A stretch of 64,000 bases of DNA, taken from assembly GCF_017357425.1 (NCBI RefSeq), contig NZ_CP014571.1, positions 1,612,001 through 1,676,000 of the forward strand, written 5' to 3'. Made by a program: the position numbers and the translations under genes. Below the pieces are notes generated by a model, which was given only the letters and a program-made list of their open reading frames with translations, had not been told where the DNA came from and made no database searches. Shown piece by piece: positions 1-64,000 of the stretch. Within the stretch, counting starts at the first letter, position 1. Every line of letters begins with the position of its first letter. Origin of the DNA: Arthrobacter sp. D5-1. GTDB taxonomy: Bacteria; Actinomycetota; Actinomycetes; Actinomycetales; Micrococcaceae.

Positions 1-1
1 G

Positions 2-337
2 GCCGAGGTGGTCGCGACTGCCGGTCTGGTCCTGCTGATCTTCTCCCTTGCGGCCACCAAACGCGGCGCTTTGGCCGCCCCGGCTGTAGGTGCCTACATC
101 GGCGCTGCGTACTGGTTTACGTCCTCCACGTCGTTCGCGAACCCGGCCGTGACCATCGGCCGTATCTTCAGCGACACTTTCGCTGGCATTGCGCCGGGTT
201 CCGTCCCACCATTCCTCGCCGTCCAGGTCCTCGGTGCGGCTGTTGGCGTTGGAATCCTGCTCCTGCTTTTCCCGCATGCCGGCCGGGCCGCCGCCGACGT
301 TGTCATCCCTCACTCCGTAGAAGCGGCCAAGCAGTAG
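2..337 (+). CDS. MIP/aquaporin-family channel, C-terminal part
   Basis: The reading frame is open from the left edge and ends at a TAG at 335-337, so only the last ~111 residues are present. The visible part has three hydrophobic stretches and the second NPA half-loop of major intrinsic proteins (FANPAVTIGR at about residues 43-52 of the visible part). MIP channels conduct water or small neutral solutes across the cytoplasmic membrane. The ArsR regulator and ArsN-like acetyltransferase directly downstream suggest an arsenic-resistance setting, where MIP channels (AqpS/GlpF type) pass trivalent arsenicals; that substrate is inferred from context. The first NPA half lies upstream of the window, so pore selectivity residues cannot be checked. 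Confidence 0.85.
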   Translation, partial: AEVVATAGLVLLIFSLAATKRGALAAPAVGAYIGAAYWFTSSTSFANPAVTIGRIFSDTFAGIAPGSVPPFLAVQVLGAAVGVGILLLLFPHAGRAAADVVIPHSVEAAKQ

Positions 338-350
338 TCCCCCCGGCCTA

Positions 351-382
351 AACATTGATGAATGTCAATGTTGCGGCATAAT
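351..382 (+). promoter_or_regulatory. ArsR-type operator overlapping the arsR promoter
   Basis: A perfect palindrome with 8-bp arms, AACATTGA (351-358) and TCAATGTT (365-372), separated by 6 bp, lies just upstream of arsR. It resembles the AT-rich dyads bound by ArsR/SmtB repressors. It overlaps a plausible promoter with -35 TTGATG (355-360) and -10 CATAAT (377-382), spacer 16 bp. The predicted transcription start falls at about 389, the A of the arsR ATG, so the transcript may be leaderless. No Shine-Dalgarno sequence is visible before 389. Confidence 0.7.
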
Positions 383-388
383 AGGTAG

Positions 389-736
389 ATGACCTCGCTG
401 CCCTTGCTCGAACCGGACACGCAGACCATCTGCTGCCCGCCAGCTACCCCAGCCCTTGGTGCTGAAGAAGCGCAGCGCCGGGCCATCGTGTTCAAAGCGC
501 TGGCGGATCCCAACCGGCTGCGCCTGCTCTCCATCGTCAAGGCCGCCGACGGCGGTGAGTCCTGCGTCTGCGACCTCACCGAACCGCTGGATCTGGGTCA
601 ACCCACCGTCTCCCACCATCTGAAGATCCTGGTCGAGGCCGGTCTGTTGCATCGCGAAAAGCGCGGCACCTGGGCGTACTACTCGCTGGTCCCCGGAGCC
701 CTGGATGACGTCGCCGGAGTCCTCACTGCCCTATGA
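389..736 (+). CDS. arsR: ArsR/SmtB-family metalloregulatory repressor
   Basis: This 115-residue winged-helix protein belongs to the ArsR family. It has a classic recognition helix region (DLGQPTVSHHLKILVEAGL) followed by the wing. Candidate metalloid ligands are the Cys pair near residues 15-16 (ICCPP) and the SCVCDL motif at about residues 53-58, which matches the ELCVCDL sensor motif of classical ArsR. As a dimer it would repress its own promoter and release DNA on binding As(III) or Sb(III). The palindrome at 351-372 is the likely operator. The gene overlaps the downstream acetyltransferase by 4 bp (ATGA), pointing to translational coupling. Arsenic rather than another metal is inferred from the Cys motif and the neighbours. 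Confidence 0.88.
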   Translation: MTSLPLLEPDTQTICCPPATPALGAEEAQRRAIVFKALADPNRLRLLSIVKAADGGESCVCDLTEPLDLGQPTVSHHLKILVEAGLLHREKRGTWAYYSLVPGALDDVAGVLTAL

Positions 737-1245
737 GGCGTGATTTTGATGTCCGGCCCATGCGGGAAGGCGACTGGCCCGCTGTCCGGCGCATCTTCCA
801 GCAAGGCATCGAGACGGGGCACGCCACCTTTGAGGAAAAGGCTCCCGATTGGGAATCCTTCGACACCTCCAGGTTGAAGGCGCACCGGATCGTCGCCGAA
901 GCGCCCGGACGGGGTGTTCTGGGTTGGGCCGCCGTCTCCGCCGTCTCGTCCCGGCCTGCCTACGCGGGCGTGGTCGAACACTCCATTTATGTGGCGGCCG
1001 AAGCCCGCGGCCTCGGTCTGGGCAAAGCCATTTTGCAGGCACTCATCGACTCCACCGAGCGCGACGGGGTGTGGACTATCCAATCCAGCGTCTTCCCGGA
1101 GAACCAGTCCAGCCTCCGGATCCACGAATCCGCCGGTTTCCGGGTCATTGGACACAGGAGCCGCATCGCCCGCATGACCTACGGTCCCGCCGCCGGCCAG
1201 TGGCGCGACACACTCCTGCTCGAACGCCGCTCACCCGCAGTGTAA
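733..1245 (+). CDS. GNAT N-acetyltransferase, ArsN/phosphinothricin-type
   Basis: This 170-residue protein has a full GNAT fold of the phosphinothricin/methionine sulfoximine acetyltransferase type. Evidence is the N-terminal RPMREGDWPAVRRIF, the acetyl-CoA pyrophosphate-binding segment EARGLGLGKAILQAL (about residues 93-107) and the late motif SSLRIHESAGFRVIGH. Members linked to ars genes (ArsN) acetylate the amino group of arsinothricin and related glutamate analogues, giving resistance. The gene starts inside the arsR stop codon (ATGA) and is surely co-transcribed with it. Substrate is an inference from family and location; phosphinothricin or methionine sulfoximine remain alternatives. 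Confidence 0.82.
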   Translation: MRRDFDVRPMREGDWPAVRRIFQQGIETGHATFEEKAPDWESFDTSRLKAHRIVAEAPGRGVLGWAAVSAVSSRPAYAGVVEHSIYVAAEARGLGLGKAILQALIDSTERDGVWTIQSSVFPENQSSLRIHESAGFRVIGHRSRIARMTYGPAAGQWRDTLLLERRSPAV

Positions 1246-1340
1246 CTATCTGATTGATGCCGCTCACTAAACCGGCGGCATTCTTGTCGGCGGTCAGGCC
1301 GAAGCCGTCTTGTCGGTGCGTGGCAGTACAGTAAAGGTAT

Positions 1341-1356
1341 TCGAATATATGTTCGA
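1341..1356. promoter_or_regulatory. LexA (SOS) box upstream of the Y-family polymerase
   Basis: The palindrome TCGAATATATGTTCGA closely matches the actinobacterial/Gram-positive LexA box (CGAAC-N4-GTTCG), differing at one core base (GAAT for GAAC). It lies 66 bp upstream of the chosen polymerase start. This fits damage induction of an error-prone polymerase. The rest of 1246-1421 shows no gene. Confidence 0.75.
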
Positions 1357-1421
1357 ATGCGCGGCGTGTCCTGCAGGGGAACAGCAGCGTGCGTGCTAAG
1401 GCCGAACGGAGGAGGAGGACG

Positions 1422-2720
1422 ATGTCCAAGCCAGCACTCATGCATCAGATGCAGGAGATCGCCCACGTGGATATCAACTGCTTCTATGCGTCGGCCGAGC
1501 GTGCGTTCAATCCCTCGCTGGAGGGCAAGCCGCTGATCGTGCTGTCCAACAACGACGGTTGTGCAGTCACCAGGTCTCCGGAAGCCAAGAAGCTGGGGAT
1601 CGGGCTGGGGGAGCCATGGTTCAAACTTGCTCCACGGGCCAAGGAATGGGGGCTCATTGCCCTCTCCAGCAACTACGAACTGTATGGGGACATCAGCTCC
1701 CGTGTCATGGAGCTCCTGGCCCGCTACTCGGCGTGGCAGGAGGTCTACTCCATTGATGAGGCGTTTCTCGGAGTGAAAGGGCAGCCCGAAGAGCTGCTGG
1801 AGTTGGGACGCACCATTAAAGCGGCGTGCCAACGGCACGTGGGGGTTCCGGTCTGCGTAGGTATCGCCAGAACCAAGACCCTCGCCAAGCTGGCCAACAA
1901 ATGGGCCAAACACAATCCGGGCTTCAACGGAGTGTGCCGGTGGGACTCGATTCCAGAAGCCCACCGTGAAGCACTCATGGCACGGCTCTCCGTGATGGAG
2001 ATCTGGGGTGTTGCCACCAGGCTGACCAAACGTCTGAATGCCATGGGGATCTTCTCCATCCTGGACCTGGTCCGGGCTGACCCAGTGGCTTTGCGGGACA
2101 AGTTCTCCATCGTCATGATGCGCACGGTGCTGGAATTGCAGGGTACCCCGTGCATCCCGATGGAGGAGGAAAGGATCGGGAGGGACCAGTTGATCTTCTC
2201 CCGCTCCTTTTCCACGCCGATCACGACGGCGGCGCAGCTGCGGCAGGTGCTCAGTATCTACGGACAGATGGCCAGTGCCAGGCTGGCCAAACATGACCTC
2301 CAAGCAAAGCTGTTGACGGCCTTTGCTGCCACATCGGTCTACAACCCCAACGACAAGTCGTTTCCCACCGTTAACGTCAAACTGCCCATGCCCACTTCGG
2401 ATCCCGTGCTGCTGACCAAGGCAGCGCATGCGTTGGTTCCAAGGATCCAGGAAGGCGTGAGGTATGCCAAGGCCGGGATCATGGTCACTGACCTCCGTCC
2501 CAGCGGCAACCAGAAGCCCCTGGAGATCTTCGAGAACCGGCACGAAGAGCGTGGCATCGGCCCCCTGCTGGAGCAAGTCAGCAAGCGGTACGGCCGCGGC
2601 TCCATAGGTCTGGGGCACGCTGGAATCAAGGGAGGACCGGACTGGTCCATGAAACGCGACATGCTCAGCCCCCGGTACACCACCAACTGGGATGAACTTC
2701 CCTTGGTAAAGGCGGCCTGA
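1422..2720 (+). CDS. umuC: Y-family DNA polymerase, UmuC-type
   Basis: This 432-residue protein is a translesion polymerase of the UmuC branch. It has the first acidic motif HVDINCFYASAE (about residues 15-26), the UmuC-typical LSNNDGC segment, and the second catalytic motif YSIDEAF. The helix-hairpin-helix thumb and a little-finger domain follow. The ATG at 1422 is preferred over a GTG at 1389 because a strong GGAGGAGGAGG ribosome-binding site sits just before it. The LexA-type box upstream predicts SOS induction. No umuD-like partner is adjacent, so this polymerase either works alone, as several actinobacterial Y-family enzymes do, or uses factors encoded elsewhere. It is convergent with the next gene. 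Confidence 0.9.
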   Translation: MSKPALMHQMQEIAHVDINCFYASAERAFNPSLEGKPLIVLSNNDGCAVTRSPEAKKLGIGLGEPWFKLAPRAKEWGLIALSSNYELYGDISSRVMELLARYSAWQEVYSIDEAFLGVKGQPEELLELGRTIKAACQRHVGVPVCVGIARTKTLAKLANKWAKHNPGFNGVCRWDSIPEAHREALMARLSVMEIWGVATRLTKRLNAMGIFSILDLVRADPVALRDKFSIVMMRTVLELQGTPCIPMEEERIGRDQLIFSRSFSTPITTAAQLRQVLSIYGQMASARLAKHDLQAKLLTAFAATSVYNPNDKSFPTVNVKLPMPTSDPVLLTKAAHALVPRIQEGVRYAKAGIMVTDLRPSGNQKPLEIFENRHEERGIGPLLEQVSKRYGRGSIGLGHAGIKGGPDWSMKRDMLSPRYTTNWDELPLVKAA

Positions 2721-2753
2721 CGTGGGAGCCGCCACCTCGTAGAGACAGGGAGG

Positions 2754-3911
2754 CTACGCGCGCAGCCGGTACCCGCGCTTCACGACGGTCTCCACGAGCT
2801 TGCCGTCCGGCAGCGAGGAACGCAGGCGGCTGACCGTCATGTCCAGGGCATGCACAGAACCGCGCAGGTCCAGCAGGTCCGAGAGCGCTTCCCGGGACAG
2901 TACCGCTCCGCCCGCGCCGAGCAGTGCCCGCAGGAGCAGCAGGGGAGCCGGTGCCAGGTCCACCACCTCACCGTTGATCCGCAGGCAGCGCCCGCGCAGT
3001 TCGATCGTGGCGCTCTTGGTCTCCAACCGGCGTACATGGTTAAGGGACAAGTGTTCGGTCACCAAACGGATCAGTGCGCCCATGCGGTAACGGTCCGGGA
3101 TCAGTGGCGTCAGCCCGGCGTCGACCAGTGGTAGTGCGGTGACCGGCCCAACAGCGGCAACAGTGACGGGCCCTTTAAGGGCTTCGATGAGCTGGCGGTA
3201 CAGGCCCATTTCGTGAGCTGTGCTCCACATGGCGTCTACGGCCGGAGCGCTGGTGAACGTCAGTACGTCCAGGTTGCCGCCCACCACTGCCTCGATCAGG
3301 CGCGGCAGCTTGTCTTCGCCGTCGGGCTTCACCCAACGGTACGGGGTCACGGTCAGGACCGTGGCGCCGGACATGCGCAGCCGTTCCAGCTGGCGGACAT
3401 CGGTGTATCCATGCAGTTGCACGGCGACCGTTTTGCCGCGCACGCCCTCGACCAGCAGCATATCCACCAGCGTGGCGGTGGTTTCGTCACTGCTGATCCC
3501 GACGTCGGCAAGTCCTGCAGCGCGCACGGCACCGCGGGCCTTGGGGCCGCGGACGAACATGCGGCAGGCGGACAGGGTTTCCAGGAGTTGCTCGCCGATA
3601 CCGAAGGAATCGGCGGCTTCGCACCAGCGGCGCATGCCGTAGGCGGTGGTGGCGATGCAGATGTCCGGCTTGGCCGCGATGATGGTGCGGGTGTCCTCGA
3701 TGAGGACCATGTCTTCCTGCACAGGGGCGATCTTCAAAGCGGGGGCGTGCAACACGCTGGCTCCGCGACGCTCCAGTGCCTCAATGAGGTCACGGGAGCG
3801 GCGGTGCGAGGTGACGCCGATTCGGAATCCGTCCAGCGGGGCGTCGACGGCTTCGGAAACCTCCGGAGCGGCAGTAGCGTCGTGGACTTCGATGGCGCGT
3901 GCAACAGTCAT
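2754..3911 (-). CDS. HemD-like domain fused to winged-helix DNA-binding domain (NnaR-type nitrogen regulator)
   Basis: This 385-residue protein has two parts. Residues ~25-280 resemble uroporphyrinogen-III synthase (HemD; for example GVTSHRRSRDLIEALERRGA). Residues ~295-385 form an OmpR/PhoB-type winged helix ending VETVVKRGYRLRA, the hallmark of that wing. Actinobacterial proteins with this architecture include NnaR, described in Streptomyces and mycobacteria as a co-activator with GlnR of nitrate/nitrite assimilation genes. It is the last gene of a minus-strand operon after nirB and the siroheme methyltransferase gene, 12 bp downstream of the latter. It may sense or make a tetrapyrrole and regulate nitrite reduction; whether it retains synthase activity cannot be told from sequence. 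No receiver domain is present. Confidence 0.82.
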   Translation of the reverse strand: MTVARAIEVHDATAAPEVSEAVDAPLDGFRIGVTSHRRSRDLIEALERRGASVLHAPALKIAPVQEDMVLIEDTRTIIAAKPDICIATTAYGMRRWCEAADSFGIGEQLLETLSACRMFVRGPKARGAVRAAGLADVGISSDETTATLVDMLLVEGVRGKTVAVQLHGYTDVRQLERLRMSGATVLTVTPYRWVKPDGEDKLPRLIEAVVGGNLDVLTFTSAPAVDAMWSTAHEMGLYRQLIEALKGPVTVAAVGPVTALPLVDAGLTPLIPDRYRMGALIRLVTEHLSLNHVRRLETKSATIELRGRCLRINGEVVDLAPAPLLLLRALLGAGGAVLSREALSDLLDLRGSVHALDMTVSRLRSSLPDGKLVETVVKRGYRLRA

Positions 3912-3923
3912 GTGTTTTTACCT

Positions 3924-4958
3924 TCAGGCTTCAAGGAGCGAAGCCGCCAGGCGGCTCAGTTCAGCGGATGCTTCTGCATGGTTGCGGTTGGCTTCAGCCA
4001 CCCGGACCACCTCGCCGATGACCAGCACGGCCGGGTTGCTGCAGCCTGTGGCAGCTGTTTCGATCGTACCCAGATCAGCGATGGTGGTGCGCTGCCCCGG
4101 GCGGTAGCCACGTTCCACCACAGCCATGGGCATGTCCGCGTCCATGCCTGCCCGGCGCAGCCCTGCTGCAAGCTGGGGAAGGGTACCAATGCCCATGAGG
4201 ACCACAATCGTGCCGCCAAGTCCGGCAAGGTGGGTGTGTTCCTTCTCGGTCAAGGGGGCATGGCCGGACACTACGGTGAACATGTGGCTGACTTCGCGGT
4301 GCGTGACCGGGATCCCGGCTGCGGCGGGAACGGAGATGGCGCTGGTGACACCGGATATCACCCGCACCGGGACGCCTGCCGCAACACAGGCGGCCACTTC
4401 CTCGCCGCCTCGGCCAAATACATACGGATCGCCGCCCTTGAGCCGGACCACGTTCTTGCCCAGCAGCGCAGCTTCCACCATGAGCTTCTCGATGTCACGC
4501 TGGGTCACCTTGTGCAGGCCCGGCTGCTTGCCAACATCCACGAGTTCGGCCGAGGTCAGGTCGGCCAGCTCCTGGTACGGGGCCAGACGGTCGTAGAACA
4601 CCACATCGGCATCACGCAGGGCGTCCACGGCGCCAACCGTGAGCAGGTCCAAGGCTCCTGGACCTCCGCCCACCAAGGTCACGTGGCCGTCGGCGCCCGG
4701 TGCCGGCTCAAACGCGACAGGTATCCCCGCATCGCGGCAGCGTTCCACCAGCGGCAGCCACCCTGCGTCGCCGTCGTCCACTATCGCCACTAGGAACGGG
4801 CGCTCCGGAAGTTGACCGTCGCCCGGTACACCTTCCGGGGTGCTCAGCCGGTACACGTTGGCACCGGCGCTCTGATAGCGGCGGATGGCCTGGCGGGCGG
4901 ACTTTTCCGATCCCGTGACAAGGACGTCACGGCCGGTGAGATCAATGGTGAGCTGCAT
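3924..4958 (-). CDS. cobA: Uroporphyrinogen-III C-methyltransferase (SUMT) with vestigial N-terminal domain
   Basis: This 344-residue protein makes precorrin-2 from uroporphyrinogen III and S-adenosylmethionine, the first step to siroheme for NirB. Residues ~90-330 are a complete SUMT domain: VTLVGGGPGALDLLT, DVVFYDRLAP, RLKGGDPYVFGRGGEE and GVTSAISVPAAAGIPVTHR. The first ~85 residues look like a shrunken relative of the CysG/Met8 NAD-binding domain (MQLTIDLTGRDVLVTGSEKSA), without a convincing glycine-rich dinucleotide loop or chelatase part. It therefore probably does not oxidise precorrin-2 or insert iron, and those steps must be encoded elsewhere. The gene lies 9 bp after nirB and 12 bp before the HemD-like regulator, in one operon. 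Confidence 0.9.
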   Translation of the reverse strand: MQLTIDLTGRDVLVTGSEKSARQAIRRYQSAGANVYRLSTPEGVPGDGQLPERPFLVAIVDDGDAGWLPLVERCRDAGIPVAFEPAPGADGHVTLVGGGPGALDLLTVGAVDALRDADVVFYDRLAPYQELADLTSAELVDVGKQPGLHKVTQRDIEKLMVEAALLGKNVVRLKGGDPYVFGRGGEEVAACVAAGVPVRVISGVTSAISVPAAAGIPVTHREVSHMFTVVSGHAPLTEKEHTHLAGLGGTIVVLMGIGTLPQLAAGLRRAGMDADMPMAVVERGYRPGQRTTIADLGTIETAATGCSNPAVLVIGEVVRVAEANRNHAEASAELSRLAASLLEA

Positions 4959-4967
4959 GGTGAACCC

Positions 4968-7598
4968 CTAGTTTCCTGCGCCGACGGTTTCGCTGCGGAC
5001 CGGGATGGTGGAAGCGATGAGCACGCCGCCCTTTTCCTCGTTGGTGGCCGGGCGGATCTGGCCGCGCTCCGGAACGAAGGAGATGGACTCGTCCTTCTGG
5101 TCGGGGGCGTTGACGAACGAACGGAAACGGCGGAGGCGCTCCGGGTCCTTCAAGGTCTCGGCCCACTCGTCCTCGTAGGTGTCGATGTGCTTGGCCATGG
5201 CCGCTTCAAGCTCTTCGGCGATGCCCAGGGAGTCGTTGACCACTACCTCCTCGACGTGCTTGATGCCGCCGTCGAGTTCTTCCTGCCAGCGCGCGGTGCG
5301 CTGGAGGCGGTCAGCGGTGCGGATGTAGTACATGAGGTAGCGGTCGATGTACTTGAGCAGCGTTTCGTCGTCCAGGTCCTTGGCCAGCAGCTGGGCGTGG
5401 GCCGGAGTTGCACCACCGTTGCCACCGACGTACAGGTTCCAGCCATCGGCCGTGGCGATGACGCCCACGTCCTTGCCGCGGGCTTCGGCACATTCGCGGG
5501 CGCAACCGGACACGCCCATCTTCAGCTTGTGCGGGCTGCGGAGGCCACGGTAGCGAAGCTCCAAAGCGATGGCCATGGCTACCGAATCCTGGACACCGAA
5601 ACGGCACCATGTGGATCCAACACAGGACTTCACTGTACGGAGGCTCTTGCCGTAGGCCTGGCCGGACTCGAAACCGGCGTCCACCAGTTCCTTCCAGATG
5701 TCCGGGAGCTGCTCCAGGCGGGCACCGAACATATCAATGCGCTGGCCGCCGGTGATCTTGGTGTAGAGGTTGTACTTCTCGGCAACTGCGGCGATGACGC
5801 CGAGGCCCTTGGGCGTGATCTCACCACCGGCGATGCGGGGGACCACGGAGTACGTGCCGTCCTTCTGCATGTTCGCCAAGGCGCGGTCGTTGGTGTCCTG
5901 AAGGGAGCCGCGGCCGGCATCCAGGACGTAGGCCGAGTGCTGGCTGGCCAGGATGGAGGCGATGGTCGGCTTGCAGATGTCGCAGCCGGCACCGGTGCCG
6001 TACTTGGCCATGATCTCTTCGAAGGAGGTGAGTTCCAGGACGCGGATGGCGTCGAACAGTTCCTGCCGGGAGAGACTGATGTGCTCGCACAGCGCCTTGG
6101 AGACCTCGATGCCGGACTTCGTCAGTTCGCCCTCGAGGAGCTTCTTCAGCATGGGGACACAAGAACCGCACTGCGTGCCGGCGCGGGTGCAGCCCTTGAG
6201 TTCGCCGAGTTCCTGGACGGGAGCATTGCCTTCGCATGCTCCGCATCCGTTGATGGTGTCCCGGATGGTCCCGGCCGCAACGTTGTTGCAGGAGCACAGG
6301 ATGGCGTCGTCCGGCAGTTCGGTCTCGGGAGCTTCGCCGCCACCGGCGGCGCTCAAGTATGCACCGGGCTCTGCCGCGAGCTCGCGTCCCAGCAGCGGGC
6401 GGAGGCTCATGTAGGGGGAAGCGTCGCCCACGAAGATACCGCCCAGGAGGGTCTTGGCATCGTCTGTGGTGACAATCTTCTGGTAGACGCCACGTGCGGG
6501 GTCGGCGTAGACGATTTCCAGGGAGTGCTCGGTCCGGGCAAAGGCGTCGCCGAAGCTGGCAACGTCCACGCCGGACAACTTGAGCTTGGTGGCAGTGTCA
6601 AAGCCGGGGAACGTCGCTTCGCCACCATGCAGGCGGTCCGCAACGATCTCGGCCATGGTGTTGGCGGGTGCTACCAAGCCAAGGCACATGCCTTCAAAGT
6701 TGGCCACTTCGCCGATGGCCCAGATGCCGTCCACTTCGGTGGCGCAGAAGTCGTTGATGACCACGCCGCCGCGTTGACCCAGGCTGAAGAGCTGTTCCTC
6801 GCCGTCTGCGGCGCGGAAGAGATCATCACGGGGCTTGACGCCAATGGCAACAATCACGAGGTCGGCATCAATAGTGCGGCCGTCAGCCATGAGGACACCG
6901 GTGACGTTTCCGTCGTCGTCCGTCACCACCTCCGAAGGGAAGACGCCACCGTGGACTTCGAAGCCCTTTGCCTCGATCAGGCGACCCAGAGACTGGCCGG
7001 CTCCCTCGTCCAACTGGGTATTCATGAGCCACGGAGCGCCGTTGATGACGATCGGAGTGGCGCCCAACTGCTCGGTACCGGCAGCGGACTCAAGTCCCAG
7101 CAGTCCACCACCAATGGTGACGGCGTTGACCTTGCGGCCCAGCTTTTCGCGAAGACCGGCAATGGCCCTGTTGATCGCCCACACGTCCTCGAGCGTGCGG
7201 TAAACGTGGGTGTGTTCAGCCCCGGGAATAGGGAGACGGGCAGCGTCCGAGCCCGAGGCCACTACCAGGTGGTCGTATTCGTACTTGTTCCCCGCGGCGG
7301 TGAGGACGCTCTTGGCCACCGGGTCAATCTTGACGGCGCGCTCGCCGGTCTTGAGGGTCAATGCCTCGTGGTCCCACATGGACGCTTCCCCCAAGGTGAG
7401 GTCAACATCGGTTTCCGTGAGGGCTTTGCTCAACGCTACGCGGTCGTAGGGGAGGTGTGCCTCTTCGGTCAGCACCGTAACCTGCCAACCTTCAAGACCG
7501 CGATTGACCATGGCATCAGCGAAACGGTGGGCAGCGGGCCCGCCGCCGACGACGACGACGCGGCGCGGGTTCTCTGTACTTGAAGTGTGTCCGGTCAC
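4968..7598 (-). CDS. nirB: Assimilatory NADH-dependent nitrite reductase, large subunit
   Basis: This 876-residue enzyme reduces nitrite to ammonium in the cytoplasm. Domains in order: FAD/NAD(P)H oxidoreductase with RRVVVVGGGPAAHRFAD at the start; a BFD-like [2Fe-2S] domain (CSCNNV, later GTQCGSC); a second BFD-like segment (GCDIC); and the sulfite/nitrite reductase half with siroheme and [4Fe-4S] ligands in KSCVGSTWC and GVSGCARECAEARGKD. The start is set at GTG 7598, with an AAAGG ribosome-binding site, because the open frame further upstream overlaps the regulatory region. It heads an operon with the siroheme methyltransferase and NnaR-like genes. A GlnR-like operator array lies 69 bp upstream. 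The small subunit nirD is transcribed divergently rather than following it. Confidence 0.95.
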   Translation of the reverse strand: MTGHTSSTENPRRVVVVGGGPAAHRFADAMVNRGLEGWQVTVLTEEAHLPYDRVALSKALTETDVDLTLGEASMWDHEALTLKTGERAVKIDPVAKSVLTAAGNKYEYDHLVVASGSDAARLPIPGAEHTHVYRTLEDVWAINRAIAGLREKLGRKVNAVTIGGGLLGLESAAGTEQLGATPIVINGAPWLMNTQLDEGAGQSLGRLIEAKGFEVHGGVFPSEVVTDDDGNVTGVLMADGRTIDADLVIVAIGVKPRDDLFRAADGEEQLFSLGQRGGVVINDFCATEVDGIWAIGEVANFEGMCLGLVAPANTMAEIVADRLHGGEATFPGFDTATKLKLSGVDVASFGDAFARTEHSLEIVYADPARGVYQKIVTTDDAKTLLGGIFVGDASPYMSLRPLLGRELAAEPGAYLSAAGGGEAPETELPDDAILCSCNNVAAGTIRDTINGCGACEGNAPVQELGELKGCTRAGTQCGSCVPMLKKLLEGELTKSGIEVSKALCEHISLSRQELFDAIRVLELTSFEEIMAKYGTGAGCDICKPTIASILASQHSAYVLDAGRGSLQDTNDRALANMQKDGTYSVVPRIAGGEITPKGLGVIAAVAEKYNLYTKITGGQRIDMFGARLEQLPDIWKELVDAGFESGQAYGKSLRTVKSCVGSTWCRFGVQDSVAMAIALELRYRGLRSPHKLKMGVSGCARECAEARGKDVGVIATADGWNLYVGGNGGATPAHAQLLAKDLDDETLLKYIDRYLMYYIRTADRLQRTARWQEELDGGIKHVEEVVVNDSLGIAEELEAAMAKHIDTYEDEWAETLKDPERLRRFRSFVNAPDQKDESISFVPERGQIRPATNEEKGGVLIASTIPVRSETVGAGN

Positions 7599-7666
7599 TG
7601 GTGGGCCTTTCGCAGATGTTGCAGACGGATCTGTCGCAACTTGTGGTTCCAGCCTAGGGACGGGCA

Positions 7667-7704
7667 GTTTCGCTTCAGTTTCCCTTTTGTTTCGTGATCT
7701 TAAC
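7667..7704 (-). promoter_or_regulatory. GlnR-type operator array upstream of nirB
   Basis: Read on the minus strand, four half-sites occur at exact 11-bp intervals: GTTAA (7704-7700), GAAAC (7693-7689), GAAAC (7682-7678) and GAAAC (7671-7667), each separated by six bases. This matches the actinobacterial GlnR pattern gTnAc-n6-GaAAc, doubled. A -10-like TAGGCT (7656-7651) follows, 60-70 bp before the nirB GTG. GlnR is the known activator of nirB in Streptomyces and mycobacteria. The array also lies about 180 bp upstream of the divergent nirD and could serve both genes. Confidence 0.75.
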
Positions 7705-7881
7705 TTCTGCATCACAACCGCATTTCGCGGGGTGTGAGGTCTCTTTTACGCGTTGGACACAAACCCGGACACCTGACGAAACACCCGGGTCCTAGCGTGG
7801 AAGAGCGGCCGCAAGCGTGGCCCGGTCCGGGGGAGTGACGGTGGGAACAGCCACCACCCGGACACAGTGAGAGGGGCTGAA

Positions 7882-8244
7882 ATGACCGTAATTCTGGACC
7901 GTGCCGAGGATCTGACCACCACCGGCGAGTGGCACGTCGTGTGCCCGGTGGATGAGCTCGAAATCGCCTGGGGCGAAGCGGCACTGATCGCCGGCCGCCA
8001 GGTTGCCCTGTTCCGCACTACGCCCACCGAAGTATTCGCTGTGGCACAGCAGGACCCGGCAACACTGGCCAACGTCATGGCGCGCGGCATCATTGGATCC
8101 CGCGGAAGCCGGCCGACCATCGCATCGCCGCTCCACAAAGAGGTCTACGACCTCGAAACCGGCGAGTGCTTCACCAACCCCGAACTGAGGCTCGATGTCT
8201 TCGCCACCCGTTTGGTGGACGGCTTTATCGAGGTTGAACTCTAA
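7882..8244 (+). CDS. nirD: Nitrite reductase small subunit (Rieske-like NirD)
   Basis: This 120-residue protein has the Rieske-like fold of NirD: WHVVCPVDELEIAWGEAALIAGRQVALFR, then SPLHKEVYDLETGECF and an acidic C-terminus. The Rieske Cys/His ligands are absent, as is normal for NirD. It partners NirB in NADH-dependent nitrite reduction. The ATG at 7882 is chosen because GAGAGGGG lies just before it; a GTG at 7867 would bury that site. Unusually, it is divergent from nirB across a 283-bp regulatory region, not downstream of it. A weak -10-like TAGCGT is present at 7794-7799. It is convergent with the phosphomutase gene. Confidence 0.92.
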   Translation: MTVILDRAEDLTTTGEWHVVCPVDELEIAWGEAALIAGRQVALFRTTPTEVFAVAQQDPATLANVMARGIIGSRGSRPTIASPLHKEVYDLETGECFTNPELRLDVFATRLVDGFIEVEL

Positions 8245-8254
8245 GCCAAGCCGG

Positions 8255-8289
8255 CTAAAGGCCCATGCTTCCTAAAGGCCCAGTGCTTC
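8255..8289 (+). repeat. Short tandem duplication at the phosphomutase 3' end
   Basis: CTAAAGGCCCATGCTTC at 8255-8271 is followed directly by CTAAAGGCCCAGTGCTTC at 8272-8289, differing by one inserted base and a neighbouring shift. The second copy is the end of the phosphomutase coding region, so the first looks like a duplicated gene tail in the nirD/phosphomutase intergenic space. Confidence 0.7.
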
Positions 8290-10017
8290 GCGGACATCCC
8301 TGAGGACGTCGTCCAGCGATGTCCGCGCTGCCTGGCGGGCAGCGGGGAGTTCCGCTGCGGAGTCCACGGCCTGAATGACTTCCAGGTAGCACTTGAGTTT
8401 GGGCTCCGTGCCGCTAGGCCGGATGATGACCCGGCTTTGGTCCCGGGTGAGGTACAACAGACCGTCTGTGGGCGGCAAGGCTTCGCTTCCCTCGGCGAGG
8501 TCAGTGAAGACCTCGACGGCGGAGCCACCGAACGCTTCCGGCGGGTTGACCCGCAGGCGGTTCATCATGGCATCCAGGAGTCCCAAGTCCGCTACCCGGA
8601 TGCTCAACTGATCGCTGGCGTGCAGGCCGTGCACCAGGTAGAGGTCATCGAGCGTGTCGAAGATCGTCTTGCCCTCGGCTTTGGCAGCGGCGGCCAATTC
8701 CGCGATCAGGACTGCAGCTGAAATGCCGTCCTTATCGCGCACCAGATCCGGTGCCACACAGTAGCCCAGTGCCTCCTCATATCCGTAGCTGAGGCCGGGA
8801 ACCCGTGAAATCCATTTGAAGCCCGTCAGCGTTTCCTCATGCTTGTACCCTGCGGCCGCGGCGATCCGCGACAGCAGCCGCGAGGAAACGATCGAGTTCG
8901 CGAAGACGCCGTCACGGGGTTCTTCGCCATCACTGACTGCCATGCGGGCCACAATGTGGGCACCCAGCAGCGCACCCACTTCATCGCCCCGGAGCATGCG
9001 CCAGGACCCCGTCGAGGGATCCAACGCGGCGACCGCAGCCCGGTCGGCGTCGGGGTCGTTGGCCAAAACGATGTCCGCACCCGCGTCTGCGGCGGCCGCG
9101 AGGGCCAGGTCCAGTGCGCCGGGCTCCTCCGGGTTGGGGAACGCGACTGTGGGGAAGTCCGGGTCCGGCTCGGCCTGTTCGGCCACGAGGGTTACATCCG
9201 TGAAACCCGCTGTCTTCAGGACGGAGACAGCCGTTTCACCGCCCACACCGTGCATGGGCGTCAGGACGATCTTGAGGTCCCTGGCGGGGAAGTGTTCACG
9301 ATCCACCAGGCCGGCCATGGCGGATTCATAGTCGGCGGCAATGGCCGTCGGCAGCACTGTCCACCCACTGTCTGCCAGTTCGATGGAGTCCAAGGCACCC
9401 ACGGCTTCAATCCGGGCGGCTATCTCTGCGTCGTACGGCGCGACGATCTGCGATCCGCGCCCGCTTTCCGACACTGCATGTCGTCCCAGGTAGACCTTAT
9501 AGCCGTTGTCCTGCGGCGGGTTGTGGCTGGCTGTCACCATCACGCCGCCGTCGCAATCCAGGTTCCTGACCGCGTAGGCGAGCAACGGCGTCGGAAGAGC
9601 TGCCGGCATCAGGAACGTCTCGATGCCTGCCGCCGTGAAGATCGCCGCAGTTTCCTCCGCGAAAATATCCGAGTTGTAGCGGGCATCGAAGCCGACGACG
9701 GCGCGAGGCCGGGTTCCCGGCGCAGCGGCAGCTACCGTTTCGGTGAGGAAGGCCGCCAAGCCCGCCGCGGCCCGGCGGACGACCACGCGGTTCATGCGGT
9801 TTGGCCCCGGGCCGAGCGCTGCGCGGAGGCCGGCTGTGCCGAATTGCAGGGTGCCGTTAAAGCTGTCGCCCAGTTCCTGGGCTGCTCCCGCATCACCGCC
9901 GCTTGCGAGGTCGGCCAGCTCCTCCAGGGCAGCGGCCGTCGCCGGGTCTGGATCCTGGGAGGCCCACTCGCGGGCGTCGGTGAGCAGCTGTTCAAATGCG
10001 GCATCGCTGGATGTCAT
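8272..10017 (-). CDS. Phosphoglucomutase/phosphomannomutase family phosphohexo(pento)mutase
   Basis: This 581-residue protein has all four signature loops of the alpha-D-phosphohexomutase superfamily: the phosphoserine loop VMVTASHNPPQDNGYKVYLG, the metal-binding NDPDADR, the sugar-binding GFKWISRVPG region (with GYEEALGYCV) and the phosphate-binding RPSGTEPKLKCYLEV. The N-terminal FGTAGLRAALGPGPNRMN motif is typical of the PmmB/PGM2 branch, whose members act on glucose-1-phosphate and/or ribose- or deoxyribose-1-phosphate. In M. tuberculosis the homologue pmmB is next to the purine nucleoside phosphorylase gene, suggesting a role in using pentose-1-phosphate from nucleosides. Here the two genes are separated by levan-metabolism genes. 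Exact substrate is not decidable from sequence. Confidence 0.9.
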   Translation of the reverse strand: MTSSDAAFEQLLTDAREWASQDPDPATAAALEELADLASGGDAGAAQELGDSFNGTLQFGTAGLRAALGPGPNRMNRVVVRRAAAGLAAFLTETVAAAAPGTRPRAVVGFDARYNSDIFAEETAAIFTAAGIETFLMPAALPTPLLAYAVRNLDCDGGVMVTASHNPPQDNGYKVYLGRHAVSESGRGSQIVAPYDAEIAARIEAVGALDSIELADSGWTVLPTAIAADYESAMAGLVDREHFPARDLKIVLTPMHGVGGETAVSVLKTAGFTDVTLVAEQAEPDPDFPTVAFPNPEEPGALDLALAAAADAGADIVLANDPDADRAAVAALDPSTGSWRMLRGDEVGALLGAHIVARMAVSDGEEPRDGVFANSIVSSRLLSRIAAAAGYKHEETLTGFKWISRVPGLSYGYEEALGYCVAPDLVRDKDGISAAVLIAELAAAAKAEGKTIFDTLDDLYLVHGLHASDQLSIRVADLGLLDAMMNRLRVNPPEAFGGSAVEVFTDLAEGSEALPPTDGLLYLTRDQSRVIIRPSGTEPKLKCYLEVIQAVDSAAELPAARQAARTSLDDVLRDVREALGL

Positions 10018-10055
10018 AGGGTCAAAACTATCCTCAATGAGCCGAGAACGAGCAA

Positions 10056-10112
10056 CGAGGAGTGAGATCCCAACCTTAAATGCGGTTGTAAAGGGTGGGA
10101 TCTCACTCCTCG
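10056..10112. terminator. Long perfect hairpin between levanase and phosphomutase genes
   Basis: A 17-bp perfect inverted repeat (arms 10056-10072 and 10096-10112, starting CGAGGAGTGAGATCCCA) encloses a 23-base loop. It lies between the levanase stop (10120) and the phosphomutase start (10017), both minus strand. It would form a strong RNA hairpin ending levanase transcription, though no U-tract follows. Confidence 0.65.
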
Positions 10113-10119
10113 GCGGGCC

Positions 10120-11745
10120 TTAGAGCGAGTGGGAAGTGATGGTGAAGTCCGTGTCGCCGCCCAGGCTGAACGCTGACGATCCGGTGTTGTCCCAGTCCGG
10201 GAAGAACGTGTCTGAAATAACCGCCGCTCCAGAGCCTGCGAAGACCTCCACCGAGGACGCATCCAGGAGAATCGTGAGCCGGACGGTGCGATCGTTCCCG
10301 GAGGGCTGCAGCCTCACCTCATGGAACGGGCTGAACTTCTCCGAGAAGTTACTGGTCCCGGCCTCTGACCGGTCCACCTTGAGGGTGCGCGATTCCTTGG
10401 CGTAGGAGATGCGGAGGCCGGCTTTGCCGTCCGAGGATTGGCGGAGGATCAGGCCGGACTCGCTCGCCGAGGCGAGGTTCATTTGCAGTTCAATCAGCTG
10501 GGTCCGGGCTGCGAAGTCCGCACCCAGGTCCTGGGGTGAGGACCCGACGGTGAGGTTTTTGCTCTTCACTTCACCGGAGCCTTCCAGCGTTTCCTTTGCG
10601 GCACCGGCGATGGCCGATCGCAACTCAAACCCCTTCGCGCCCCGAACCAGGGTGAGTTCGCGGGGAATGGCCATGGAACCGCGCCATGGCGTGGTGGGCA
10701 CATCCTGGGCGTAGTCCCAGTTGCCCATCCAGCCCAGGAGCACGGGCTTGTTCCCGGGCGCGCCGGAAATGGAGTTTGCTGCGTAGTAGTCCGCGCCGTG
10801 GTCCAGCCACTGCGATTCCTCGAGCGGCGCATCCCCGGCAGCCGCGTTTTCAGCGGTGAAGCGTGTCCCGTCGAACCCACCCACAAAGTACTGCATCCCT
10901 GAGCCGCCGGCGATGCCCCCGGGATTGATGCTGAGGAGCATGACCCACTTCCTGGCCGTGGAGTCCTCCACATCCATCTGCACAAGTTCAGGTACTTCCC
11001 AGAGCCCACCTTGGGCGCCGACTCCGGAGAAGTCACTGAGGAACTCCCAGCGGAGGAGGTCTGTGGACTTGAACATCTTCACTACTTGGGCGTCGGCCAC
11101 TACGGTGGTCATCACCCAGTAGCGGCCGGGCTCGTACCAAGTGATTTTGGGATCGCGGAAATTGTTGTTGGTGGGGTCGAGGTTCAGCACGGGATTGCCG
11201 TGATACTTCTGCCAGGTGGAGCCGCTGTCCAGGCTGAACGCGATCGATTGCGCCTGCGCGCCCTCGGGGAGGGCGCCGTTCTTGCCATAAGCGCTGGTGT
11301 ACAGGGCCACCATGGGCGGGTTCTCTGCCGAGCCAAGGCCGGACGCATTGTTCGAATCCACCACGATGCAGCCCGAGAAGATCTCTTCGTCGGGGCTCGC
11401 CTCCATGGCTACGGGCTGCTCTTCCCAATGCACCAGGTCCTTGCTGGTGGAGTGGCCCCAGGACATGTTGCCCCACGAGTTGCCGTGCGGGTTGTACTGG
11501 TAGAAGGCATGGTAGGTACCGTCGTGGTAGACGAGGCCGTTGGGGTCGTTGAGCCAGTTCTTCCCAGCCGTCAGGTGTGCGACGGGCCGCCATGGATCCG
11601 AAGGGGACGGACGGTGCCCGCCCGGGGTGGGGGCCGCCGTCGGGCCTTCCGTTTGCGTGCAGGAAGCGGCAGAGAAGGCGACCACGACGGCGGCACTTGC
11701 GGCCAGCAATTGGCGGCGGGACAGGTGGGGGCTGGGGTAAGTCAT
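10120..11745 (-). CDS. Exported levanase/fructan hydrolase, glycoside hydrolase family 32
   Basis: This 541-residue protein is a GH32 beta-fructosidase. The catalytic nucleophile is Asp67 in WLNDPNG, the transition-state stabiliser lies in FRDPKI, and the general acid/base Glu in WEVPEL, where the usual WEC is WEV. A C-terminal beta-sandwich follows. The N-terminus has a twin-arginine-like SRRQLLAAS and a lipobox-like end (FSAASC, Cys29), so it is probably a Tat-exported lipoprotein. ATG 11745 is preferred over upstream frame extension into the intergenic hairpin. It follows the levansucrase gene on the same strand. Together they would make levan from sucrose and later hydrolyse fructan or sucrose. 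Levanase versus inulinase or invertase specificity is uncertain. Confidence 0.9.
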   Translation of the reverse strand: MTYPSPHLSRRQLLAASAAVVVAFSAASCTQTEGPTAAPTPGGHRPSPSDPWRPVAHLTAGKNWLNDPNGLVYHDGTYHAFYQYNPHGNSWGNMSWGHSTSKDLVHWEEQPVAMEASPDEEIFSGCIVVDSNNASGLGSAENPPMVALYTSAYGKNGALPEGAQAQSIAFSLDSGSTWQKYHGNPVLNLDPTNNNFRDPKITWYEPGRYWVMTTVVADAQVVKMFKSTDLLRWEFLSDFSGVGAQGGLWEVPELVQMDVEDSTARKWVMLLSINPGGIAGGSGMQYFVGGFDGTRFTAENAAAGDAPLEESQWLDHGADYYAANSISGAPGNKPVLLGWMGNWDYAQDVPTTPWRGSMAIPRELTLVRGAKGFELRSAIAGAAKETLEGSGEVKSKNLTVGSSPQDLGADFAARTQLIELQMNLASASESGLILRQSSDGKAGLRISYAKESRTLKVDRSEAGTSNFSEKFSPFHEVRLQPSGNDRTVRLTILLDASSVEVFAGSGAAVISDTFFPDWDNTGSSAFSLGGDTDFTITSHSL

Positions 11746-11770
11746 GGGGAGAAATCCTGAGGGTTGGGGT

Positions 11771-11809
11771 GGCAGGGGTGCCGGCTCTTCTGGAGCCGAC
11801 ACCCCTGCC
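11771..11809. terminator. Hairpin between levansucrase and levanase genes
   Basis: GGCAGGGGTG (11771-11780) pairs with CACCCCTGCC (11800-11809), with an inner GGCTC/GAGCC pair. It sits in the 91-bp gap between the levansucrase stop and the levanase ATG. It may attenuate read-through or stabilise the upstream mRNA, giving unequal expression of the two enzymes. Confidence 0.55.
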
Positions 11810-11836
11810 GTGGCCTAAGGGCCGGGGTGTTGCGGC

Positions 11837-13435
11837 CTACTTGTAGTGGCCTTCGCCGCCAACGCGGACGTTTGTGGGCAGGTAGCCGAATGGGCCAAGG
11901 CCGTTCTTGCCGAAGCTGCGGTCAACCTGCGTCACGCCGGCCTTGAAGTTCATCTTCACGGTGGGTGAGAGGGAACCGCCGCGGACGCCGTCCACGTTGT
12001 CGATGAAGGACTGGACGAGTCCGCCGGGCTGCACGTAGTGCGAGTACGCCTGGAACTGACGGCCGTTCTGGCGCGGGTCCGGACCTTCCGGAGCGTTGGC
12101 CTGCATGTTCAGGTCCGTGGGGGAGCCAAGGGCCAATCCGCTGTTGTTGACCGGCTGGTAGTCGGAGCGGACGCCGTTGCCGACGAATCCGTAGACGCCA
12201 TCGGGGCCGCGCATGCCGTCTGCGTACGTGAACTGGTGGCTGATGGTGAACAGGTAGTACTTGTTCTTGCCGTTCTCGTTCTGGATGAAGATCTGCGGAC
12301 GCTCAGTCTGGTCGTTGACACAGTTGGCGGACAGGATCGGCGGGAGGAAGCTCCACTTGGTCAGGTCCTTGTTGTCCGCGACAGCCAGGCCTACGTTCGC
12401 GGTCTGGTACCAAGCGCCGGTGCTGTTGACCTGGGCCAAAGTCTCGGCGTTGGGGTCGCCGGGGGCGTAGCCAAGGTCTTCCTGCTTGCACTTGTAGGAG
12501 CCGCGGGTGCCGCCGGTGTTTCCTTCGAAGACCATGAAGGTCTTGCCGGGGTGTGCCGGGTCGGCGAACGTGTACGGGTCACGGAACGCGAAACCGGGGT
12601 TCTGCGTCTTGTTCTGGTAGAGCTTTCCGTCCGGTTCCAGGAGCTTGGTGTGCTGGAAACCGTCGAAGGTCACGCCGTTCTGGTTGGCGTGGATGTTACC
12701 CAAGGCCTTGGCGATCGCGGCATCGGGAGCGATCCCGCCACCGCCTGCGTTCCGCTCGGCCACATCGTAGAACGTGGTGGCCGTGTAGAAGACGTTGATC
12801 TTGTTGCCTTGCATGAGGCGGGTGGAACCGGACCACTCGGTGTTGCCGATGGAGGTGTTGTCCAGGAACAGGTGTCCGCCGTAGTTCCACTTGTCCTTGG
12901 CCGGATCGGCGTTGGTCTTACGGAAGAAGTAGCCGATTCTGGCATTCCAGTGGCGCTGGTCGAAGCCGTAGCCCTCATGCCGGTCAGCCACCAAGGAGAA
13001 GATGACGTCCCAGCCCTTGTAGCTGATCTGGTTGGCATTCTCGTCGGTGAGGGACCAGGTGTCCCAGACCCAGACGTCGTCGTTCATGGCCGGGAAGTCC
13101 TTCGGGATTTCCGGCATCGTGACGTTCGGGCTCATCGAGTTCTGGCCGGGCGCAACATTGGGATTGCTCTGGGCCATGATCTGCTTGGCGTCCGCCCGTG
13201 TCCACTTGGACGTGAAGTCCGCCGCGGGATCGTACGCCTGTTGCGTGTGGTTGGTTGGCAACGGGAAGCCGGGTGTGGGTGCCGGCATGGTGCTCGACGG
13301 CGGATCGGCCGGCAGGTTCGCCTGCGCCGCCGGCGTCACCAGCAGGATGCTGCCGGCCACGCTGGCTGCGGCTGCGAGGGCTGTTGCCTGTCGCAGCCGG
13401 CGGCGCGGCCGTTGAGGGGTTGAGTGCGTGTTCAT
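11837..13435 (-). CDS. Secreted levansucrase, glycoside hydrolase family 68
   Basis: This 532-residue enzyme transfers fructosyl units from sucrose to growing levan. GH68 markers are the nucleophile Asp125 in VWVWDTW, the stabiliser in FAFRDPYTF, and the acid/base Glu in TERPQIF, followed by the conserved GMRGPDGVYGFVGNGVRSDY region. An N-terminal signal peptide (RRRLRQ, a hydrophobic run, then TPAAQA before NLPAD) predicts secretion. ATG 13435 is chosen for its GAGAAGAG ribosome-binding site and because it begins the signal peptide; frame upstream of it is leader RNA. The levanase gene follows after a hairpin. The leader is long (predicted ~190 nt) and a LacI-type operator candidate lies further up. 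Confidence 0.93.
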   Translation of the reverse strand: MNTHSTPQRPRRRLRQATALAAAASVAGSILLVTPAAQANLPADPPSSTMPAPTPGFPLPTNHTQQAYDPAADFTSKWTRADAKQIMAQSNPNVAPGQNSMSPNVTMPEIPKDFPAMNDDVWVWDTWSLTDENANQISYKGWDVIFSLVADRHEGYGFDQRHWNARIGYFFRKTNADPAKDKWNYGGHLFLDNTSIGNTEWSGSTRLMQGNKINVFYTATTFYDVAERNAGGGGIAPDAAIAKALGNIHANQNGVTFDGFQHTKLLEPDGKLYQNKTQNPGFAFRDPYTFADPAHPGKTFMVFEGNTGGTRGSYKCKQEDLGYAPGDPNAETLAQVNSTGAWYQTANVGLAVADNKDLTKWSFLPPILSANCVNDQTERPQIFIQNENGKNKYYLFTISHQFTYADGMRGPDGVYGFVGNGVRSDYQPVNNSGLALGSPTDLNMQANAPEGPDPRQNGRQFQAYSHYVQPGGLVQSFIDNVDGVRGGSLSPTVKMNFKAGVTQVDRSFGKNGLGPFGYLPTNVRVGGEGHYK

Positions 13436-13634
13436 GCTTGCTCTTCTCGCGGAGTGTTGGACTTCGTGGAGTGGGGCGCATGCCCTGACCCCCGGTTGGG
13501 GGTTCTCTACAACTGGGGCGTCCATCGATCCGCTGGAGGCGTCACCGAGGGACGCCATCGTTTCGAGGTGCGGGGGAGCCTCGTAGGCCTCCACCGCGGT
13601 AGTCCCGGCACGTCGACTTACCGGGACACGTTCC

Positions 13635-13719
13635 ACGCTAGACACGTGTTAGGTCGGACATCAAACGGTGTTTAGCGGGCGGTTTGAGCTACCGGCGGGT
13701 ATATGCGCAAGCGTTTACA
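13635..13719 (-). promoter_or_regulatory. Candidate levansucrase promoter and LacI/cre-type operator
   Basis: On the minus strand, -35 TTGATG (13664-13659) and -10 TAGCGT (13640-13635) are 18 bp apart. Upstream, CGCAAGCGTTTACA (13706-13719, plus strand) matches 12 of 14 positions of the LacI/CcpA-type consensus TGWAANCGNTNWCA. The gene-free stretch 13436-13850 otherwise holds the long leader, with small GC-rich inverted repeats, and AT-richer DNA around 13760-13850 without a recognisable gene. Confidence 0.45.
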
Positions 13720-13851
13720 TTGCCAACGGGCGCGCGTGCCACATCTGGGGGTGCAGGATCAAATGTTGCGCGATAAAACAGATTTATCCTGAGAATTTGC
13801 TGTGCGTTTACTTCCTCCCTGGAATTGTTAGCGCGCACCTCTTAAACAGCA

Positions 13852-13883
13852 AAGCGGGGCCACCGTGGATGGTGGCCCCGCTT
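13852..13883. terminator. Terminator of the purine nucleoside phosphorylase gene
   Basis: AAGCGGGGCCACC (13852-13864) and GGTGGCCCCGCTT (13871-13883) form a perfect 13-bp stem with a 6-base loop, 14 bp past the phosphorylase stop codon on the minus strand. Confidence 0.75.
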
Positions 13884-13896
13884 CTCCGCAAAGTGG

Positions 13897-14715
13897 TTAA
13901 AGCTTGGCGATGATATCCGCCAGGAGCTTGGAGATCCGCTTGCCGGCTGCCTGCCCGGCTTCCAGGACTTCAGCGTGGCTCAAGGGAACAGGGCTGATGC
14001 CGGCTGCGAGGTTGGTGACCAGGGAAATGCCGAAAACTTCCATTCCTGCATGGCGGCCGGCGATTGCTTCCAGCGCCGTGGACATGCCCACCAGGTCTGC
14101 GCCGATCCGCTTGGCGTACTGGACCTCTGCCGGTGTTTCGTAGTGCGGTCCGGTGAATTGTGCGTACACGCCCTCCTGCAAGGAGGAATCCACTTCACGG
14201 GCGAGGTCACGGATGCGCGAGGAGTAGAGATCGGTAAGGTCAACAAATGTGGCGCCCTCAAGCGGTGAGGTTGCGGTGAGGTTGATGTGGTCGCTGATGA
14301 GGACGGGGGTGCCCGGGGTCCAGTCTTCGTTAAGCCCGCCGCAACCGTTGGTCAGCACCAAGGTCTTGCAACCGGCGGCGGCTGCGGTGCGTACGCCGTG
14401 GACTACGGACCGCACGCCGCGGCCTTCGTAGTAATGGGTCCGCGCCCCCAGGACGAGCGCACGCTTGCCCTCCTTGGTGAGAACGGAGCGGATGGTACCT
14501 ACATGGCCCACCACCGCTGGTTTGTGGAAACCGGGGACCTCCGAAGCGTTCAGGGTGGCGGTAGTTTCGCCGATGAGGTCGGCGGCCTCCGCCCAGCCGG
14601 ATCCGAGCACCAGGGCTACATCATGGGACTCGACGCCGGTCTCGGCGGCGATGAAGTCTGCGGCGGCCTTCGCGGCCTCAAAGGGGTCTGTGTTCATCAG
14701 CTCAGTGTTACTCAC
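13897..14715 (-). CDS. Purine nucleoside phosphorylase (trimeric type)
   Basis: This 272-residue enzyme splits purine (deoxy)nucleosides with phosphate into base and (deoxy)ribose-1-phosphate. It is of the trimeric, mycobacterial-like class: phosphate loop VLGSGWAEAA, TNGCGGLNEDWTPGTPVLISDHIN, the active-site segment TGPHYETPAEVQYAKRIGADLVGMST and GISLVTNLAAGIS. The start is GTG 14715 with AAGG upstream; ATG 14697 is possible. The phosphomutase normally found next to it in actinobacteria lies ~4 kb downstream beyond the levan genes. The LpdA-like gene is divergent, also matching mycobacterial neighbourhood content. Confidence 0.93.
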   Translation of the reverse strand: MSNTELMNTDPFEAAKAAADFIAAETGVESHDVALVLGSGWAEAADLIGETTATLNASEVPGFHKPAVVGHVGTIRSVLTKEGKRALVLGARTHYYEGRGVRSVVHGVRTAAAAGCKTLVLTNGCGGLNEDWTPGTPVLISDHINLTATSPLEGATFVDLTDLYSSRIRDLAREVDSSLQEGVYAQFTGPHYETPAEVQYAKRIGADLVGMSTALEAIAGRHAGMEVFGISLVTNLAAGISPVPLSHAEVLEAGQAAGKRISKLLADIIAKL

Positions 14716-14819
14716 TGGTACAAGCTACCTTGCGGCCGCAGGACTTTGGTAGGGACCCGCGCGCTGGTGAGGGTGGGCTGAGTGGCAGCCCACGCGGCAA
14801 TGAGCGAGAATTGAGGATT

Positions 14820-16229
14820 GTGACCACCCAAGTTGACTTCAGTGCCCCCCGTATCGCGATCCTGGGAGGTGGTCCCGGCGGATATGAAGCTGCCATGGTG
14901 GCCGCCTCACTCGGCGCCCACGTCACCATTGTTGAGCGGGCAGGCCTTGGCGGCTCTGCCGTGCTGACCGACGTCGTGCCTTCCAAGACCCTCATTGCCA
15001 CCGCCGATCTCATGACCCGCGTCGGTGAGGCGGACGAGCTGGGAGTGAAGTTCGACGGCGACGGCACGGCCTCGAAGCCCCGCGCCGACCTCAAGCACAT
15101 CAACGACCGCGTGCTCAACCTGGCCCGCGGACAGTCCGAGGACATCCGCGCCGGCCTGGAGCGCCTGGGCGTGGAGATCGTCATTGGGTCCGGCAAGCTC
15201 CTGGACAACAACACCATCGAGGTCCTGACCCTCGAAGGCACCCGCACCATTGATGCGGACGCCATCCTTCTGGCCGTCGGCGCCCACCCACGCGAACTCC
15301 CCACTGCCAAGCCCGACGGCGAACGCATCCTCAACTGGGCCCAGATCTACAACCTGGATGAGCTCCCGGAAGAACTGATCGTCGTGGGATCAGGTGTCAC
15401 CGGCGCCGAATTCGCGTCCGCCTACAACGGCCTGGGCTCCAAGGTCACCCTGATTTCCAGCCGAGACCAAGTCCTCCCCGGCGAGGACACCGATGCCGCC
15501 AAGCTGCTGGAAGGCGTCTTCGAACGTCGCGGCGTCAACGTTTTGTCCAAGTCACGCGCAAATGCGGTGGAGCGAACGGACGACGGCGTCAAGGTCACCT
15601 TGGGTGACGGATCGATCGTCACGGGTACCCACTGCCTGGTGTGTGTTGGTTCCATCCCGAACACAGCCGGCGTCGGCCTTGAAGAAGCCGGTGTGACCCT
15701 CACAGAGTCCGGCCACATCAAGGTGGACGGTGTTTCCCGCACCACCGCCCCCAACATCTATGCTGCCGGTGACTGCACGGGCGTGTTCGCGCTCGCCTCC
15801 GTGGCAGCCATGCAGGGCCGCATCGCGATTGCCCACTTCATGGGCGACGGCGTGAAGCCGCTCAAGCTCAACCAGGTGGCGTCCAACATCTTCACCTCCC
15901 CGGAAATTGCTTCGGTGGGTGTGTCCGAGGCCGACCTTGCGTCCGGGAAGTACCAGGGCGATGTTGTGATGCTGTCCTTGCTCAGCAATGCCCGCGCCAA
16001 GATGCGCAACACCAAGGACGGCTTCGTCAAGATCATCGCTCGCAAGGGATCCGGCACCGTGATCGGTGGCGTGGTGGTGGGCCCGAACGCCTCCGAGCTC
16101 ATTTTCCCGATCTCCGTGGCCGTCACGCAGAAGCTCCACGTGGACGACGTCGCAAGCGCGTTCACGGTGTACCCGTCCCTCACGGGATCCATATCCGAAG
16201 CTGCTCGGCGCCTGCACGTGCACATGTAG
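14820..16229 (+). CDS. LpdA-like NAD(P)H dehydrogenase, flavoprotein disulfide reductase family
   Basis: This 469-residue FAD protein has GxGxxG loops at both ends of the FAD domain (AILGGGPGGYEAAM; VGSGVTGAEFAS) and the dimerisation domain of lipoamide dehydrogenases. The redox-active CxxxxC is replaced: the segment reads GGSAVLTDVVPSKTLI, with Ser and Val where the two Cys should be. This matches the M. tuberculosis LpdA (Rv3303c) group, which reduces quinones with NAD(P)H rather than lipoamide. GTG 14820 is preferred because GAGGA precedes it and the Rossmann fold begins a few residues later. A true lipoamide dehydrogenase role is unlikely. Confidence 0.88.
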   Translation: MTTQVDFSAPRIAILGGGPGGYEAAMVAASLGAHVTIVERAGLGGSAVLTDVVPSKTLIATADLMTRVGEADELGVKFDGDGTASKPRADLKHINDRVLNLARGQSEDIRAGLERLGVEIVIGSGKLLDNNTIEVLTLEGTRTIDADAILLAVGAHPRELPTAKPDGERILNWAQIYNLDELPEELIVVGSGVTGAEFASAYNGLGSKVTLISSRDQVLPGEDTDAAKLLEGVFERRGVNVLSKSRANAVERTDDGVKVTLGDGSIVTGTHCLVCVGSIPNTAGVGLEEAGVTLTESGHIKVDGVSRTTAPNIYAAGDCTGVFALASVAAMQGRIAIAHFMGDGVKPLKLNQVASNIFTSPEIASVGVSEADLASGKYQGDVVMLSLLSNARAKMRNTKDGFVKIIARKGSGTVIGGVVVGPNASELIFPISVAVTQKLHVDDVASAFTVYPSLTGSISEAARRLHVHM

Positions 16230-16249
16230 CTCCGTAGTCAGAGCCCGAG

Positions 16250-16323
16250 CGCCCGTTTCGAGGCTTCGCTGCGCACCATGCCGTTCGCACGGCACCCTGC
16301 GCAGCGAGCCATCGAAACGGGCG
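16250..16323. terminator. Large compound hairpin, bidirectional terminator
   Basis: CGCCCGTTTCGA (16250-16261) pairs with TCGAAACGGGCG (16312-16323). Inside are GGCTTCGCTGCGCA pairing with TGCGCAGCGAGCC (one bulge) and a small central TGCCGT/ACGGCA stem. It lies between the convergent LpdA-like gene and metallo-beta-lactamase fold gene and could terminate both. Confidence 0.7.
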
Positions 16324-16332
16324 TTTCTGCTC

Positions 16333-17064
16333 CTAGTGGCGGAGTGCCTGCACAGCCTGTGCCAGCGGCATGCGCAGCGCGGGGCCGTGTCCCGGCAGGA
16401 TCACGTTGGCTTGTACGCTCTCCAGCTGCCGGGCAGAGGCCAACGCCCCAGACGGGTCGGAGTGGTACATCCTGTGCAGCATCTGGGGTCCGGATGCCGG
16501 GCTGATCGGGTGGCCCGTGACAAAGGTGTCACCCACGGCAATCGCCTGGGCACCCGGCAGCAGCAATGCGACGTTGCCAGGGGTGTGCCCGGGGAGCGGG
16601 ATGGCCTGGGGGTGGCCCGGCAGGCTGTGGAGTCGGTCCGTGGTCCAAGCCTCCGCGCGCATGGCCGGCTCCGCTTGAAGGGCCTTGGCTTCGATGACGT
16701 GGAGCATCCACCGGAAAACGCGGGGACGCCATGCGCGGAGCAAAACCTGCCCGAACGTGACCTGATGCTTCTCCCTGCCCTGAACGTGGGGGAGCTCCTC
16801 GGGGGAGCAGAGGATGGGCGTGCCGAAGGTCCGTGAGAAGTACGCCGCAGATCCGGTGTGGTCCACGTGCCCGTGCGTGATGAGCATGGCTTTGGCGTCG
16901 GCGGGCTCCAGGCCCAGCTCCCGGATCGATTCCAGGACGAGGTCGCGGTCGGCAGGGTAGCCGCCGTCGATCATCATGAAGCCTGAGGAGTCACGGACGA
17001 GGAGCCAGTTGGACGCAGGTCCCTCAACAAAATGGACGCCGGGCGCGGGTTCGGATACCTTCAC
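16333..17064 (-). CDS. Metallo-beta-lactamase fold hydrolase
   Basis: This 243-residue protein has the metal-binding signature THGHVDHTG (about residues 63-71), followed by the later His in LPGHTPGNVALL, Asp in AVGDTFVTG and the last His in LPGHGPA. These suit a binuclear zinc hydrolase of the glyoxalase II/lactonase type. No signal peptide is visible, so it is cytoplasmic. The substrate is not identifiable. It stands between two strong hairpins and is probably a single-gene unit, downstream of but separate from the nas operon. Confidence 0.85.
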   Translation of the reverse strand: MKVSEPAPGVHFVEGPASNWLLVRDSSGFMMIDGGYPADRDLVLESIRELGLEPADAKAMLITHGHVDHTGSAAYFSRTFGTPILCSPEELPHVQGREKHQVTFGQVLLRAWRPRVFRWMLHVIEAKALQAEPAMRAEAWTTDRLHSLPGHPQAIPLPGHTPGNVALLLPGAQAIAVGDTFVTGHPISPASGPQMLHRMYHSDPSGALASARQLESVQANVILPGHGPALRMPLAQAVQALRH

Positions 17065-17105
17065 ACCGGAATTCTAGGTTGTTCCTTGCTCTGGTGACGC
17101 GAGAA

Positions 17106-17162
17106 CGCTGGAATGCTGCGGGATCGCCGATCCGGACCAGGCGATTTCGCAGCGTTCCAGCG
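17106..17162. terminator. Terminator of the narK-nasA-nasB operon
   Basis: CGCTGGAATGCTGCG (17106-17120) pairs with CGCAGCGTTCCAGCG (17148-17162) with a single mismatch, 38 bp past the nasB stop codon on the minus strand. Confidence 0.65.
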
Positions 17163-17200
17163 GGATCGCAACCGGCTCCAGCTGCGGTGCTTCCGCGGTC

Positions 17201-18763
17201 TCAGGCGGCAGCCGCTTGGAAGTGTTTTTCGATGATCCCCTTGATGTCCCCATGGCAGCCCCCGCAGCCCGTTCCGGCGCGGGTGGCCTTGGAGACCTCG
17301 CCAACTGTGCTGCAGCCCTCCAGGACGGAGCCTGAGATGGTGGAGGCGCTCACTCCTGCGCAACGGCACACGGTCCGCTGGGGATCGTTGCTGGTGGCGC
17401 CGGTGTCCAGTTGGTCGGGACCATCGAGCCGGAGCAGGAGGGAGCGGTCGGCGGGCAGCTCCGAGGAGCGCTCGAAGAGCACCACCAGCTCAGCAGCCGT
17501 CCGGGGCATGCCCACCGCAACGAGGCCTTCCAGCACCCCGCCGCGGGTGGTCATCTTCACGTAGCGGCCGTGTTCGGGATCGGCCCACTGGGAGATCTGC
17601 CGGCGGGCACGCCCTGAAGCAGCACCGGCTTCCAGCAATTCTTCATCCCAGGGATCAGCCACGTTGTCTCCCGCCACGGCAAGGTTGATGCTCCGTGACT
17701 TCAAGACCACCACTCCGGGCTTTTCCTTGGGGAGCGGCTCGAGGGCATCCGCGGCGGCCTGGCCGTCCCGGGCAAGGACCACGAGGTATTCGGCCAACCA
17801 CTCGGCCTGCCGCCACCCCGGGCCCACCAGGCCGGACGGGCCGGTGGCTGTGCGGCATTCAACGCAGGAACCGTCCGGGCAGCGCACTTCTGCACAGTCG
17901 CCGATCGCGAACATGTGGGGCTCGTGATAGGTCCGGAGGTGGTGGTCCACCAGGATGCCTGCGCCGGTAGGAAGTCCACAGCCCTCGGCAAGTTCGATCC
18001 GGGGGCGGACACCACACGACAAGACCAGCAGATCGCCGTCGATCGCTGAGCCGTCATCCAGCAGCAGCGCTGAGAAGCTGCCGTCAGGGCCGGACGTTTC
18101 GATGCCGGTGGAACGGGCATTGCCGGCCATCCGGACGCCACCCGCCCGCAGGCTGTTGGTAAGGACGGAGCCACTGCCGCGGTCAATACTACGGCCCAGG
18201 GGGAAGGGTCCGTTGTGGACCACCGTGGTTTGGGCGCCCTCTTCAGAGGCCGCCAGCGCGGTTTCCAAACCCAGAACCCCGCCGCCCAGGACCACCACGC
18301 GTTTGCCATCGGCAACCGCGGCGCGAAGCACGGCAGCATCCTGCAGATCGCGCAAAGCTGTGACTCCGGCCGGAAGGACGGGCTTGGCCGGATCGGGGTT
18401 GAGCCCGGTGAGGTTGGGAATGACCGGACGCGAGCCAGTGGCAAATACCAGGCGGTCGTAGTGTTCAGAGGTGCCATCGGAGAGGACTACCTGCTGGCGG
18501 GCGCGGTCGATCCTTTTGACCTTGGTGCCCAGGCGGACGTCAACGCCGTCGGACTCCAACTCGGACGCATCGGCCATCGCCAACGCCCCGGCCGTGGTGC
18601 GCCCCACGCCGAGCTCAGCAAGCATGACCCTGTTGTACGCAGCCTCTGTCTCTTGACCCACCACCAGCAGTTGTACCAGCCCCGTGCGGACGGCGGGGAG
18701 CAGTTCGTCAATAAGCCGTGCTGCCACTGGTCCGAATCCAACTACAACAATGCGCTCGCTCAT
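17201..18763 (-). CDS. nasB: FAD/[2Fe-2S] electron-transfer subunit of assimilatory nitrate reductase
   Basis: This 520-residue flavoprotein has an FAD/NAD(P)H oxidoreductase fold (ERIVVVGFGPVAARLIDELL; VVLGGGVLGLETALAASEEG) with a C-terminal BFD-like [2Fe-2S] domain (TVCRCAGVS ... GTGCGGCHGDIKGII). It resembles the front half of NirB without the siroheme half. Directly after a NasA gene, such proteins (NasB/NasC class) pass electrons from NADH to the molybdenum subunit. The start at ATG 18763 overlaps the nasA stop by 4 bp (ATGA), showing tight coupling. A strong hairpin closes the operon. Confidence 0.87.
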   Translation of the reverse strand: MSERIVVVGFGPVAARLIDELLPAVRTGLVQLLVVGQETEAAYNRVMLAELGVGRTTAGALAMADASELESDGVDVRLGTKVKRIDRARQQVVLSDGTSEHYDRLVFATGSRPVIPNLTGLNPDPAKPVLPAGVTALRDLQDAAVLRAAVADGKRVVVLGGGVLGLETALAASEEGAQTTVVHNGPFPLGRSIDRGSGSVLTNSLRAGGVRMAGNARSTGIETSGPDGSFSALLLDDGSAIDGDLLVLSCGVRPRIELAEGCGLPTGAGILVDHHLRTYHEPHMFAIGDCAEVRCPDGSCVECRTATGPSGLVGPGWRQAEWLAEYLVVLARDGQAAADALEPLPKEKPGVVVLKSRSINLAVAGDNVADPWDEELLEAGAASGRARRQISQWADPEHGRYVKMTTRGGVLEGLVAVGMPRTAAELVVLFERSSELPADRSLLLRLDGPDQLDTGATSNDPQRTVCRCAGVSASTISGSVLEGCSTVGEVSKATRAGTGCGGCHGDIKGIIEKHFQAAAA

Positions 18764-20967
18764 GATGCCTCCTTGACGTGCAGTGGCAGCCGCGTCCCGG
18801 CAGGAACTGCGTACGAGTCCAATTCCTGGGTGGAGACTGCCCGCCGGACCCATACCCGGCTGGTCTTGAATTCCGGCATGCCGGAGATGGGATCTGTGGC
18901 CGCTTCGGTGAGGCGGTTGGCGTTTTCCTGGCCGGGGAAGTGGAACGGCAGGAAGACAGTGTCGGGTCGGACGGTGGCGCTGAGTTCAGCGCGGCACAGC
19001 ACTTCGCCGCGCTCATTCGTGACGGTGGCGTAGTCGCCATCGGCGATGCCGCGGGCAGCTGCTGTGCCTGGGTGGATGAGGAGCCGGGCCTGTGGCTGTG
19101 ATGCCATCAGCTCGCTCACGCGACGGGTCTGGGCGCCGGACTGGTAATGCTCCAGGAGCCGGCCGGTAGCCAGGGCCAGCGAATCATCCGCAAACGAACG
19201 GACGGCCCGCTTGGAGGGGGTCACCGGAACCATGACGGCCCGGCCATCGGCGTGGGCAAATCCGTCGGCGAAAAGCCGCGGAGTCCCGGTGCTTCCCACA
19301 GGATAGGGCCAGTAGGCAGCTTCGCCCCGGTCCAGCATGGCGTAGTCGATGCCCGAGTAATCGGCCAAACCACCTGCGGATGCCAGTCGCAGCTCTTCAA
19401 AGACGGTCTCGGGATCGTCGCTGAACGTTGAAGGGGCCTCAAGAAGTTCAGCCAGCCGCGCCATGAGCCACAACTCGCTGCGAACACCCGGGGGAGGAGT
19501 CAGTGCCCGGCGACGTCGGATCACGCGGCCTTCGAGGTTGGTCAGCGTGCCCTCTTCCTCGGCCCACTGCGTCACAGGCAAAACTAAATCCGCTTCAGCA
19601 GCTGTCTCTGACATGAAGAAGTCGCAGACCACCAGGAAGTCCATGCTTCGAAGTCCTCGGATCACTGCGTTCGTGTCCGGCGCCGAGACCACTATGTTGG
19701 CACCATGCACGAAAAGGCACCTGACGCCGTCGGGCTGTCCAAGAGACTTAAGAAGTTCGACGGCGGGCAAGCCGGGACCGGGGATGAGCGACTCGTCGAC
19801 GCCCCACACGCCGGCCACGTGGGCGCGCGCAGCGGGATCGGTGATCTTGCGGTAGCCCGGGAGCTGGTCGGCCTTCTGTCCGTGTTCGCGGCCACCCTGG
19901 CCGTTGCCCTGACCGGTGAGCGTGCCGTATCCGCTTCGCGCAGAGCCGGGCAGGCCAAGGAGCAGGCTGAGGTTAATGGCCGCCGTGGCGGTATCCGTGC
20001 CGTCCACGTGCTGTTCCACACCGCGTCCGCTGAGAATGTAGCTGCCGCCGTCACGGGCTCCTTGCGCCAAACGGCGGGCGGTTTCACGGATCAGGGTGGC
20101 TGGGACGCCGGTGATGGACTGGACGCGTTCCGGCCAGAACGCCGAAAGGCTCCGCACCACGGCCGCGTAGCCGCTGGTGTTGGCCTCGATGTACGCCGCG
20201 TCGGCCAGGCCTTCGTGAACCACCACGTGGCTGATGCCCAAGATGAGAGCCAAATCGGTACCTGGCGTCGGCTGCAAGTGGAGACCGCCGCCGTCGGACG
20301 TGAACGCAGCAGTAGCCGAGCGGCGGGGATCCACCACGATCAGGCCACCGGCGTCCCGTGCGCCCTGCAGGTGCTGGACGAACGGAGGCATGGTCTCGGC
20401 AACGTTGGAACCGAGCATGAGGATCACGGACGCGGTGTCGAGGTCCGTGACAGGGAAGGGCAGTCCGCGGTCCACACCGAAGGCGCGGTTGCCTGCCGCA
20501 GCAGCGGAGGACATGCAGAACCGGCCGTTGTAATCGATCCGTGAGGTACGCAGTGCCAGCCGGGCGAACTTGCCCAGCAGGTAGGCCTTCTCGTTGGTGA
20601 GGCCGCCGCCGCCGAAGACTCCTACGGCGTCATTCCCATACCGCTGCTGGGTGTCCTTCACAGCTGCGGTGATGAGCATGAGGGCCTGGTCCCAGGAGAT
20701 CGGCTGGTGGATGCCGTCCGATCCTTTGAGCATGGGTTCGGTGACGCGCCCGTTGTGACGCAACAACGACGCCGATGTCCAGCCTTTGCGGCACAGCCCG
20801 CCCCGGTTGGTGGGGAAGTCGCGCCCGGATACTTCCAGGGGAGCGGCCGGGGCTGCCTCCGGTGTGTCCGCTGCCGCTGCTCCCGGCACTGCCGAAGCAG
20901 CCGGGGTCAGCGTCATGGCGCACTGGAGCGCGCAGTAGGGGCAGTGGGTATCGGCGCCGTTGGGCAT
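18760..20967 (-). CDS. nasA: Assimilatory nitrate reductase, molybdopterin catalytic subunit
   Basis: This 735-residue cytoplasmic enzyme reduces nitrate to nitrite. The N-terminus carries [4Fe-4S] ligands (CPYCALQC, later GGLCRKGW), with a short Ala/Pro-rich insertion between them. The Mo-bis-MGD domain has NGRFCMSSAA (its Cys may ligate Mo), GSNVAETMPPF, GQGNGQGGREHGQKADQLPGYR and the C-terminal molydopterin dinucleotide-binding domain (FLPFHFPGQENANRL). There is no Tat signal, consistent with an assimilatory enzyme. Its ATG follows the narK TAG with no gap and its TGA overlaps the nasB ATG, so narK-nasA-nasB is one operon. Nitrite produced would feed NirBD encoded 10 kb away. Confidence 0.93.
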   Translation of the reverse strand: MPNGADTHCPYCALQCAMTLTPAASAVPGAAAADTPEAAPAAPLEVSGRDFPTNRGGLCRKGWTSASLLRHNGRVTEPMLKGSDGIHQPISWDQALMLITAAVKDTQQRYGNDAVGVFGGGGLTNEKAYLLGKFARLALRTSRIDYNGRFCMSSAAAAGNRAFGVDRGLPFPVTDLDTASVILMLGSNVAETMPPFVQHLQGARDAGGLIVVDPRRSATAAFTSDGGGLHLQPTPGTDLALILGISHVVVHEGLADAAYIEANTSGYAAVVRSLSAFWPERVQSITGVPATLIRETARRLAQGARDGGSYILSGRGVEQHVDGTDTATAAINLSLLLGLPGSARSGYGTLTGQGNGQGGREHGQKADQLPGYRKITDPAARAHVAGVWGVDESLIPGPGLPAVELLKSLGQPDGVRCLFVHGANIVVSAPDTNAVIRGLRSMDFLVVCDFFMSETAAEADLVLPVTQWAEEEGTLTNLEGRVIRRRRALTPPPGVRSELWLMARLAELLEAPSTFSDDPETVFEELRLASAGGLADYSGIDYAMLDRGEAAYWPYPVGSTGTPRLFADGFAHADGRAVMVPVTPSKRAVRSFADDSLALATGRLLEHYQSGAQTRRVSELMASQPQARLLIHPGTAAARGIADGDYATVTNERGEVLCRAELSATVRPDTVFLPFHFPGQENANRLTEAATDPISGMPEFKTSRVWVRRAVSTQELDSYAVPAGTRLPLHVKEAS

Positions 20968-22380
20968 CTAGATGTGTCCGATCGTGTTGCGCTTCTGGGC
21001 AGGGTGGATATAGAAGACCCAGCAGACGATGAGCATCAGGACATAGGCTCCAACGAATCCGTAGAACGCCGGGGTGTAGGAGCCGCTGGCCGAGTTGGAG
21101 GCATTCAGCACCTGGGGGATCACGAAGCCACCGTAGGCGCCGATCGCGGAGATCAGGCCCAGCGAGGACGAGGCGAGCCGCGCCGTGGTGGTGCTCGGGG
21201 CTCCTGCGCGGGCGGCCCGGCTGGACGTTGCGAAGATGACAGGGATCATGCGGTACGTGGCACCGTTTCCGAACCCGCTGGCCAGGAAGAGCAGCAGGAA
21301 CAAGGTGAGGAAGAGCCAGAAGTTCTTCAGCGGCAGCGTCCAGATCATGGTCAAGGTGATCACAGCCATGGAGGCGAACGAGGCAATGGTCATCCGGGCG
21401 CCACCCATGCGGTCAGCCATGCGGCCACCGTAGGGACGGGCCAGGGAGCCAACCAGCGGGCCCAGGAAGGCAAGTGAGAGTGCCACAGCACCGACATGGA
21501 TGGAGGAGAAGTCCGGGAAGTAGTCTTTGATCAGCTTGGGGAAGACGCCCGCGAAGCCGATGAAGGAACCGAACGTTCCGATATACAGGAACGCCATGAT
21601 CCACAGGTGCGGCTCCTTGAGGGCGGCAAGCGAACCGGCTACGTCACCCTTGGCGCTGGTGAGGTTGTTCATGTACTTGTAAGCGCCGAAGGCGGCGATG
21701 ATGATCAGCGGAATCCAAATGATGCCTGCCATCGGCAGGTTGACGGTTCCGGCGGCCAGGAGAGTGATGGCGATCGGGACAACAAGCTGGGCGACGGCGG
21801 CACCCAGGTTTCCGCCGGCGGCGTTCAGTCCCAGGGCCCAACCCTTTTCGCGGGCGGGGTAGAAGAAGGTGATGTTGGCCATCGAGCTGGCGAAGTTGCC
21901 GCCGCCAAAGCCGGCGAGGCCAGCCATGAGGAGCATGACGCCGAAGGGCGTTTCCGGGTTTGAGACGCAGATAGCCAGGCCTGTGGTGGGGATCAGCAGG
22001 AGCAGCGCCGAGACGATGGTCCAGTTCCGGCCACCGAACTTGGGAACCATGAAGGTGTAGGGAATGCGGAGCGTGGCGCCTACCAGGCTGGGGATGGAGA
22101 TGAGCCAGAAAATCTGGTTGGTATCAAAGGCAAAACCGGCCGCGGGGAGCTGGACCACCACGATGGACCAGAGCTGCCAGACGACGAAACCGAGGAATTC
22201 GGCGAAGATGGACCAGTAGAGATTGCGCTTGGCGATGGACCGGCCTTCGGCTTCCCACTGGCCCTTGTCCTCGGCATCCCAGTTGGCAATCCAGCGGCCG
22301 GGGCGGTGTTCAAGAGCGGGGGCTGCGGTGGCAGTGGACTGGGCGGGAGCCAGTGCATCTACGGTGCGGTCAACAGTCAC
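20968..22380 (-). CDS. narK: Nitrate/nitrite transporter, NNP family of the MFS
   Basis: This 470-residue membrane protein has 12 predicted transmembrane segments and the nitrate-signature motifs GLAGFGGGNFASSMANITFF and FGNGATYRMIPVIF, as well as an Arg in the second helix region (LRIPYTFMVPKFGGRNW). It imports nitrate and/or exchanges nitrite. The GTG start at 22380 has a strong AAGGAGG upstream. It is the first gene of the nas operon, with the nasA ATG directly at its stop codon. A weak GlnR-like array lies ~75 bp upstream. Direction of transport cannot be told from sequence; the setting favours nitrate uptake. Confidence 0.93.
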   Translation of the reverse strand: MTVDRTVDALAPAQSTATAAPALEHRPGRWIANWDAEDKGQWEAEGRSIAKRNLYWSIFAEFLGFVVWQLWSIVVVQLPAAGFAFDTNQIFWLISIPSLVGATLRIPYTFMVPKFGGRNWTIVSALLLLIPTTGLAICVSNPETPFGVMLLMAGLAGFGGGNFASSMANITFFYPAREKGWALGLNAAGGNLGAAVAQLVVPIAITLLAAGTVNLPMAGIIWIPLIIIAAFGAYKYMNNLTSAKGDVAGSLAALKEPHLWIMAFLYIGTFGSFIGFAGVFPKLIKDYFPDFSSIHVGAVALSLAFLGPLVGSLARPYGGRMADRMGGARMTIASFASMAVITLTMIWTLPLKNFWLFLTLFLLLFLASGFGNGATYRMIPVIFATSSRAARAGAPSTTTARLASSSLGLISAIGAYGGFVIPQVLNASNSASGSYTPAFYGFVGAYVLMLIVCWVFYIHPAQKRNTIGHI

Positions 22381-22452
22381 GGAGTGCCTCCTTGGTGGGG
22401 GACGTTGTTATTCCAAGGTAGGTTTTGCGCATTTCGTGGACGGGCGCCGTTT

Positions 22453-22490
22453 GTAAACGTGCTGTGACATTTCCCTATCGGCGGGGTCAC
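22453..22490 (-). promoter_or_regulatory. Possible GlnR-type array upstream of narK
   Basis: On the minus strand, half-sites recur every 11 bp: GTGAC (22490-22486), GATAG (22479-22475), GTCAC (22468-22464), TTTAC (22457-22453). The two GTnAC sites are exact; the two GAAAC positions are poor. The spacing fits a GlnR double box and the genes fit the GlnR regulon, but it is weaker than the nirB array. Confidence 0.4.
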
Positions 22491-22560
22491 CGGCGCGTGA
22501 GGCGCTGGTGAGGTAATGTGGCGCGGACCACAGAGTGGGATTTTCCTGTATGTCCGCATG

Positions 22561-22587
22561 TTGGACTTAGTTGTCCAGTCAATGGAC
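22561..22587. promoter_or_regulatory. Possible operator of the MHS transporter gene
   Basis: Three alternating half-sites lie close together: TTGGAC (22561-22566), GTCCA (22573-22577) and TGGAC (22583-22587), giving two overlapping dyads about 90 bp before the transporter ATG. This looks like a repressor-binding region of GntR or similar type; the regulator is unknown. Confidence 0.35.
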
Positions 22588-22672
22588 GGCGGGAACTATT
22601 ATTGAACTCTCGAATATTCCTTGCCGGGAGCCTCTCGGGGCTTCGGCCGGCGTGAAAGAAAGCTGCAAATAC

Positions 22673-24082
22673 ATGTCTTCCACCGCACCATCCAAGGAAG
22701 GCGAGTCCACTAAGCCAGTGAACTCGCGGGGCAAGGTGATCTTCGCGAGCCTGATCGGCACGACGATCGAGTTCTACGACTTCTACGCCTATGCCACCGC
22801 GTCGGTACTCGTCTTCCCGAAACTCTTCTTCCCGGACGCCACAGACATCAACGCGTTGCTCAGTGCGTTCGCCATTTTTGGCGTTGCCTTCTTCGCGCGG
22901 CCTGTCGGTGCCGTGGTCTTCGGCCACTTTGGTGACAAGATCGGCCGCAAGGGCACCCTGGTGGCGTCGTTGCTGACCATGGGTATTGCCACGTTCCTCA
23001 TTGGTCTTCTGCCCACGGCCTCCATGCCGGGTTGGGCCATCCTTGCCCCGATCATGCTGGTCATCCTGCGGTTCTTCCAAGGCCTGGCTTTGGGCGGCGA
23101 ATGGTCCGGCGCGGCTTTGCTGGCCACGGAGAACGCTCCCGAGGGAAAGCGTGCCATCTACGGAACGTTCCCGCAGCTTGGTGCTCCCATCGGATTCATC
23201 ATCGCCAACGTCATCTTCATCTGGATGAACGTATCCTTGAGCGCCGAAGAATTCCTGGCCTGGGGCTGGAGGGTTCCGTTCCTCCTCAGCGCCGTCCTGG
23301 TGATCGTGGGCCTCTATGTTCGTTTGAAGCTGGTGGAAAGCGCGTCCTTCACCAAGGTCATCGAACAGGACAAGGTGCAGAAGCTGCCCCTCGCAGCCAC
23401 CCTCAAGAGCCACTGGCGTCCGGTGGTGGCCGGTACGTTCATCATGTTTGCCACCTACGTGCTCTTCTACATCATGACCACGTTCACGCTGTCCTACGGC
23501 ACCAAGCCCACCCTGGCCGGTGCACAGGCAGCGGCTGAAAAAGCCGGCAAGCCCATGACGGCCGACCAGATTGCCGCTTTCGTTCCCGGCCTGGGAATCA
23601 CCCGGTCCGACTTCCTCTGGATGCTGATCATCGGCGTCGTCTTCTTCGGCATCTTCACCGTGGTCTCCGGGCCGCTCGCTGAGAAGTGGGGCCGGCGAAA
23701 GTTCCTGCTGGGCGTCACCGCCGGTATCTTCGTGTTCGGTGCCCTCTGGTTCACCATGTTCGGTCCCGGCCAGGCAGCGGCCATGGTTGGCCTCATTGTG
23801 GGCTTCACACTCATGGGCCTGACCTTCGGGCCCATGGCGGCCATCCTTCCTGAGTTGTTCCCGGCCAACGTCCGGTACACCGGATCAGCCGTGGCCTACA
23901 ACCTGTCCTCCATGATTGGTGCCGCTCCGGCCTCGTTCGTAGCCATTGCGCTCTGGTCTGCAGCGAACGGCAGCACCTGGCTGGTGGGCGTCTACATGGC
24001 CGCCGCCGCAGTGGTGACCTTCATCGCGCTCTGGCTGACGCGCGAGACCAAGGACATGGACTACGAGAACAACGTGTCCTAA
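22673..24082 (+). CDS. MHS-family (metabolite:H+ symporter) MFS transporter
   Basis: This 469-residue protein has 12 predicted transmembrane segments and strong MHS-family features: SLIGTTIEFYDFYAYATASV near the start, GHFGDKIGRKGTLV in the loop after helix 2, RFFQGLALGGEWSGAALLATE, and a late LPELFPANVRYTGSAVAYNLS. Relatives carry proline/betaine, citrate, shikimate or other organic acids with protons; the substrate here is not known. ATG 22673 is preferred because the hydrophilic lead and first helix follow at the usual distance. An IS element is inserted so that its target duplication includes this gene's TAA, leaving the protein intact but separating it from the terminator now at 25548. 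Confidence 0.88.
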   Translation: MSSTAPSKEGESTKPVNSRGKVIFASLIGTTIEFYDFYAYATASVLVFPKLFFPDATDINALLSAFAIFGVAFFARPVGAVVFGHFGDKIGRKGTLVASLLTMGIATFLIGLLPTASMPGWAILAPIMLVILRFFQGLALGGEWSGAALLATENAPEGKRAIYGTFPQLGAPIGFIIANVIFIWMNVSLSAEEFLAWGWRVPFLLSAVLVIVGLYVRLKLVESASFTKVIEQDKVQKLPLAATLKSHWRPVVAGTFIMFATYVLFYIMTTFTLSYGTKPTLAGAQAAAEKAGKPMTADQIAAFVPGLGITRSDFLWMLIIGVVFFGIFTVVSGPLAEKWGRRKFLLGVTAGIFVFGALWFTMFGPGQAAAMVGLIVGFTLMGLTFGPMAAILPELFPANVRYTGSAVAYNLSSMIGAAPASFVAIALWSAANGSTWLVGVYMAAAAVVTFIALWLTRETKDMDYENNVS

Positions 24083-24085
24083 GCA
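24078..24085. repeat. Left target-site duplication of the IS element
   Basis: CCTAAGCA directly precedes the left terminal inverted repeat and is repeated exactly at 25533-25540. It includes the TAA stop codon of the transporter. Eight bp is the usual ISL3 target duplication length. Confidence 0.88.
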
Positions 24086-25532
24086 GGCTCTTCGCGGTTG
24101 ATGGTGAAACAGGTTCCGTGTCTTGAAATCTGAAGGGCTCGTAGCCCTGCTGTGATGGATGTTCTCTACGCATTCATCAAGAGTCAGGAGCTACGAGCCT
24201 TGAACGAGCCTACTTCGCCGCGCCCCGATGCTGCCACCGCCATTTTCAACCTGCCCGACTACCGGGTCACCGGCACCGAGGTCCTCGCCTTCGGGCAGCG
24301 ACGGATCCGCGTCGTGGCCACCGCCGAGGCCGGCTGCCCGTCCTGCGGCGTGATCAGCACCCGCGTGCATTCACGCCGGTCACAACGCCTGCGTGACATC
24401 CCTGTCGCCGGCCCGGTCGAAGTGGTCTGGGCCAAGCGGAGGTTCTTCTGCGATGAGTACCTGTGCCCCCGCCGGACATTCACCGAGGAGACAGCCGAGG
24501 TACCGCGCCGGGCACGGTCCACCCGCCGGCTCCGTGAGGCCCTGGTGGCCGCCGTGATCGGTTCCGGGAGGGCCGCCGCCGAGGCTGCCTCTTCATTCGG
24601 TGTCTCGTGGTGGCTTGTCCAGCGGGCACTGGATTCCGCGGCGCTGACGCTGCCCGATGTCGATGCCCTGGCACCGCGGATGCTCGGCATCGATGAACAC
24701 CGCTACCGGTCCGTGCGGTTCTTCCGCGACCCTGCCACGAAGGCCTGGAAACGCTACGAACCCTGGATGACCACCATCGTCGATCTCGACACCGGACAAG
24801 TCCTCGGGATCGTTGACGGCCGCGACAGCGAGGGGGTAGGAGACTGGCTGTTCGCCCGCCCGCTTCAGTGGCGGCTGGGCGTGCAGGTCGTTGCCATCGA
24901 CCCCTCGGCGGCGTTCCGCAAGGCCCTGCGGATGTGGCTTCCACGCACCGCTGTCTCAGTCGACGCGTTCCACCTGGTCAAGCTCGGCAACGACATGCTC
25001 ACCGAAGTCCGGCAACGACTCACCCAGCAGACCCATGGTCGGCGGGGGCGCTCCATCGATCCGGTCTGGGCCAACCGGCGACTGCTCCTGCGCGCCGGGG
25101 ACACGCTCTCGGATCGGGCCCGGGACAGGCTCAGCAACGTGTTCGCGACCGACGATGTCACCGGGAAGCTGCAGGCCGCGTGGCTGGTCAAGGAACAGCT
25201 CCGGGCCCTGCTGACTACCGGCTCTCTTGCCGACGCTGCCGCCGCGAAGGACCGGCTGCAGGTCCTGGTCGAGCGAGCCGCGCAGCCGGAGACGAACCGG
25301 CTGTGGCGCACAATCTGCCGGTGGTGGAAAGAGATCGAAGTCCTCATTGTCACCGGTGCGACAACCGCGAAAGTGGAAGCCAACAACACCGCGATAAAAC
25401 ACATAAAGAGGACGGGTCGGGGATTCACCAACGCACGCAACTACAAAACCCGTATCCTGTTGCGCAGTGCCGCCAGAACAGCGGCATGAACATCCCTCAC
25501 GGCAGAACGTTCACCACGAACCGTGAAGAGCC
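24086..25532 (+). mobile_element. Complete ISL3-family insertion sequence (1,447 bp)
   Basis: The element starts GGCTCTTCGCGGTT and its right end, read inward on the minus strand, starts GGCTCTTCACGGTT. The first 23 bases of the two ends (24086-24108 and 25532-25510) match at 20 positions. The ends are flanked by an exact 8-bp duplication, CCTAAGCA. One full transposase gene lies between them and there is no cargo. The exact duplication and intact gene suggest a recent, probably active insertion. A 10-bp inverted repeat (GGCTCGTAGC 24136-24145; GCTACGAGCC 24190-24199) surrounds the start of the transposase gene. Confidence 0.92.
24152..25489 (+). CDS. ISL3-family transposase
   Basis: This 445-residue protein has the ISL3 layout: an N-terminal zinc-finger-like Cys motif (CPSCG ... 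CDEYLCPRRTF), a helix-turn-helix region (GRAAAEAASSFGVSWWLVQRAL), then a DDE catalytic core with LGIDEHRY (first Asp), VVAIDPSAAFRKAL / SVDAFHLVKLGN (second Asp region) and KVEANNTAIKHIKRTGRGFTN (final Glu). It appears complete with no frameshift. ATG 24152 gives the longest form. TTG 24200 right after the inverted repeat is an alternative start, in which case the repeat could hide the initiation site in read-through transcripts. Confidence 0.93.
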   Translation: MMDVLYAFIKSQELRALNEPTSPRPDAATAIFNLPDYRVTGTEVLAFGQRRIRVVATAEAGCPSCGVISTRVHSRRSQRLRDIPVAGPVEVVWAKRRFFCDEYLCPRRTFTEETAEVPRRARSTRRLREALVAAVIGSGRAAAEAASSFGVSWWLVQRALDSAALTLPDVDALAPRMLGIDEHRYRSVRFFRDPATKAWKRYEPWMTTIVDLDTGQVLGIVDGRDSEGVGDWLFARPLQWRLGVQVVAIDPSAAFRKALRMWLPRTAVSVDAFHLVKLGNDMLTEVRQRLTQQTHGRRGRSIDPVWANRRLLLRAGDTLSDRARDRLSNVFATDDVTGKLQAAWLVKEQLRALLTTGSLADAAAAKDRLQVLVERAAQPETNRLWRTICRWWKEIEVLIVTGATTAKVEANNTAIKHIKRTGRGFTNARNYKTRILLRSAARTAA

Positions 25533-25540
25533 CCTAAGCA
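25533..25540. repeat. Right target-site duplication of the IS element
   Basis: CCTAAGCA directly follows the right terminal inverted repeat, identical to 24078-24085. Removing the element and one copy restores a transporter stop codon followed within about 10-15 bp by the hairpin at 25548. Confidence 0.88.
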
Positions 25541-25547
25541 GCCCAAT

Positions 25548-25590
25548 AACGACGGCGGCTCCGCACCATTGGTGCGGAGCCGCCGTCGTT
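25548..25590. terminator. Strong bidirectional terminator hairpin
   Basis: A 20-bp perfect stem (25548-25567 with 25571-25590, starting AACGACGGCGGCTCC) has a 3-base loop. It lies 15 bp past the accA stop codon on the minus strand. Before the IS insertion it would also have terminated the transporter gene from the other side. Confidence 0.85.
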
Positions 25591-25605
25591 AAGGGGTACT
25601 TGGCG

Positions 25606-27420
25606 TTAGTCCTCGATGGTGGCGATAACTGCGCCGGCGGCAACAGTCTCGCCGGCCGTGGCAGCGAGGCCACGTACGGTACCGGCCTTGTGGGCGGTGA
25701 GGGGCTGTTCCATCTTCATGGCTTCGAGAACCACGATCAGGTCGCCTTCAGCCACCACGTCGCCTTCAGCAGCTGCCACCTTGACGATGGTGCCCTGCAT
25801 CGGTGAGGTCAGGGCGTTGCCACCGGCTGCAGCAGCCGCAGCGCCAGCTGAACGGGAGCGCTTCTTGGACTTGCCGGACTTGGTGCCCGGGCCGCTGGAA
25901 ACTGCTGCGACACCGCCACCCAGGCCGGAGGGAAGGACCACCTCAAGGCGCTTGCCGCCCACCTCGACGACGACGCGCTGGCGCTCACCGGCGTCGGCAG
26001 TGTCTGTGCCGGCAGTGCTGGCAGACCACGCCGGGATGCTGTTGACGAACTCGGTTTCGATCCAGCGTGTGTGGACCTTGAACGGGCCCTCCGCCGGGGC
26101 GAAAGCGGGATCGGTGACCACTGCGAGGTCGAAGGGGATGACGGTGGGGATGCCCTCAACCACCATTTCCTCCAACGCCCGGCGTGAACGCTGGAGCGCT
26201 TGTTCGCGGGTGGCGCCGGTGATGATCAGCTTGGAGAGCATGGAGTCGAAGTTGCCGCTGATCACGTCGCCCTGCTCAACGCCGGAATCGATCCGGACGC
26301 CGGGGCCGGTGGGGTTCTTCAGGGTGGTGATGGTGCCGGGGGCAGGCATGAAGTTGCGGCCCGGGTCCTCGCCGGTGATGCGGAACTCGAAGGAGTGGCC
26401 GCGGACCTCAGGGTCCTCATAGCCGAGGGCTTCGCCGCGGGCAATGCGGAACTGCTCGCGGACCAGGTCGATTCCCGTGACTTCCTCGGACACGCAGTGC
26501 TCCACCTGGAGGCGGGTGTTGACTTCGAGGAAGGAAATGGTGCCGTCCTGGCCCACCAGGAATTCACACGTTCCGGCGCCAAGGTAGTTGGCTTCCTTGA
26601 GGATGGCCTTGGAGGATTCGTAGAGTCGCTTGTTCTGCTCTTCGGTCAAGTACGGAGCGGGGGCTTCCTCGACGAGCTTCTGGTTACGGCGCTGCAGTGA
26701 GCAGTCGCGGGTGGAGACCACCACGACGTTGCCAAATGCGTCGGCCAGGCATTGGGTCTCGACGTGCCGCGGAGCATCGAGGAAGCGCTCGATGAAGCAC
26801 TCGCCGCGGCCGAAAGCTGCAATGGCCTCCCGGACGGCCGATTCGTAGAGCTCGGGAATCTCGTCCATGGTGCGGGCGACCTTGATGCCGCGTCCGCCGC
26901 CGCCGAAGGCAGCTTTGATGGCGACCGGGAGGCCGAACTCTTCGGCAAACTTCAGGATTTCGTCGGCCGATTCCACCGGGTCAGCCGTGCCCGGGACCAG
27001 CGGAGCGCCCACCTTTTCGGCGATGTGGCGGGCCTGGACTTTGTCGCCGAGGGCCGAAATGGCCTCGGGGGAGGGTCCGATCCAGGTGATGCCGGCGTCG
27101 ATGACTTTGGCAGCGAAATCGGCGTTCTCCGCCAGGAACCCGTATCCGGGATGGATCGCGTCCGCGCCGGACTGCTTGGCGACGTCGATGATCTTGTCCA
27201 TCACCAAGTACGACTCAGCAGCCGTGTTGCCGCCCAAAGCATAGGCTTCGTCGGCCAGTCGGACATGGAGTGCGTCACGGTCAGGGTCGGCGTAGACCGC
27301 TACGGAGGCAATGCCTTCGTCCCGGGCGGCTCGAATGATGCGGACCGCGATTTCGCCGCGGTTGGCAATCAAGACCTTGGTAAGAGGGCTGGAAATGGGC
27401 TGCGCCGGGTTAGCTGACAA
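25606..27420 (-). CDS. accA: Acyl-CoA carboxylase alpha subunit (biotin carboxylase plus biotin carrier)
   Basis: This 604-residue subunit uses ATP and bicarbonate to carboxylate its own biotin, for acetyl-/propionyl-CoA carboxylation. Residues ~12-460 are a biotin carboxylase ([50 protein letters not shown]). An Ala/Gly-rich linker and a biotin carrier domain follow, with the biotinyl Lys569 in EAMKMEQP. The start is a TTG at 27420, given by a clear AAGGAG ribosome-binding site 8 bp before it; the upstream frame lacks one. It lies downstream of maf. Its carboxyltransferase partner accD is encoded 11 kb away, and both genes carry the same upstream palindrome. Confidence 0.93.
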
Positions 27421-27512
27421 GTTGTTGACTCCTTCTGTCCTTGAGGAGCCTAGCGCGATTGTGAGGGTTCCGCCCATATTGATGGGGGATTCCGTGTGTG
27501 AGGCGATGTTCC

Positions 27513-27531
27513 TTTGTAGGGTTACTACAAA
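27513..27531. promoter_or_regulatory. Palindromic operator candidate upstream of accA
   Basis: TTTGTAG (27513-27519) and CTACAAA (27525-27531) form a perfect dyad with a 5-bp spacer, 93 bp before the accA TTG and just past the maf stop. On the minus strand the core is TGTAGTAACCCTACA, 14 of 15 bases identical to the dyad upstream of accD (40248-40262). Confidence 0.65.
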
Positions 27532-27537
27532 TGTGTT

Positions 27538-28197
27538 CTACTGCTCATCGTTGTCCCACAGCTCGGTGATTCCCACGTTCGCGTGGACCAGCAAGTCCCG
27601 CAGCGTGGAGATGGAAAGCCCGACGACGGCGTGCGGGTCGCCGTTGACCTTGCGGATGAAGGCCCCACCCAGGCCGTCTATGGTGAAGGACCCGGCGCAG
27701 TGAAGGGGCTCTCCGGTGGCGATGTAGGCGTCGATTTCCCGTGGGCTCATCTGGGCAAAGTGGACCTCGGCGCTGGATACTCCGCCGACGGTAGCGCCGG
27801 TGCCTTCCGGGGCCTCATCGTCCTCGGCGTCAGCGGCAGTGTCCCGGCAGTCCACCAGCCAGTGACCGGTGTGCAGCACACCTTGCGAGCCACTCATACG
27901 CAACATCCGTTCCCGCGCGACCTCCGCGGTGTACGGCTTGCCGTGGGACTCGCCGTCGAATTCGAATACTGAATCGCAACCGATGACCAGCGCGCCTTCG
28001 GCTTCGGGGAGGGCGGCAACTGCCTCGGCCTTGGCCCGTGCCAGCAGGAGCGCGGTGTCGTGCGCGTCAGTCACTCCGTACTTAGCCTGAACAGCGTCCT
28101 CGTCAACGTCCGACACCAGGACGTCGTGCTGGATCCCGGCTTCCGTGAGCAGCTTGGTGCGGGCGGGGGACTGGGAGGCGAGAATCAATCGGGTCAC
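27538..28197 (-). CDS. maf: Maf-family nucleotide pyrophosphatase
   Basis: This 219-residue protein starts LILASQSPARTKLLTEAGI, the Maf phosphate-binding motif, and continues with the DEDAVQAKYG, GCDSVFEFDGESHGKP and GGAFIRKVNGDPHAVVGLS segments. Maf proteins hydrolyse canonical or modified nucleoside triphosphates to monophosphates. A segment around residues 125-148 (DTAADAEDDEAPEGTGATVGG) is an acidic, low-complexity insertion. In actinobacteria maf usually sits among acyl-CoA carboxylase genes; here it immediately precedes accA. Nothing suggests a role in carboxylation itself. Confidence 0.92.
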   Translation of the reverse strand: MTRLILASQSPARTKLLTEAGIQHDVLVSDVDEDAVQAKYGVTDAHDTALLLARAKAEAVAALPEAEGALVIGCDSVFEFDGESHGKPYTAEVARERMLRMSGSQGVLHTGHWLVDCRDTAADAEDDEAPEGTGATVGGVSSAEVHFAQMSPREIDAYIATGEPLHCAGSFTIDGLGGAFIRKVNGDPHAVVGLSISTLRDLLVHANVGITELWDNDEQ

Positions 28198-28250
28198 GCC
28201 ACCCAGCCTAATACGAACCCTCTCTCACTTCCCGCGTGCTTCCCGCCGAC

Positions 28251-28351
28251 CCTCTCGCACATCCCACGTGCTTAAACCGAACGCTCACTCACTTGCCTCC
28301 AGCAAGTGAGTGAGCGTTCGTGAATATCGACTGCTATGTGAGAGACCGTTT
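28251..28351. repeat. Compound intergenic palindrome, copy 1
   Basis: Two 19-bp arms (28278-28296 and 28302-28320, starting CGAACGCTCACTCACTTGC) pair perfectly around a 5-base loop. Flanking it are CTCTCGCACATCCC-type sequence on the left (with a second CTCTCTCAC at 28220-28228) and TGTGAGAGACCG on the right (28337-28348), which are roughly complementary. The same design recurs at 43987-44089. It lies at the 3' end of the MMPL gene and may act as its terminator. Confidence 0.75.
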
Positions 28352-30875
28352 AGTGGACGAGTTCTCCGGCGTCGGCCTTCCTGCGGTCGCTGCGCTCCAG
28401 CTTGGCGCCTTCAACATCGACGTCCGGAAGAACACGTTCCAGCCACTTGGGCAGCCACCAGGCCTTCTCGCCCAGAAGATACATCACAGCGGGAACGATG
28501 GTCATGCGGACGACGAAGGCATCAATCAGCACACCGAAGGCCATGGCGAAGCCCAGCGGCCGGACCATCGTGAGGTGGCTGAAGATGAAGCCGGAGAACA
28601 CACTGACCATGATGATCGCGGCGGCAGTGACCACGGCGGAGGCATGGCTGAAACCGGAGCGGACCGCGTGTTTGGCGGACTCGCCGTGCATAAACGACTC
28701 CCGCATACCCGACGTGATAAACACTTGGTAGTCCATGGCGAGTCCGAACAGCACCCCGATCAGGATGATGGGCAGGAAGCTCAGGACGGCGCCCGGGTTG
28801 GCGACGTCGAAGATCCCTCCGAGCCAGCCCCACTGGTAGACGGCAACTACGGCACCGAAGGCAGCGGCCAGCGAGAGCAGGAATCCGCCCGTGGCCAGCA
28901 ACGGCACAACGATCGAGCGGAACACCAGCAGCAGCAAGAGCAAGGACAGCCCGACGACGATCGCCAAGTACGGCGGCAACGCGGCTCCGAGCTTGTTGGA
29001 AACGTCAATGTTGCCCGCGGTTTGTCCGGTCAGGCCGATTTTCACGTCAAGGTCGTCGCTGATCACTGCACCCTTGGCGCGGAGATCAGACACCACCTGC
29101 ACGGTGCCCGCACTGGCCGGGCCTTCCTTGGGAATGACTTGGAAGACTGCGGTACGGCGGTCTTCGCTCAGCGCGATCGGTACAGCCGCGATGACGTTTC
29201 CTACACTGCGAAGTTCGTCCGCGACATCGAACTGCTTGTTCTTGGCGTCGTTTTCGCTGAGGCCTTCAGGGAATTCGCCGACGACGACGATCGGGCCGGT
29301 GACGCCTTCGCCGAAGCTGCTGCGGGTGAGGTCATAGGCCTTGAAGGCCTGCGAATCGACCGGCTCGGAGCCGCCGTCGGGAAGTGCCAACCGAAGCTGG
29401 GAAGCCGGCAACGCAACGGCTCCGAGAAGGACGACGCTGAGGACTAATGCAACCCACGGGTGACGCGTCACCATGCCGCCCCAGCCCCCGCTGCTTCGCT
29501 TCTCTTCGAGTTCGCGATCGGCAGCTTCGTGGCCGGGCTCGGCGTTGTGCTTGGCAGCCTTCGCCCAAGCGCGCTTGGAGATCAGCCTGCGGCCGATCAA
29601 CCCCAGGACGGCAGGCGTCAGGGTCAAAGCGACGACGACGGCGACCGCGACTGTTGCTGCGGCGGCAACACCCATCACTGCGAGGAAAGGCAGGCCCGGA
29701 ACCACGAGGGCTGCCAAGGCGATGATGACGGTGAGACCGGCGAACAACACAGCGTTACCTGAAGTACCCGTAGCCAAGGCAGCGGATTCCTCCGCGTCCA
29801 TGCCGGCCAGAAGCTGGGTGCGGTGTCGGTTGACGATGAACAGGGAGTAGTCAATACCAACCGCGAGGCCGAGCATCAGGGCAAGCATCGGGGAGATGGA
29901 GCTCATGTCGATGACGCTGGTCAGTGCGAACGTTCCGCCGACACCTACAGCTACGCCGATCAGGGCCATCAGGAGAGGAAGCCCGGCCGCGATGAGTGTG
30001 CCGAGCATGAGGATCAGCACCAAGGCCGCGACTGCGACGCCCACGATTTCAGCAATACCGAAGATCTCCGAGACATCTTCGGTGATTTCCTTGCTGGCGT
30101 AGGCCGTGACGCCAGCGGAAGAAACTCCGTGGACGATCTCCTGAACCTCTTCGCGGACGGCGGGGTCAACGGCGTTGATGGAGGTCTTGAACTGGACCTG
30201 GGCTACCGCTGCTTTGTTGTCGCTGGACACAAAACGGAGGCCTTCGGAGGCTTCGAGCTGTCGCTTGCCCAGAGCCAATGTGGCGGCGCCGTCGGCAGCT
30301 TCCTTGGCTCCGGCGTCGAGCTTTTCCTTGTTGGCAGCAAGTTCTGCGCGCTGCGGCGCCAACTGGGCTTCAATCTGGGCGGGTGTGAGGCCAGAGGCAG
30401 CGAGTTGCTGCTCCACCCCGGCGAGTTGCGCCTCGCCGGCCTCCAGCTGCGCGCGGGAAGTATCAAGCTGTGCCTTGCCCTCGGCGGCCTTGGCTTCACC
30501 GGCCGCGAGCTCAGCCGCGGAGTTATCCAACTGCTCCTGCGTGGTGAACGGGTTCACCGTCCCCTGCACGTCAGGCATGGCTTCGAGCTTGGTGAGCGCA
30601 GCCGCGACCGCGTCCTTTTTGGCTTGGTCGAAGCCGGCATCTCCGGCGTCGAACACCACGCTGGCGGAGCCGCCCGAAGAATCAGGGAGCGCTTCCTTGA
30701 GTTTGTCGGCCATCTGCTGGGTTTCGGTGCCCGGGATGGTGAAGTTGTTGGACATGGTGCCGTGGAAGGCTGCGGCCGAGCCGCCCACCGCCACCATGAC
30801 GGCCAGCCAGATGGAGATGACCAGCCAGCGGCGCCGATACGAAAACTTGCCGAGACGGTAGAGGAACGAGGCCAT
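28350..30875 (-). CDS. MMPL-family RND-type transporter
   Basis: This 841-residue membrane protein has the MMPL/RND layout: one helix (RRRWLVISIWLAVMVAVGG), a large extracellular domain, a block of five helices, a second extracellular domain and a final block of five helices. The first extracellular domain carries a long Ala/Glu/Gln-rich coiled-coil stretch (about residues 110-205) with repeated LEAGEAQLA-like units. Relatives export lipids, glycolipids or drugs using the proton gradient; the substrate is unknown. The start codon at 30875 is 1 bp after the TetR stop codon, so the regulator and pump form one operon, typical of self-regulated efflux. Confidence 0.88.
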   Translation of the reverse strand: MASFLYRLGKFSYRRRWLVISIWLAVMVAVGGSAAAFHGTMSNNFTIPGTETQQMADKLKEALPDSSGGSASVVFDAGDAGFDQAKKDAVAAALTKLEAMPDVQGTVNPFTTQEQLDNSAAELAAGEAKAAEGKAQLDTSRAQLEAGEAQLAGVEQQLAASGLTPAQIEAQLAPQRAELAANKEKLDAGAKEAADGAATLALGKRQLEASEGLRFVSSDNKAAVAQVQFKTSINAVDPAVREEVQEIVHGVSSAGVTAYASKEITEDVSEIFGIAEIVGVAVAALVLILMLGTLIAAGLPLLMALIGVAVGVGGTFALTSVIDMSSISPMLALMLGLAVGIDYSLFIVNRHRTQLLAGMDAEESAALATGTSGNAVLFAGLTVIIALAALVVPGLPFLAVMGVAAAATVAVAVVVALTLTPAVLGLIGRRLISKRAWAKAAKHNAEPGHEAADRELEEKRSSGGWGGMVTRHPWVALVLSVVLLGAVALPASQLRLALPDGGSEPVDSQAFKAYDLTRSSFGEGVTGPIVVVGEFPEGLSENDAKNKQFDVADELRSVGNVIAAVPIALSEDRRTAVFQVIPKEGPASAGTVQVVSDLRAKGAVISDDLDVKIGLTGQTAGNIDVSNKLGAALPPYLAIVVGLSLLLLLLVFRSIVVPLLATGGFLLSLAAAFGAVVAVYQWGWLGGIFDVANPGAVLSFLPIILIGVLFGLAMDYQVFITSGMRESFMHGESAKHAVRSGFSHASAVVTAAAIIMVSVFSGFIFSHLTMVRPLGFAMAFGVLIDAFVVRMTIVPAVMYLLGEKAWWLPKWLERVLPDVDVEGAKLERSDRRKADAGELVH

Positions 30876-30876
30876 G

Positions 30877-31599
30877 TCAGAACCGATCTGTGGTGGTTGG
30901 AACGGAGGGGGAGGCTGCTGAGACTTGGACGGACGCGTCCGACGGCGGCGCGAAGCCGGCGCCCAGGAGGCCCATCGCATCGATGAGGTGCTGGCGAAGT
31001 ACCGCGAGGGATTCCGCCGAGAGATCAGGGCCGCGATCGGCGAACCAGACGGTCATTGCGGCCTTGCCGCAGGAGATCACTGAGCCCGCCAAGGCATGGA
31101 GGTAGAGCTCACTGATGCCGGCGCCGAGTCTGCTGCGGGCGGCTTCAATGATCTGCTCGGTGCAGTGCTCCCAGGCTTCAAGCTCGGAGCGGGCCAGTTG
31201 CCGGTTGTCGTGGGTCAGGCTGAAGAGTTCGGCCATGGGTGCCACGGACATGGGATCGGCCAGCGCCATGAGGGCTGCCTGGGCGGATTCGAGAATTGAC
31301 TCGTCCGCCGGGCGTAGCCGGAACTGCTCCAAGGCGTGGTCCATGAAGCCGTCGGCAACGGATGCCAAGGCGGCTTCGAGGCTGGGGAAGTAGTTGAAGA
31401 AGGTTCGTCGTGAGACGCCGGCGCTGGCTGCGATGTCTTCCACGGTGAAATTGCCGGACCCTTTGCTACGCAAAAGGCCCAAGGCTGCGGAAGCGATGGA
31501 ACTGCGGGTGGCCGCCTTGTTGAGTTCGCGCCTGGAGGGGGCGCTGGGCTCGGAAGGAGACGATTCCGCAGCGGCTTCCTGGCTACTGGTTTGAGTCAC
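30877..31599 (-). CDS. TetR-family repressor of the adjacent MMPL transporter
   Basis: This 240-residue protein has a TetR helix-turn-helix in residues ~30-75 (FTVEDIAASAGVSRRTFFNYFPSLEAAL), preceded by an Ala/Ser/Pro/Glu-rich N-terminal tail. The C-terminal ligand-binding domain is variable and gives no ligand. It starts at GTG 31599 and ends 1 bp before the MMPL gene. A 7-bp-arm palindrome lies 13 bp upstream and is its likely own operator. The natural inducer is expected to be a substrate of the pump. Confidence 0.9.
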   Translation of the reverse strand: MTQTSSQEAAAESSPSEPSAPSRRELNKAATRSSIASAALGLLRSKGSGNFTVEDIAASAGVSRRTFFNYFPSLEAALASVADGFMDHALEQFRLRPADESILESAQAALMALADPMSVAPMAELFSLTHDNRQLARSELEAWEHCTEQIIEAARSRLGAGISELYLHALAGSVISCGKAAMTVWFADRGPDLSAESLAVLRQHLIDAMGLLGAGFAPPSDASVQVSAASPSVPTTTDRF

Positions 31600-31611
31600 A
31601 TACTTACACTA

Positions 31612-31627
31612 AGTGCAAGTTTGCACT
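31612..31627. promoter_or_regulatory. TetR-type operator
   Basis: AGTGCAA (31612-31618) and TTGCACT (31621-31627) form a perfect dyad around GT, 13 bp upstream of the tetR GTG. The position suits autorepression of the tetR-MMPL operon. Confidence 0.7.
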
Positions 31628-31666
31628 CTGCGCAATGTGAGCGTGCCCGTGTCCCTGATACTCAAA

Positions 31667-31726
31667 GTCCCGCCCTCGTTCGCTCAGCCCACCGTTGAGC
31701 GGCGAGGGAACGAAGGAGGGCGGGAC
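31667..31726. terminator. Terminator hairpin of the YbjQ-like gene
   Basis: GTCCCGCCCTC (31667-31677) pairs with GAGGGCGGGAC (31716-31726). Further complementary bases inside (CGTTCGCTCA region) lengthen the structure. It lies 15 bp after the stop of the YbjQ-like gene on the minus strand. Confidence 0.65.
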
Positions 31727-31741
31727 CTATGGCTGATCCGA

Positions 31742-32242
31742 CTAGAACTGGTGAGACTGGGCCGGGGGAGTTGGTGGGGTAAATTGCTGCGGCTGGGCGG
31801 GCTGCTGGGGCTGGGTGAACTGCTGCTGTGCTGACTGCTGCGGCTGTGCCGGCTGAGCGGGCTGTTGGGCGGCCGACTTGGTCAGGTAGATCGACTGTCC
31901 TGTAGCTCCCGGTTCGCCTTCACCCAGCGGGAGTACGTAGACAGCCGTCCCGTACGCACAGACTTCGGTCCAGTTGGTACCCATTTCAGAGGTGTCGAAC
32001 CGCATGGCGACGATGGCATTGGCGCCACGTTGCTGCGCTTCGTTGACCATGCGTGCCATAACTTCCTGGCGGCTTTCATAGAGTGCCTTGGTCATTTCGG
32101 GCAGTTCGCCGCCGCCGAGGGAGCGGAAGCCCGCCAGCATTTGCGAGCCGATGTCCCGTGAGCGGACGGTGAGGCCCATGACTTCGCCGAAGACGGCGTC
32201 GATCCGGTGGCCCGGGATTTCATTGGAAGTGACGATCAACAT
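31742..32242 (-). CDS. YbjQ/UPF0145-family protein with Gln/Pro-rich tail
   Basis: This 166-residue protein has an intact YbjQ domain (residues ~1-110: SNEIPGHRIDAVFGEVMGLTVRSRDIGSQ; QQRGANAIVAMRFDTSEM; EVCAYGTAVYV). The family forms pentamers with a proposed metal-binding role that is not established. Residues ~115-166 are a low-complexity tail of Gln, Pro, Ala and Phe with repeated PAQPQQ/FTQPQQ units, which is unusual for this family and may mediate self-association. It is flanked by hairpins and seems to be a monocistronic unit. Confidence 0.82.
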   Translation of the reverse strand: MLIVTSNEIPGHRIDAVFGEVMGLTVRSRDIGSQMLAGFRSLGGGELPEMTKALYESRQEVMARMVNEAQQRGANAIVAMRFDTSEMGTNWTEVCAYGTAVYVLPLGEGEPGATGQSIYLTKSAAQQPAQPAQPQQSAQQQFTQPQQPAQPQQFTPPTPPAQSHQF

Positions 32243-32279
32243 GGTCCGAGCCTATCCAGAGTTGGCCCCTTTAACGGGG

Positions 32280-32311
32280 AAATCCCCCGGAGAGAACTCC
32301 CCGGGGGATTT
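32280..32311. terminator. Terminator of the dicarboxylate symporter gene
   Basis: AAATCCCCCGG (32280-32290) pairs with CCGGGGGATTT (32301-32311) around a 10-base loop, 24 bp past the symporter stop on the minus strand. A-rich and T-rich flanks fit an intrinsic terminator. Confidence 0.75.
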
Positions 32312-32334
32312 GCGCTCTTCCAAAGAGGCTGAGA

Positions 32335-33768
32335 CTACGCCTTGGTGTCGGCCAGTTCGCGCTCGTTGCTTTCGGCTGCTGCCCTGTCGGCGGCGTACTC
32401 GTCGGCGAAAGCTGCACCGTTGCGGGGTGCGTTGTACAGCGACTCATCCAAGATGCCCTGACGCTTGGCCACGATGGCCGGGACCAGTGCCTGGCCAGCC
32501 ACGTTGACGGCGGTGCGGCCCATGTCCAGGATGGGATCGATAGCCAGCAGGAGGCCGACGCCGGCCAGCGGCAGTCCCAGTGTGGACAGGGTCAGCGTGA
32601 GCATGACGACGGCGCCGGTGGTACCTGCCGTAGCGGCGGAACCGAGGACGGAGACCAGAACGATCAGCAGGTACTGGCTGAAGTCAAGGTTGATGCCGAA
32701 GAACTGTGCCACGAAGATGGCTGCGATCGCCGGGTAGATTGCTGCGCAGCCGTCCATCTTGGTGGTGGCGCCGAGGGGCACGGCGAAGGATGCGTAGCCG
32801 GAGGGGACGCCCAGGTTCCGCTCAGTGACGCGCTGCGTCAGCGGCAGCGTGCCAATGGACGAGCGGGAAACGAACGCCAGCTGCACGGCCGGCCACACTC
32901 CGGAGAAGTACTGCTTGATGGAGAGCCCGTGAATGCGCACCAGGATGGGGTAGACAACGAAGAGCACCAGGGCCAGGCCGATGTAGATGGCCGCAGTGAA
33001 CTTGCCCAAAGAACCGATAGTGTCCCAGCCGTAGATGGCCACAGCGTTACCGATCAGTCCTACTGTGCCCAGCGGAGCGAGGCGGATGATCCACCACAGG
33101 ACCTTTTGGATGACAGCCAGCGCTGAAGCGTTGAACGTCAGGAAGGCCTCGGCCTGCTTGCCAACCTTGAGGGCAGCAACACCGATCGCGATCGCAATGA
33201 CCAGGATCTGCAGCACGTTGAAGTTGACGGCAGTGCTGACGGTGGTGGCAGCGTTGGCGCTCTCGGTCACAGTGGAGCTGGCGCCGAGTCCCAGGAAGTT
33301 CTTCGGGAAGAGGCCGATCAGGAAGGCCCACCAGTCACCGGTCTTGCCAGCGTACTTGGCTTCTTCTGTAATGCCGGTAGCTGCGCCCGGCTGCAGGAGT
33401 ACGCCCAGGCCGATGCCGATCAGAACCGATACCAGCGAGGTGATCGCGAACCAGAGCAGTGTGTTCCATGCCAATCGGGCTGCGTTGGACACCTGGCGCA
33501 GGTTGGCGATGGAGCTCACCACAGCGGTGAAAATCAAAGGTACGACGGCGGTCTGCAGCAAGGAGACGTAGCTGGAGCCGATCGTCTGGAGAGTAGCCCC
33601 CATGGCATTGGGGGCGGTCTTGGTGCTGCCCGTGTACTTGGCGATGAGGCCAAGGATGAGGCCCACAATGAGGGCTGCGATGATCTGGACGCCGAAGGAA
33701 CCGGCCCACTTGGGGAGCCGGAAGCCGCTCTTGCCAGCTGCTGGGGAAGTGTTGGTTGAGGTGCTCAC
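32335..33768 (-). CDS. Dicarboxylate/amino acid:cation symporter (DAACS family)
   Basis: This 477-residue membrane protein belongs to the GltP/DctA family. It has the serine-rich re-entrant loop (FVSRSSIGTLPLTQRV), the second hairpin (LGSAATAGTTGAVVMLTLTLSTLGLP) and the substrate-site helix (DPILDMGRTAVNVAGQALVPAIVAK). These carriers import glutamate/aspartate or C4-dicarboxylates with protons or sodium; the substrate is not certain. The start is a GTG at 33768. No binding-protein or sensor gene is adjacent, so it is probably a single-gene unit closed by the hairpin at 32280-32311. Confidence 0.9.
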   Translation of the reverse strand: MSTSTNTSPAAGKSGFRLPKWAGSFGVQIIAALIVGLILGLIAKYTGSTKTAPNAMGATLQTIGSSYVSLLQTAVVPLIFTAVVSSIANLRQVSNAARLAWNTLLWFAITSLVSVLIGIGLGVLLQPGAATGITEEAKYAGKTGDWWAFLIGLFPKNFLGLGASSTVTESANAATTVSTAVNFNVLQILVIAIAIGVAALKVGKQAEAFLTFNASALAVIQKVLWWIIRLAPLGTVGLIGNAVAIYGWDTIGSLGKFTAAIYIGLALVLFVVYPILVRIHGLSIKQYFSGVWPAVQLAFVSRSSIGTLPLTQRVTERNLGVPSGYASFAVPLGATTKMDGCAAIYPAIAAIFVAQFFGINLDFSQYLLIVLVSVLGSAATAGTTGAVVMLTLTLSTLGLPLAGVGLLLAIDPILDMGRTAVNVAGQALVPAIVAKRQGILDESLYNAPRNGAAFADEYAADRAAAESNERELADTKA

Positions 33769-34108
33769 CGGAACACGTTAGGTGCAGTGCCAATAACATA
33801 GCGAACGGACGTTGAGAAATGTTACGTGCACAAAAGTTATTCCCGCGGTTTTGTGACGTTGATCGCAGTCGAGGGCGTTCGGGCCGGATTGCAAGGCCGT
33901 GGATCCCGTCTTTGCGGTCATGGTCGCTAAAAGGGGACTCGCATGGTGGCGACTGTTGCAGCGGAGCGCGGAACGTCCGTTGGCGTTACCCCCGTGCGGT
34001 TTGTCTGTTTGTTGGATTTATTCGGTGGTGTTGGTAGTTTGTGGGTGTTTGGTTGCCTGGGTTTTTTGGCTTGGGTGTTGCGATTGTTCTTATTGGGAGG
34101 AAAGTTCT
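33769..34108 (+). other. Gene-free leader region upstream of the WXG100 gene
   Basis: No credible gene is seen in these 340 bp, which contain the divergent promoters of the symporter (minus) and the WXG100 gene (plus). From about 33990 the composition changes to G/T-rich, low-C sequence that continues through the WXG100 and toxin-like genes. A GGGAGGAAAG ribosome-binding site lies at 34095-34104. Confidence 0.5.
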
Positions 34109-34390
34109 ATGTCGCGTGTGTTGTCTACTGAGCAAGCCAAGGCTGCTATTGGTCAGGTGCAGTCGATTATTACTGGTGGGTTTACGGATCAGATTTCGGC
34201 GTTGGATGCGCAGGGTCGTGTGTTGTCGGATCCGAATGTGTGGGATGGGCCGTTGGCTGCTGAGTTCCGTGGTTCGACGTGGCCGGAGACGAAGGCTGCG
34301 TTGGATAAGGCCAAGGAAGAGCTGGAGCAGTTGCGCGGTCAGTTGCAGAAGATTTCGCAGGATATTTTCTCTGCTGGTGGCGGGGCCTGA
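34109..34390 (+). CDS. WXG100 (ESAT-6-like) protein
   Basis: This 93-residue, almost entirely helical protein has the WXG100 architecture: a helix, a central W-x-G turn (VWDGPLAAEFRG, about residues 49-60) and a second helix (WPETKAALDKAKEELEQLRGQLQKISQDIF). Such proteins form helical hairpins and are exported, often as pairs or partners of larger effectors, by type VII secretion systems. The ATG at 34109 has a strong ribosome-binding site. The next gene encodes a toxin-like protein, so this is probably its secretion partner. No EccC ATPase is in the window, so the machinery must be elsewhere. Codons favour T and G endings (GTT, GGT, GCT), unlike neighbouring chromosomal genes. Confidence 0.82.
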   Translation: MSRVLSTEQAKAAIGQVQSIITGGFTDQISALDAQGRVLSDPNVWDGPLAAEFRGSTWPETKAALDKAKEELEQLRGQLQKISQDIFSAGGGA

Positions 34391-34553
34391 TTTTGTAGTG
34401 GGTTTGGTGTGAGGGCCGGGTGATCGTGCCGCGCTGATGCGTGGTGTGGTTGCCCGGCCGTTGCGCTGTGGTGGTTGTGCGCTCTGTTGTGGTGCGGGTT
34501 TTGAGGGTTTGTTGGTTTTGTTCGCGTTCTTGTTCTGTGGGGGGGCTGTGGTT

Positions 34554-35051
34554 GTGACCGAGTTCGTTGAGATGCCGTTGTTGCCGGATTCCGATGCTGG
34601 CCATGGTGGCCGGTTTGTGTATGGGGTTGCTGAGTCGGTGAAGGGTGCTTTTGAGTCCGCAGCGTCGCGGGTTTTGGAGCATTCGGGTTCGCGTGGGCCG
34701 TTGGTGACGGGGGCTGGGGAGGATTTCCGGGGGCATTTTTCGGAGGTGTTCGCGGCGAATGCGGCTACGGCGTCCCGGGACGCGGAGTCCCTGGCCGCGG
34801 CGTTGCGGACGGTGGCCGGGTATGTGGGGACCATGATTTCGGAGGCGCGGGAAGAAGATGACCGGCGGCGGCAGAACAATGAGTGGGTGCGGTGGCATAA
34901 CAACCGGAACTGGCTTGGGCAGCAGGTGGTGTCACGGGAACCGCCGATTACGTCCGTGAACGCGTTCAGAAGGGAGGCCCCTGGACAGCCCAAGGACTGC
35001 TGGGTAGCGCAACTGGAGGTGCCTCCACGGGTCTCATCAGCGGGGCACTGA
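34554..35051 (+). CDS. N-terminal module of a putative type VII-secreted toxin, truncated
   Basis: This frame encodes about 165 residues. Residues ~1-125 are helical and look like the export domain of polymorphic toxins paired with WXG100 proteins (VYGVAESVKGAFESAASRVLE; DAESLAAALRTVAGYVGTMISEAREEDDRRRQNNEWVRW). The last ~40 residues (after NNRNWLGQQ) resemble nothing and end in a stop at 35051. A pretoxin-like sequence continues in another frame, so the gene is probably frame-broken or was recombined. GTG 34554 is chosen because the earlier frame is Cys-rich and implausible, and a run of G precedes it. The gene follows the WXG100 gene by 163 bp. A toxic activity is not demonstrated by sequence. 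Confidence 0.55.
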   Translation: MTEFVEMPLLPDSDAGHGGRFVYGVAESVKGAFESAASRVLEHSGSRGPLVTGAGEDFRGHFSEVFAANAATASRDAESLAAALRTVAGYVGTMISEAREEDDRRRQNNEWVRWHNNRNWLGQQVVSREPPITSVNAFRREAPGQPKDCWVAQLEVPPRVSSAGH

Positions 35052-35389
35052 GTCCAGCAGCCGGCCACGTTACGGGCAAAGGCGCCCAGTTTCTCCTGAG
35101 TGCGAGCGTCAACACAGGCGCCGGGTTCGCGGGGGACATGCTCAAGAGTGTTGTGAATGGCGAAGCATTTGATCCGATCAAGTCTCTGGTTTCTTCTACT
35201 ACGTCCGGAGTGTTCTCTACGGGTGTTTCTACTTCGCGGGGAAACTCATCGCAGGGTTACGCTGATCTCATTGGAACAAGCACCTCTTCGCCTATTCAGT
35301 ATTTTACGAAGTCCAATATGACTACAGACTTAACTAATTCACTCATTGGACTCGGAACGAATGGAATGATCGATGAAGCATGGAAATAA
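34901..35389 (+). pseudogene. Out-of-frame C-terminal module of a polymorphic toxin-like protein
   Basis: From about 34901 a second frame is open without a start codon and continues to a TAA at 35387-35389. It reads GGVTGTADYVRERVQKGGPW, then a Gly/Ala/Ser-rich stretch (GLLGSATGGASTGLISGAL) and a tail ending GLGTNGMIDEAWK. Gly/Ala-rich segments of this kind commonly precede C-terminal toxin tips in polymorphic toxins. It overlaps the upstream frame by about 150 bp and is shifted relative to it, so a single indel between ~34901 and 34980 would join them. The last part has a lower GC content. An in-frame ATG at 35138 could yield an 83-residue fragment. No catalytic motif is recognised. Confidence 0.5.
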
Positions 35390-35391
35390 TG

Positions 35392-35772
35392 ATGACTAAA
35401 GAGACTGCCGGGGACCGCGCCCTTCGTGAAAGAGCGATGCCCCACTGGTACCAATGGCTGAGCGTGACAATTCCCGGTCTTATAGCGATTTTAACCTGCG
35501 TAAATAGATTTGACGAGTTTGGCTTATCTGCTTGGCTAACAAACTTTATTGTCTTGTTTATATGTATTGCCGGCATGGGGTTTGTGACATATGTCAGTTC
35601 AAATTTTGCCTCCATAAATACTTTGGTTGGCACAATTGTCCTAGGCAGTCTAGCCATAGCGGCTCTGTCCAACATAATTCCGGTCATTGCGACATCGTAC
35701 GGATCGCTATGGGCGGGCTGTGGTCTCGGCTTCATGATTGGGCTGACTCTAACTGCTGGTGAACAACGATAA
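35392..35772 (+). CDS. Small multi-pass membrane protein, possible immunity protein
   Basis: This 126-residue protein has four predicted transmembrane segments (WLSVTIPGLIAILTCV; WLTNFIVLFICIAGMGFVTYV; TLVGTIVLGSLAIAAL; SLWAGCGLGFMIGLTL). It matches no family I recognise. It begins 2 bp after the toxin-like C-terminal frame ends, shares its lower GC content, and lies where polymorphic toxin loci carry immunity genes, so protection against the upstream toxin is a reasonable guess. The ATG at 35392 is preferred among three closely spaced ATGs because the same 12 bases (ATGACTAAAGAG) begin another small gene at 35834. Confidence 0.55.
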   Translation: MTKETAGDRALRERAMPHWYQWLSVTIPGLIAILTCVNRFDEFGLSAWLTNFIVLFICIAGMGFVTYVSSNFASINTLVGTIVLGSLAIAALSNIIPVIATSYGSLWAGCGLGFMIGLTLTAGEQR

Positions 35773-35833
35773 GTCTGGGCCTCGGTGTGATTGGCAATGA
35801 AATCCAAGCAGCACAGCAAGCAGCGAAGCCGTC

Positions 35834-36361
35834 ATGACTAAAGAGCGGCGGAATTCTTGGGAGGGCTCCCTGATCTTCAGTGGGGTGGTTTTAATGGCCA
35901 CGCTCTCTGTGATGGTGTTTGTGCCGAATGACACAGTGTTTGCTGGAGGTCGGTTCGTTACTTGCCGGTCTGGCTGTTGGTTCTCTGTTTCTTCGGTTTG
36001 GCTTACCTCGGCAGTGGATGGGTTCCGTTGTTCTGGTTTTGTTCGTTGTGGTGTGGTTGGTCTTGGGTATGCCTGGTTTGGCGGGTTCCTTGCGGGAACG
36101 TTTGCAGGTTTGGCATGGGGGCGTGCTGCTGGGAGCCGCACAAGGGGCCCGGTGGCTCCTTGTGCGGTGGATAAGCGTGGTTTTGGTTCAGCGGCGGAGG
36201 CCCGGCGACTGGCGGATGAGGCCCTGCATTCCCTGGATGGGGCAAAGCGGGGGCGTTTGACGGTCGAGCACGGCTCAGCGCGCTTTGAAGTGGCTGGTGG
36301 TGTTAAAGCAGGAATGGTCTGTCACCACGCAGCGATACGGGACTTTATCGAGTTTGATTGA
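35834..36361 (+). pseudogene. Remnant of a second small membrane-protein gene (orphan immunity-like), frame-shifted
   Basis: The frame opens with the same ATGACTAAAGAG as the gene at 35392 and encodes one transmembrane segment (SLIFSGVVLMATLSVMVFV). After about residue 36 it becomes Cys-rich and unlike a protein. In another frame from about 35940, two strongly hydrophobic segments appear (LLAGLAVGSLFLRFG; GSVVLVLFVVVWLVLG), as if the original protein continued there. The remainder to 36361, and the 172 bp following to 36533, show no recognisable gene. This is best read as debris of a toxin/immunity cassette array; a short functional protein cannot be excluded. Confidence 0.35.
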
Positions 36362-36533
36362 ACCGCCCACTGCAGCATAAACCCGCCTGCCCTTGCCGCG
36401 GGGGACTCGCCTTAATCCCGGCCGTCTCCGAGAACCCATTGCCAAGACCGGGCATCCGGCAGTGTGCATCAAAGTGACGAAGGAGCAGCACACCGAGGAT
36501 GTCCGGCCTCCGGCCGGAGCCACTCCAAAATAA

Positions 36534-38216
36534 TCAGCCCAGCAGGGCCCTGCGCAGTACGTCCAAGCCCACTGACCCGATGTTCAACGCCTTGCTGTGG
36601 AACGACTTCAGGTCGAAGTCTTCGCGGGATTCAAGCTCGGCACGGATCTGCTCCCAGAGACGCTGGCCGACCTTGTACGACGGGGCTTGGCCCGGCCAGC
36701 CGAGGTAGCGGGTGAATTCGAACTGGAGCTGGCCTTCGCTGATGTCGAGGTTGGCCTTGAGGAAGTCGAAGCCCTTCCCGGGGGTCCAGGTTCCGGTGCC
36801 CCAACGCTCGGGGACGGGCAGTTCCAAGTGGACGCCGATGTCGAAGACCACGCGGGCCGCGCGCATGCGCTGGCCATCGAGCATTCCCATGTGGTCGCCC
36901 GGGTCCTTGAGGTAGCCCAGTTCCAGCATGAGCTGCTCGGCGTAAAGCGCCCAGCCCTCGCCGTGGCCGGACACCCAGCAGACGTTGCGCCGCCAGTTGT
37001 TCAAGAGTTCCCGGCGGTACGTTGCCGTGGCGACTTGGAGGTGGTGGCCGGGCACGCCTTCGTGGAAAACGGTGGTGGTTTCGGACCACGTTGTGAAGGT
37101 GTCTTCGCCTGCCGGCACTGACCACCACATACGTCCGGGCCGGGAAAAGTCGTCGGAAGGGCCGGTGTAGTAGATGCCGCCTTCGTCGGTGGGGGCGATC
37201 ATGCACTCAAGAGTTCTCATGACGTCCGGGATGTCGAAGTGGACGTCAGCAAGTTCGGACACTGCCCGGTCTGAGAGTTCCTGCATCCAGGCCTTGAGGG
37301 CGTCCGTGCCCTTGATCTGGCGTGCAGGATCGTTGTTGAGGATGCTCTTGGCTTCTTCGATCGATGCACCAGGTTTGATCTGGTTGGCGATCTTCTCCTG
37401 CTCGCCGATGAGCCTCTCAAGCTCCTGGACGCCCCAAGCGTAGGTCTCTTCCAGATCTACTTCGGCGCCAACGAATGAACGCGAGGCCAGCGCGTAACGT
37501 TCGCGCCCGACTGCGTCCTTCTCCGGTGCCAGGGGCAGGAGTTCGTCCCGAAGGTATCCACCCAAGGCGCTATACGCAGAACGCGCGGCCGCAGTCCCGG
37601 CGTCGAGCTTTGACTGAACCTCGGCGGGCAGTGGCGAGCCATCAAGCGCAGCGTTGGCGGCCATTTTGGCGAAAAAACCATCCTCAGCGGCGTAGCGGCC
37701 GGTCTGCTCGATGACGATCCGGACTTGGCGGGCGGCGGCTACTTTTCCGGCGTCAGCAGCGGAGCGAAGCGACTCGATATAGCCCTCAACAGCCCCGGGA
37801 ACATTGGCCGCGCGGCCGGCAATGTGCTCCCAGTGTTCCACGGTGTCGGTGGGCATGAGGTCGAAGATGGCCCGGATGTCCTGGGCAGGAGAGGCAATGT
37901 TGTTGAGGTCGGCGAGGTCCCAGCCCGACTCGTGGATCTCCAGTTCCAGGCCGAGCCGCTCGCGCATGGCGTCCAGGGTGACGGCATCCACATCATCGGA
38001 CGGCTCAAGGCCCGCCAAGGCATCCAAGGCCAACTTTGTGGCCTCCGCATGAGCCTCGGCACCGGCAGGGGAGTAGTCCTGGTATTCGGTTTCGTGTCCG
38101 GGCAAGCCCAGTGTGGTGGCGAAGCTGGGATTGAGTTCGATCAACTTTTCTGTGTACGCGTCAGCGACGGCATCGATGGCGGACTTCGGGCGTACAGGAG
38201 TGTTTGCAGTAGTCAC
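36534..38216 (-). CDS. DUF885 family protein, predicted zinc metallopeptidase-like
   Basis: This 560-residue cytoplasmic protein (no signal peptide) is a full-length DUF885 member. The conserved metal-site helix is FHEGVPGHHLQVATATYRREL, an HEGxPGHH variant of HExxH motifs; CMIAPTDEGGIYYTGPS and the C-terminal PGQAPSYKVGQRLWEQ are also typical. The family is structurally related to M3/M32-type carboxypeptidases, but substrates are unknown. It is the gene directly downstream of accE, separated by 66 bp, with no evident functional link to it. It may be co-transcribed from accD or have its own promoter. Confidence 0.88.
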   Translation of the reverse strand: MTTANTPVRPKSAIDAVADAYTEKLIELNPSFATTLGLPGHETEYQDYSPAGAEAHAEATKLALDALAGLEPSDDVDAVTLDAMRERLGLELEIHESGWDLADLNNIASPAQDIRAIFDLMPTDTVEHWEHIAGRAANVPGAVEGYIESLRSAADAGKVAAARQVRIVIEQTGRYAAEDGFFAKMAANAALDGSPLPAEVQSKLDAGTAAARSAYSALGGYLRDELLPLAPEKDAVGRERYALASRSFVGAEVDLEETYAWGVQELERLIGEQEKIANQIKPGASIEEAKSILNNDPARQIKGTDALKAWMQELSDRAVSELADVHFDIPDVMRTLECMIAPTDEGGIYYTGPSDDFSRPGRMWWSVPAGEDTFTTWSETTTVFHEGVPGHHLQVATATYRRELLNNWRRNVCWVSGHGEGWALYAEQLMLELGYLKDPGDHMGMLDGQRMRAARVVFDIGVHLELPVPERWGTGTWTPGKGFDFLKANLDISEGQLQFEFTRYLGWPGQAPSYKVGQRLWEQIRAELESREDFDLKSFHSKALNIGSVGLDVLRRALLG

Positions 38217-38282
38217 CCACAGAGCCTAGCCGCGACACCGCTTACGTGAAAGGGTTGTTGAACTTTTCTACGTGAGCGAAAA

Positions 38283-38540
38283 CTAGCCGCGGCTGCGCTT
38301 CCACGCGCCAGGACCGGGGGTGGGGTCCAGCCGCAACTGCTGACGACGCACCCAATGCCGGACGTTCGGCTTCGATTCAGCAGCTTCCTGCGTTGTCCCG
38401 AGTGAAACCACGACGGCGGCAATCGCCGCGAGCTCTTCGGCCGTCGGTTCGCCCTTGACCACCGAAAACAGCGGCGCAGCGGCTGCTTCAGCGGGTACCT
38501 GATCAGGCGCGGAATCAGCCCGGTGCTTCGGCGTGCTCAC
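38283..38540 (-). CDS. accE: Acyl-CoA carboxylase epsilon subunit
   Basis: This 85-residue protein has an Ala/Pro-rich N-terminus, then [20 protein letters not shown], the signature of actinobacterial AccE, and a basic, Trp-containing C-terminus (GAWKRSR). AccE subunits stabilise the alpha-beta carboxylase complex and raise its activity. Its start overlaps the accD stop by 4 bp (ATGA), so the two are translationally coupled. Small size is normal for the family. Confidence 0.9.
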
Positions 38541-40120
38541 AGCGGGATGTTTCCGTGCTTCTTGGTGGGCAGGCTCGCGCGCTTGTCGCGGAGGGCCCGG
38601 AGGCCGCGGATGATCTGGAGGCGCGTGTCGGACGGAGCGATGACTGCGTCCACGTAGCCCAGTTGGGCCGCCTGGTAGGGGTTGAGGAGTTCTTCCTCGT
38701 AGCCCTGGATGATCTCGGCCCGCTTGGCCTCGACATCACCGCCGGCTTCGGCAACAGCAGCAAGATCGCGACGGTACAGGATATTCACGGCACCCTGGGC
38801 GCCCATGACGCCGATCTGGGCGGTGGGCCAGGCGAGGTTCAGGTCTGCGCCGAGCTTCTTGGAGCCCATCACGATGTACGCGCCACCGTAGGCCTTGCGG
38901 GTAATCACGGTGAGCTTGGGGACCGTTGCTTCGGCGTAGGCGTACAGGAGCTTCGCGCCACGGCGGATGATGCCTTGGAACTCCTGGTCCTTGCCAGGCA
39001 GGAAGCCGGGGACGTCCACCAGAGTGATGATGGGGATGTTGAACGCATCGCAGTGGCGGACAAAGCGGGCAGCCTTTTCCGAGGCGGAGATGTCCAGGGT
39101 TCCGGCAAACTGCATGGGCTGGTTGGCCACGATGCCCACGGTGTGTCCCTCAACGCGGCCGTAGCCGATCATCACGTTGGGGGCGTACAAGGACTGCATT
39201 TCAAGGAAGTGCGCGTCGTCCACGATCTGCTCAATGACCTTGCGCATGTCGTACGGCTGGTTGGCGGAATCGGGAATCAGCGCGTCCAGTGCGAGGTCGT
39301 CGTCGTTGAGTTCCAGTTCCTGGTCGTGCTCCACGACGGGGGCTTCGGACAGGTTGTTGGAGGGGAGGAAGTCCAGGAGTTCGCGGACGAATTCGATCGC
39401 GTCTGCTTCGTCCGAGGCAAGGTAGGTGGAGGTTCCGGTGGTGGCATTGTGCTGGCGGGCGCCACCCAGGGTTTCCATGTCCACGTCTTCGCCGGTGACA
39501 GTTTTGATGACGTCCGGGCCGGTGATGAACATGTGCGAGGTCTTGTCCACCATGACCACATAGTCGGTCAGGGCGGGGGAGTAGGCTGCGCCGCCGGCGC
39601 ACGGGCCCATGATGAGGGAGATCTGCGGGACCACGCCGGAAGCGTGGACGTTGTTGCGGAAGATGTCAGCGAACATGGCCAGGGAAGCTACGCCTTCCTG
39701 GATACGCGCGCCGCCGCCGTCGTTGATTCCGACAACCGGGCAACCATTGCGGAGGGCGAATTCCTGGACTTTGACGATCTTCTCGCCGTTGACCTGGCTC
39801 AGGGAGCCGCCGTAGACGCTGAAGTCCTGGCTGTAGATCGCGATGAGGCGGCCATCAACGGTGCCGTATCCGGAGACCACGCCGTCGCCGAGGGGCTTCT
39901 TCTTCTCCATGCCGAAGGCAGTGGAGCGGTGGACTGCCAGGGCGTCGAACTCGACGAACGAGCCCGGATCAACCAAGAGGTCAATGCGTTCGCGGGCCGT
40001 GTTCTTGCCCCGTGCGTGCTGCTTCTCAATCGCTTCCGGGCCGGAAGGTTGCTCTGCACGGGCCTGGCGGTCGCGGAAGTCGGCAATCTTTCCCGCTGTC
40101 GTTGTCAGATCGTGGCTCAT
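38537..40120 (-). CDS. accD: Acyl-CoA carboxylase beta subunit (carboxyltransferase)
   Basis: This 527-residue subunit transfers the carboxyl group from biotin to acetyl- or propionyl-CoA. It has both halves of the crotonase-like carboxyltransferase domain: [25 protein letters not shown] N-terminal region with [35 protein letters not shown] and the oxyanion-hole segment [15 protein letters not shown], then [38 protein letters not shown] with [16 protein letters not shown] 40120 is preferred over the TTG one codon before, with GGAG 9 bp upstream. AccE overlaps it downstream. The TGTAG-N5-CTACA dyad lies 128 bp upstream and is shared with accA. Confidence 0.94.
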
Positions 40121-40247
40121 CAAGTGTCTCCGGCTCTGTAGCTGATTTTCGCTGGCGCAGTTCGGTGTTGGTCCCGAAGCTTAAGTAGCTTCCGTACAAA
40201 GAACAGGCCCCGCAGGCCAGTCTAGTGACGCCTTTGCCGCGAACCGC

Positions 40248-40262
40248 TGTAGAAACCCTACA
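40248..40262. promoter_or_regulatory. Palindromic operator candidate upstream of accD
   Basis: TGTAG (40248-40252) and CTACA (40258-40262) surround AAACC. The 15-mer TGTAGAAACCCTACA differs by one base from the minus-strand dyad upstream of accA at 27513-27531. It lies in the accD/SDR intergenic region, nearer the middle than either gene. Confidence 0.65.
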
Positions 40263-40290
40263 ATTTTCCGCGTCCAAGCCAAAGCCATCG

Positions 40291-40326
40291 CTATGTTACC
40301 CGTCAGTAACATAGTTGCGTTAGAGT
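40291..40326 (+). promoter_or_regulatory. Operator and probable leaderless promoter of the SDR gene
   Basis: CTATGTTAC (40291-40299) and GTAACATAG (40306-40314) form a perfect 9-bp-arm palindrome typical of TetR-family operators. A -10-like TAGAGT (40321-40326) follows, placing the transcription start near 40333, the A of the SDR ATG, with no ribosome-binding site visible. Binding at the palindrome would cover the -35 region. Confidence 0.6.
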
Positions 40327-40332
40327 GTCCCC

Positions 40333-41211
40333 ATGACTTCAAGCAACGACGCTTCCCGCGCACTTGCGCCGGCGCAGACTCCCTACGTGGCCACCGGTTC
40401 GCTCAAGGGCCGGACCATCCTCATGTCCGGCGGCAGCCGGGGCATCGGCTTGGCCATAGCCGCCCGCGCAGCCCGCGATGGCGCCAACATTGTGCTCATG
40501 GCCAAGACCGGCGATCCCCATCCCAAGCTCGAGGGGACTGTCTTCACCGCCGCTGAACAACTGGTCGCGGCCGGTGGCCAAGCGCTGCCGCTGGTCGGGG
40601 ACGTTCGCAATGACGACGACGTCGCCGCAGCGGTCGCCGCCGCCGTCGAGCGTTTCGGAGGGATCGACGTCGTGGTTAACAACGCCTCGGCGATCGACCT
40701 GTCCCGCACCGACGCCGTAGACATGAAGCGCTACGACCTCATGCAGGACATCAACGTCCGTGGAACGTTCCTGCTCTCCAAGCTGGCGCTTCCTGCGTTG
40801 AGGGAATCCAGCGACGCCCACATCCTCACACTGTCTCCGCCGCTGAACCTGGACCCCAAATGGGCCGGCATGCATCTGGCCTACACCATGGCCAAATACG
40901 GGATGAGCCTCACCACGCTGGGGCTGGCGGAAGAGTTGAAGGACGACGGCGTTTCGGTCAATTCGCTCTGGCCGTGCACCCTGATCGATACCGCCGCCAT
41001 CCGGAACATGCCCGGCGGGCAGCAAATCGTCCAGGCCGCACGCGGCCCGGAAATCATGGCCGACGCCGCGCATGCCGTCCTGACGGGTGCGGGGGCAACG
41101 GGCAATTTCTTCACCGATGAAGAAGTCCTGCGCGCGGCTGGTGTGTCAGACTTTTCGCCGTACAGCCTGGGTGCGCCCGAAGACCGCCTGGTTCCGGACA
41201 TTTTTCTCTAG
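40333..41211 (+). CDS. SDR-family oxidoreductase (HSDL2-like)
   Basis: This 292-residue protein has the NAD(P)-binding motif SGGSRGIGLAIA, the NNAS motif (VVNNASAID) and the catalytic Tyr-Lys in AYTMAKYGMSL. The segment ILTLSPPLNLDPKWAGMH and the WPCTLIDTAA stretch are typical of the hydroxysteroid-dehydrogenase-like 2 group, in which the usual catalytic Ser region reads LSPP. Substrates in that group are probably fatty acyl or sterol-like but are not established. It is divergent from accD and its promoter overlaps a strong TetR-type palindrome. Confidence 0.87.
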   Translation: MTSSNDASRALAPAQTPYVATGSLKGRTILMSGGSRGIGLAIAARAARDGANIVLMAKTGDPHPKLEGTVFTAAEQLVAAGGQALPLVGDVRNDDDVAAAVAAAVERFGGIDVVVNNASAIDLSRTDAVDMKRYDLMQDINVRGTFLLSKLALPALRESSDAHILTLSPPLNLDPKWAGMHLAYTMAKYGMSLTTLGLAEELKDDGVSVNSLWPCTLIDTAAIRNMPGGQQIVQAARGPEIMADAAHAVLTGAGATGNFFTDEEVLRAAGVSDFSPYSLGAPEDRLVPDIFL

Positions 41212-41278
41212 GCGGATTCCCAGCCGCTTTCCTGCTCACGGGCCATCCCTGGACGCCGCAACTGGATAGGATTCAGCT

Positions 41279-42202
41279 ATGGATGCCGAACAGCCAGAGA
41301 GCAGCGAACCCCACATCCCGACCAGCGGTCCGGAGCGGGCTGCCTTGGATCGTGAAGCATTGCTGCAGCCGGACTTCCTTTCAGCCACGGGCATTTCGCA
41401 ACTGACCATCGTCGAGTCCACAGGGTCCACCAACCAGGACTTGGTGCGGGCTGTCACCGTTGAGCCCAAAAAGTGGGCCGACCTCGCCGTTCTGACAGCT
41501 GAGCACCAGACGGCTGCGCGTGGTCGGTTGGACCGGCACTGGGAATCGCCCGAGCGATCGGCTGTCTCCGTGTCAATAGTGCTTCGTCCCGTCACGGCAG
41601 AAGGCATGCCGGTACCAACGCAGAGCTATTCCTGGCTGTCCCTGCTAGCTGCCGTTGCCCTGCGGGAGGCATTGCAGGAAACCGCCGGTGTGACAGCAGA
41701 CATCAAGTGGCCCAATGACGTCTTGGTCAACGGGCGCAAAATCGCTGGGATCCTAGCCCAGATGACAGCCGTGGGCGATGGCTCTGTTCCCGCCGTCATC
41801 CTCGGCGTGGGCCTCAACGTCACGCTGGCCGAGGAAGAGCTGCCGGTCACGACGGCCACGTCGCTGGCTCTGGAAGGGGCCACGACGACGGACCGCACCG
41901 CGCTGCTGAAGAGCTACCTTTCGCGCTTCGCCCGGCTCTACCGCAGCTTCTGCAATTCCGAGGGGGACCCGGCCGCAGGATTGGCGGGAGGACCTTCCCT
42001 GCACAAGCGGGTTGAGTCCGCCATGGTGACCTTGGGGCGGGAAGTGCGGGCGCACCTGCCTGGCGATCACGAACTGGTGGGACATGCCTCGCGGTTGGAC
42101 GAGCACGGCTCGTTGCTGGTGGTGGACCATGGGGGCAGGGAACACGTGGTGACAGCTGGTGACGTGGTGCACTTGCGCGCCACGGAAAGTGGTTATGCGT
42201 AA
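41279..42202 (+). CDS. birA: Biotin-[acetyl-CoA carboxylase] ligase
   Basis: This 307-residue enzyme attaches biotin to the carrier Lys of AccA. It has ESTGSTNQDLVRA, the biotinyl-AMP loop HQTAARGRLDRHWESP (a variant of GRGRxGR-W), and KWPNDVLVNGRKIAGIL with the catalytic Lys. The N-terminus (~50 residues) lacks a helix-turn-helix, so it is not a repressor of the E. coli type. It is close to accD/accE, the enzyme complex it serves, and its 3' end overlaps the next gene by 8 bp. Confidence 0.93.
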   Translation: MDAEQPESSEPHIPTSGPERAALDREALLQPDFLSATGISQLTIVESTGSTNQDLVRAVTVEPKKWADLAVLTAEHQTAARGRLDRHWESPERSAVSVSIVLRPVTAEGMPVPTQSYSWLSLLAAVALREALQETAGVTADIKWPNDVLVNGRKIAGILAQMTAVGDGSVPAVILGVGLNVTLAEEELPVTTATSLALEGATTTDRTALLKSYLSRFARLYRSFCNSEGDPAAGLAGGPSLHKRVESAMVTLGREVRAHLPGDHELVGHASRLDEHGSLLVVDHGGREHVVTAGDVVHLRATESGYA

Positions 42203-42788
42203 AGAGTTGCTTCCGGGGGAGCAGGTCATCACCATCACACGTCAACAGGCCCGATCCCTCTTCTTCCCGGTGCTGGCATTCCTCATTGCTCCGGCTCTGA
42301 CGGGATATGCCTGCGCTTGGATTGTCAAAGGCAATGCCCAGCGCCTTGCTCCGTTCATTACAGTGGAATGGACGCCGTGGCTGATGGGTGTCAGTGTGGG
42401 ACTCGCAGCCTGGCTGTTGATTGGTTACAGCATTCGTCGGGTGATGCGCTGGCATTCCATCCGGTACATCCTGACCAGCAGGCGGATACTTGCCAAATAC
42501 GGAATGTTTCGACGCCGCGACTGGCAGGTATCGCTCATGGCGGTCCGCAATGTGGGCGTTCATCAAAGCCTGCTCCAACGGACATTGCACTCCGGGAATA
42601 TATCCTTGGATACCGGGCACTCCGGAACGGCCATCCTGGCGGATGTTCCGGACGTCGCGAAGTTCCGGGGATTCATTCTTGACGCGATGGACGAACTCCC
42701 GCAAGGTGAGGTTTTTGAGGGCCAAGTATTGACGGACTATGACCAGTTGCCATGGGAGCTGAGAGAAGGTGGAAGAGATGAGCGTTGA
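42195..42788 (+). CDS. Membrane protein with bacterial PH domain
   Basis: This 197-residue protein has two transmembrane segments (residues ~22-42 and ~60-82), followed by a bacterial pleckstrin-homology-like domain (RYILTSRRILAKYGMFRRRDWQVSLMAVRNVGVHQSLLQRTL), which faces the cytoplasm. The biochemical role of these proteins is not known. The start ATG 42195 overlaps the birA stop and the 3' end overlaps the cyclase start by 11 bp, making a tight birA-PH-cyclase operon found in many actinobacteria. No link of function to biotin is evident. Confidence 0.82.
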   Translation: MRKELLPGEQVITITRQQARSLFFPVLAFLIAPALTGYACAWIVKGNAQRLAPFITVEWTPWLMGVSVGLAAWLLIGYSIRRVMRWHSIRYILTSRRILAKYGMFRRRDWQVSLMAVRNVGVHQSLLQRTLHSGNISLDTGHSGTAILADVPDVAKFRGFILDAMDELPQGEVFEGQVLTDYDQLPWELREGGRDER

Positions 42789-43956
42789 GGATCAGCAGTC
42801 CGGCGAGGACTTGGACCAGGAGTTCGACGCCGTCCCCGAACCTTCAGTCGACGAGGACACCGATTCGGGGCCTGCTCCGGTTGCGGTGCAGGCTGGACCA
42901 CCCACCGGTGTAATGTCCGCCGAGCGCCTGGCTATCAAAGCATTGGAATCAAAGCTGCTGGGCGGCGAACGAAAGCTCCGTCGTCGTGAAGTAGCCGCAG
43001 GGGCAGGCGTATCCATTCTGTCCGCCCGCAAAATCTGGCGTGCCCTGGGATTCCCGAACTTCGGCGACGAAGACGTTGCCTTTACGGAACGGGATCAAGC
43101 GGCACTGTCCACCATCCTGGACCTTGTCCGGGCCGGCGTCCTGACCGAGGAAGCGGCCATCTCCGTCACCCGGTCCATCGGGCAGATGACGGATCGCATG
43201 GTGGTTTGGCAGATCGAAGCCTTGGTGGAAGACATGGTGTCTGAGCAGGGGATTCCGGATGCTGTGGCCCGTAAGCAACTGGTAGGTCAGTTGCCCGGCC
43301 TGGTGGACTCGCTCGAAGAGATCCTGGTCTACTCCTATCGCCGTCAACTCAACGCAGGTGTGCAACGCCTGGCGGTTCGCGCGGAAGCCGGGCTGCAGGC
43401 CAGTGAAGAAGGCCGCGAGGGCGACGAAGACGATTCGCCGTTGCCCTTGGCACGGGCCGTGGGTTTCGCCGACCTCGTCTCCTACACCAGCCTTTCGCGT
43501 CGGATGAACGAAAAGACGCTCGCCCAGTTGGTGCAGCGCTTTGAGAACAAGTGCGCCGAAATTATTTCCGTGGGTGGCGGCCGGTTGGTCAAGACCGTGG
43601 GCGACGAAGTCCTCTACATCGCCGAGACACCCGCGGCCGGGGCCGAGATTTCCCTGGCGTTGGCGCAGGCCTTCACCGAAGACGAAATTCTGCCGCAATG
43701 CCGAGTCTCCATGGTCTGGGGCCGCATCCTGTCCAGGCTGGGCGACATCTATGGACCCACCGTCAACCTGGCTGCCCGGCTGACAACCCTTGCCCAGCCT
43801 GGAACCGTCTTGGTGGATGCCATGACAGCCGCTGCTCTGGGGCAGGATGACAGGTTCGTCCTGGTTCCGCAGAAATCGGAGAACGTCCGTGGCTTCGGTG
43901 AAATCCATCCCGTGATGCTGGCCCGTGGCCGCGGCAAGGGACTGGTGCTGGACTAG
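42778..43956 (+). CDS. Class III adenylate cyclase
   Basis: This 392-residue protein has a C-terminal class III cyclase domain with metal Asp in FADLVSYTSLS, the second metal Asp in VKTVGDEVLYI (its Lys would recognise adenine), and transition-state residues in GDIYGPTVNLAARL. An acidic N-terminal tail (~45 residues) and a helical regulatory domain (~50-200, with EVAAGAGVSILSARKIWRALGF) precede it. The order resembles the pH-sensing Rv1264 group. It would make cAMP in the cytoplasm. ATG 42778 is chosen for the AGAAGG before it. It is the last gene of the birA operon, followed by a large palindrome. Confidence 0.88.
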   Translation: MSVEDQQSGEDLDQEFDAVPEPSVDEDTDSGPAPVAVQAGPPTGVMSAERLAIKALESKLLGGERKLRRREVAAGAGVSILSARKIWRALGFPNFGDEDVAFTERDQAALSTILDLVRAGVLTEEAAISVTRSIGQMTDRMVVWQIEALVEDMVSEQGIPDAVARKQLVGQLPGLVDSLEEILVYSYRRQLNAGVQRLAVRAEAGLQASEEGREGDEDDSPLPLARAVGFADLVSYTSLSRRMNEKTLAQLVQRFENKCAEIISVGGGRLVKTVGDEVLYIAETPAAGAEISLALAQAFTEDEILPQCRVSMVWGRILSRLGDIYGPTVNLAARLTTLAQPGTVLVDAMTAAALGQDDRFVLVPQKSENVRGFGEIHPVMLARGRGKGLVLD

Positions 43957-43986
43957 TCGCCTGTTGACGGCCCGCCTTCCAAAGCG

Positions 43987-44089
43987 CACGCTCTCTCACG
44001 TCCCTCGGGCTTGAGCCGAACGCTCGCTCACTTTCCTGAAGAAAGTGAGCGAGCGTTCGGCTTTAAGGGCTGTTATGTGAGAGAGCGTG
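43987..44089. repeat. Compound intergenic palindrome, copy 2
   Basis: Outer 13-bp arms CACGCTCTCTCAC (43987-43999) and GTGAGAGAGCGTG (44077-44089) are perfectly complementary, and so are inner 21-bp arms (44015-44035 and 44041-44061, core CGAACGCTCGCTCACTTTC) around loop CTGAA. The inner core and the CTCTCTCAC boxes are shared with the element at 28251-28351. It separates the cyclase and the first giant surface protein gene and could terminate transcription of the former. The remaining intergenic DNA to 44222 has a possible -10 TATGCT at 44138. Confidence 0.8.
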
Positions 44090-44222
44090 GTGGATGCGAT
44101 TCATGTCACGACTTAGCTAATCGATGGAGTAACCCGGTATGCTGTGCGTTGAATGTGTCGTGTTTCGCCGTGGGGGTCGGCGCCGGCTGCTTCGTGCTGC
44201 CTGAACTGTGGGGGAATATGGG

Positions 44223-47200
44223 ATGGCTCTGTCTGATGGGTCCGGAAAACGCCGTGCCAATAACAGCCGGCGTAAGGTCATCGCAGCCACTGCCTTCACT
44301 GCGGCAGCGGCCGTCCTAATCACAGGTGCCATCCTCTATCCAGGGTTCAAGACCACCGAGGTGGAACTGAACGACGGCGGCGTCTGGGTGGTCAGTAAGA
44401 CCAAGAATGCGGCCGGTCGCCTGAACTACCCCTCCAAATCGCTGGATGGGGCAGTGACTCCGGCCAGCACCAACTTCGACATCCTTCAGCAGGCCGGCGA
44501 CATCTTCATCGATGACGCAGATGGCGGGACCATCAACCCTGTCAGCGCCGCCAACATGCGCCTGGGCGGCGACCAAAAACTTCCGGGCTCCGCGGAAGTG
44601 AGCTTCGGCAACAAAGTACTGGCTGTCACTGACCCGTCCCAGGGCAAGGTCTGGGCTGTTTCGCCCACCTCCATTGGCGGTTTCAGCGACGAATCGGAAC
44701 CCTTGTTCGAGCAGTCACCCGGTGTTGTCTCGGTGGTGGGCGTTGACGACACCATCCACACACTGGACCCGAAAACAGGAACACTGACGGCAACAAAGGT
44801 GGATCTCGACGGTAAGGCCGTGGATTCCCGGGTCCGGAGCGATGACGCTTTGAAGGCCGACGGCGAAGTCCAGCTGGCAACTGTGGGCGACAAAGCCGTG
44901 GTACTCAACGCGGCCACGGGCGACATCGTGCTGCCCGGGGGCAACAAAGTACACCTGGACGACGCCAGGGAAGCCAAATTGCAACAGAGCGGCCCGGAGG
45001 CCGATTTTATTGCCATCGCCACACCGAAGGCATTGCTCCTGCAACCCCTGGACGGCGGGACCGCCAAGACGGTCCAAGCGGACGGTCAGGGCATTCCGGC
45101 CGCGCCGGTCCATCTGGGATCCTGCACGTACGCAGCGTGGTCCGGTGCCAACAAATACGTCCGGGAATGCACCAACGAGGCAGATAACAAACGGTCCGAC
45201 GTTCCCAAGGCGAGTGCGTCGCCGTCGTACGTTTTCCGTGTCAACCGCGATCTTGTGGTGCTGAACGACGTCAACTCAGGCAACGTCTGGATGGTCAACC
45301 AGAACATGCAGTTGGTCAACAACTGGGACGACGTCATCCCGCCCCAGCAGACCTCGGACGACGCCGACAAGGACTCCGCGGACGAAGTCCAGCAGACAGT
45401 CCTTCCGGACCGCAGCAAACCCAACACCGTGCCGGTGGCCAAACCCGATGCCTTCGGGGTCAGGGCCGGAAAGACCACTGTCTTGCCCGTGCTGGACAAC
45501 GACGCCGATGCCGACGGCGATGTCCTCACGGTCAGCACCAGCGAGCCACTGAAGTCCGGCGCCTTGTCCGCCGTCTACGGTGGCACCGGCTTCCAGATCG
45601 CAGTCCCCGCCGGAACCACGGGCTCCGAAACGTTCAAGTACTCGGTGGAAGACGGCCGTGGCGGTACAGGCGGCGCGGACGTCGACCTGCGGGTTGTGCC
45701 CGCGGCGGAAAACAACGCCCCCCAACCCAAACCCAACCGGAACAACGCCTTGGTGGTCCAGTCCGGGAAGATCGCCAGCCAGTTTGTCCTCACCGATTGG
45801 CTGGACCCCGACGGCGATGACATCTTTGCCGTCGCCGTCTCCAGCAGCGATCCAGCGGACCAAGTCCGGATCAGGCCGGACGGCTTGCTCACCTTCCAGG
45901 ACGCAGGGGCTGGCCCGGGCCGTAAAACCCTGACCGTCAGTGTCTCGGACGGGTCCCTGACCACCCAAGGGCAGATCAGCGTTGACGTCCGTGCTCCGGG
46001 TGCGCTGCCGCCCATCGCGAATGCGGATCACGTGGTTGCGGTGGCGGGCCAGGATACGGTGATCGCGCCGCTCAAGAATGACACCGACCCGCAGGGCGGG
46101 ACGCTAAGACTTGCGCAGGCACAGCCGGACGCGCAGTCGACCGCCGTGGTGGGTCCGGACCAGCAGACGTTTACTTTCAACTCGACCTCGGTGGGTCCCC
46201 ACTATGTGACGTACATGGTGACCAACGGACCGGCGAGTGCCCAGCAACTGGTGCGGGTGGACGTCGTGTCCGGAAACAGCGACGGCGCACCGGTGGCGGT
46301 CCGCGATATTGCCCTCCTGCCCAGTGGCGGCAGCACCGTGGTTGACGTGTTGGGCAACGACTCAGACCCCAGTGGGGGCGTCCGGGTGGTCCAATCGGTC
46401 ACGGCGGCCGACGGGCTCCCGGTATCGGTCGCGGTCCTTGACCACTCGGTCGTCAAAATCACCGACATCCGGGCCCAGGGACAGTTGTCGTTGAAATACA
46501 CGATCTCCAACGGCAAGGCCTCGGCCACAGGGGATATTTCTGTCCAGGTTGTGCCGGCGCCCACCAAACTTCAGGCACCGCAGGCCAAGCCGGACGAGGT
46601 CTCCGTGCGTGCCGGCGACGTCGTGACCATCCCGGTCCTGGAGAACGACACGGACCCCAACGGCGGAGAGCTCACACTGGACCCCGTCCTGGCACAGCAG
46701 CCCGACGAGGCCGCGGGCAGGATCTTTGTTGCGGGGAACACCCTGCGCTACATCGCAGGCCAGGAACCCACCACCGTTTATGCCATCTACAAGGTCAGCA
46801 ATGCCTCGGGCCAAACTGACTCGCAGCAAGTCACCATCCGCATCCGAGCCCGCGATGACGCCACCAACACCAGGCCAGAGCCGCGGAATCTGACAGCCCG
46901 CGTGGTTGCGGGGATGACGGTTAGAATCCCTGTTCCCCTGGATGGTATCGATGCCGATGGCGACTCGGTGCAGCTGATGGGCATCGATAAAGCTCCCCAA
47001 CTGGGGACAGCCATCCTGCGGGACGGATATTTGGAGTTCACGGCCGGGGGTACGTCCGCCGGTACTGACACTTTCAGCTACCGGGTGCGGGACCGTATTG
47101 GTGCGGAGAACACCGGCACGGTGATCGTGGGCATTGCGCCGGCCGAAGCCGACAACCAGAAGCCCATTGCGGTGGACGACGTCATTGATGTCCGGCCCGG

Positions 47201-50200
47201 ACGACGGGTCGCGGTGAACGCACTGAAAAACGACTCAGACCCCGACGGCGACCCCATCGCTTTGGTGTCGGCGTTCGAGGCCAAACCGGAACTGCAGGTT
47301 GAAGCCGCCGCAGGAAAGGTGGTCCTCACGGCGCCGGGTGCGGCCGGCACGGACAGCATCAGCTACCGGATCCAGGACGACAAGAAGGCAGAAGCTGCCG
47401 CGGTCATCCGCGTCCAGACCAGCCCGACCGCGCCGCTCCATGCCCCCGTGGCAGTGGACGACCGGATCACGTTGGCCGAGACCCTGGGTAAAACTGCGGT
47501 TGACGTTCCGGTGGTGAAGAACGATTCCGATCCCGACGGCGTGGCGGAGGACCTCACCATTTCCCTGCCGGACGGGAACCCGAATGTGCGCGTAGGGACA
47601 GCCGGCAACGTAGTGGTGACACTCCTGCCCGAAGATCAGTTGATTCCCTATACCGTCACGGACATCGATGGGCAGTCAGCCACCGCGGTCATGTGGATTC
47701 CAGGCCAGGGCCTCCAGTACCCCACGCTTTCCACCACTGAGATCGTGGAGGTCACCGCGGGGGAGGAAGTTACTCTGGCCCTTCAGGATCACGTCAAGGT
47801 CAGGGACGGCCGTCAACCCCGCATAACGGTGGCGGACAAGATCCGTGTCCTTGGCGGTGACTCCACCAACGTTATTGCTGGTGATGGTACGGCGTTGAGG
47901 TATGCGGCCCAGCCTGAGTATGTGGGGCCCGGGTCCATCACCTTCGAAGTGACTGACGGCAGTGGTCCGGACGATGCCGAGGGCTTGAAGTCCACTCTGA
48001 CCATCCAGACCAAGGTGCTCCCGAACCCCAACGCCAATCACGCCCCCACCTTCAGCGGAGCTGCGATTGAAGCGCCAAAGGGGGACACTACCGAACTGGA
48101 CCTGGCCAACCTTGCCGCGGACGTTGATGAGCAGGACCAAGGCAAGCTCACGTTCAGCGTGGACGGTGACCTGCCCGGCGGTTTCGACGCGCGGGTGGAG
48201 GGTACGGTCCTGAAAATCACCCCCGGGGGTTCACTCAACCCCGGCGCCCGCGGGACCGTGCCGCTCAAGGTGACCGATGGCCGCTCGGAGCCTGCGAAGG
48301 CAGCCGTCACCGTTTCCGTAGTCTCATCGAACCGACCCAAACCGGCAGCAAACGATGATGTCCTCGACAAGGCCAACGCCGGCAAGTCCGAAACCATCAA
48401 TGTGCTGGGCAACGACTTCAACCCCTTCAGCGAACCCTTGACGGTGCTTTCGGCCGTGGTGGAGACCGGATCCGCATCAGGCGAGCCTGCCATAGGAGGC
48501 GACTCCATCACGGTGACGCCCGCCGACGGCTTCAAGGGGGTCCTGGTAGTCAGGTACACCATCAAGGACAAGACCGATGATCCCAGCCGGCAAGCCGTGG
48601 GTCGTGTCCGCATCACGGTGCGGGACAAGCCCGATGCTCCTTCGGCCCCGGTTGCTACGGACGTCCGCAGTAAAACTGCCGTCCTCAAGTGGGCGCCGCC
48701 GTCGGACAATGGCGCAGCCATCACCAAGTACACGGTGACAGCGGCCGGGTTCCAGCAGGAATGCCCCACGACGACGTGTACGTTGACTGGACTGACCAAC
48801 AACGTCAAGTATGTCTTCACCGTGGTTGCCACCAATGAGGTAGGCGAATCCCAGCCCTCAGTGCCCTCCAACGAGATCACTCCGGATGAGAAGCCATCGC
48901 CCCCGGACGTCCCCACGGTCCAAGCCGGCGATAAGGACCTGGCCATCACCTGGACTCCCGCCAAGACCGAAGGTTCCCCGGTAAAGCACTACAACCTGGA
49001 GATCTCTCCGCCGCCCGCCAACGGCATTGCCGTCAAGAACGAGGTCACTGGCCTCAGCTACACCTGGCCAGGCCTGACCAACGGTGTGAAATACAAGGTC
49101 CGTGCCCAGGCTGTCAATGACCTAGGCCCGTCGGATTGGGGGCTGTACTCCGCAGAGGACCATCCTGCCGGTATCCCCGCAACACCGGCGCCGCCCAGCA
49201 CCACAGTGGTGTCCGCCGTTGGTTCGCAGAACCAGCTCCGCGTCGACTGGGCCGAGCCTGGCATCAACGGCGACCCCATCAAGAATTACTACGTCACCAT
49301 GAGCGGCGGCAGCGGAACCACCCAGACTCAGACCATTCCGGGGAATGTCCGAACAGCCACCTTCAAGGTTTCCACCAACGAGTCGGCGTACACGTTCACA
49401 GTTCAGGCTGAGAACAAGGCAGGAAAGAGCCTGGTCAGCGCGGCCTCACCTCCGCGCAGGGCCACGGGAAAGCTGGGCACTGTTCAAAACGTCAGTGCCA
49501 CGCCGGCCAACACCGGTGCCGCCGGTGGTCAGCTCACCATCAATTTCTCTGCGCTCGGCGACACCCAGCGCAACGGCTCCAAGGCCAACGAAGTCAGCTA
49601 TACCTACTCCGCAGGCGGACGCTCCGGTGCCATCCAGCCCGGGCAGACCGTAGGCGGCTTCGCCAACGGCCAGGCGACCACTGTGACAGTGAGGGCACAT
49701 TCGACGGTGGCGCCCAGTTCGGATGCCGCTGCCGCGCCATCCGCCACACCATTTGGTGCGCCGGGTACGCCGTCGGCGTCGGGTTCCAACGGGGCCGTGA
49801 ACCAGAAATCTGTGACCTTCAACTGGTCTTCCCCGTCAACCGCTACGAACGATGTGAAGACCACGAAGATCCGCATCGACAACGGCGGCTGGGAGACCGT
49901 GGGCGCCTCGGGCAGCCGGACCATCAACACTGCCGGGTGGGAAGAGTCCCACAGCATCACTGTGCAGACGTTCAACTCGCTCGGCACGGGCGGCGGCCTA
50001 GCGTCGGCCAGCGCCAAGTCGGGACGCCAGGGGGAGTGGACCACCACCATGAACCCGGGAGCGGTTGTGCGGTCGTGCAGCTTTACAGCAGGAGGGGCCA
50101 ACTACGATCCGAACAGGAAAACGTGTGACGGGCAAAGCAACAACACCCCGCCATGGATGGCTTCCGCCGATCAAGGCCCCATTGTGGTGCGTTGTTACAT

Positions 50201-50339
50201 CGACCAAACAGATAACTGGACCGGTATGCACCGCTGGTGGCGGATCGAATCAGGCTCCTACCGCAACGTGGGCCGGTACATCATCGCAGGTCACACCCAC
50301 CTTCCAGACCCCGCAGGCATCGGAGCGCCCCCGTGCTGA
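44223..50339 (+). CDS. Giant surface protein with Ig-like and fibronectin III repeats, copy 1
   Basis: This ~2,038-residue protein has a basic N-terminus and one membrane anchor (IAATAFTAAAAVLITGAIL, ~residues 19-38); the rest is extracellular. Residues ~40-370 are beta-rich and propeller-like, with a Cys pair (GSCTYAAWSG/VRECTN). Residues ~390-1370 contain many Ig/cadherin-like repeats marked by PVLDNDADADGD, KNDTDPQGG, NDSDPSGG and NDTDPNGG turns. FN3 domains begin near residue ~1470 (SKTAVLKWAPPSDNGAAITKYTV) and continue to ~1950. The C-terminal tip (~80 residues) has Cys pairs and many Trp. ATG 44223 with GGGGGAA upstream is preferred to GTG 44208. It matches the 'fn3' gene of Bifidobacterium PFNA clusters; function is unknown, probably adhesion or sensing. 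Confidence 0.85.
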   Translation: MALSDGSGKRRANNSRRKVIAATAFTAAAAVLITGAILYPGFKTTEVELNDGGVWVVSKTKNAAGRLNYPSKSLDGAVTPASTNFDILQQAGDIFIDDADGGTINPVSAANMRLGGDQKLPGSAEVSFGNKVLAVTDPSQGKVWAVSPTSIGGFSDESEPLFEQSPGVVSVVGVDDTIHTLDPKTGTLTATKVDLDGKAVDSRVRSDDALKADGEVQLATVGDKAVVLNAATGDIVLPGGNKVHLDDAREAKLQQSGPEADFIAIATPKALLLQPLDGGTAKTVQADGQGIPAAPVHLGSCTYAAWSGANKYVRECTNEADNKRSDVPKASASPSYVFRVNRDLVVLNDVNSGNVWMVNQNMQLVNNWDDVIPPQQTSDDADKDSADEVQQTVLPDRSKPNTVPVAKPDAFGVRAGKTTVLPVLDNDADADGDVLTVSTSEPLKSGALSAVYGGTGFQIAVPAGTTGSETFKYSVEDGRGGTGGADVDLRVVPAAENNAPQPKPNRNNALVVQSGKIASQFVLTDWLDPDGDDIFAVAVSSSDPADQVRIRPDGLLTFQDAGAGPGRKTLTVSVSDGSLTTQGQISVDVRAPGALPPIANADHVVAVAGQDTVIAPLKNDTDPQGGTLRLAQAQPDAQSTAVVGPDQQTFTFNSTSVGPHYVTYMVTNGPASAQQLVRVDVVSGNSDGAPVAVRDIALLPSGGSTVVDVLGNDSDPSGGVRVVQSVTAADGLPVSVAVLDHSVVKITDIRAQGQLSLKYTISNGKASATGDISVQVVPAPTKLQAPQAKPDEVSVRAGDVVTIPVLENDTDPNGGELTLDPVLAQQPDEAAGRIFVAGNTLRYIAGQEPTTVYAIYKVSNASGQTDSQQVTIRIRARDDATNTRPEPRNLTARVVAGMTVRIPVPLDGIDADGDSVQLMGIDKAPQLGTAILRDGYLEFTAGGTSAGTDTFSYRVRDRIGAENTGTVIVGIAPAEADNQKPIAVDDVIDVRPGRRVAVNALKNDSDPDGDPIALVSAFEAKPELQVEAAAGKVVLTAPGAAGTDSISYRIQDDKKAEAAAVIRVQTSPTAPLHAPVAVDDRITLAETLGKTAVDVPVVKNDSDPDGVAEDLTISLPDGNPNVRVGTAGNVVVTLLPEDQLIPYTVTDIDGQSATAVMWIPGQGLQYPTLSTTEIVEVTAGEEVTLALQDHVKVRDGRQPRITVADKIRVLGGDSTNVIAGDGTALRYAAQPEYVGPGSITFEVTDGSGPDDAEGLKSTLTIQTKVLPNPNANHAPTFSGAAIEAPKGDTTELDLANLAADVDEQDQGKLTFSVDGDLPGGFDARVEGTVLKITPGGSLNPGARGTVPLKVTDGRSEPAKAAVTVSVVSSNRPKPAANDDVLDKANAGKSETINVLGNDFNPFSEPLTVLSAVVETGSASGEPAIGGDSITVTPADGFKGVLVVRYTIKDKTDDPSRQAVGRVRITVRDKPDAPSAPVATDVRSKTAVLKWAPPSDNGAAITKYTVTAAGFQQECPTTTCTLTGLTNNVKYVFTVVATNEVGESQPSVPSNEITPDEKPSPPDVPTVQAGDKDLAITWTPAKTEGSPVKHYNLEISPPPANGIAVKNEVTGLSYTWPGLTNGVKYKVRAQAVNDLGPSDWGLYSAEDHPAGIPATPAPPSTTVVSAVGSQNQLRVDWAEPGINGDPIKNYYVTMSGGSGTTQTQTIPGNVRTATFKVSTNESAYTFTVQAENKAGKSLVSAASPPRRATGKLGTVQNVSATPANTGAAGGQLTINFSALGDTQRNGSKANEVSYTYSAGGRSGAIQPGQTVGGFANGQATTVTVRAHSTVAPSSDAAAAPSATPFGAPGTPSASGSNGAVNQKSVTFNWSSPSTATNDVKTTKIRIDNGGWETVGASGSRTINTAGWEESHSITVQTFNSLGTGGGLASASAKSGRQGEWTTTMNPGAVVRSCSFTAGGANYDPNRKTCDGQSNNTPPWMASADQGPIVVRCYIDQTDNWTGMHRWWRIESGSYRNVGRYIIAGHTHLPDPAGIGAPPC

Positions 50340-50589
50340 ACATGACAAAACCACGGGACGGGGCACTTCTCCCCATCGCGCGCCCAGTGCTTAAGGCCGT
50401 AGTCTGTCAAAGCCAATGGATAGCCCGGTCTCGGGTGTCCTCAATTGGCCGTGGGGTGCGTGGGATAGTCTTAGGGACTGAAAATTCCGCCGCCGTATGG
50501 GGGTACTGCGGAATGCACGGCTGCCGGCATGTGTCGGTTGGCCCGGAAGTCGCTGGGGGGCGGCTGAACATCAAAGGAATTTTGGGGCT

Positions 50590-53500
50590 GTGAGAAATTT
50601 CTTCGGCAAGCTGGGGCTGACAAGGCGTCAAGACAAGAAGTTCATAGCGGGAACTGCTGCCACCGCGGCGGGCGCGTTGTTGATCACCGGGGCTGTACTT
50701 TACCCGGGCTTCAAGACCACGGAGGTGGACTTGAACGACGGCGGCGTATGGGTTGTGAGCAAAACCAAGAACGCTGTGGGGCGGTTGAACTACCCGTCGC
50801 GCGTTCTTGATGGGGCCGTAACTCCCGCCACCACCACTTTCGATGTCCTGCAGCATGACGGCAACGTTTTTGTCGACGACGAATCCGGTTCCACCATCAA
50901 CCAGGTCTCTGCCGCGAACCTGAAGCTCGGCGGCGACAAGCAACTGCCGTCGTCGTCGCAAGTCAGCTATGGTTCCACCGTCCTTTCGGTGACCGATCCC
51001 GCCCGTGGCAAGGTGTGGGCGCTGTCTCCCTCCACGGTCAACGGCTTCGATGAAGAAGGTACCGAGCCTGTCCTGACCGGGGACCAAGGCATGGTCTCCG
51101 CAGTAGGCGCCGATAACCGCATCTACACAGCGGATCCGGGCAAGGGCGAGATCACCGTTACCACGGTGGACGCCAATGGTGAACGGACAGACTCGCAGGT
51201 CACCAAAGTGGATGAGCTCAAGGGGGCCGGCGACCTTCAGATTGCCGTCGTCGGTGATAAGCCCGTAGTCCTCGACGCCGGCTCAGGAAACCTGTTCCTG
51301 CCCGGCGGACGCAAGCTCCAGCTGCAGGATGCACGGGAAGCCAAGCTGCAGCAGAGTGGCGAGGACAGCAGCTTTGTTGCCGTTGCCACCCGCAAAGCCC
51401 TCTTGAAGCAGCCCTTGGACGGATCCACCGCTGCAACACTCAATGCCGACGGAGAAGGCGTCCCCGCAGCACCGGTGCAGGTGAGCAAGTGCGTTCACGC
51501 TGCCTGGTCCGGAGCCAACAAGTACGTCCGAGACTGCGAGAACGACGCCGACGACAAGAAGAATGACGTCCCCAAGGCCAGTGCCTCGCCCAGTTACGTT
51601 TTCCGCGTCAACCGCGACCTCGTAGTCCTCAACGATGTGAATTCCGGCAGCGTGTGGCTGGTCAACCAGAACATGCAGCTCGTCAACAACTGGGACGATG
51701 TTGTCCCGCCCAAGAACCAGTCCGACGACCAGGACCAGGAGTCCGCGGACAACAACACCATCAACGTCCTGCCGGACCGCACCAAGCCCAACCGTGCGCC
51801 TGAAACCAAACCGGACGAGTTCGGTGTCCGGCCGGGCCGGACCTCCATCCTCAGCATCCTGGACAATGATTCAGACCCCGACGGCGATGTCCTCACCGCT
51901 GCGGTAGGCGCCAACGGGCCAAAATCCGGGGCGCTGGAGAACATCTACGGTGGCTCAGCGTTCCAGATCAAGGTCCCCGCTGACGCCAAGCCGGGAACGG
52001 AAACCTTCGACTACAACGCCTCGGACGGACGCGGTTTGTCCGCCGGTGGACAGGTCACGCTGCGCGTCGTGGCTCCGGAGGAAAACAAGCCTCCCTTCTT
52101 CAAACGCGGCGAGCCCACCACCATGCTGGTGGAGCAGGGCAAGTCCGTCAGTCAGAACATCCTGACCGACTGGATGGATCCCGACGGCGACGACCTCGTC
52201 CTCCTGGACGCCAAGACGGACAACGACCAGGACCAGGTCAAGGTCCGTCGCGACGGCCTGCTCACGTACCAGGACTCTGGTGCAGCACCGGGCAAGAAGA
52301 ACGTCACCATCACGGTGTGGGACGGCCGGGCCACCACGACGGGCCGGATCGTTGTCAACGTGCAGCCCCCGGGCGCCTTGGCGCCGGTGGTCAACGCCGA
52401 CCACGTCACGGCCGTGGTTGGCCAGGACCTGGTCATTGCGCCCCTCAAGAACGACGTCGACCCCAATGGCGGTGCCCTCCGGGTAGCGCACGTCGAGGCT
52501 GCCGGACCGGCAGAGCTGGGTCCAGTGACCGACGGCGGTACGTTCACCTTCCGGAGCACCACACCGGGCCCGATCTACTTGACGTACATCGCCAGCAACG
52601 GGCCCCAAAGCAGCCAAGGCTTGATCCGTGTTGACGTCGAGTCCGGCAAGGACGCTGGAGCGCCCGTTGCGGTTCACGACGTCGCACTGCTCCCTGTGGG
52701 CGGCAGTGTGCTGGTGGATCCCTTGGCCAACGACTCCGATCCTTCCGGCGGCGTGCTGGTCCTCCAGTCCGTCACCGTCCCCGACGGCTCGTCAGCTTCG
52801 GTCAGCGTGATCGACCACAGCGTCCTGCGCGTTACCGATGTGCTCGGCGCGAAAGAGCCGTTCGTGTTCAGTTACACCATGTCCAACGGCCGCGGCTCGG
52901 CCACAGGCACCGTTGGCGTCGTTCCGGTGCCGGCCCCCGCCGTCGTCGAGGCCCCCCAGCCGAAACCCGACGAAGTCAACGTCCGCGTCAACGACGTCGT
53001 GACCATTCCGGTCCTGGACAACGACACGCACCCGCAAGGTGAAGAGCTCTCTGTCGATCCTGTCCTGGCACAGAGCGTCCCTGAAGAAGACGGTAAGGCC
53101 TTTATCTCCGAGAAGACCCTGCGCTTCATCGCCGGACCCACACCCAAGACCGTGCGTGCCATCTACAACGCGGTGGACCCCCAGGGCCAGAAGAGCGCAG
53201 CGGCCGTCACCATCCACATCCTGCCGCTGGAAGGCGCGCAGAACTCCCGTCCGCAGCCGCAGAACCTGACCGCGCGCGTGGTCGCCGGCGGCAGCGTCCG
53301 GATCCCGGTGCCGCTGGACGGCATCGACCCCGACGGCGACTCGGTCCAGCTCACCGGCATCGACAGCACGCCCACCATGGGAACCGCGACGGCGGGAAGC
53401 AGCTTCATCGATTTCGTCGCCGCCGGCGATGGCGCAGGAACCGACACGTTCCGCTACAAGGTGATTGACCGCCAAGGAGCGGTCAACACCGGAACGGTGA

Positions 53501-56500
53501 CCGTCGGCGTCGCACCCCGTGGTGAAGACAACCAGAAGCCTGCCCCGGTAGACGACGAAGTGCAGGTCCGTCCTGGGCGTCAGATCGCCGTGGATGCCAC
53601 CGCCAACGACACCGATCCCGACGGCGACATCATCCGCATCCTGACGGACAGCATCGAAGCCGACGCTGGCCTCGAAGCCCAGGTCAGCAAGACCAGCGGC
53701 CGCGTCCTGGTCACCGCTCCGGCCGCCGAGGGTACGGTCAACGTCCGTTACTCCGTGGCTGACGACAGGGACGCCGTGGGCCAGGCCAGCATCAGGGTGA
53801 ACGTCAAGAACGACATTCCGCTGCAAGCTCCCATCGCCCGCGATGACCGCGTTACATCAGCCCAGACGCTGGGCAAGACCGCCGTCGACGTTCCGGTCCT
53901 CAAGAACGACGAGGATCCGGACGGCGTGGGGGAGAACCTCAAGGTCACCACAGGCTTGGAAACGGCTCGTCCGGGTTCTGAAGGCAACGTGGTGGTGGAC
54001 CTCACCGAGCAGCCGCAGCTGGTGCCTTACACCGTTGAGGATGTAGACGGCCAGAAGTCCACGGCCATCATCTGGGTGCCGGGTATCGGGCAGCAGGTTC
54101 CGACGCTCGCCAAGGATGAAGTGGTGGAGATGGTTTCTGGCCAGTCCGTCACCGTGAACCTGGCCGAATGGGTCAAGGTCCGCGAGGGTAAGTCGCCGCG
54201 GCTCACCCAGGCGGACCGCATCAAACTCATCGGTGCCGACGGCAGCGACCCCGTAGCGGGCAATGGAACGGCCCTGAAGTACACGGCCGGCGCTGAATAC
54301 GTTGGTCCCGGCTCCATCAGCTTCGAAGTCACTGATGGAAGCGGACCCGACGACCCCAACGGCTTGAAGTCGACACTGAGCATCCGCACCAAGGTGCTGC
54401 CGGATCCGAACAAGAACAACCCGCCGGTGCTGCTGGGCAGCGACGTGGACGTTCCCAAGGGTGACTCGGCCAGCCTGGACCTGGAAAAGCTCGCATCCGA
54501 TCCCGATTCCGACGACGTCCAGAACATGAAGTATGAGTTGGCCGGAGCAGCACCGGGTGGATTCAGGGTGAGCATCGATGGCAAGACCCTGAAGGTCTCC
54601 GCCGAAGACTCGGTGCAGATCGGCCAGGGCGGCACGGTCCAGGTGAAAGCGAAGGACCCGCGGGGTCTTGAAGCGGTCGCGACGTACAAACTGTCACTGA
54701 CGGCATCCAACCGACCCAAACCGGTGGCCAACGACGACCTTGAACCGGATGCGAAATCCGGGAATTCCGTGACGGTCAATGCGTTGGCGAACGACTCCAA
54801 CCCGTTCCCGGATACGCCGCTGAAGATCATCTCGGCGGTCACTGAGACGGGCGAAGGCACAGCAGAGGTCAACGGCGGTAACGTGACCGTCACGCCGTCG
54901 TCGGGTTTCACCGGGACCATGGTTGTTGCCTACGTAGTGGGCGACAAGACGGGTGAAACCTCACGTTATGCCACGGCCCGTATCCGACTCACCGTCAAGG
55001 ACAAGCCGGCCGCGCCCACCACGCCTCTGGCTCAAAGCGTGGGCGACCAGACAGCGTTGCTGACATGGAACGCGCCGGCAGATCGTGGCTCACCGATCAC
55101 CAAGTACACGGTGTACGGAGAGAACGGCTTTAAGCAGGACTGCCCTGCGAACACGTGCACATTGACCGGGTTGACCAACAACGTGAAGTACCACTTTGCT
55201 GTCACCGCCACCAATGCGATCAATGAATCCGAGCGTTCTCCGGTTTCCGCCGAGGTCCGTCCGGATGTCAAGCCTGATACCCCGGTTGCTCCCACACTGA
55301 AGTTTGGTGACAAGCAACTTTCGGTTGCCTGGGTTCCCCCGGCCAGCAAGGGCTCGCCCATCAAGTCCTACGACCTTGAGATCTCGCCGGCTCCGGCCGG
55401 GCAGAATCCCCAGATCCAGAACCTCACTGGCAACAGCCATGTCTGGTCCGGACTGACTAACGGCGTGGCCTACAAGGTCCGCGTCCTGGCCCGGAACGAT
55501 GCCAAGGAGCCGTCCGAGTGGAGCCCCTACTCGGCGGCGGAAACTCCTGCTGGTGTGCCGGCGACGCCTGCTGCGCCTTCCGTAGCCGGCGCTGGGTCGG
55601 TGGGTGACCAGAGCCAGCTGCAGGTCAGCTGGGCCGCGCCAAACAACAACGGCGACGCCGTGTCCGCCTACACGTTGACCACGTACCGGGGCGGGGCCGT
55701 AGTGACCACGCAGTCGGTCGGGGCGACCTCGCAAAACGTCACGGTTGCCAACAGTGAAGCCGACTACACCTTTACTGTCTCGGCAACGAACAAGGCCGGC
55801 GTCAGCGGTGTCAGCCAGCAGTCAGCGGCTATCCGCGCGGCAGGAAAGCCAGGCATCGTCGCTGCGCCCACAGCAGCCCTGATGGAGACCAACGCGGCCG
55901 GTGGCAAGATCCGCGTGGCCTTCAACCCGCTGTCACAGAAGGAACGCAACGGGGCCAACGCCAACGAGATCAGCTACCGGTATGCCCTGACGTCCGGCGC
56001 CGGCAGCGGAGCGATCCCCGCCGGCGGTGGCGTTATCGCGGCACCGAACGGCCAGGACACGGCTGTGGTGGTGTGGGCAGTATCCTCACGAAACCCCACA
56101 CCTGGCGACAGGAGTGCCGCATCAAACACCGTCAATCCCTACGGTGTGGCGGCTGCCCCTAGCGTTACCGGCAGCAAGAGCAGCGGCGTCGGCGACAAGA
56201 CAGTGTCCTGGACGTGGAACCAGCCCAACGGCAACGGCAGGCCCGTCACCGGCTACCAGTACAGCCTCGATAACGGCGGGTGGACAGACACAACGCAGAG
56301 AAGTTTCTCTACGACCGTGGGCTTCAGCGAAACAAAAACGTTGAGAGTCCGTGCCATCAGTGGTGGCCAGGCCGGCAACATCGGCAGCGACACCTCCCGG
56401 AGCGGATCTGCGCCGCCGCCCCCGGACCCGCCGGCATCAGAGATACAGGTGGACGCCAGCAGCGTGCGGACATGCCCCGGTAAGCCCGGTCAGACGGACA

Positions 56501-56697
56501 GCTACACACCTGGCAGTCCCGCGAAATGTGGTGTGGGCTGGGTAGAACGCTCCTGGGGCAGGATCACCATCAACTGCACCAAGGACATCTATAACAACGG
56601 CACGCCGTGGTACCGGCTCCAGGGTTCCCCGAAGGACGGCTGGTTCGTGAAGTCCACGACAGTGGACCTCTACGGGCCGCGCCCCGGCGGCTGCTAG
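50590..56697 (+). CDS. Giant surface protein with Ig-like and fibronectin III repeats, copy 2
   Basis: This ~2,035-residue paralogue is colinear with the preceding gene from membrane anchor to FN3 domains. For instance YPGFKTTEV and LNDGGVWVVSKTKN are identical, as are AWSGANKYVR and VPKASASPSYVFRVNRD. The Ig-like repeats carry the same NDSDPDGD turns. The FN3 part starts near residue ~1470 (GDQTALLTWNAPADRGSPITKYTV). The C-terminal tip is different: TCPGKPGQ ... KCGVGWVERSWGRITINCTKD ... GWFVKSTTVDLYGPRPGGC, resembling a small SH3-like or lectin-like cap. The GTG at 50590 gives a basic lead then the anchor. The 250-bp gap from copy 1 has a weak promoter-like TTGGCC/TAGTCT (50445-50471). It is the second of a tandem duplication and directly precedes MoxR. 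Confidence 0.85.
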   Translation: MRNFFGKLGLTRRQDKKFIAGTAATAAGALLITGAVLYPGFKTTEVDLNDGGVWVVSKTKNAVGRLNYPSRVLDGAVTPATTTFDVLQHDGNVFVDDESGSTINQVSAANLKLGGDKQLPSSSQVSYGSTVLSVTDPARGKVWALSPSTVNGFDEEGTEPVLTGDQGMVSAVGADNRIYTADPGKGEITVTTVDANGERTDSQVTKVDELKGAGDLQIAVVGDKPVVLDAGSGNLFLPGGRKLQLQDAREAKLQQSGEDSSFVAVATRKALLKQPLDGSTAATLNADGEGVPAAPVQVSKCVHAAWSGANKYVRDCENDADDKKNDVPKASASPSYVFRVNRDLVVLNDVNSGSVWLVNQNMQLVNNWDDVVPPKNQSDDQDQESADNNTINVLPDRTKPNRAPETKPDEFGVRPGRTSILSILDNDSDPDGDVLTAAVGANGPKSGALENIYGGSAFQIKVPADAKPGTETFDYNASDGRGLSAGGQVTLRVVAPEENKPPFFKRGEPTTMLVEQGKSVSQNILTDWMDPDGDDLVLLDAKTDNDQDQVKVRRDGLLTYQDSGAAPGKKNVTITVWDGRATTTGRIVVNVQPPGALAPVVNADHVTAVVGQDLVIAPLKNDVDPNGGALRVAHVEAAGPAELGPVTDGGTFTFRSTTPGPIYLTYIASNGPQSSQGLIRVDVESGKDAGAPVAVHDVALLPVGGSVLVDPLANDSDPSGGVLVLQSVTVPDGSSASVSVIDHSVLRVTDVLGAKEPFVFSYTMSNGRGSATGTVGVVPVPAPAVVEAPQPKPDEVNVRVNDVVTIPVLDNDTHPQGEELSVDPVLAQSVPEEDGKAFISEKTLRFIAGPTPKTVRAIYNAVDPQGQKSAAAVTIHILPLEGAQNSRPQPQNLTARVVAGGSVRIPVPLDGIDPDGDSVQLTGIDSTPTMGTATAGSSFIDFVAAGDGAGTDTFRYKVIDRQGAVNTGTVTVGVAPRGEDNQKPAPVDDEVQVRPGRQIAVDATANDTDPDGDIIRILTDSIEADAGLEAQVSKTSGRVLVTAPAAEGTVNVRYSVADDRDAVGQASIRVNVKNDIPLQAPIARDDRVTSAQTLGKTAVDVPVLKNDEDPDGVGENLKVTTGLETARPGSEGNVVVDLTEQPQLVPYTVEDVDGQKSTAIIWVPGIGQQVPTLAKDEVVEMVSGQSVTVNLAEWVKVREGKSPRLTQADRIKLIGADGSDPVAGNGTALKYTAGAEYVGPGSISFEVTDGSGPDDPNGLKSTLSIRTKVLPDPNKNNPPVLLGSDVDVPKGDSASLDLEKLASDPDSDDVQNMKYELAGAAPGGFRVSIDGKTLKVSAEDSVQIGQGGTVQVKAKDPRGLEAVATYKLSLTASNRPKPVANDDLEPDAKSGNSVTVNALANDSNPFPDTPLKIISAVTETGEGTAEVNGGNVTVTPSSGFTGTMVVAYVVGDKTGETSRYATARIRLTVKDKPAAPTTPLAQSVGDQTALLTWNAPADRGSPITKYTVYGENGFKQDCPANTCTLTGLTNNVKYHFAVTATNAINESERSPVSAEVRPDVKPDTPVAPTLKFGDKQLSVAWVPPASKGSPIKSYDLEISPAPAGQNPQIQNLTGNSHVWSGLTNGVAYKVRVLARNDAKEPSEWSPYSAAETPAGVPATPAAPSVAGAGSVGDQSQLQVSWAAPNNNGDAVSAYTLTTYRGGAVVTTQSVGATSQNVTVANSEADYTFTVSATNKAGVSGVSQQSAAIRAAGKPGIVAAPTAALMETNAAGGKIRVAFNPLSQKERNGANANEISYRYALTSGAGSGAIPAGGGVIAAPNGQDTAVVVWAVSSRNPTPGDRSAASNTVNPYGVAAAPSVTGSKSSGVGDKTVSWTWNQPNGNGRPVTGYQYSLDNGGWTDTTQRSFSTTVGFSETKTLRVRAISGGQAGNIGSDTSRSGSAPPPPDPPASEIQVDASSVRTCPGKPGQTDSYTPGSPAKCGVGWVERSWGRITINCTKDIYNNGTPWYRLQGSPKDGWFVKSTTVDLYGPRPGGC

Positions 56698-56754
56698 TCC
56701 CATGGCAACAACAACGTCAAACCCCTACCGATACATGAGGAACAGGATTAACCG

Positions 56755-57726
56755 ATGACCATGACAAGCGAGCAGGCCGCGTGGTTTGCAGAAACGTTCG
56801 AGAAGCTCGTGGCCAATGTGGGCAAGGCGGTGCTCGGCAAGGAGCACGTCATCCGGCTGACCTTCACGGCGATGTTGGCCGAGGGACATATCCTGTTTGA
56901 AGATGCACCGGGCACGGGTAAGACCTCGTTGGCCCGCGCCCTGGCTGCAACAGTCCAGGGTTCGCACAACCGTATCCAGTTCACGCCTGACCTCCTGCCG
57001 TCGGACGTGACGGGTGTGACCATCTATGACCAGAAGACCCAGAAGTTTGAATTCCACAAGGGCCCGGTGTTCAACAACATCGTCCTGGCTGATGAAATCA
57101 ACCGTGCGTCGCCGAAGACCCAGTCCGCGTTGCTGGAAGTCATGGAAGAATCCCGGGTGACCGTGGATGGAACCACCTATGAGGCAGGCCGGCCGTTCAT
57201 GGTGTTGGCAACCCAGAACCCGATCGAGCAGGCGGGCACGTACCGCCTGCCGGAAGCACAGCTGGACCGCTTCCTGATCAAGACGTCCATCGGCTACCCG
57301 GACCACGCCTCAACGGTGCGGTTGCTGGGCGGGGCCAACCTCAAGGACCGGTCCAAGGAGCTCACGGCGCTCATCACCACCCAGGCCGTGGCCGATATGG
57401 CAGACCTTGCGGCCACCACCCACGTGGATACGGCTGTGCTGGAGTACATCTCACGCTTGTGCGAGGAAACCCGTAACGCCTCCGAGACCCGCCTTGGTGT
57501 TTCCGTGCGTGGTGCACTTGCCATGGTTCGTGCCGCCAAGGTGTGGGCCGCGGGCCAAGGCCGCAACTTCGTGCTCCCGGACGACATTAAGGAACTGGCA
57601 CCTGTGGTGTGGACCCACCGTCTGGTCATGGATCCTGAGGCGGAATTCTCCGGTGCAACACCGGACGTTGTCCTCACCCGCGTCCTGGCGGATGTCGCCG
57701 CCCCGCAGCAACGCGCCACCGCTTAG
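56755..57726 (+). CDS. MoxR-family AAA+ ATPase
   Basis: This 323-residue ATPase has Walker A in EDAPGTGKTSLA (~residues 43-54), Walker B/DEIN in IVLADEINRASPKTQSALLEVMEE, sensor 1 in LATQNPIEQAGTYRLPEAQLDRF and a C-terminal lid with VSVRGALAM. MoxR ATPases act with VWA-domain/DUF58 proteins as chaperone-like modules for maturation or assembly of partner proteins. It starts 57 bp after copy 2 of the giant surface protein and precedes DUF58, the standard order of PFNA-like clusters. Its client may be the surface proteins or the transglutaminase-fold protein; this is inference. Confidence 0.93.
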   Translation: MTMTSEQAAWFAETFEKLVANVGKAVLGKEHVIRLTFTAMLAEGHILFEDAPGTGKTSLARALAATVQGSHNRIQFTPDLLPSDVTGVTIYDQKTQKFEFHKGPVFNNIVLADEINRASPKTQSALLEVMEESRVTVDGTTYEAGRPFMVLATQNPIEQAGTYRLPEAQLDRFLIKTSIGYPDHASTVRLLGGANLKDRSKELTALITTQAVADMADLAATTHVDTAVLEYISRLCEETRNASETRLGVSVRGALAMVRAAKVWAAGQGRNFVLPDDIKELAPVVWTHRLVMDPEAEFSGATPDVVLTRVLADVAAPQQRATA

Positions 57727-57798
57727 TCCGCGGCACCGCACGAGCCAGACCGGCTCATCGCACCCCACCTGCTCCCCAGCTCAAACAAAGGCCTCCAC

Positions 57799-59202
57799 AT
57801 GTCCTCCAGCACACCCCTGACCAGGGCTGCTGACTCGTTCAAACGCGCAACGGCCGCTGTGAGCGGCAAGATTCGCGACGCCCGTTCACCCCGCAACGAA
57901 CCAGGGAACCGCCCCGGCCGCAACGGGAAACCGGGCAAGCCCAGTTCCTTGCACCCGGCCGCCGTGTGGGCCGAAGCCGCGGGAACAGCCGGCGAGTTCC
58001 TCTCACCTGCTTGGCGCAACGTCCGGGCAGTGTGGCTGAAGTTCGTGTGGCCGGTCCTCGCCGTGGTGAGCCTGCTGGGCTGGGTGGTCCTCGCTGCTGC
58101 CATCGGGCTCTGGTGGGCAGGGCAGGCCTGGGGCTGGCAGGAAGCGAAGTCCGCGGCGATGGTTGCTTTCCTGCTGTTTGTCCTGGCCATTGCGTTCATT
58201 GTGGGCCGCTCGGCGTACGGCGTGGTCCTGGACCTCGCCCGCACGCGGGTAGCTGTGGGCGACGACGCTGTAGGCAGCATTGCCGTGTCCAACGTCTCCA
58301 CCAGGCCGTTGTTGCCCGCAGCACTGGAGCTTCCGGTGGGCTCCAACACCGCCGTTTTCCACCTGCCGCGCATGAAGCCGGCGCAGGTGCACGAGGACCT
58401 CTTCACCATTCCAACGGCCCGGCGCGCTGTGATCGTGGTTGGTCCGGTTCGCTCGGTCCGCGCCGACCCCCTCCACCTTCTCCGCCGCCGCGTGATGTGG
58501 ACCGAACCTGTGGACCTCTTTGTCCATCCCCGCACGGTGTCCTTGGGCAGCTCGGCCGCGGGCTTCATCCGCGACCTTGAAGGCATGCCCACCACTGAGT
58601 TGTCCAGCGCCGACGTCTCTTTCCATGCCCTGCGTGACTATGTTCCGGGGGACGATCGCCGCCACATCCACTGGAAGACTACAGCCCGGACCAACAAGCT
58701 CATGGTCCGCCAGTTCGAGGAAACCCGCCGTGCACACCTGGCCATTGCGCTCTCCATCAACACTGACGAATACGACTCCGAACCGGAGTTCGAAATGGCC
58801 ATCTCAGTAGCGGCATCCATTGGCCGCCAGGCCATCAGCGAACAGCGCGATTTGGACGTCCTGACTCAAAAGGGACCACTCCGCTGTGAAACCGGCCGCA
58901 ACCTGCTGGACGACGCCACAAGGATTGTCGGGGCGCCGATGCGGAAGAACGCCGTCGACCTCGCCAGGAACCTGTCCGACGCTGTCCCGAACGCCTCCGT
59001 GGTGTTCTTCGTCGTGGGCAGTCACGTCACCGCAACCCAGCTCCGTACTTGTGCCGCATCCGTGCCCCCTGGCGTTCGCAGCCTGGCAGTGCGGGTCCAA
59101 CCCGGCGCGGCGCCGACGAGGGCCAACATCGCTGACCTGACGGTCCTCACTGTCGGCGACCTTGACGATCTGGCCATTGTTCTTCGAAAGGCGGCAGCAT
59201 GA
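57799..59202 (+). CDS. DUF58 membrane protein
   Basis: This 467-residue protein has a basic, disordered N-terminus, two transmembrane segments (~residues 80-105 and ~118-145) and a cytoplasmic DUF58 domain with the conserved YVPGDDRRHIHWKTTARTNKLMVRQFEE signature, followed by a VWA-like domain. DUF58 proteins regularly pair with MoxR ATPases. Its 3' end overlaps the transglutaminase-like gene by 4 bp (ATGA). No enzymatic role is known; it likely anchors or presents the MoxR module at the membrane. Confidence 0.9.
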   Translation: MSSSTPLTRAADSFKRATAAVSGKIRDARSPRNEPGNRPGRNGKPGKPSSLHPAAVWAEAAGTAGEFLSPAWRNVRAVWLKFVWPVLAVVSLLGWVVLAAAIGLWWAGQAWGWQEAKSAAMVAFLLFVLAIAFIVGRSAYGVVLDLARTRVAVGDDAVGSIAVSNVSTRPLLPAALELPVGSNTAVFHLPRMKPAQVHEDLFTIPTARRAVIVVGPVRSVRADPLHLLRRRVMWTEPVDLFVHPRTVSLGSSAAGFIRDLEGMPTTELSSADVSFHALRDYVPGDDRRHIHWKTTARTNKLMVRQFEETRRAHLAIALSINTDEYDSEPEFEMAISVAASIGRQAISEQRDLDVLTQKGPLRCETGRNLLDDATRIVGAPMRKNAVDLARNLSDAVPNASVVFFVVGSHVTATQLRTCAASVPPGVRSLAVRVQPGAAPTRANIADLTVLTVGDLDDLAIVLRKAAA

Positions 59203-61694
59203 GCACCGCACCGAATCTCCGTGTGCGTCCCCGTGCCGCGAAAGGATCCAGGTCAACAGGCCGCGCCAACCGCGCGGGCGGAGGGTCGATCTTTGCGGAC
59301 GGCCGCCCGCTGTGGCACTTCGCCGTGGACTGCGGCGCCTTGGTGGTGTTGCTGTTCCTGGGAGTCCTCGGATTCAGCCTGAGTTTCGGGGGAGACCCCC
59401 ACTATCTGATCGCCGGCCTGGGCGGTGTGCTCCTTGGACTGGGTATCGCGGTCCTGAACGCCCATCTTCGCCTGGGCCTGCTGATTACTGCCGCCGTGGC
59501 CTTCGGTGCCTACATGCTGTTTGGCTCCGCCCTCGCCGTTCCTGATTCAGCGGTCTTCGGCGTCCTTCCCAGCCTCGATTCGTTGCGGACACTGCTGCTG
59601 GGCGTGGTGTTTGCCTGGAAGGACATGCTGACGGTCGGCGTTCCCGTGGGCACTGCCAACGGCATGCTCATCGTGCCGTTCCTCAGCTCGCTGCTGACCG
59701 CCTTGGCCGCTGGCCTGCTGACCTGGCGGCTGAAGAGCCCGTACTGGCCTTTGCTGCCTGTGTTGGTGTTGTTCGTAACGGGTATCGCCTTCAGCACCAG
59801 CGCCGGCTTCCTCAATGTGGAGCGCGGCGTCTCCCTCACCATTGTCTCGATCGTGTGGGCGACGTTCCGCCGCGATGTCCTTCGGCAGCGGAGCACCAAG
59901 ACTGTCTCGGCCAACAGGCCGGATTCCGACGCCGGTGCAGCGCGCCGCGGCCAGCTCCGCCGGTTGGGGACTGCTGCAGCCGTGATCGCCGTCGCCGTCG
60001 GCGTCACCGCCATCGCGTCGCCGATTGTCACCGCCAGCGACGACCGGAAGGTGCTGCGCAACACGATCGTCCCGCCGTTCGATCCCCGCGACTACATCAC
60101 TCCTTTGGCGAGCTTCCGGAACTTCGTCAAGGACGAAAAGGACAGCACGCTGTTCACGGTTAAGGGCTTGCCGAAGGACGCTCGTGTGCGCCTGGCCGCC
60201 CTGGATGCCTTCAACGGCCTGAACTACACCATGGATCCCAACAGCTCCGGGAACTTCAGCAAGGTGGGAGACGCCCGCTCCCTCAATACGCTGGCTGACA
60301 CCGGGAGCCCCGTCAAGGGCACCAACTACACGCTGGACATCACCATCGAGGACTACCAGGGGTACTTCGTTCCGGGCGGCCGGCACACCACCGGCATGAG
60401 TTTCGCGGACACGTCCGGTGCGGCGTCGGGTCTATACTTCAACGCCGGCACGGACACCGCAGTCACCACCAAGGGCCTGTCCAAAGGCGAGAACTACACG
60501 GTCCAGGTCTCCGACCCCGGCACCTTGGAGCACGGCCAGCTGACGCAGTACGACTTCGCGAAGCTGACGCTGCCGGAGGCCCAGGAGGTGCCGCCGATCA
60601 TTGCCTCGCAGGCCAATGAACTGTCCGCCGATGCGCCAACGGCCATTGACCGTGTGCGGCAGATCGAAGCGCATTTCCAGAAGAGCGGTGCTTTCAGCAA
60701 CGGCCTGGTGACGGAAGGACAGCTTCCCAGCCTCCCCGGCCACAGCGCCGCACGTGTACGCAACATGCTCTCCGCCAAGCAGATGCTGGGCGACGACGAA
60801 CAATACGCCGTCTCCATGTCCCTCATGCTCCGGCACCTCGGCATCCCGTCGCGCATCGTGATGGGCTTCTACCCGGATCCCAAGAGCCCCGAAAACGGTG
60901 CGGGCGACATCAAGATCACGGGCAAGGACGTCCACGCCTGGGTTGAGGTGGCCTTCGACCGCGTCGGTTGGGTTGCGTTCGATCCCACCCCGCCCAAGGA
61001 CAACGTGCCCATCCCGCCGGACCCGGAGAACAAGTCCAAGCCCAAGCCACAGGTGCTGCAGCCGCCGCCCCCGCCGCAGGAACCCGCGGACCTGCCGCCG
61101 GACTCCACACCGGATGCCCTGGACGCTGACGAGAAGAAAAACAACCCCTGGCTCTTCTGGGGCCCGTTGTTGGCAGCCATCGGTGTCGCGCTGATCCCGT
61201 TGGGGATACTCGCCTTGCCGCTGCTGCTCATCCTTCTGTTGAAAGCGCGACGCCGGAAGGCACGTTTCCGTGACGGCCATCCTGCCCAGCGGGTCGGCGG
61301 TGGGTGGAACGAAGTGATCAGCCTTGCCACCGACATGGGCGCCTCGATCAACACCAAGTCAACGCGGCGTGAATCGGCCACCGTTATCGCGGAGGCGTTC
61401 CCGAACGCCGGCGGCACCACCACGATGCTTGCCCACCGCGCAGACGCCGCCGTCTTTGGCGCCGGCCAGCCAAGCGAGGACGAGGTCAAGCACTATTGGG
61501 AGATCGTCGATTCGTCCTTGACCGACATCACGGGAAGCGTCGGTTTCTGGAAGCGGCAGCAGGCCCGGTTCTCGCCGCGGTCCTTGCTGTCCGATGGGCG
61601 GGCTGCCCTCCGGCGCCGGGATCAGGCGACCACCGATCCCTCGACGCGCCGTCGCTTCACCTTGCCGTTCAAGAAGGACACTACGAATGAATAA
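59199..61694 (+). CDS. Transglutaminase-fold membrane protein lacking the catalytic Cys
   Basis: This 831-residue protein has an N-terminal block of about six transmembrane segments (residues ~45-275), an extracellular region with a transglutaminase-like core (~470-600), a Pro/Glu/Lys-rich linker, one more transmembrane segment (~655-685) and a cytoplasmic tail. In the core, the motif normally G-x-C-E-Q-Y-A reads GDDEQYA, with Asp533 in place of the nucleophilic Cys. The catalytic His (DVHAWVEV) and Asp (GWVAFDPTPP) positions are kept. So it probably does not act as a transglutaminase or protease by the usual mechanism. It overlaps DUF58 and the FHA gene at its ends, in a tight operon. Confidence 0.88.
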   Translation: MSTAPNLRVRPRAAKGSRSTGRANRAGGGSIFADGRPLWHFAVDCGALVVLLFLGVLGFSLSFGGDPHYLIAGLGGVLLGLGIAVLNAHLRLGLLITAAVAFGAYMLFGSALAVPDSAVFGVLPSLDSLRTLLLGVVFAWKDMLTVGVPVGTANGMLIVPFLSSLLTALAAGLLTWRLKSPYWPLLPVLVLFVTGIAFSTSAGFLNVERGVSLTIVSIVWATFRRDVLRQRSTKTVSANRPDSDAGAARRGQLRRLGTAAAVIAVAVGVTAIASPIVTASDDRKVLRNTIVPPFDPRDYITPLASFRNFVKDEKDSTLFTVKGLPKDARVRLAALDAFNGLNYTMDPNSSGNFSKVGDARSLNTLADTGSPVKGTNYTLDITIEDYQGYFVPGGRHTTGMSFADTSGAASGLYFNAGTDTAVTTKGLSKGENYTVQVSDPGTLEHGQLTQYDFAKLTLPEAQEVPPIIASQANELSADAPTAIDRVRQIEAHFQKSGAFSNGLVTEGQLPSLPGHSAARVRNMLSAKQMLGDDEQYAVSMSLMLRHLGIPSRIVMGFYPDPKSPENGAGDIKITGKDVHAWVEVAFDRVGWVAFDPTPPKDNVPIPPDPENKSKPKPQVLQPPPPPQEPADLPPDSTPDALDADEKKNNPWLFWGPLLAAIGVALIPLGILALPLLLILLLKARRRKARFRDGHPAQRVGGGWNEVISLATDMGASINTKSTRRESATVIAEAFPNAGGTTTMLAHRADAAVFGAGQPSEDEVKHYWEIVDSSLTDITGSVGFWKRQQARFSPRSLLSDGRAALRRRDQATTDPSTRRRFTLPFKKDTTNE

Positions 61695-63273
61695 TGAGGC
61701 CGAACTTTGCCCGGCCTGCAGGCATGCGGTCCTTCCAGGGGCCACGTTCTGCACGCAGTGCGGATCGCCGTTGAGCAACCGTGGAGCCCGCAAGGAAGGG
61801 AACATCAACCACGCCCAAAAGGCGGCTTTGGAGTTCGCGACCCGGCAGGGCATGCCCGATCCCGGTAGTATCTCGGTAGTGTCGGCGCCGGCGTCGCCGA
61901 CGCACCCGGCGCCTCCGGGAACCACCACGGCGCCGGACCGTATCACTGGGCCAGGGGGAGGGACCACCATGACCACCAAGCTCCACTTGGTGCCCGCGTC
62001 TGCAGGCAGGAGGCTTGGCGCGGCTGTGCTGGACTGGCTTGGCCCCATTGCAGTCCTGGCCACCACTTTCGCCATCGGCATCGCAGGCATCACGCAAACC
62101 CGCAAAAACGGCTTCATTGTCTATGACACGGGCCTGTTGGTCCTCCTGGGCAGCATCGGCCTGGGTGTGACGGTGGTCTACATTTTTGTGCTGCTTGCAC
62201 TCGAAGCCAAGTCCGGCAACACCATCGGCAATCAGCTCATGGGAATCCGCAGCTCCGATGCCGAGGGCTACGCCCCCGGTGCCGGTGCCGTTTTTGTACG
62301 GGGCATCATCACCGGCGGCGTACTGCTCCTCGGCGGAATCACCTCGGTGGTTCTTTCTGCCCTTGGCCTGATTACCCTGGTGCTGTGGATCGGGCTTCCA
62401 CTGCTGCTCCTGGGTGTTGTGTGGGCCGTCCTCGTGGTGGTCTCCAATGCCTGGGACAAGGACGGCAAGCTCCGCGGCTGGCAGGACAAGGCCGCGAAGT
62501 CTTTGGTGTTCGACGTCAACGCAGGACGCAATCCCGTGGCCACGGGTGGCATCCAGGGCCCCTACAGTTTCGCGCCGATGGATCTCCCGCCCGTGCAACC
62601 GGTGGCTTCTCCAGTCCCCTCCGGCGCAACGACTGGTGCCAGGGGATCCGGTGTCGCTCAGGCTGCTGCCGCTTCCTCTGCGGCCACTCCGTCCGGTTTC
62701 GGGCAGTCCGCACCTGCGCCGGTGACTCCAGTGGTGCCCGCAGCCCAGCAGCCCTCACATGACCCCAACCAGTGGCGTCCGCCGTCGGCGCCACGGCCTG
62801 CGACGGCTGCACAACAGCTGCCTCCCGTGACGCCGCAACCCCACGTTATCCAGCAACCGTCCGCGCCGCTTACCGGCTTTGCCGGCCACCCCGACGACGA
62901 CGTGGAGCGCACCCAGATGCGCCCCGGCACTGCGCGGGCACAAGCGGTCCTGCGGATCCGGATTGATGACGGCCAGGACGTCCAACTCGGCGGCTCGGTC
63001 CTGCTGGGGAGGAACCCGGCTGCGCAGCCCGGGGAAGCGGTAGAGCAACTTTTGCCGGTTGCCGATCCCGGCCGGTCCATCTCCAAAACCCACCTGCATC
63101 TGAGGGTGGATGGCGATGGCGTCTGGGTCACCGACCGAAACTCCACCAACGGCAGTGCCGTCACCACGCCCGACGGTCTCCAGACGCGGCTCCATCCGGG
63201 CCAGGCAGTCTTGGTCCGTCCCGGTTCCACCGTTCACTTCGGGGACCGTTCCTTCCACCTAGGACAAGCATGA
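61687..63273 (+). CDS. Zinc-ribbon, RDD membrane domain and FHA domain protein
   Basis: This 528-residue protein starts with a zinc ribbon (CPACRHAVLPGATFCTQC), then a linker, an RDD-family block of three to four transmembrane segments (~residues 108-260), a long Pro/Ala/Gln-rich linker (~290-425) and a C-terminal FHA domain (VLLGRNPAAQPG; RSISKTHLHLRV; VTDRNSTNGS). FHA domains bind phosphothreonine peptides, so this protein probably reads phosphorylation by the Ser/Thr kinase expected in this cluster. The start at ATG 61687 overlaps the previous gene by 8 bp and its stop overlaps the phosphatase start by 4 bp. Four domains in one chain is unusual. Confidence 0.88.
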   Translation: MNNEAELCPACRHAVLPGATFCTQCGSPLSNRGARKEGNINHAQKAALEFATRQGMPDPGSISVVSAPASPTHPAPPGTTTAPDRITGPGGGTTMTTKLHLVPASAGRRLGAAVLDWLGPIAVLATTFAIGIAGITQTRKNGFIVYDTGLLVLLGSIGLGVTVVYIFVLLALEAKSGNTIGNQLMGIRSSDAEGYAPGAGAVFVRGIITGGVLLLGGITSVVLSALGLITLVLWIGLPLLLLGVVWAVLVVVSNAWDKDGKLRGWQDKAAKSLVFDVNAGRNPVATGGIQGPYSFAPMDLPPVQPVASPVPSGATTGARGSGVAQAAAASSAATPSGFGQSAPAPVTPVVPAAQQPSHDPNQWRPPSAPRPATAAQQLPPVTPQPHVIQQPSAPLTGFAGHPDDDVERTQMRPGTARAQAVLRIRIDDGQDVQLGGSVLLGRNPAAQPGEAVEQLLPVADPGRSISKTHLHLRVDGDGVWVTDRNSTNGSAVTTPDGLQTRLHPGQAVLVRPGSTVHFGDRSFHLGQA

Positions 63274-64000
63274 ATTCACAGCCGGCCACCCCTGCCAATG
63301 CCGAAGCCGGCGCTCCTGCAGGCGGGTCTTCCTTTGGCCTGAGTTACGGGTACGGGACGGACCGCGGACTGCGCCGTGAACTGAACGAGGATTCGTTCAT
63401 CGCTGCAGACCCCGTCTTTGCGGTAGCAGACGGCATGGGCGGACATGAGGCCGGTGAAATTGCCAGCGGCATGTGTGTCCGGGCCCTGGGCAGTGCCCCC
63501 GAACTTGCAGCTGGCGTGCGTACCGCATCTGCAGCCGACTTGCAGGCCTGCCTGTTGAGGGCTGACGCAGCCATCCGCAACGCCACGGGAGCCCGCGCCG
63601 GAACCACGCTGTCCGGCGTGGTGGTGGTGGAACAGATGGGCCTGCCCTATTGGCTGGTGATGAACATCGGAGATTCCAGGACGTACCGCCTCAGCCAAGG
63701 GGAGTTCACGCAGGTCAGCGTGGACCACTCCGAGGTGCAGGAACTGGTGGATTCCGGGGACATCACCGCAGAGCAGGCAACGGTTCATCCCCGCCGCCAC
63801 GTAGTGACCCGTGCCTTGGGCACCGGCGATGAGACCGAGGCCGATTTCTGGTTGCTTCCCATCCAGGAAGGTGACCGGATCATGGTCTGCTCCGACGGTC
63901 TCAATGGTGAGCTGGGCGACGACCACATGTTCCGCATCCTCAGCACCGTCGCCCATCCGCAGGATGCCGTGGATGCTCTGATCCAGGCTGCCTTGCGAAG
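63270..64000 (+). CDS. PP2C-family Ser/Thr phosphatase, N-terminal part
   Basis: The frame runs off the right edge; about 243 residues are present. PP2C metal and phosphate motifs are seen in order: RRELNEDSFIAADP, VADGMGGHEAGEIAS, GTTLSGVVVV, NIGDSRTYRLSQG, HPRRHVVTRALG and MVCSDGLNGEL. It would remove phosphate from Ser/Thr residues, opposing a PknB-like kinase. It begins within the stop codon of the FHA gene (ATGA). In PFNA-type clusters this gene (prpC) is followed or accompanied by the kinase, which should lie just right of the window. Confidence 0.93.
   Translation, partial: MNSQPATPANAEAGAPAGGSSFGLSYGYGTDRGLRRELNEDSFIAADPVFAVADGMGGHEAGEIASGMCVRALGSAPELAAGVRTASAADLQACLLRADAAIRNATGARAGTTLSGVVVVEQMGLPYWLVMNIGDSRTYRLSQGEFTQVSVDHSEVQELVDSGDITAEQATVHPRRHVVTRALGTGDETEADFWLLPIQEGDRIMVCSDGLNGELGDDHMFRILSTVAHPQDAVDALIQAALR

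Follow-up and report, generated by a model that had tools for sequence, protein, structure and literature searches.

The window, a stretch of 64,000 nt (G000:C1:1612001-1676000) from the 5.12 Mb, three-contig genome G000, carries seven genes on the plus strand between positions 44223 and 64000. The first two encode giant Ig/FN3 proteins of about 2,035 aa each in tandem. Giant protein 1 (44223..50339) has an N-terminal membrane anchor, nine Big_9 stretches and three fn3 domains by Pfam, and a Cys-rich C-terminal tip; its paralogue, giant protein 2 (about 50590..56697), has ten Big_9 and three fn3 matches. They are followed by a MoxR AAA+ ATPase (56755..57726; Pfam AAA_3, E 6e-63), a DUF58 membrane protein (57799..59202; Pfam and hydropathy), a polytopic Transglut_core protein in which the catalytic Cys is absent by motif alignment (59199..61694), a protein combining a zinc ribbon, an RDD membrane domain and an FHA domain (about 61687..63273; ORFs and Pfam), and a PP2C-type phosphatase (Pfam), which starts at 63270 and continues past the end of the window to 64196. 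At their ends the last four genes share 4, 8 and 4 bases. The sequence-only reading of this DNA had described seven same-strand genes, the last four overlapping at their ends, as a PFNA-like cluster. ORFs and Pfam bore this out for gene number, strand and overlaps, and the giants, MoxR, DUF58, transglutaminase fold, FHA and PP2C were all found by Pfam. A scan of the cluster for promoters and terminators returned nothing notable (no promoters, 2.0 expected; 20 terminators, 15.6 expected, sd 3.9). An adenylate/guanylate cyclase-like gene (42769-43956) stands immediately before giant 1, and ahead of it come genes for a bacterial PH-domain protein and a biotin ligase. Elsewhere in the window, at 34001-36000, the GC content falls locally to 0.547 and the GC skew is 0.245.

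The cluster runs on to the right of the window on the same strand, with genes overlapping or closely spaced. This DNA was analysed as L002 (G000:C1:1672000-1690000); coordinates are given in the window numbering carried on past 64000, with L002 positions after the semicolon. An FHA protein (64183-66192; 4184-6193) is followed by a Ser/Thr kinase with one TM helix (66189-67892; 6190-7893), a 234-aa FHA/MH2-like protein, X234 (67938-68642; 7939-8643), and an EssC/EccC-type ATPase of 1,484 aa (68639-73093; 8640-13094), all on the plus strand. The ORFs of X234 and the ATPase overlap by 4 bases. A PknB-like kinase and more FHA genes had been expected on this side; a Ser/Thr kinase and further FHA genes are indeed there. 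The type VII secretion ATPase had been missed because it lies outside the window. A gene for a secreted 202-aa protein (73190-73798; 13191-13799; plus strand) comes next; its membership in the cluster is uncertain, and it was present 3' of the ATPase in three of the four genomes of the genus in which downstream DNA was checked. The gene after it was recognised by eye alone as ligA (DNA ligase). The whole gene cluster, PFNA module and type VII secretion (T7SS) motor together, probably forms one operon.

To judge conservation, named loci were collected with the transglutaminase-fold alignment alone; the best 80 of at least 534 confirmed relatives, many on short contigs, contained MoxR in 74 cases, DUF58 in 78, PP2C in 69, the kinase in 66, the giant in 65 and the ATPase in 51. 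Since the partner genes recur in loci picked by this one alignment, the cluster is not a chance arrangement. Among the 63 of these 80 loci with at least 9 kb to the right of the transglutaminase-fold gene, the ATPase was on the same strand in 48, reversed in one (L107) and not present in 14. We also mapped 20 stretches from sampled genomes by mechanical ORF calling and phmmer, with some ORF lengths inflated by start choice. Together with the 80 best loci they revealed a shared order, complete or with at least one gene uncalled: giant, MoxR, DUF58, transglutaminase fold, RDD/FHA, PP2C, FHA, kinase, X234, ATPase. This order was seen in Isoptericola, Promicromonospora, Cellulosimicrobium, Oerskovia, Herbiconiux, Agreia, Arthrobacter and part of Microbacterium. 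A kinase-first order occurred in G330, G217, G214 and G312. The ATPase gene lies directly 3' of the transglutaminase-fold gene in the kinase-first loci of G330 and G217, and it abuts or overlaps that gene in G330, G202 and G217. In G276 and G312 the ATPase-WXG100 loci are separate from the rest. The gene order of locus L066 (G214) is that of the published PFNA operon; no ATPase was found within its 20 kb, and the genome had no match at E <= 1e-60.

The order-level sample comprised 248 genomes, 69 of which were assigned to the ATPase group by identity and length, with partial or split rows (e.g., G309, G393, G399) excluded. The giant was found in 65 of these 69 genomes vs. 74 of the 179 others (Fisher 8e-16); four ATPase-group genomes had no giant match, and 74 of the 139 giant-bearing genomes lacked this ATPase group. 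For 56 genomes both genes were listed by place: on different contigs in 10 and on one contig in 46. In 35 of the latter the two were no more than 30 kb apart, invariably with the giant upstream and both on one strand, and in 11 they lay far apart. In a phylum-wide sample of 198 genomes, the giant was present in 6 and an EssC/EccC relative in 38. A relative, G008, carries a second giant (L052, G008:C11:741001-761000) with no other module gene called in 20 kb, a dispersed paralogue.

The giants keep a nearly constant length. The 59 named giants longer than 1,950 aa span 2,009-2,156 aa with a median of 2,037. Giants 1 and 2 of the window are 49-77% identical per 100 aa over their first 1,000 aa and 24-27% identical at the tip. 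For 40 of the 59 giants, mean pairwise identity per 100 aa stayed at 0.37-0.65 as far as residue 1,800, after which it fell to 0.35, 0.30 and 0.23. The last 110 aa contain exactly four Cys in 49 of the 59, five in 5 and two or three in 5. In six comparisons among G000, G278 and G400, the last 300 aa were 52-77% identical and the body 81-95%; omega was 0.14-0.40 for the tip vs. 0.03-0.12 for the body. Positive selection on the tips was considered, but these values do not show it: omega is above that of the body yet below 1, and dS is near saturation. We read the giants, from these alignments, as stalks that stay constant and end in a variable tip. A hydrophobic stretch at about residues 17-36 resembles that of Sec-inserted proteins (hydropathy only), and hydropathy gave no C-terminal TM in the giants of G000. 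No WXG100 was matched by Pfam in the giants. Between the N-terminal anchor and the Big_9 array, giant 1 has a domain of about 400 aa. A PDB sequence search with the N-terminal domain of the giants gave nothing at E <= 1; a beta-propeller was a guess only and was dropped.

The canonical motif around the catalytic Cys of transglutaminases is G-x-C-x-x-[FY]-A. It was recognisable in 93 of 98 transglutaminase-fold ORFs, and five had no recognisable motif. None of the 93 carries the Cys: Asp stands there in 84, the site mostly reads G-D-D-E-Q-Y-A, and the His position is kept in 71. The mean column identity of the fold was 38%, in a sequence set different from those of the X234, ATPase and kinase alignments. 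Transglutaminase activity is therefore unlikely for this family as judged from the alignment, and so is cross-linking. This is a warning for the naming of the PFNA "transglutaminase", which is probably no enzyme.

In the alignment of 30 kinases, the invariant residues, which we take to be the HRD and DFG motifs, are kept, and the mean column identity is 40%. For X234 it is 62% over 41 rows. The predicted structure of X234 (mean pLDDT 75) gave matches to FHA and MH2 sandwiches, with a best E of 5e-3. An FN3 domain in the extracellular part of the kinase was suggested by eye and then discarded, as Pfam fn3 matched only 1 of 30 members at E 0.11. Also dropped was the idea that the FHA proteins have a phosphothreonine motif in common (acidic...T-x-[MLVI]-[RK]), which occurred in 7 of 40 RDD-FHA proteins (shuffled 14%) and in 20 of 66 for the second FHA protein (shuffled 20%). 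The motif was abundant in the kinase alone (52 of 56; shuffled 23%).

The ATPase matched TIGR03928 with an E of 1.7e-160 and 536 bits, below the equivalog cut-off of 778, and FtsK_SpoIIIE with 191 bits. It consists of a beta-grasp-like N-terminus, an FHA domain in which fold and conserved residues are present, two TM helices and FtsK/SpoIIIE domains. As judged from these family matches, the EssC/EccC-type ATPase that closes the cluster is a T7SS motor. Its N-terminus (residues 1-95; mean column identity 51%) has the model topology beta-beta-alpha-beta-beta-beta. By hhalign it could be aligned with EccD/YukD domains (73 columns, P 9e-4, probability 22%); the N-terminus of the G275 ATPase scored P 6e-5 and probability 65%, and controls gave P 0.26 and 0.1. 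The direct comparison of the two N-termini was weak (28 columns, P 0.005, probability 7%). Pfam YukD matched in 5 of 38 N-termini (best E 0.014), and FHA domains or folds like FHA made up almost all matches shown by a fold search. Profile and model are suggestive, no more, of a ubiquitin-like part fused to the ATPase N-terminus. An EccD with a YukD domain, as in T7SSa, was not detected in G000 (no PF08817 match at E <= 1e-3). In a quick tree of 26 ATPases, supported by SH-aLRT only and including no named TsdC, a branch with SH-aLRT 99 set apart nine PFNA-linked ATPases together with the unlinked ones of G276 and G312 and the nearby ones of G134 and G097. Within the linked group nest the ATPases of the two split loci, G276 and G312, whereas the one from the T7SSd-like locus of G275 falls outside it.

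WXG100 genes were sought in 34 genomes chosen from the 69 of the ATPase group. A same-strand WXG100 gene follows the ATPase at no more than 6 kb in 27 of them, of which 20 were found by Pfam and 7 by a finer profile or by reading. Of the 20 Pfam neighbours, three are at a distance of 1.5-4.6 kb and one (G311) is inside a 1,194-aa open frame. Identical WXG100 copies were seen 3' of the ATPase at 512-811 and 1162-1461 in L151 (G203, Isoptericola halotolerans) and at 863-1135 and 2233-2505 in L166. A profile built from 11 ATPase-adjacent WXG100s was matched in 11 of 13 ATPase-positive vs. 0 of 20 ATPase-negative genomes (Fisher 4e-7); without the row contributors G234 and G422 the counts were 9 of 11 vs. 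0 of 20 (Fisher 3e-6). The bare presence of a WXG100 is no sign of this system, as 19 of the 20 ATPase-negative genomes have one, and it was discarded as evidence. Orphan WXG100 genes may have another role, since the match in these EssC-lacking genomes is strong. The window's own genome has no WXG100 beside the ATPase; one of the profile subtype is unlinked, at G000:C1:4683330, and in the genus this subtype is mostly away from the ATPase cluster. Four WXG-headed candidate effectors were found in the window's genome. An orphan WXG100 gene (L004, G000:C1:1207105) is near an ORF that reads as a histidine kinase by eye.

The main texts on the PFNA operon of Bifidobacterium give the order pkb2-fn3-aaa-atp-duf58-tgm-prpC-hyp-fha, with the kinase first (PMC8430577, PMC6803598). 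The composition (kinase, giant FN3 protein, MoxR, DUF58, transglutaminase fold, PP2C, FHA) agrees with that operon, and the order agrees from fn3 to tgm; the kinase comes downstream here. Compared with that published order, the present cluster also has two giants, extra FHA proteins and the EssC-type ATPase. The words "FtsK" and "secretion" are absent from both main texts. In the T7SSd of Actinomycetota, the main text of Garrett et al. 2024 (PMC11217815) likewise describes an FHA-bearing EssC, a Ser/Thr kinase, WXG100 and a large Ig-like envelope protein, TsdI, with a signal peptide, Ig-like repeats and a C-terminal TM; the ubiquitin-like part is reported as missing there. The same text has no match for transglutaminase, MoxR, DUF58, fibronectin or PFNA. 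The cluster studied here differs from T7SSd by its MoxR/DUF58/transglutaminase fold/PP2C/RDD-FHA genes, by an ATPase grouping apart from the T7SSd-like one of G275 and by a giant that is N-anchored, unlike the TsdI-like protein of G275. A TsdA-type WXG100 gene is not in the cluster of the window's genome, and a TsdH-like conserved short TM gene was not evident in the locus maps, which were made without a short-ORF profile search. The T7SSe of Bacillota shares the kinase, a PPM phosphatase, a separate FHA protein, FHA-EssC and an Ig-like giant; in the main text it is confined to Bacillota, with a separate ubiquitin-like gene and no MoxR/DUF58 module described (PMC11217815).

The locus of G275 resembles the T7SSd components in the main text of PMC11217815. 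It reads kinase, 147 aa, 1,798 aa, ATPase, FHA, 93 aa, 206 aa and 519 aa (T7SS_signal). The 147-aa protein has one TM by eye and the 1,798-aa Ig-like protein hydrophobic stretches at both ends. By phmmer, this TsdI-like protein had no match to the 59 giants, and the 93-aa protein had no Pfam WXG100 match at E <= 1. The same 36-kb stretch (L169/L170, G275:C2:374001-410000) holds a PFNA giant and kinase, with the T7SSd-like locus on the other strand. A literature search, with subscription papers, preprints and supplements mostly outside it, returned no title or abstract start linking the PFNA cluster to type VII secretion. The ATPases of the cluster may already be listed in some publication.

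The sequence comparisons establish the linkage and order of the genes, the ATPase family and its distinct group, the WXG100 partners, the Cys-less transglutaminase fold and giants of constant length with variable tips. We consider it probable, though well short of certain, that the cluster forms the core of a T7SS subtype of Actinomycetales which is regulated by phosphorylation and has not been described before, with PFNA module and T7SS motor in one cluster. The EssC-type ATPase would carry WXG-headed effectors and dimers of WXG100 through the membrane. With the N-terminal helix as anchor, the giants would reach through the wall and beyond it, either as stalks, some 60 nm long as estimated from about 16 Ig/FN3 domains, or as the walls of a conduit, and their Cys-rich tips may meet an outside partner. 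MoxR, DUF58 and the pseudo-transglutaminase could form a module that chaperones and docks giants and motor. Assembly would be switched by the kinase, opposed by PP2C, through four FHA-type readers, one of them on the ATPase. The WXG100 gene that belongs with this motor would mostly have been relocated elsewhere on the chromosome in the window's genus.

The PFNA module could instead be a self-standing operon for surface sensing or adhesion, as proposed for Bifidobacterium, with the ATPase as a frequent neighbour that shares only its regulation. We regard this as rather unlikely. The module can work without this motor, since more than half of the giant-bearing genomes lack the ATPase group, L066 included, and the separate ATPase-WXG100 loci of G276 and G312 also speak for it. 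However, nearly all genomes of the ATPase group have a giant as well, the ATPase gene overlaps X234 in the window's genome and abuts or overlaps the transglutaminase-fold gene in three others, and the split loci nest within the linked group. The sequence-only reading had offered, as one model, a kinase-controlled assembly line for surface fibres, here taken to include their cross-linking. Kinase, FHA and PP2C parts are indeed present, and the constant length of the giants would suit it; the cross-linking step is unlikely, given the missing Cys, and the model leaves the T7SS motor without explanation. This makes it quite improbable, and a secretion system is better supported by the sequence data than a fibre factory as such. 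That the ATPase exports the giants themselves is suggested by gene adjacency, but the Sec-like hydrophobic stretch of the giants, their lack of a Pfam WXG100 match and the WXG100 partners of the motor render it very improbable.

A wider reading, which we hold to be doubtful, would make PFNA clusters as a class, Bifidobacterium included, the arm that targets and controls type VII secretion. Wall-spanning giants with fast-changing Cys-rich tips would choose the target or partner, and the kinase/FHA relay would fire the motor for polymorphic WXG-headed effectors (calpain-like protease, DUF6973, alpha/beta hydrolase). In clusters that lack the motor, this arm would serve another one, perhaps the T7SSd-like locus near the PFNA genes in G275, or be re-used as a receptor. 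If the cluster is a T7SS subtype, the Bifidobacterium-type surface/signalling cluster would in many relatives be part of an undescribed secretion system. A widespread candidate system in soil Actinomycetales would be named, with substrates predicted gene by gene, and the FHA domain on the motor would have a reason. The ubiquitin-like part "missing" from T7SSd may then be fused to the ATPase. The literature on the PFNA operon as a cytokine-binding immune interface would be joined with the T7SS catalogue, neither of which was found to mention the other in the texts covered.

The window's genome has a second FHA-EssC locus (L051, G000:C1:918001-938000), possibly another T7SS variant. It could be the motor for WXG proteins, which would count against the T7SS-subtype reading of the present cluster. 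L051 encodes a kinase of 665 aa, an EssC of 1,429 aa, a periplasmic-binding-like protein of 447 aa and a 953-aa coiled-coil protein with weak WXG100 matches.
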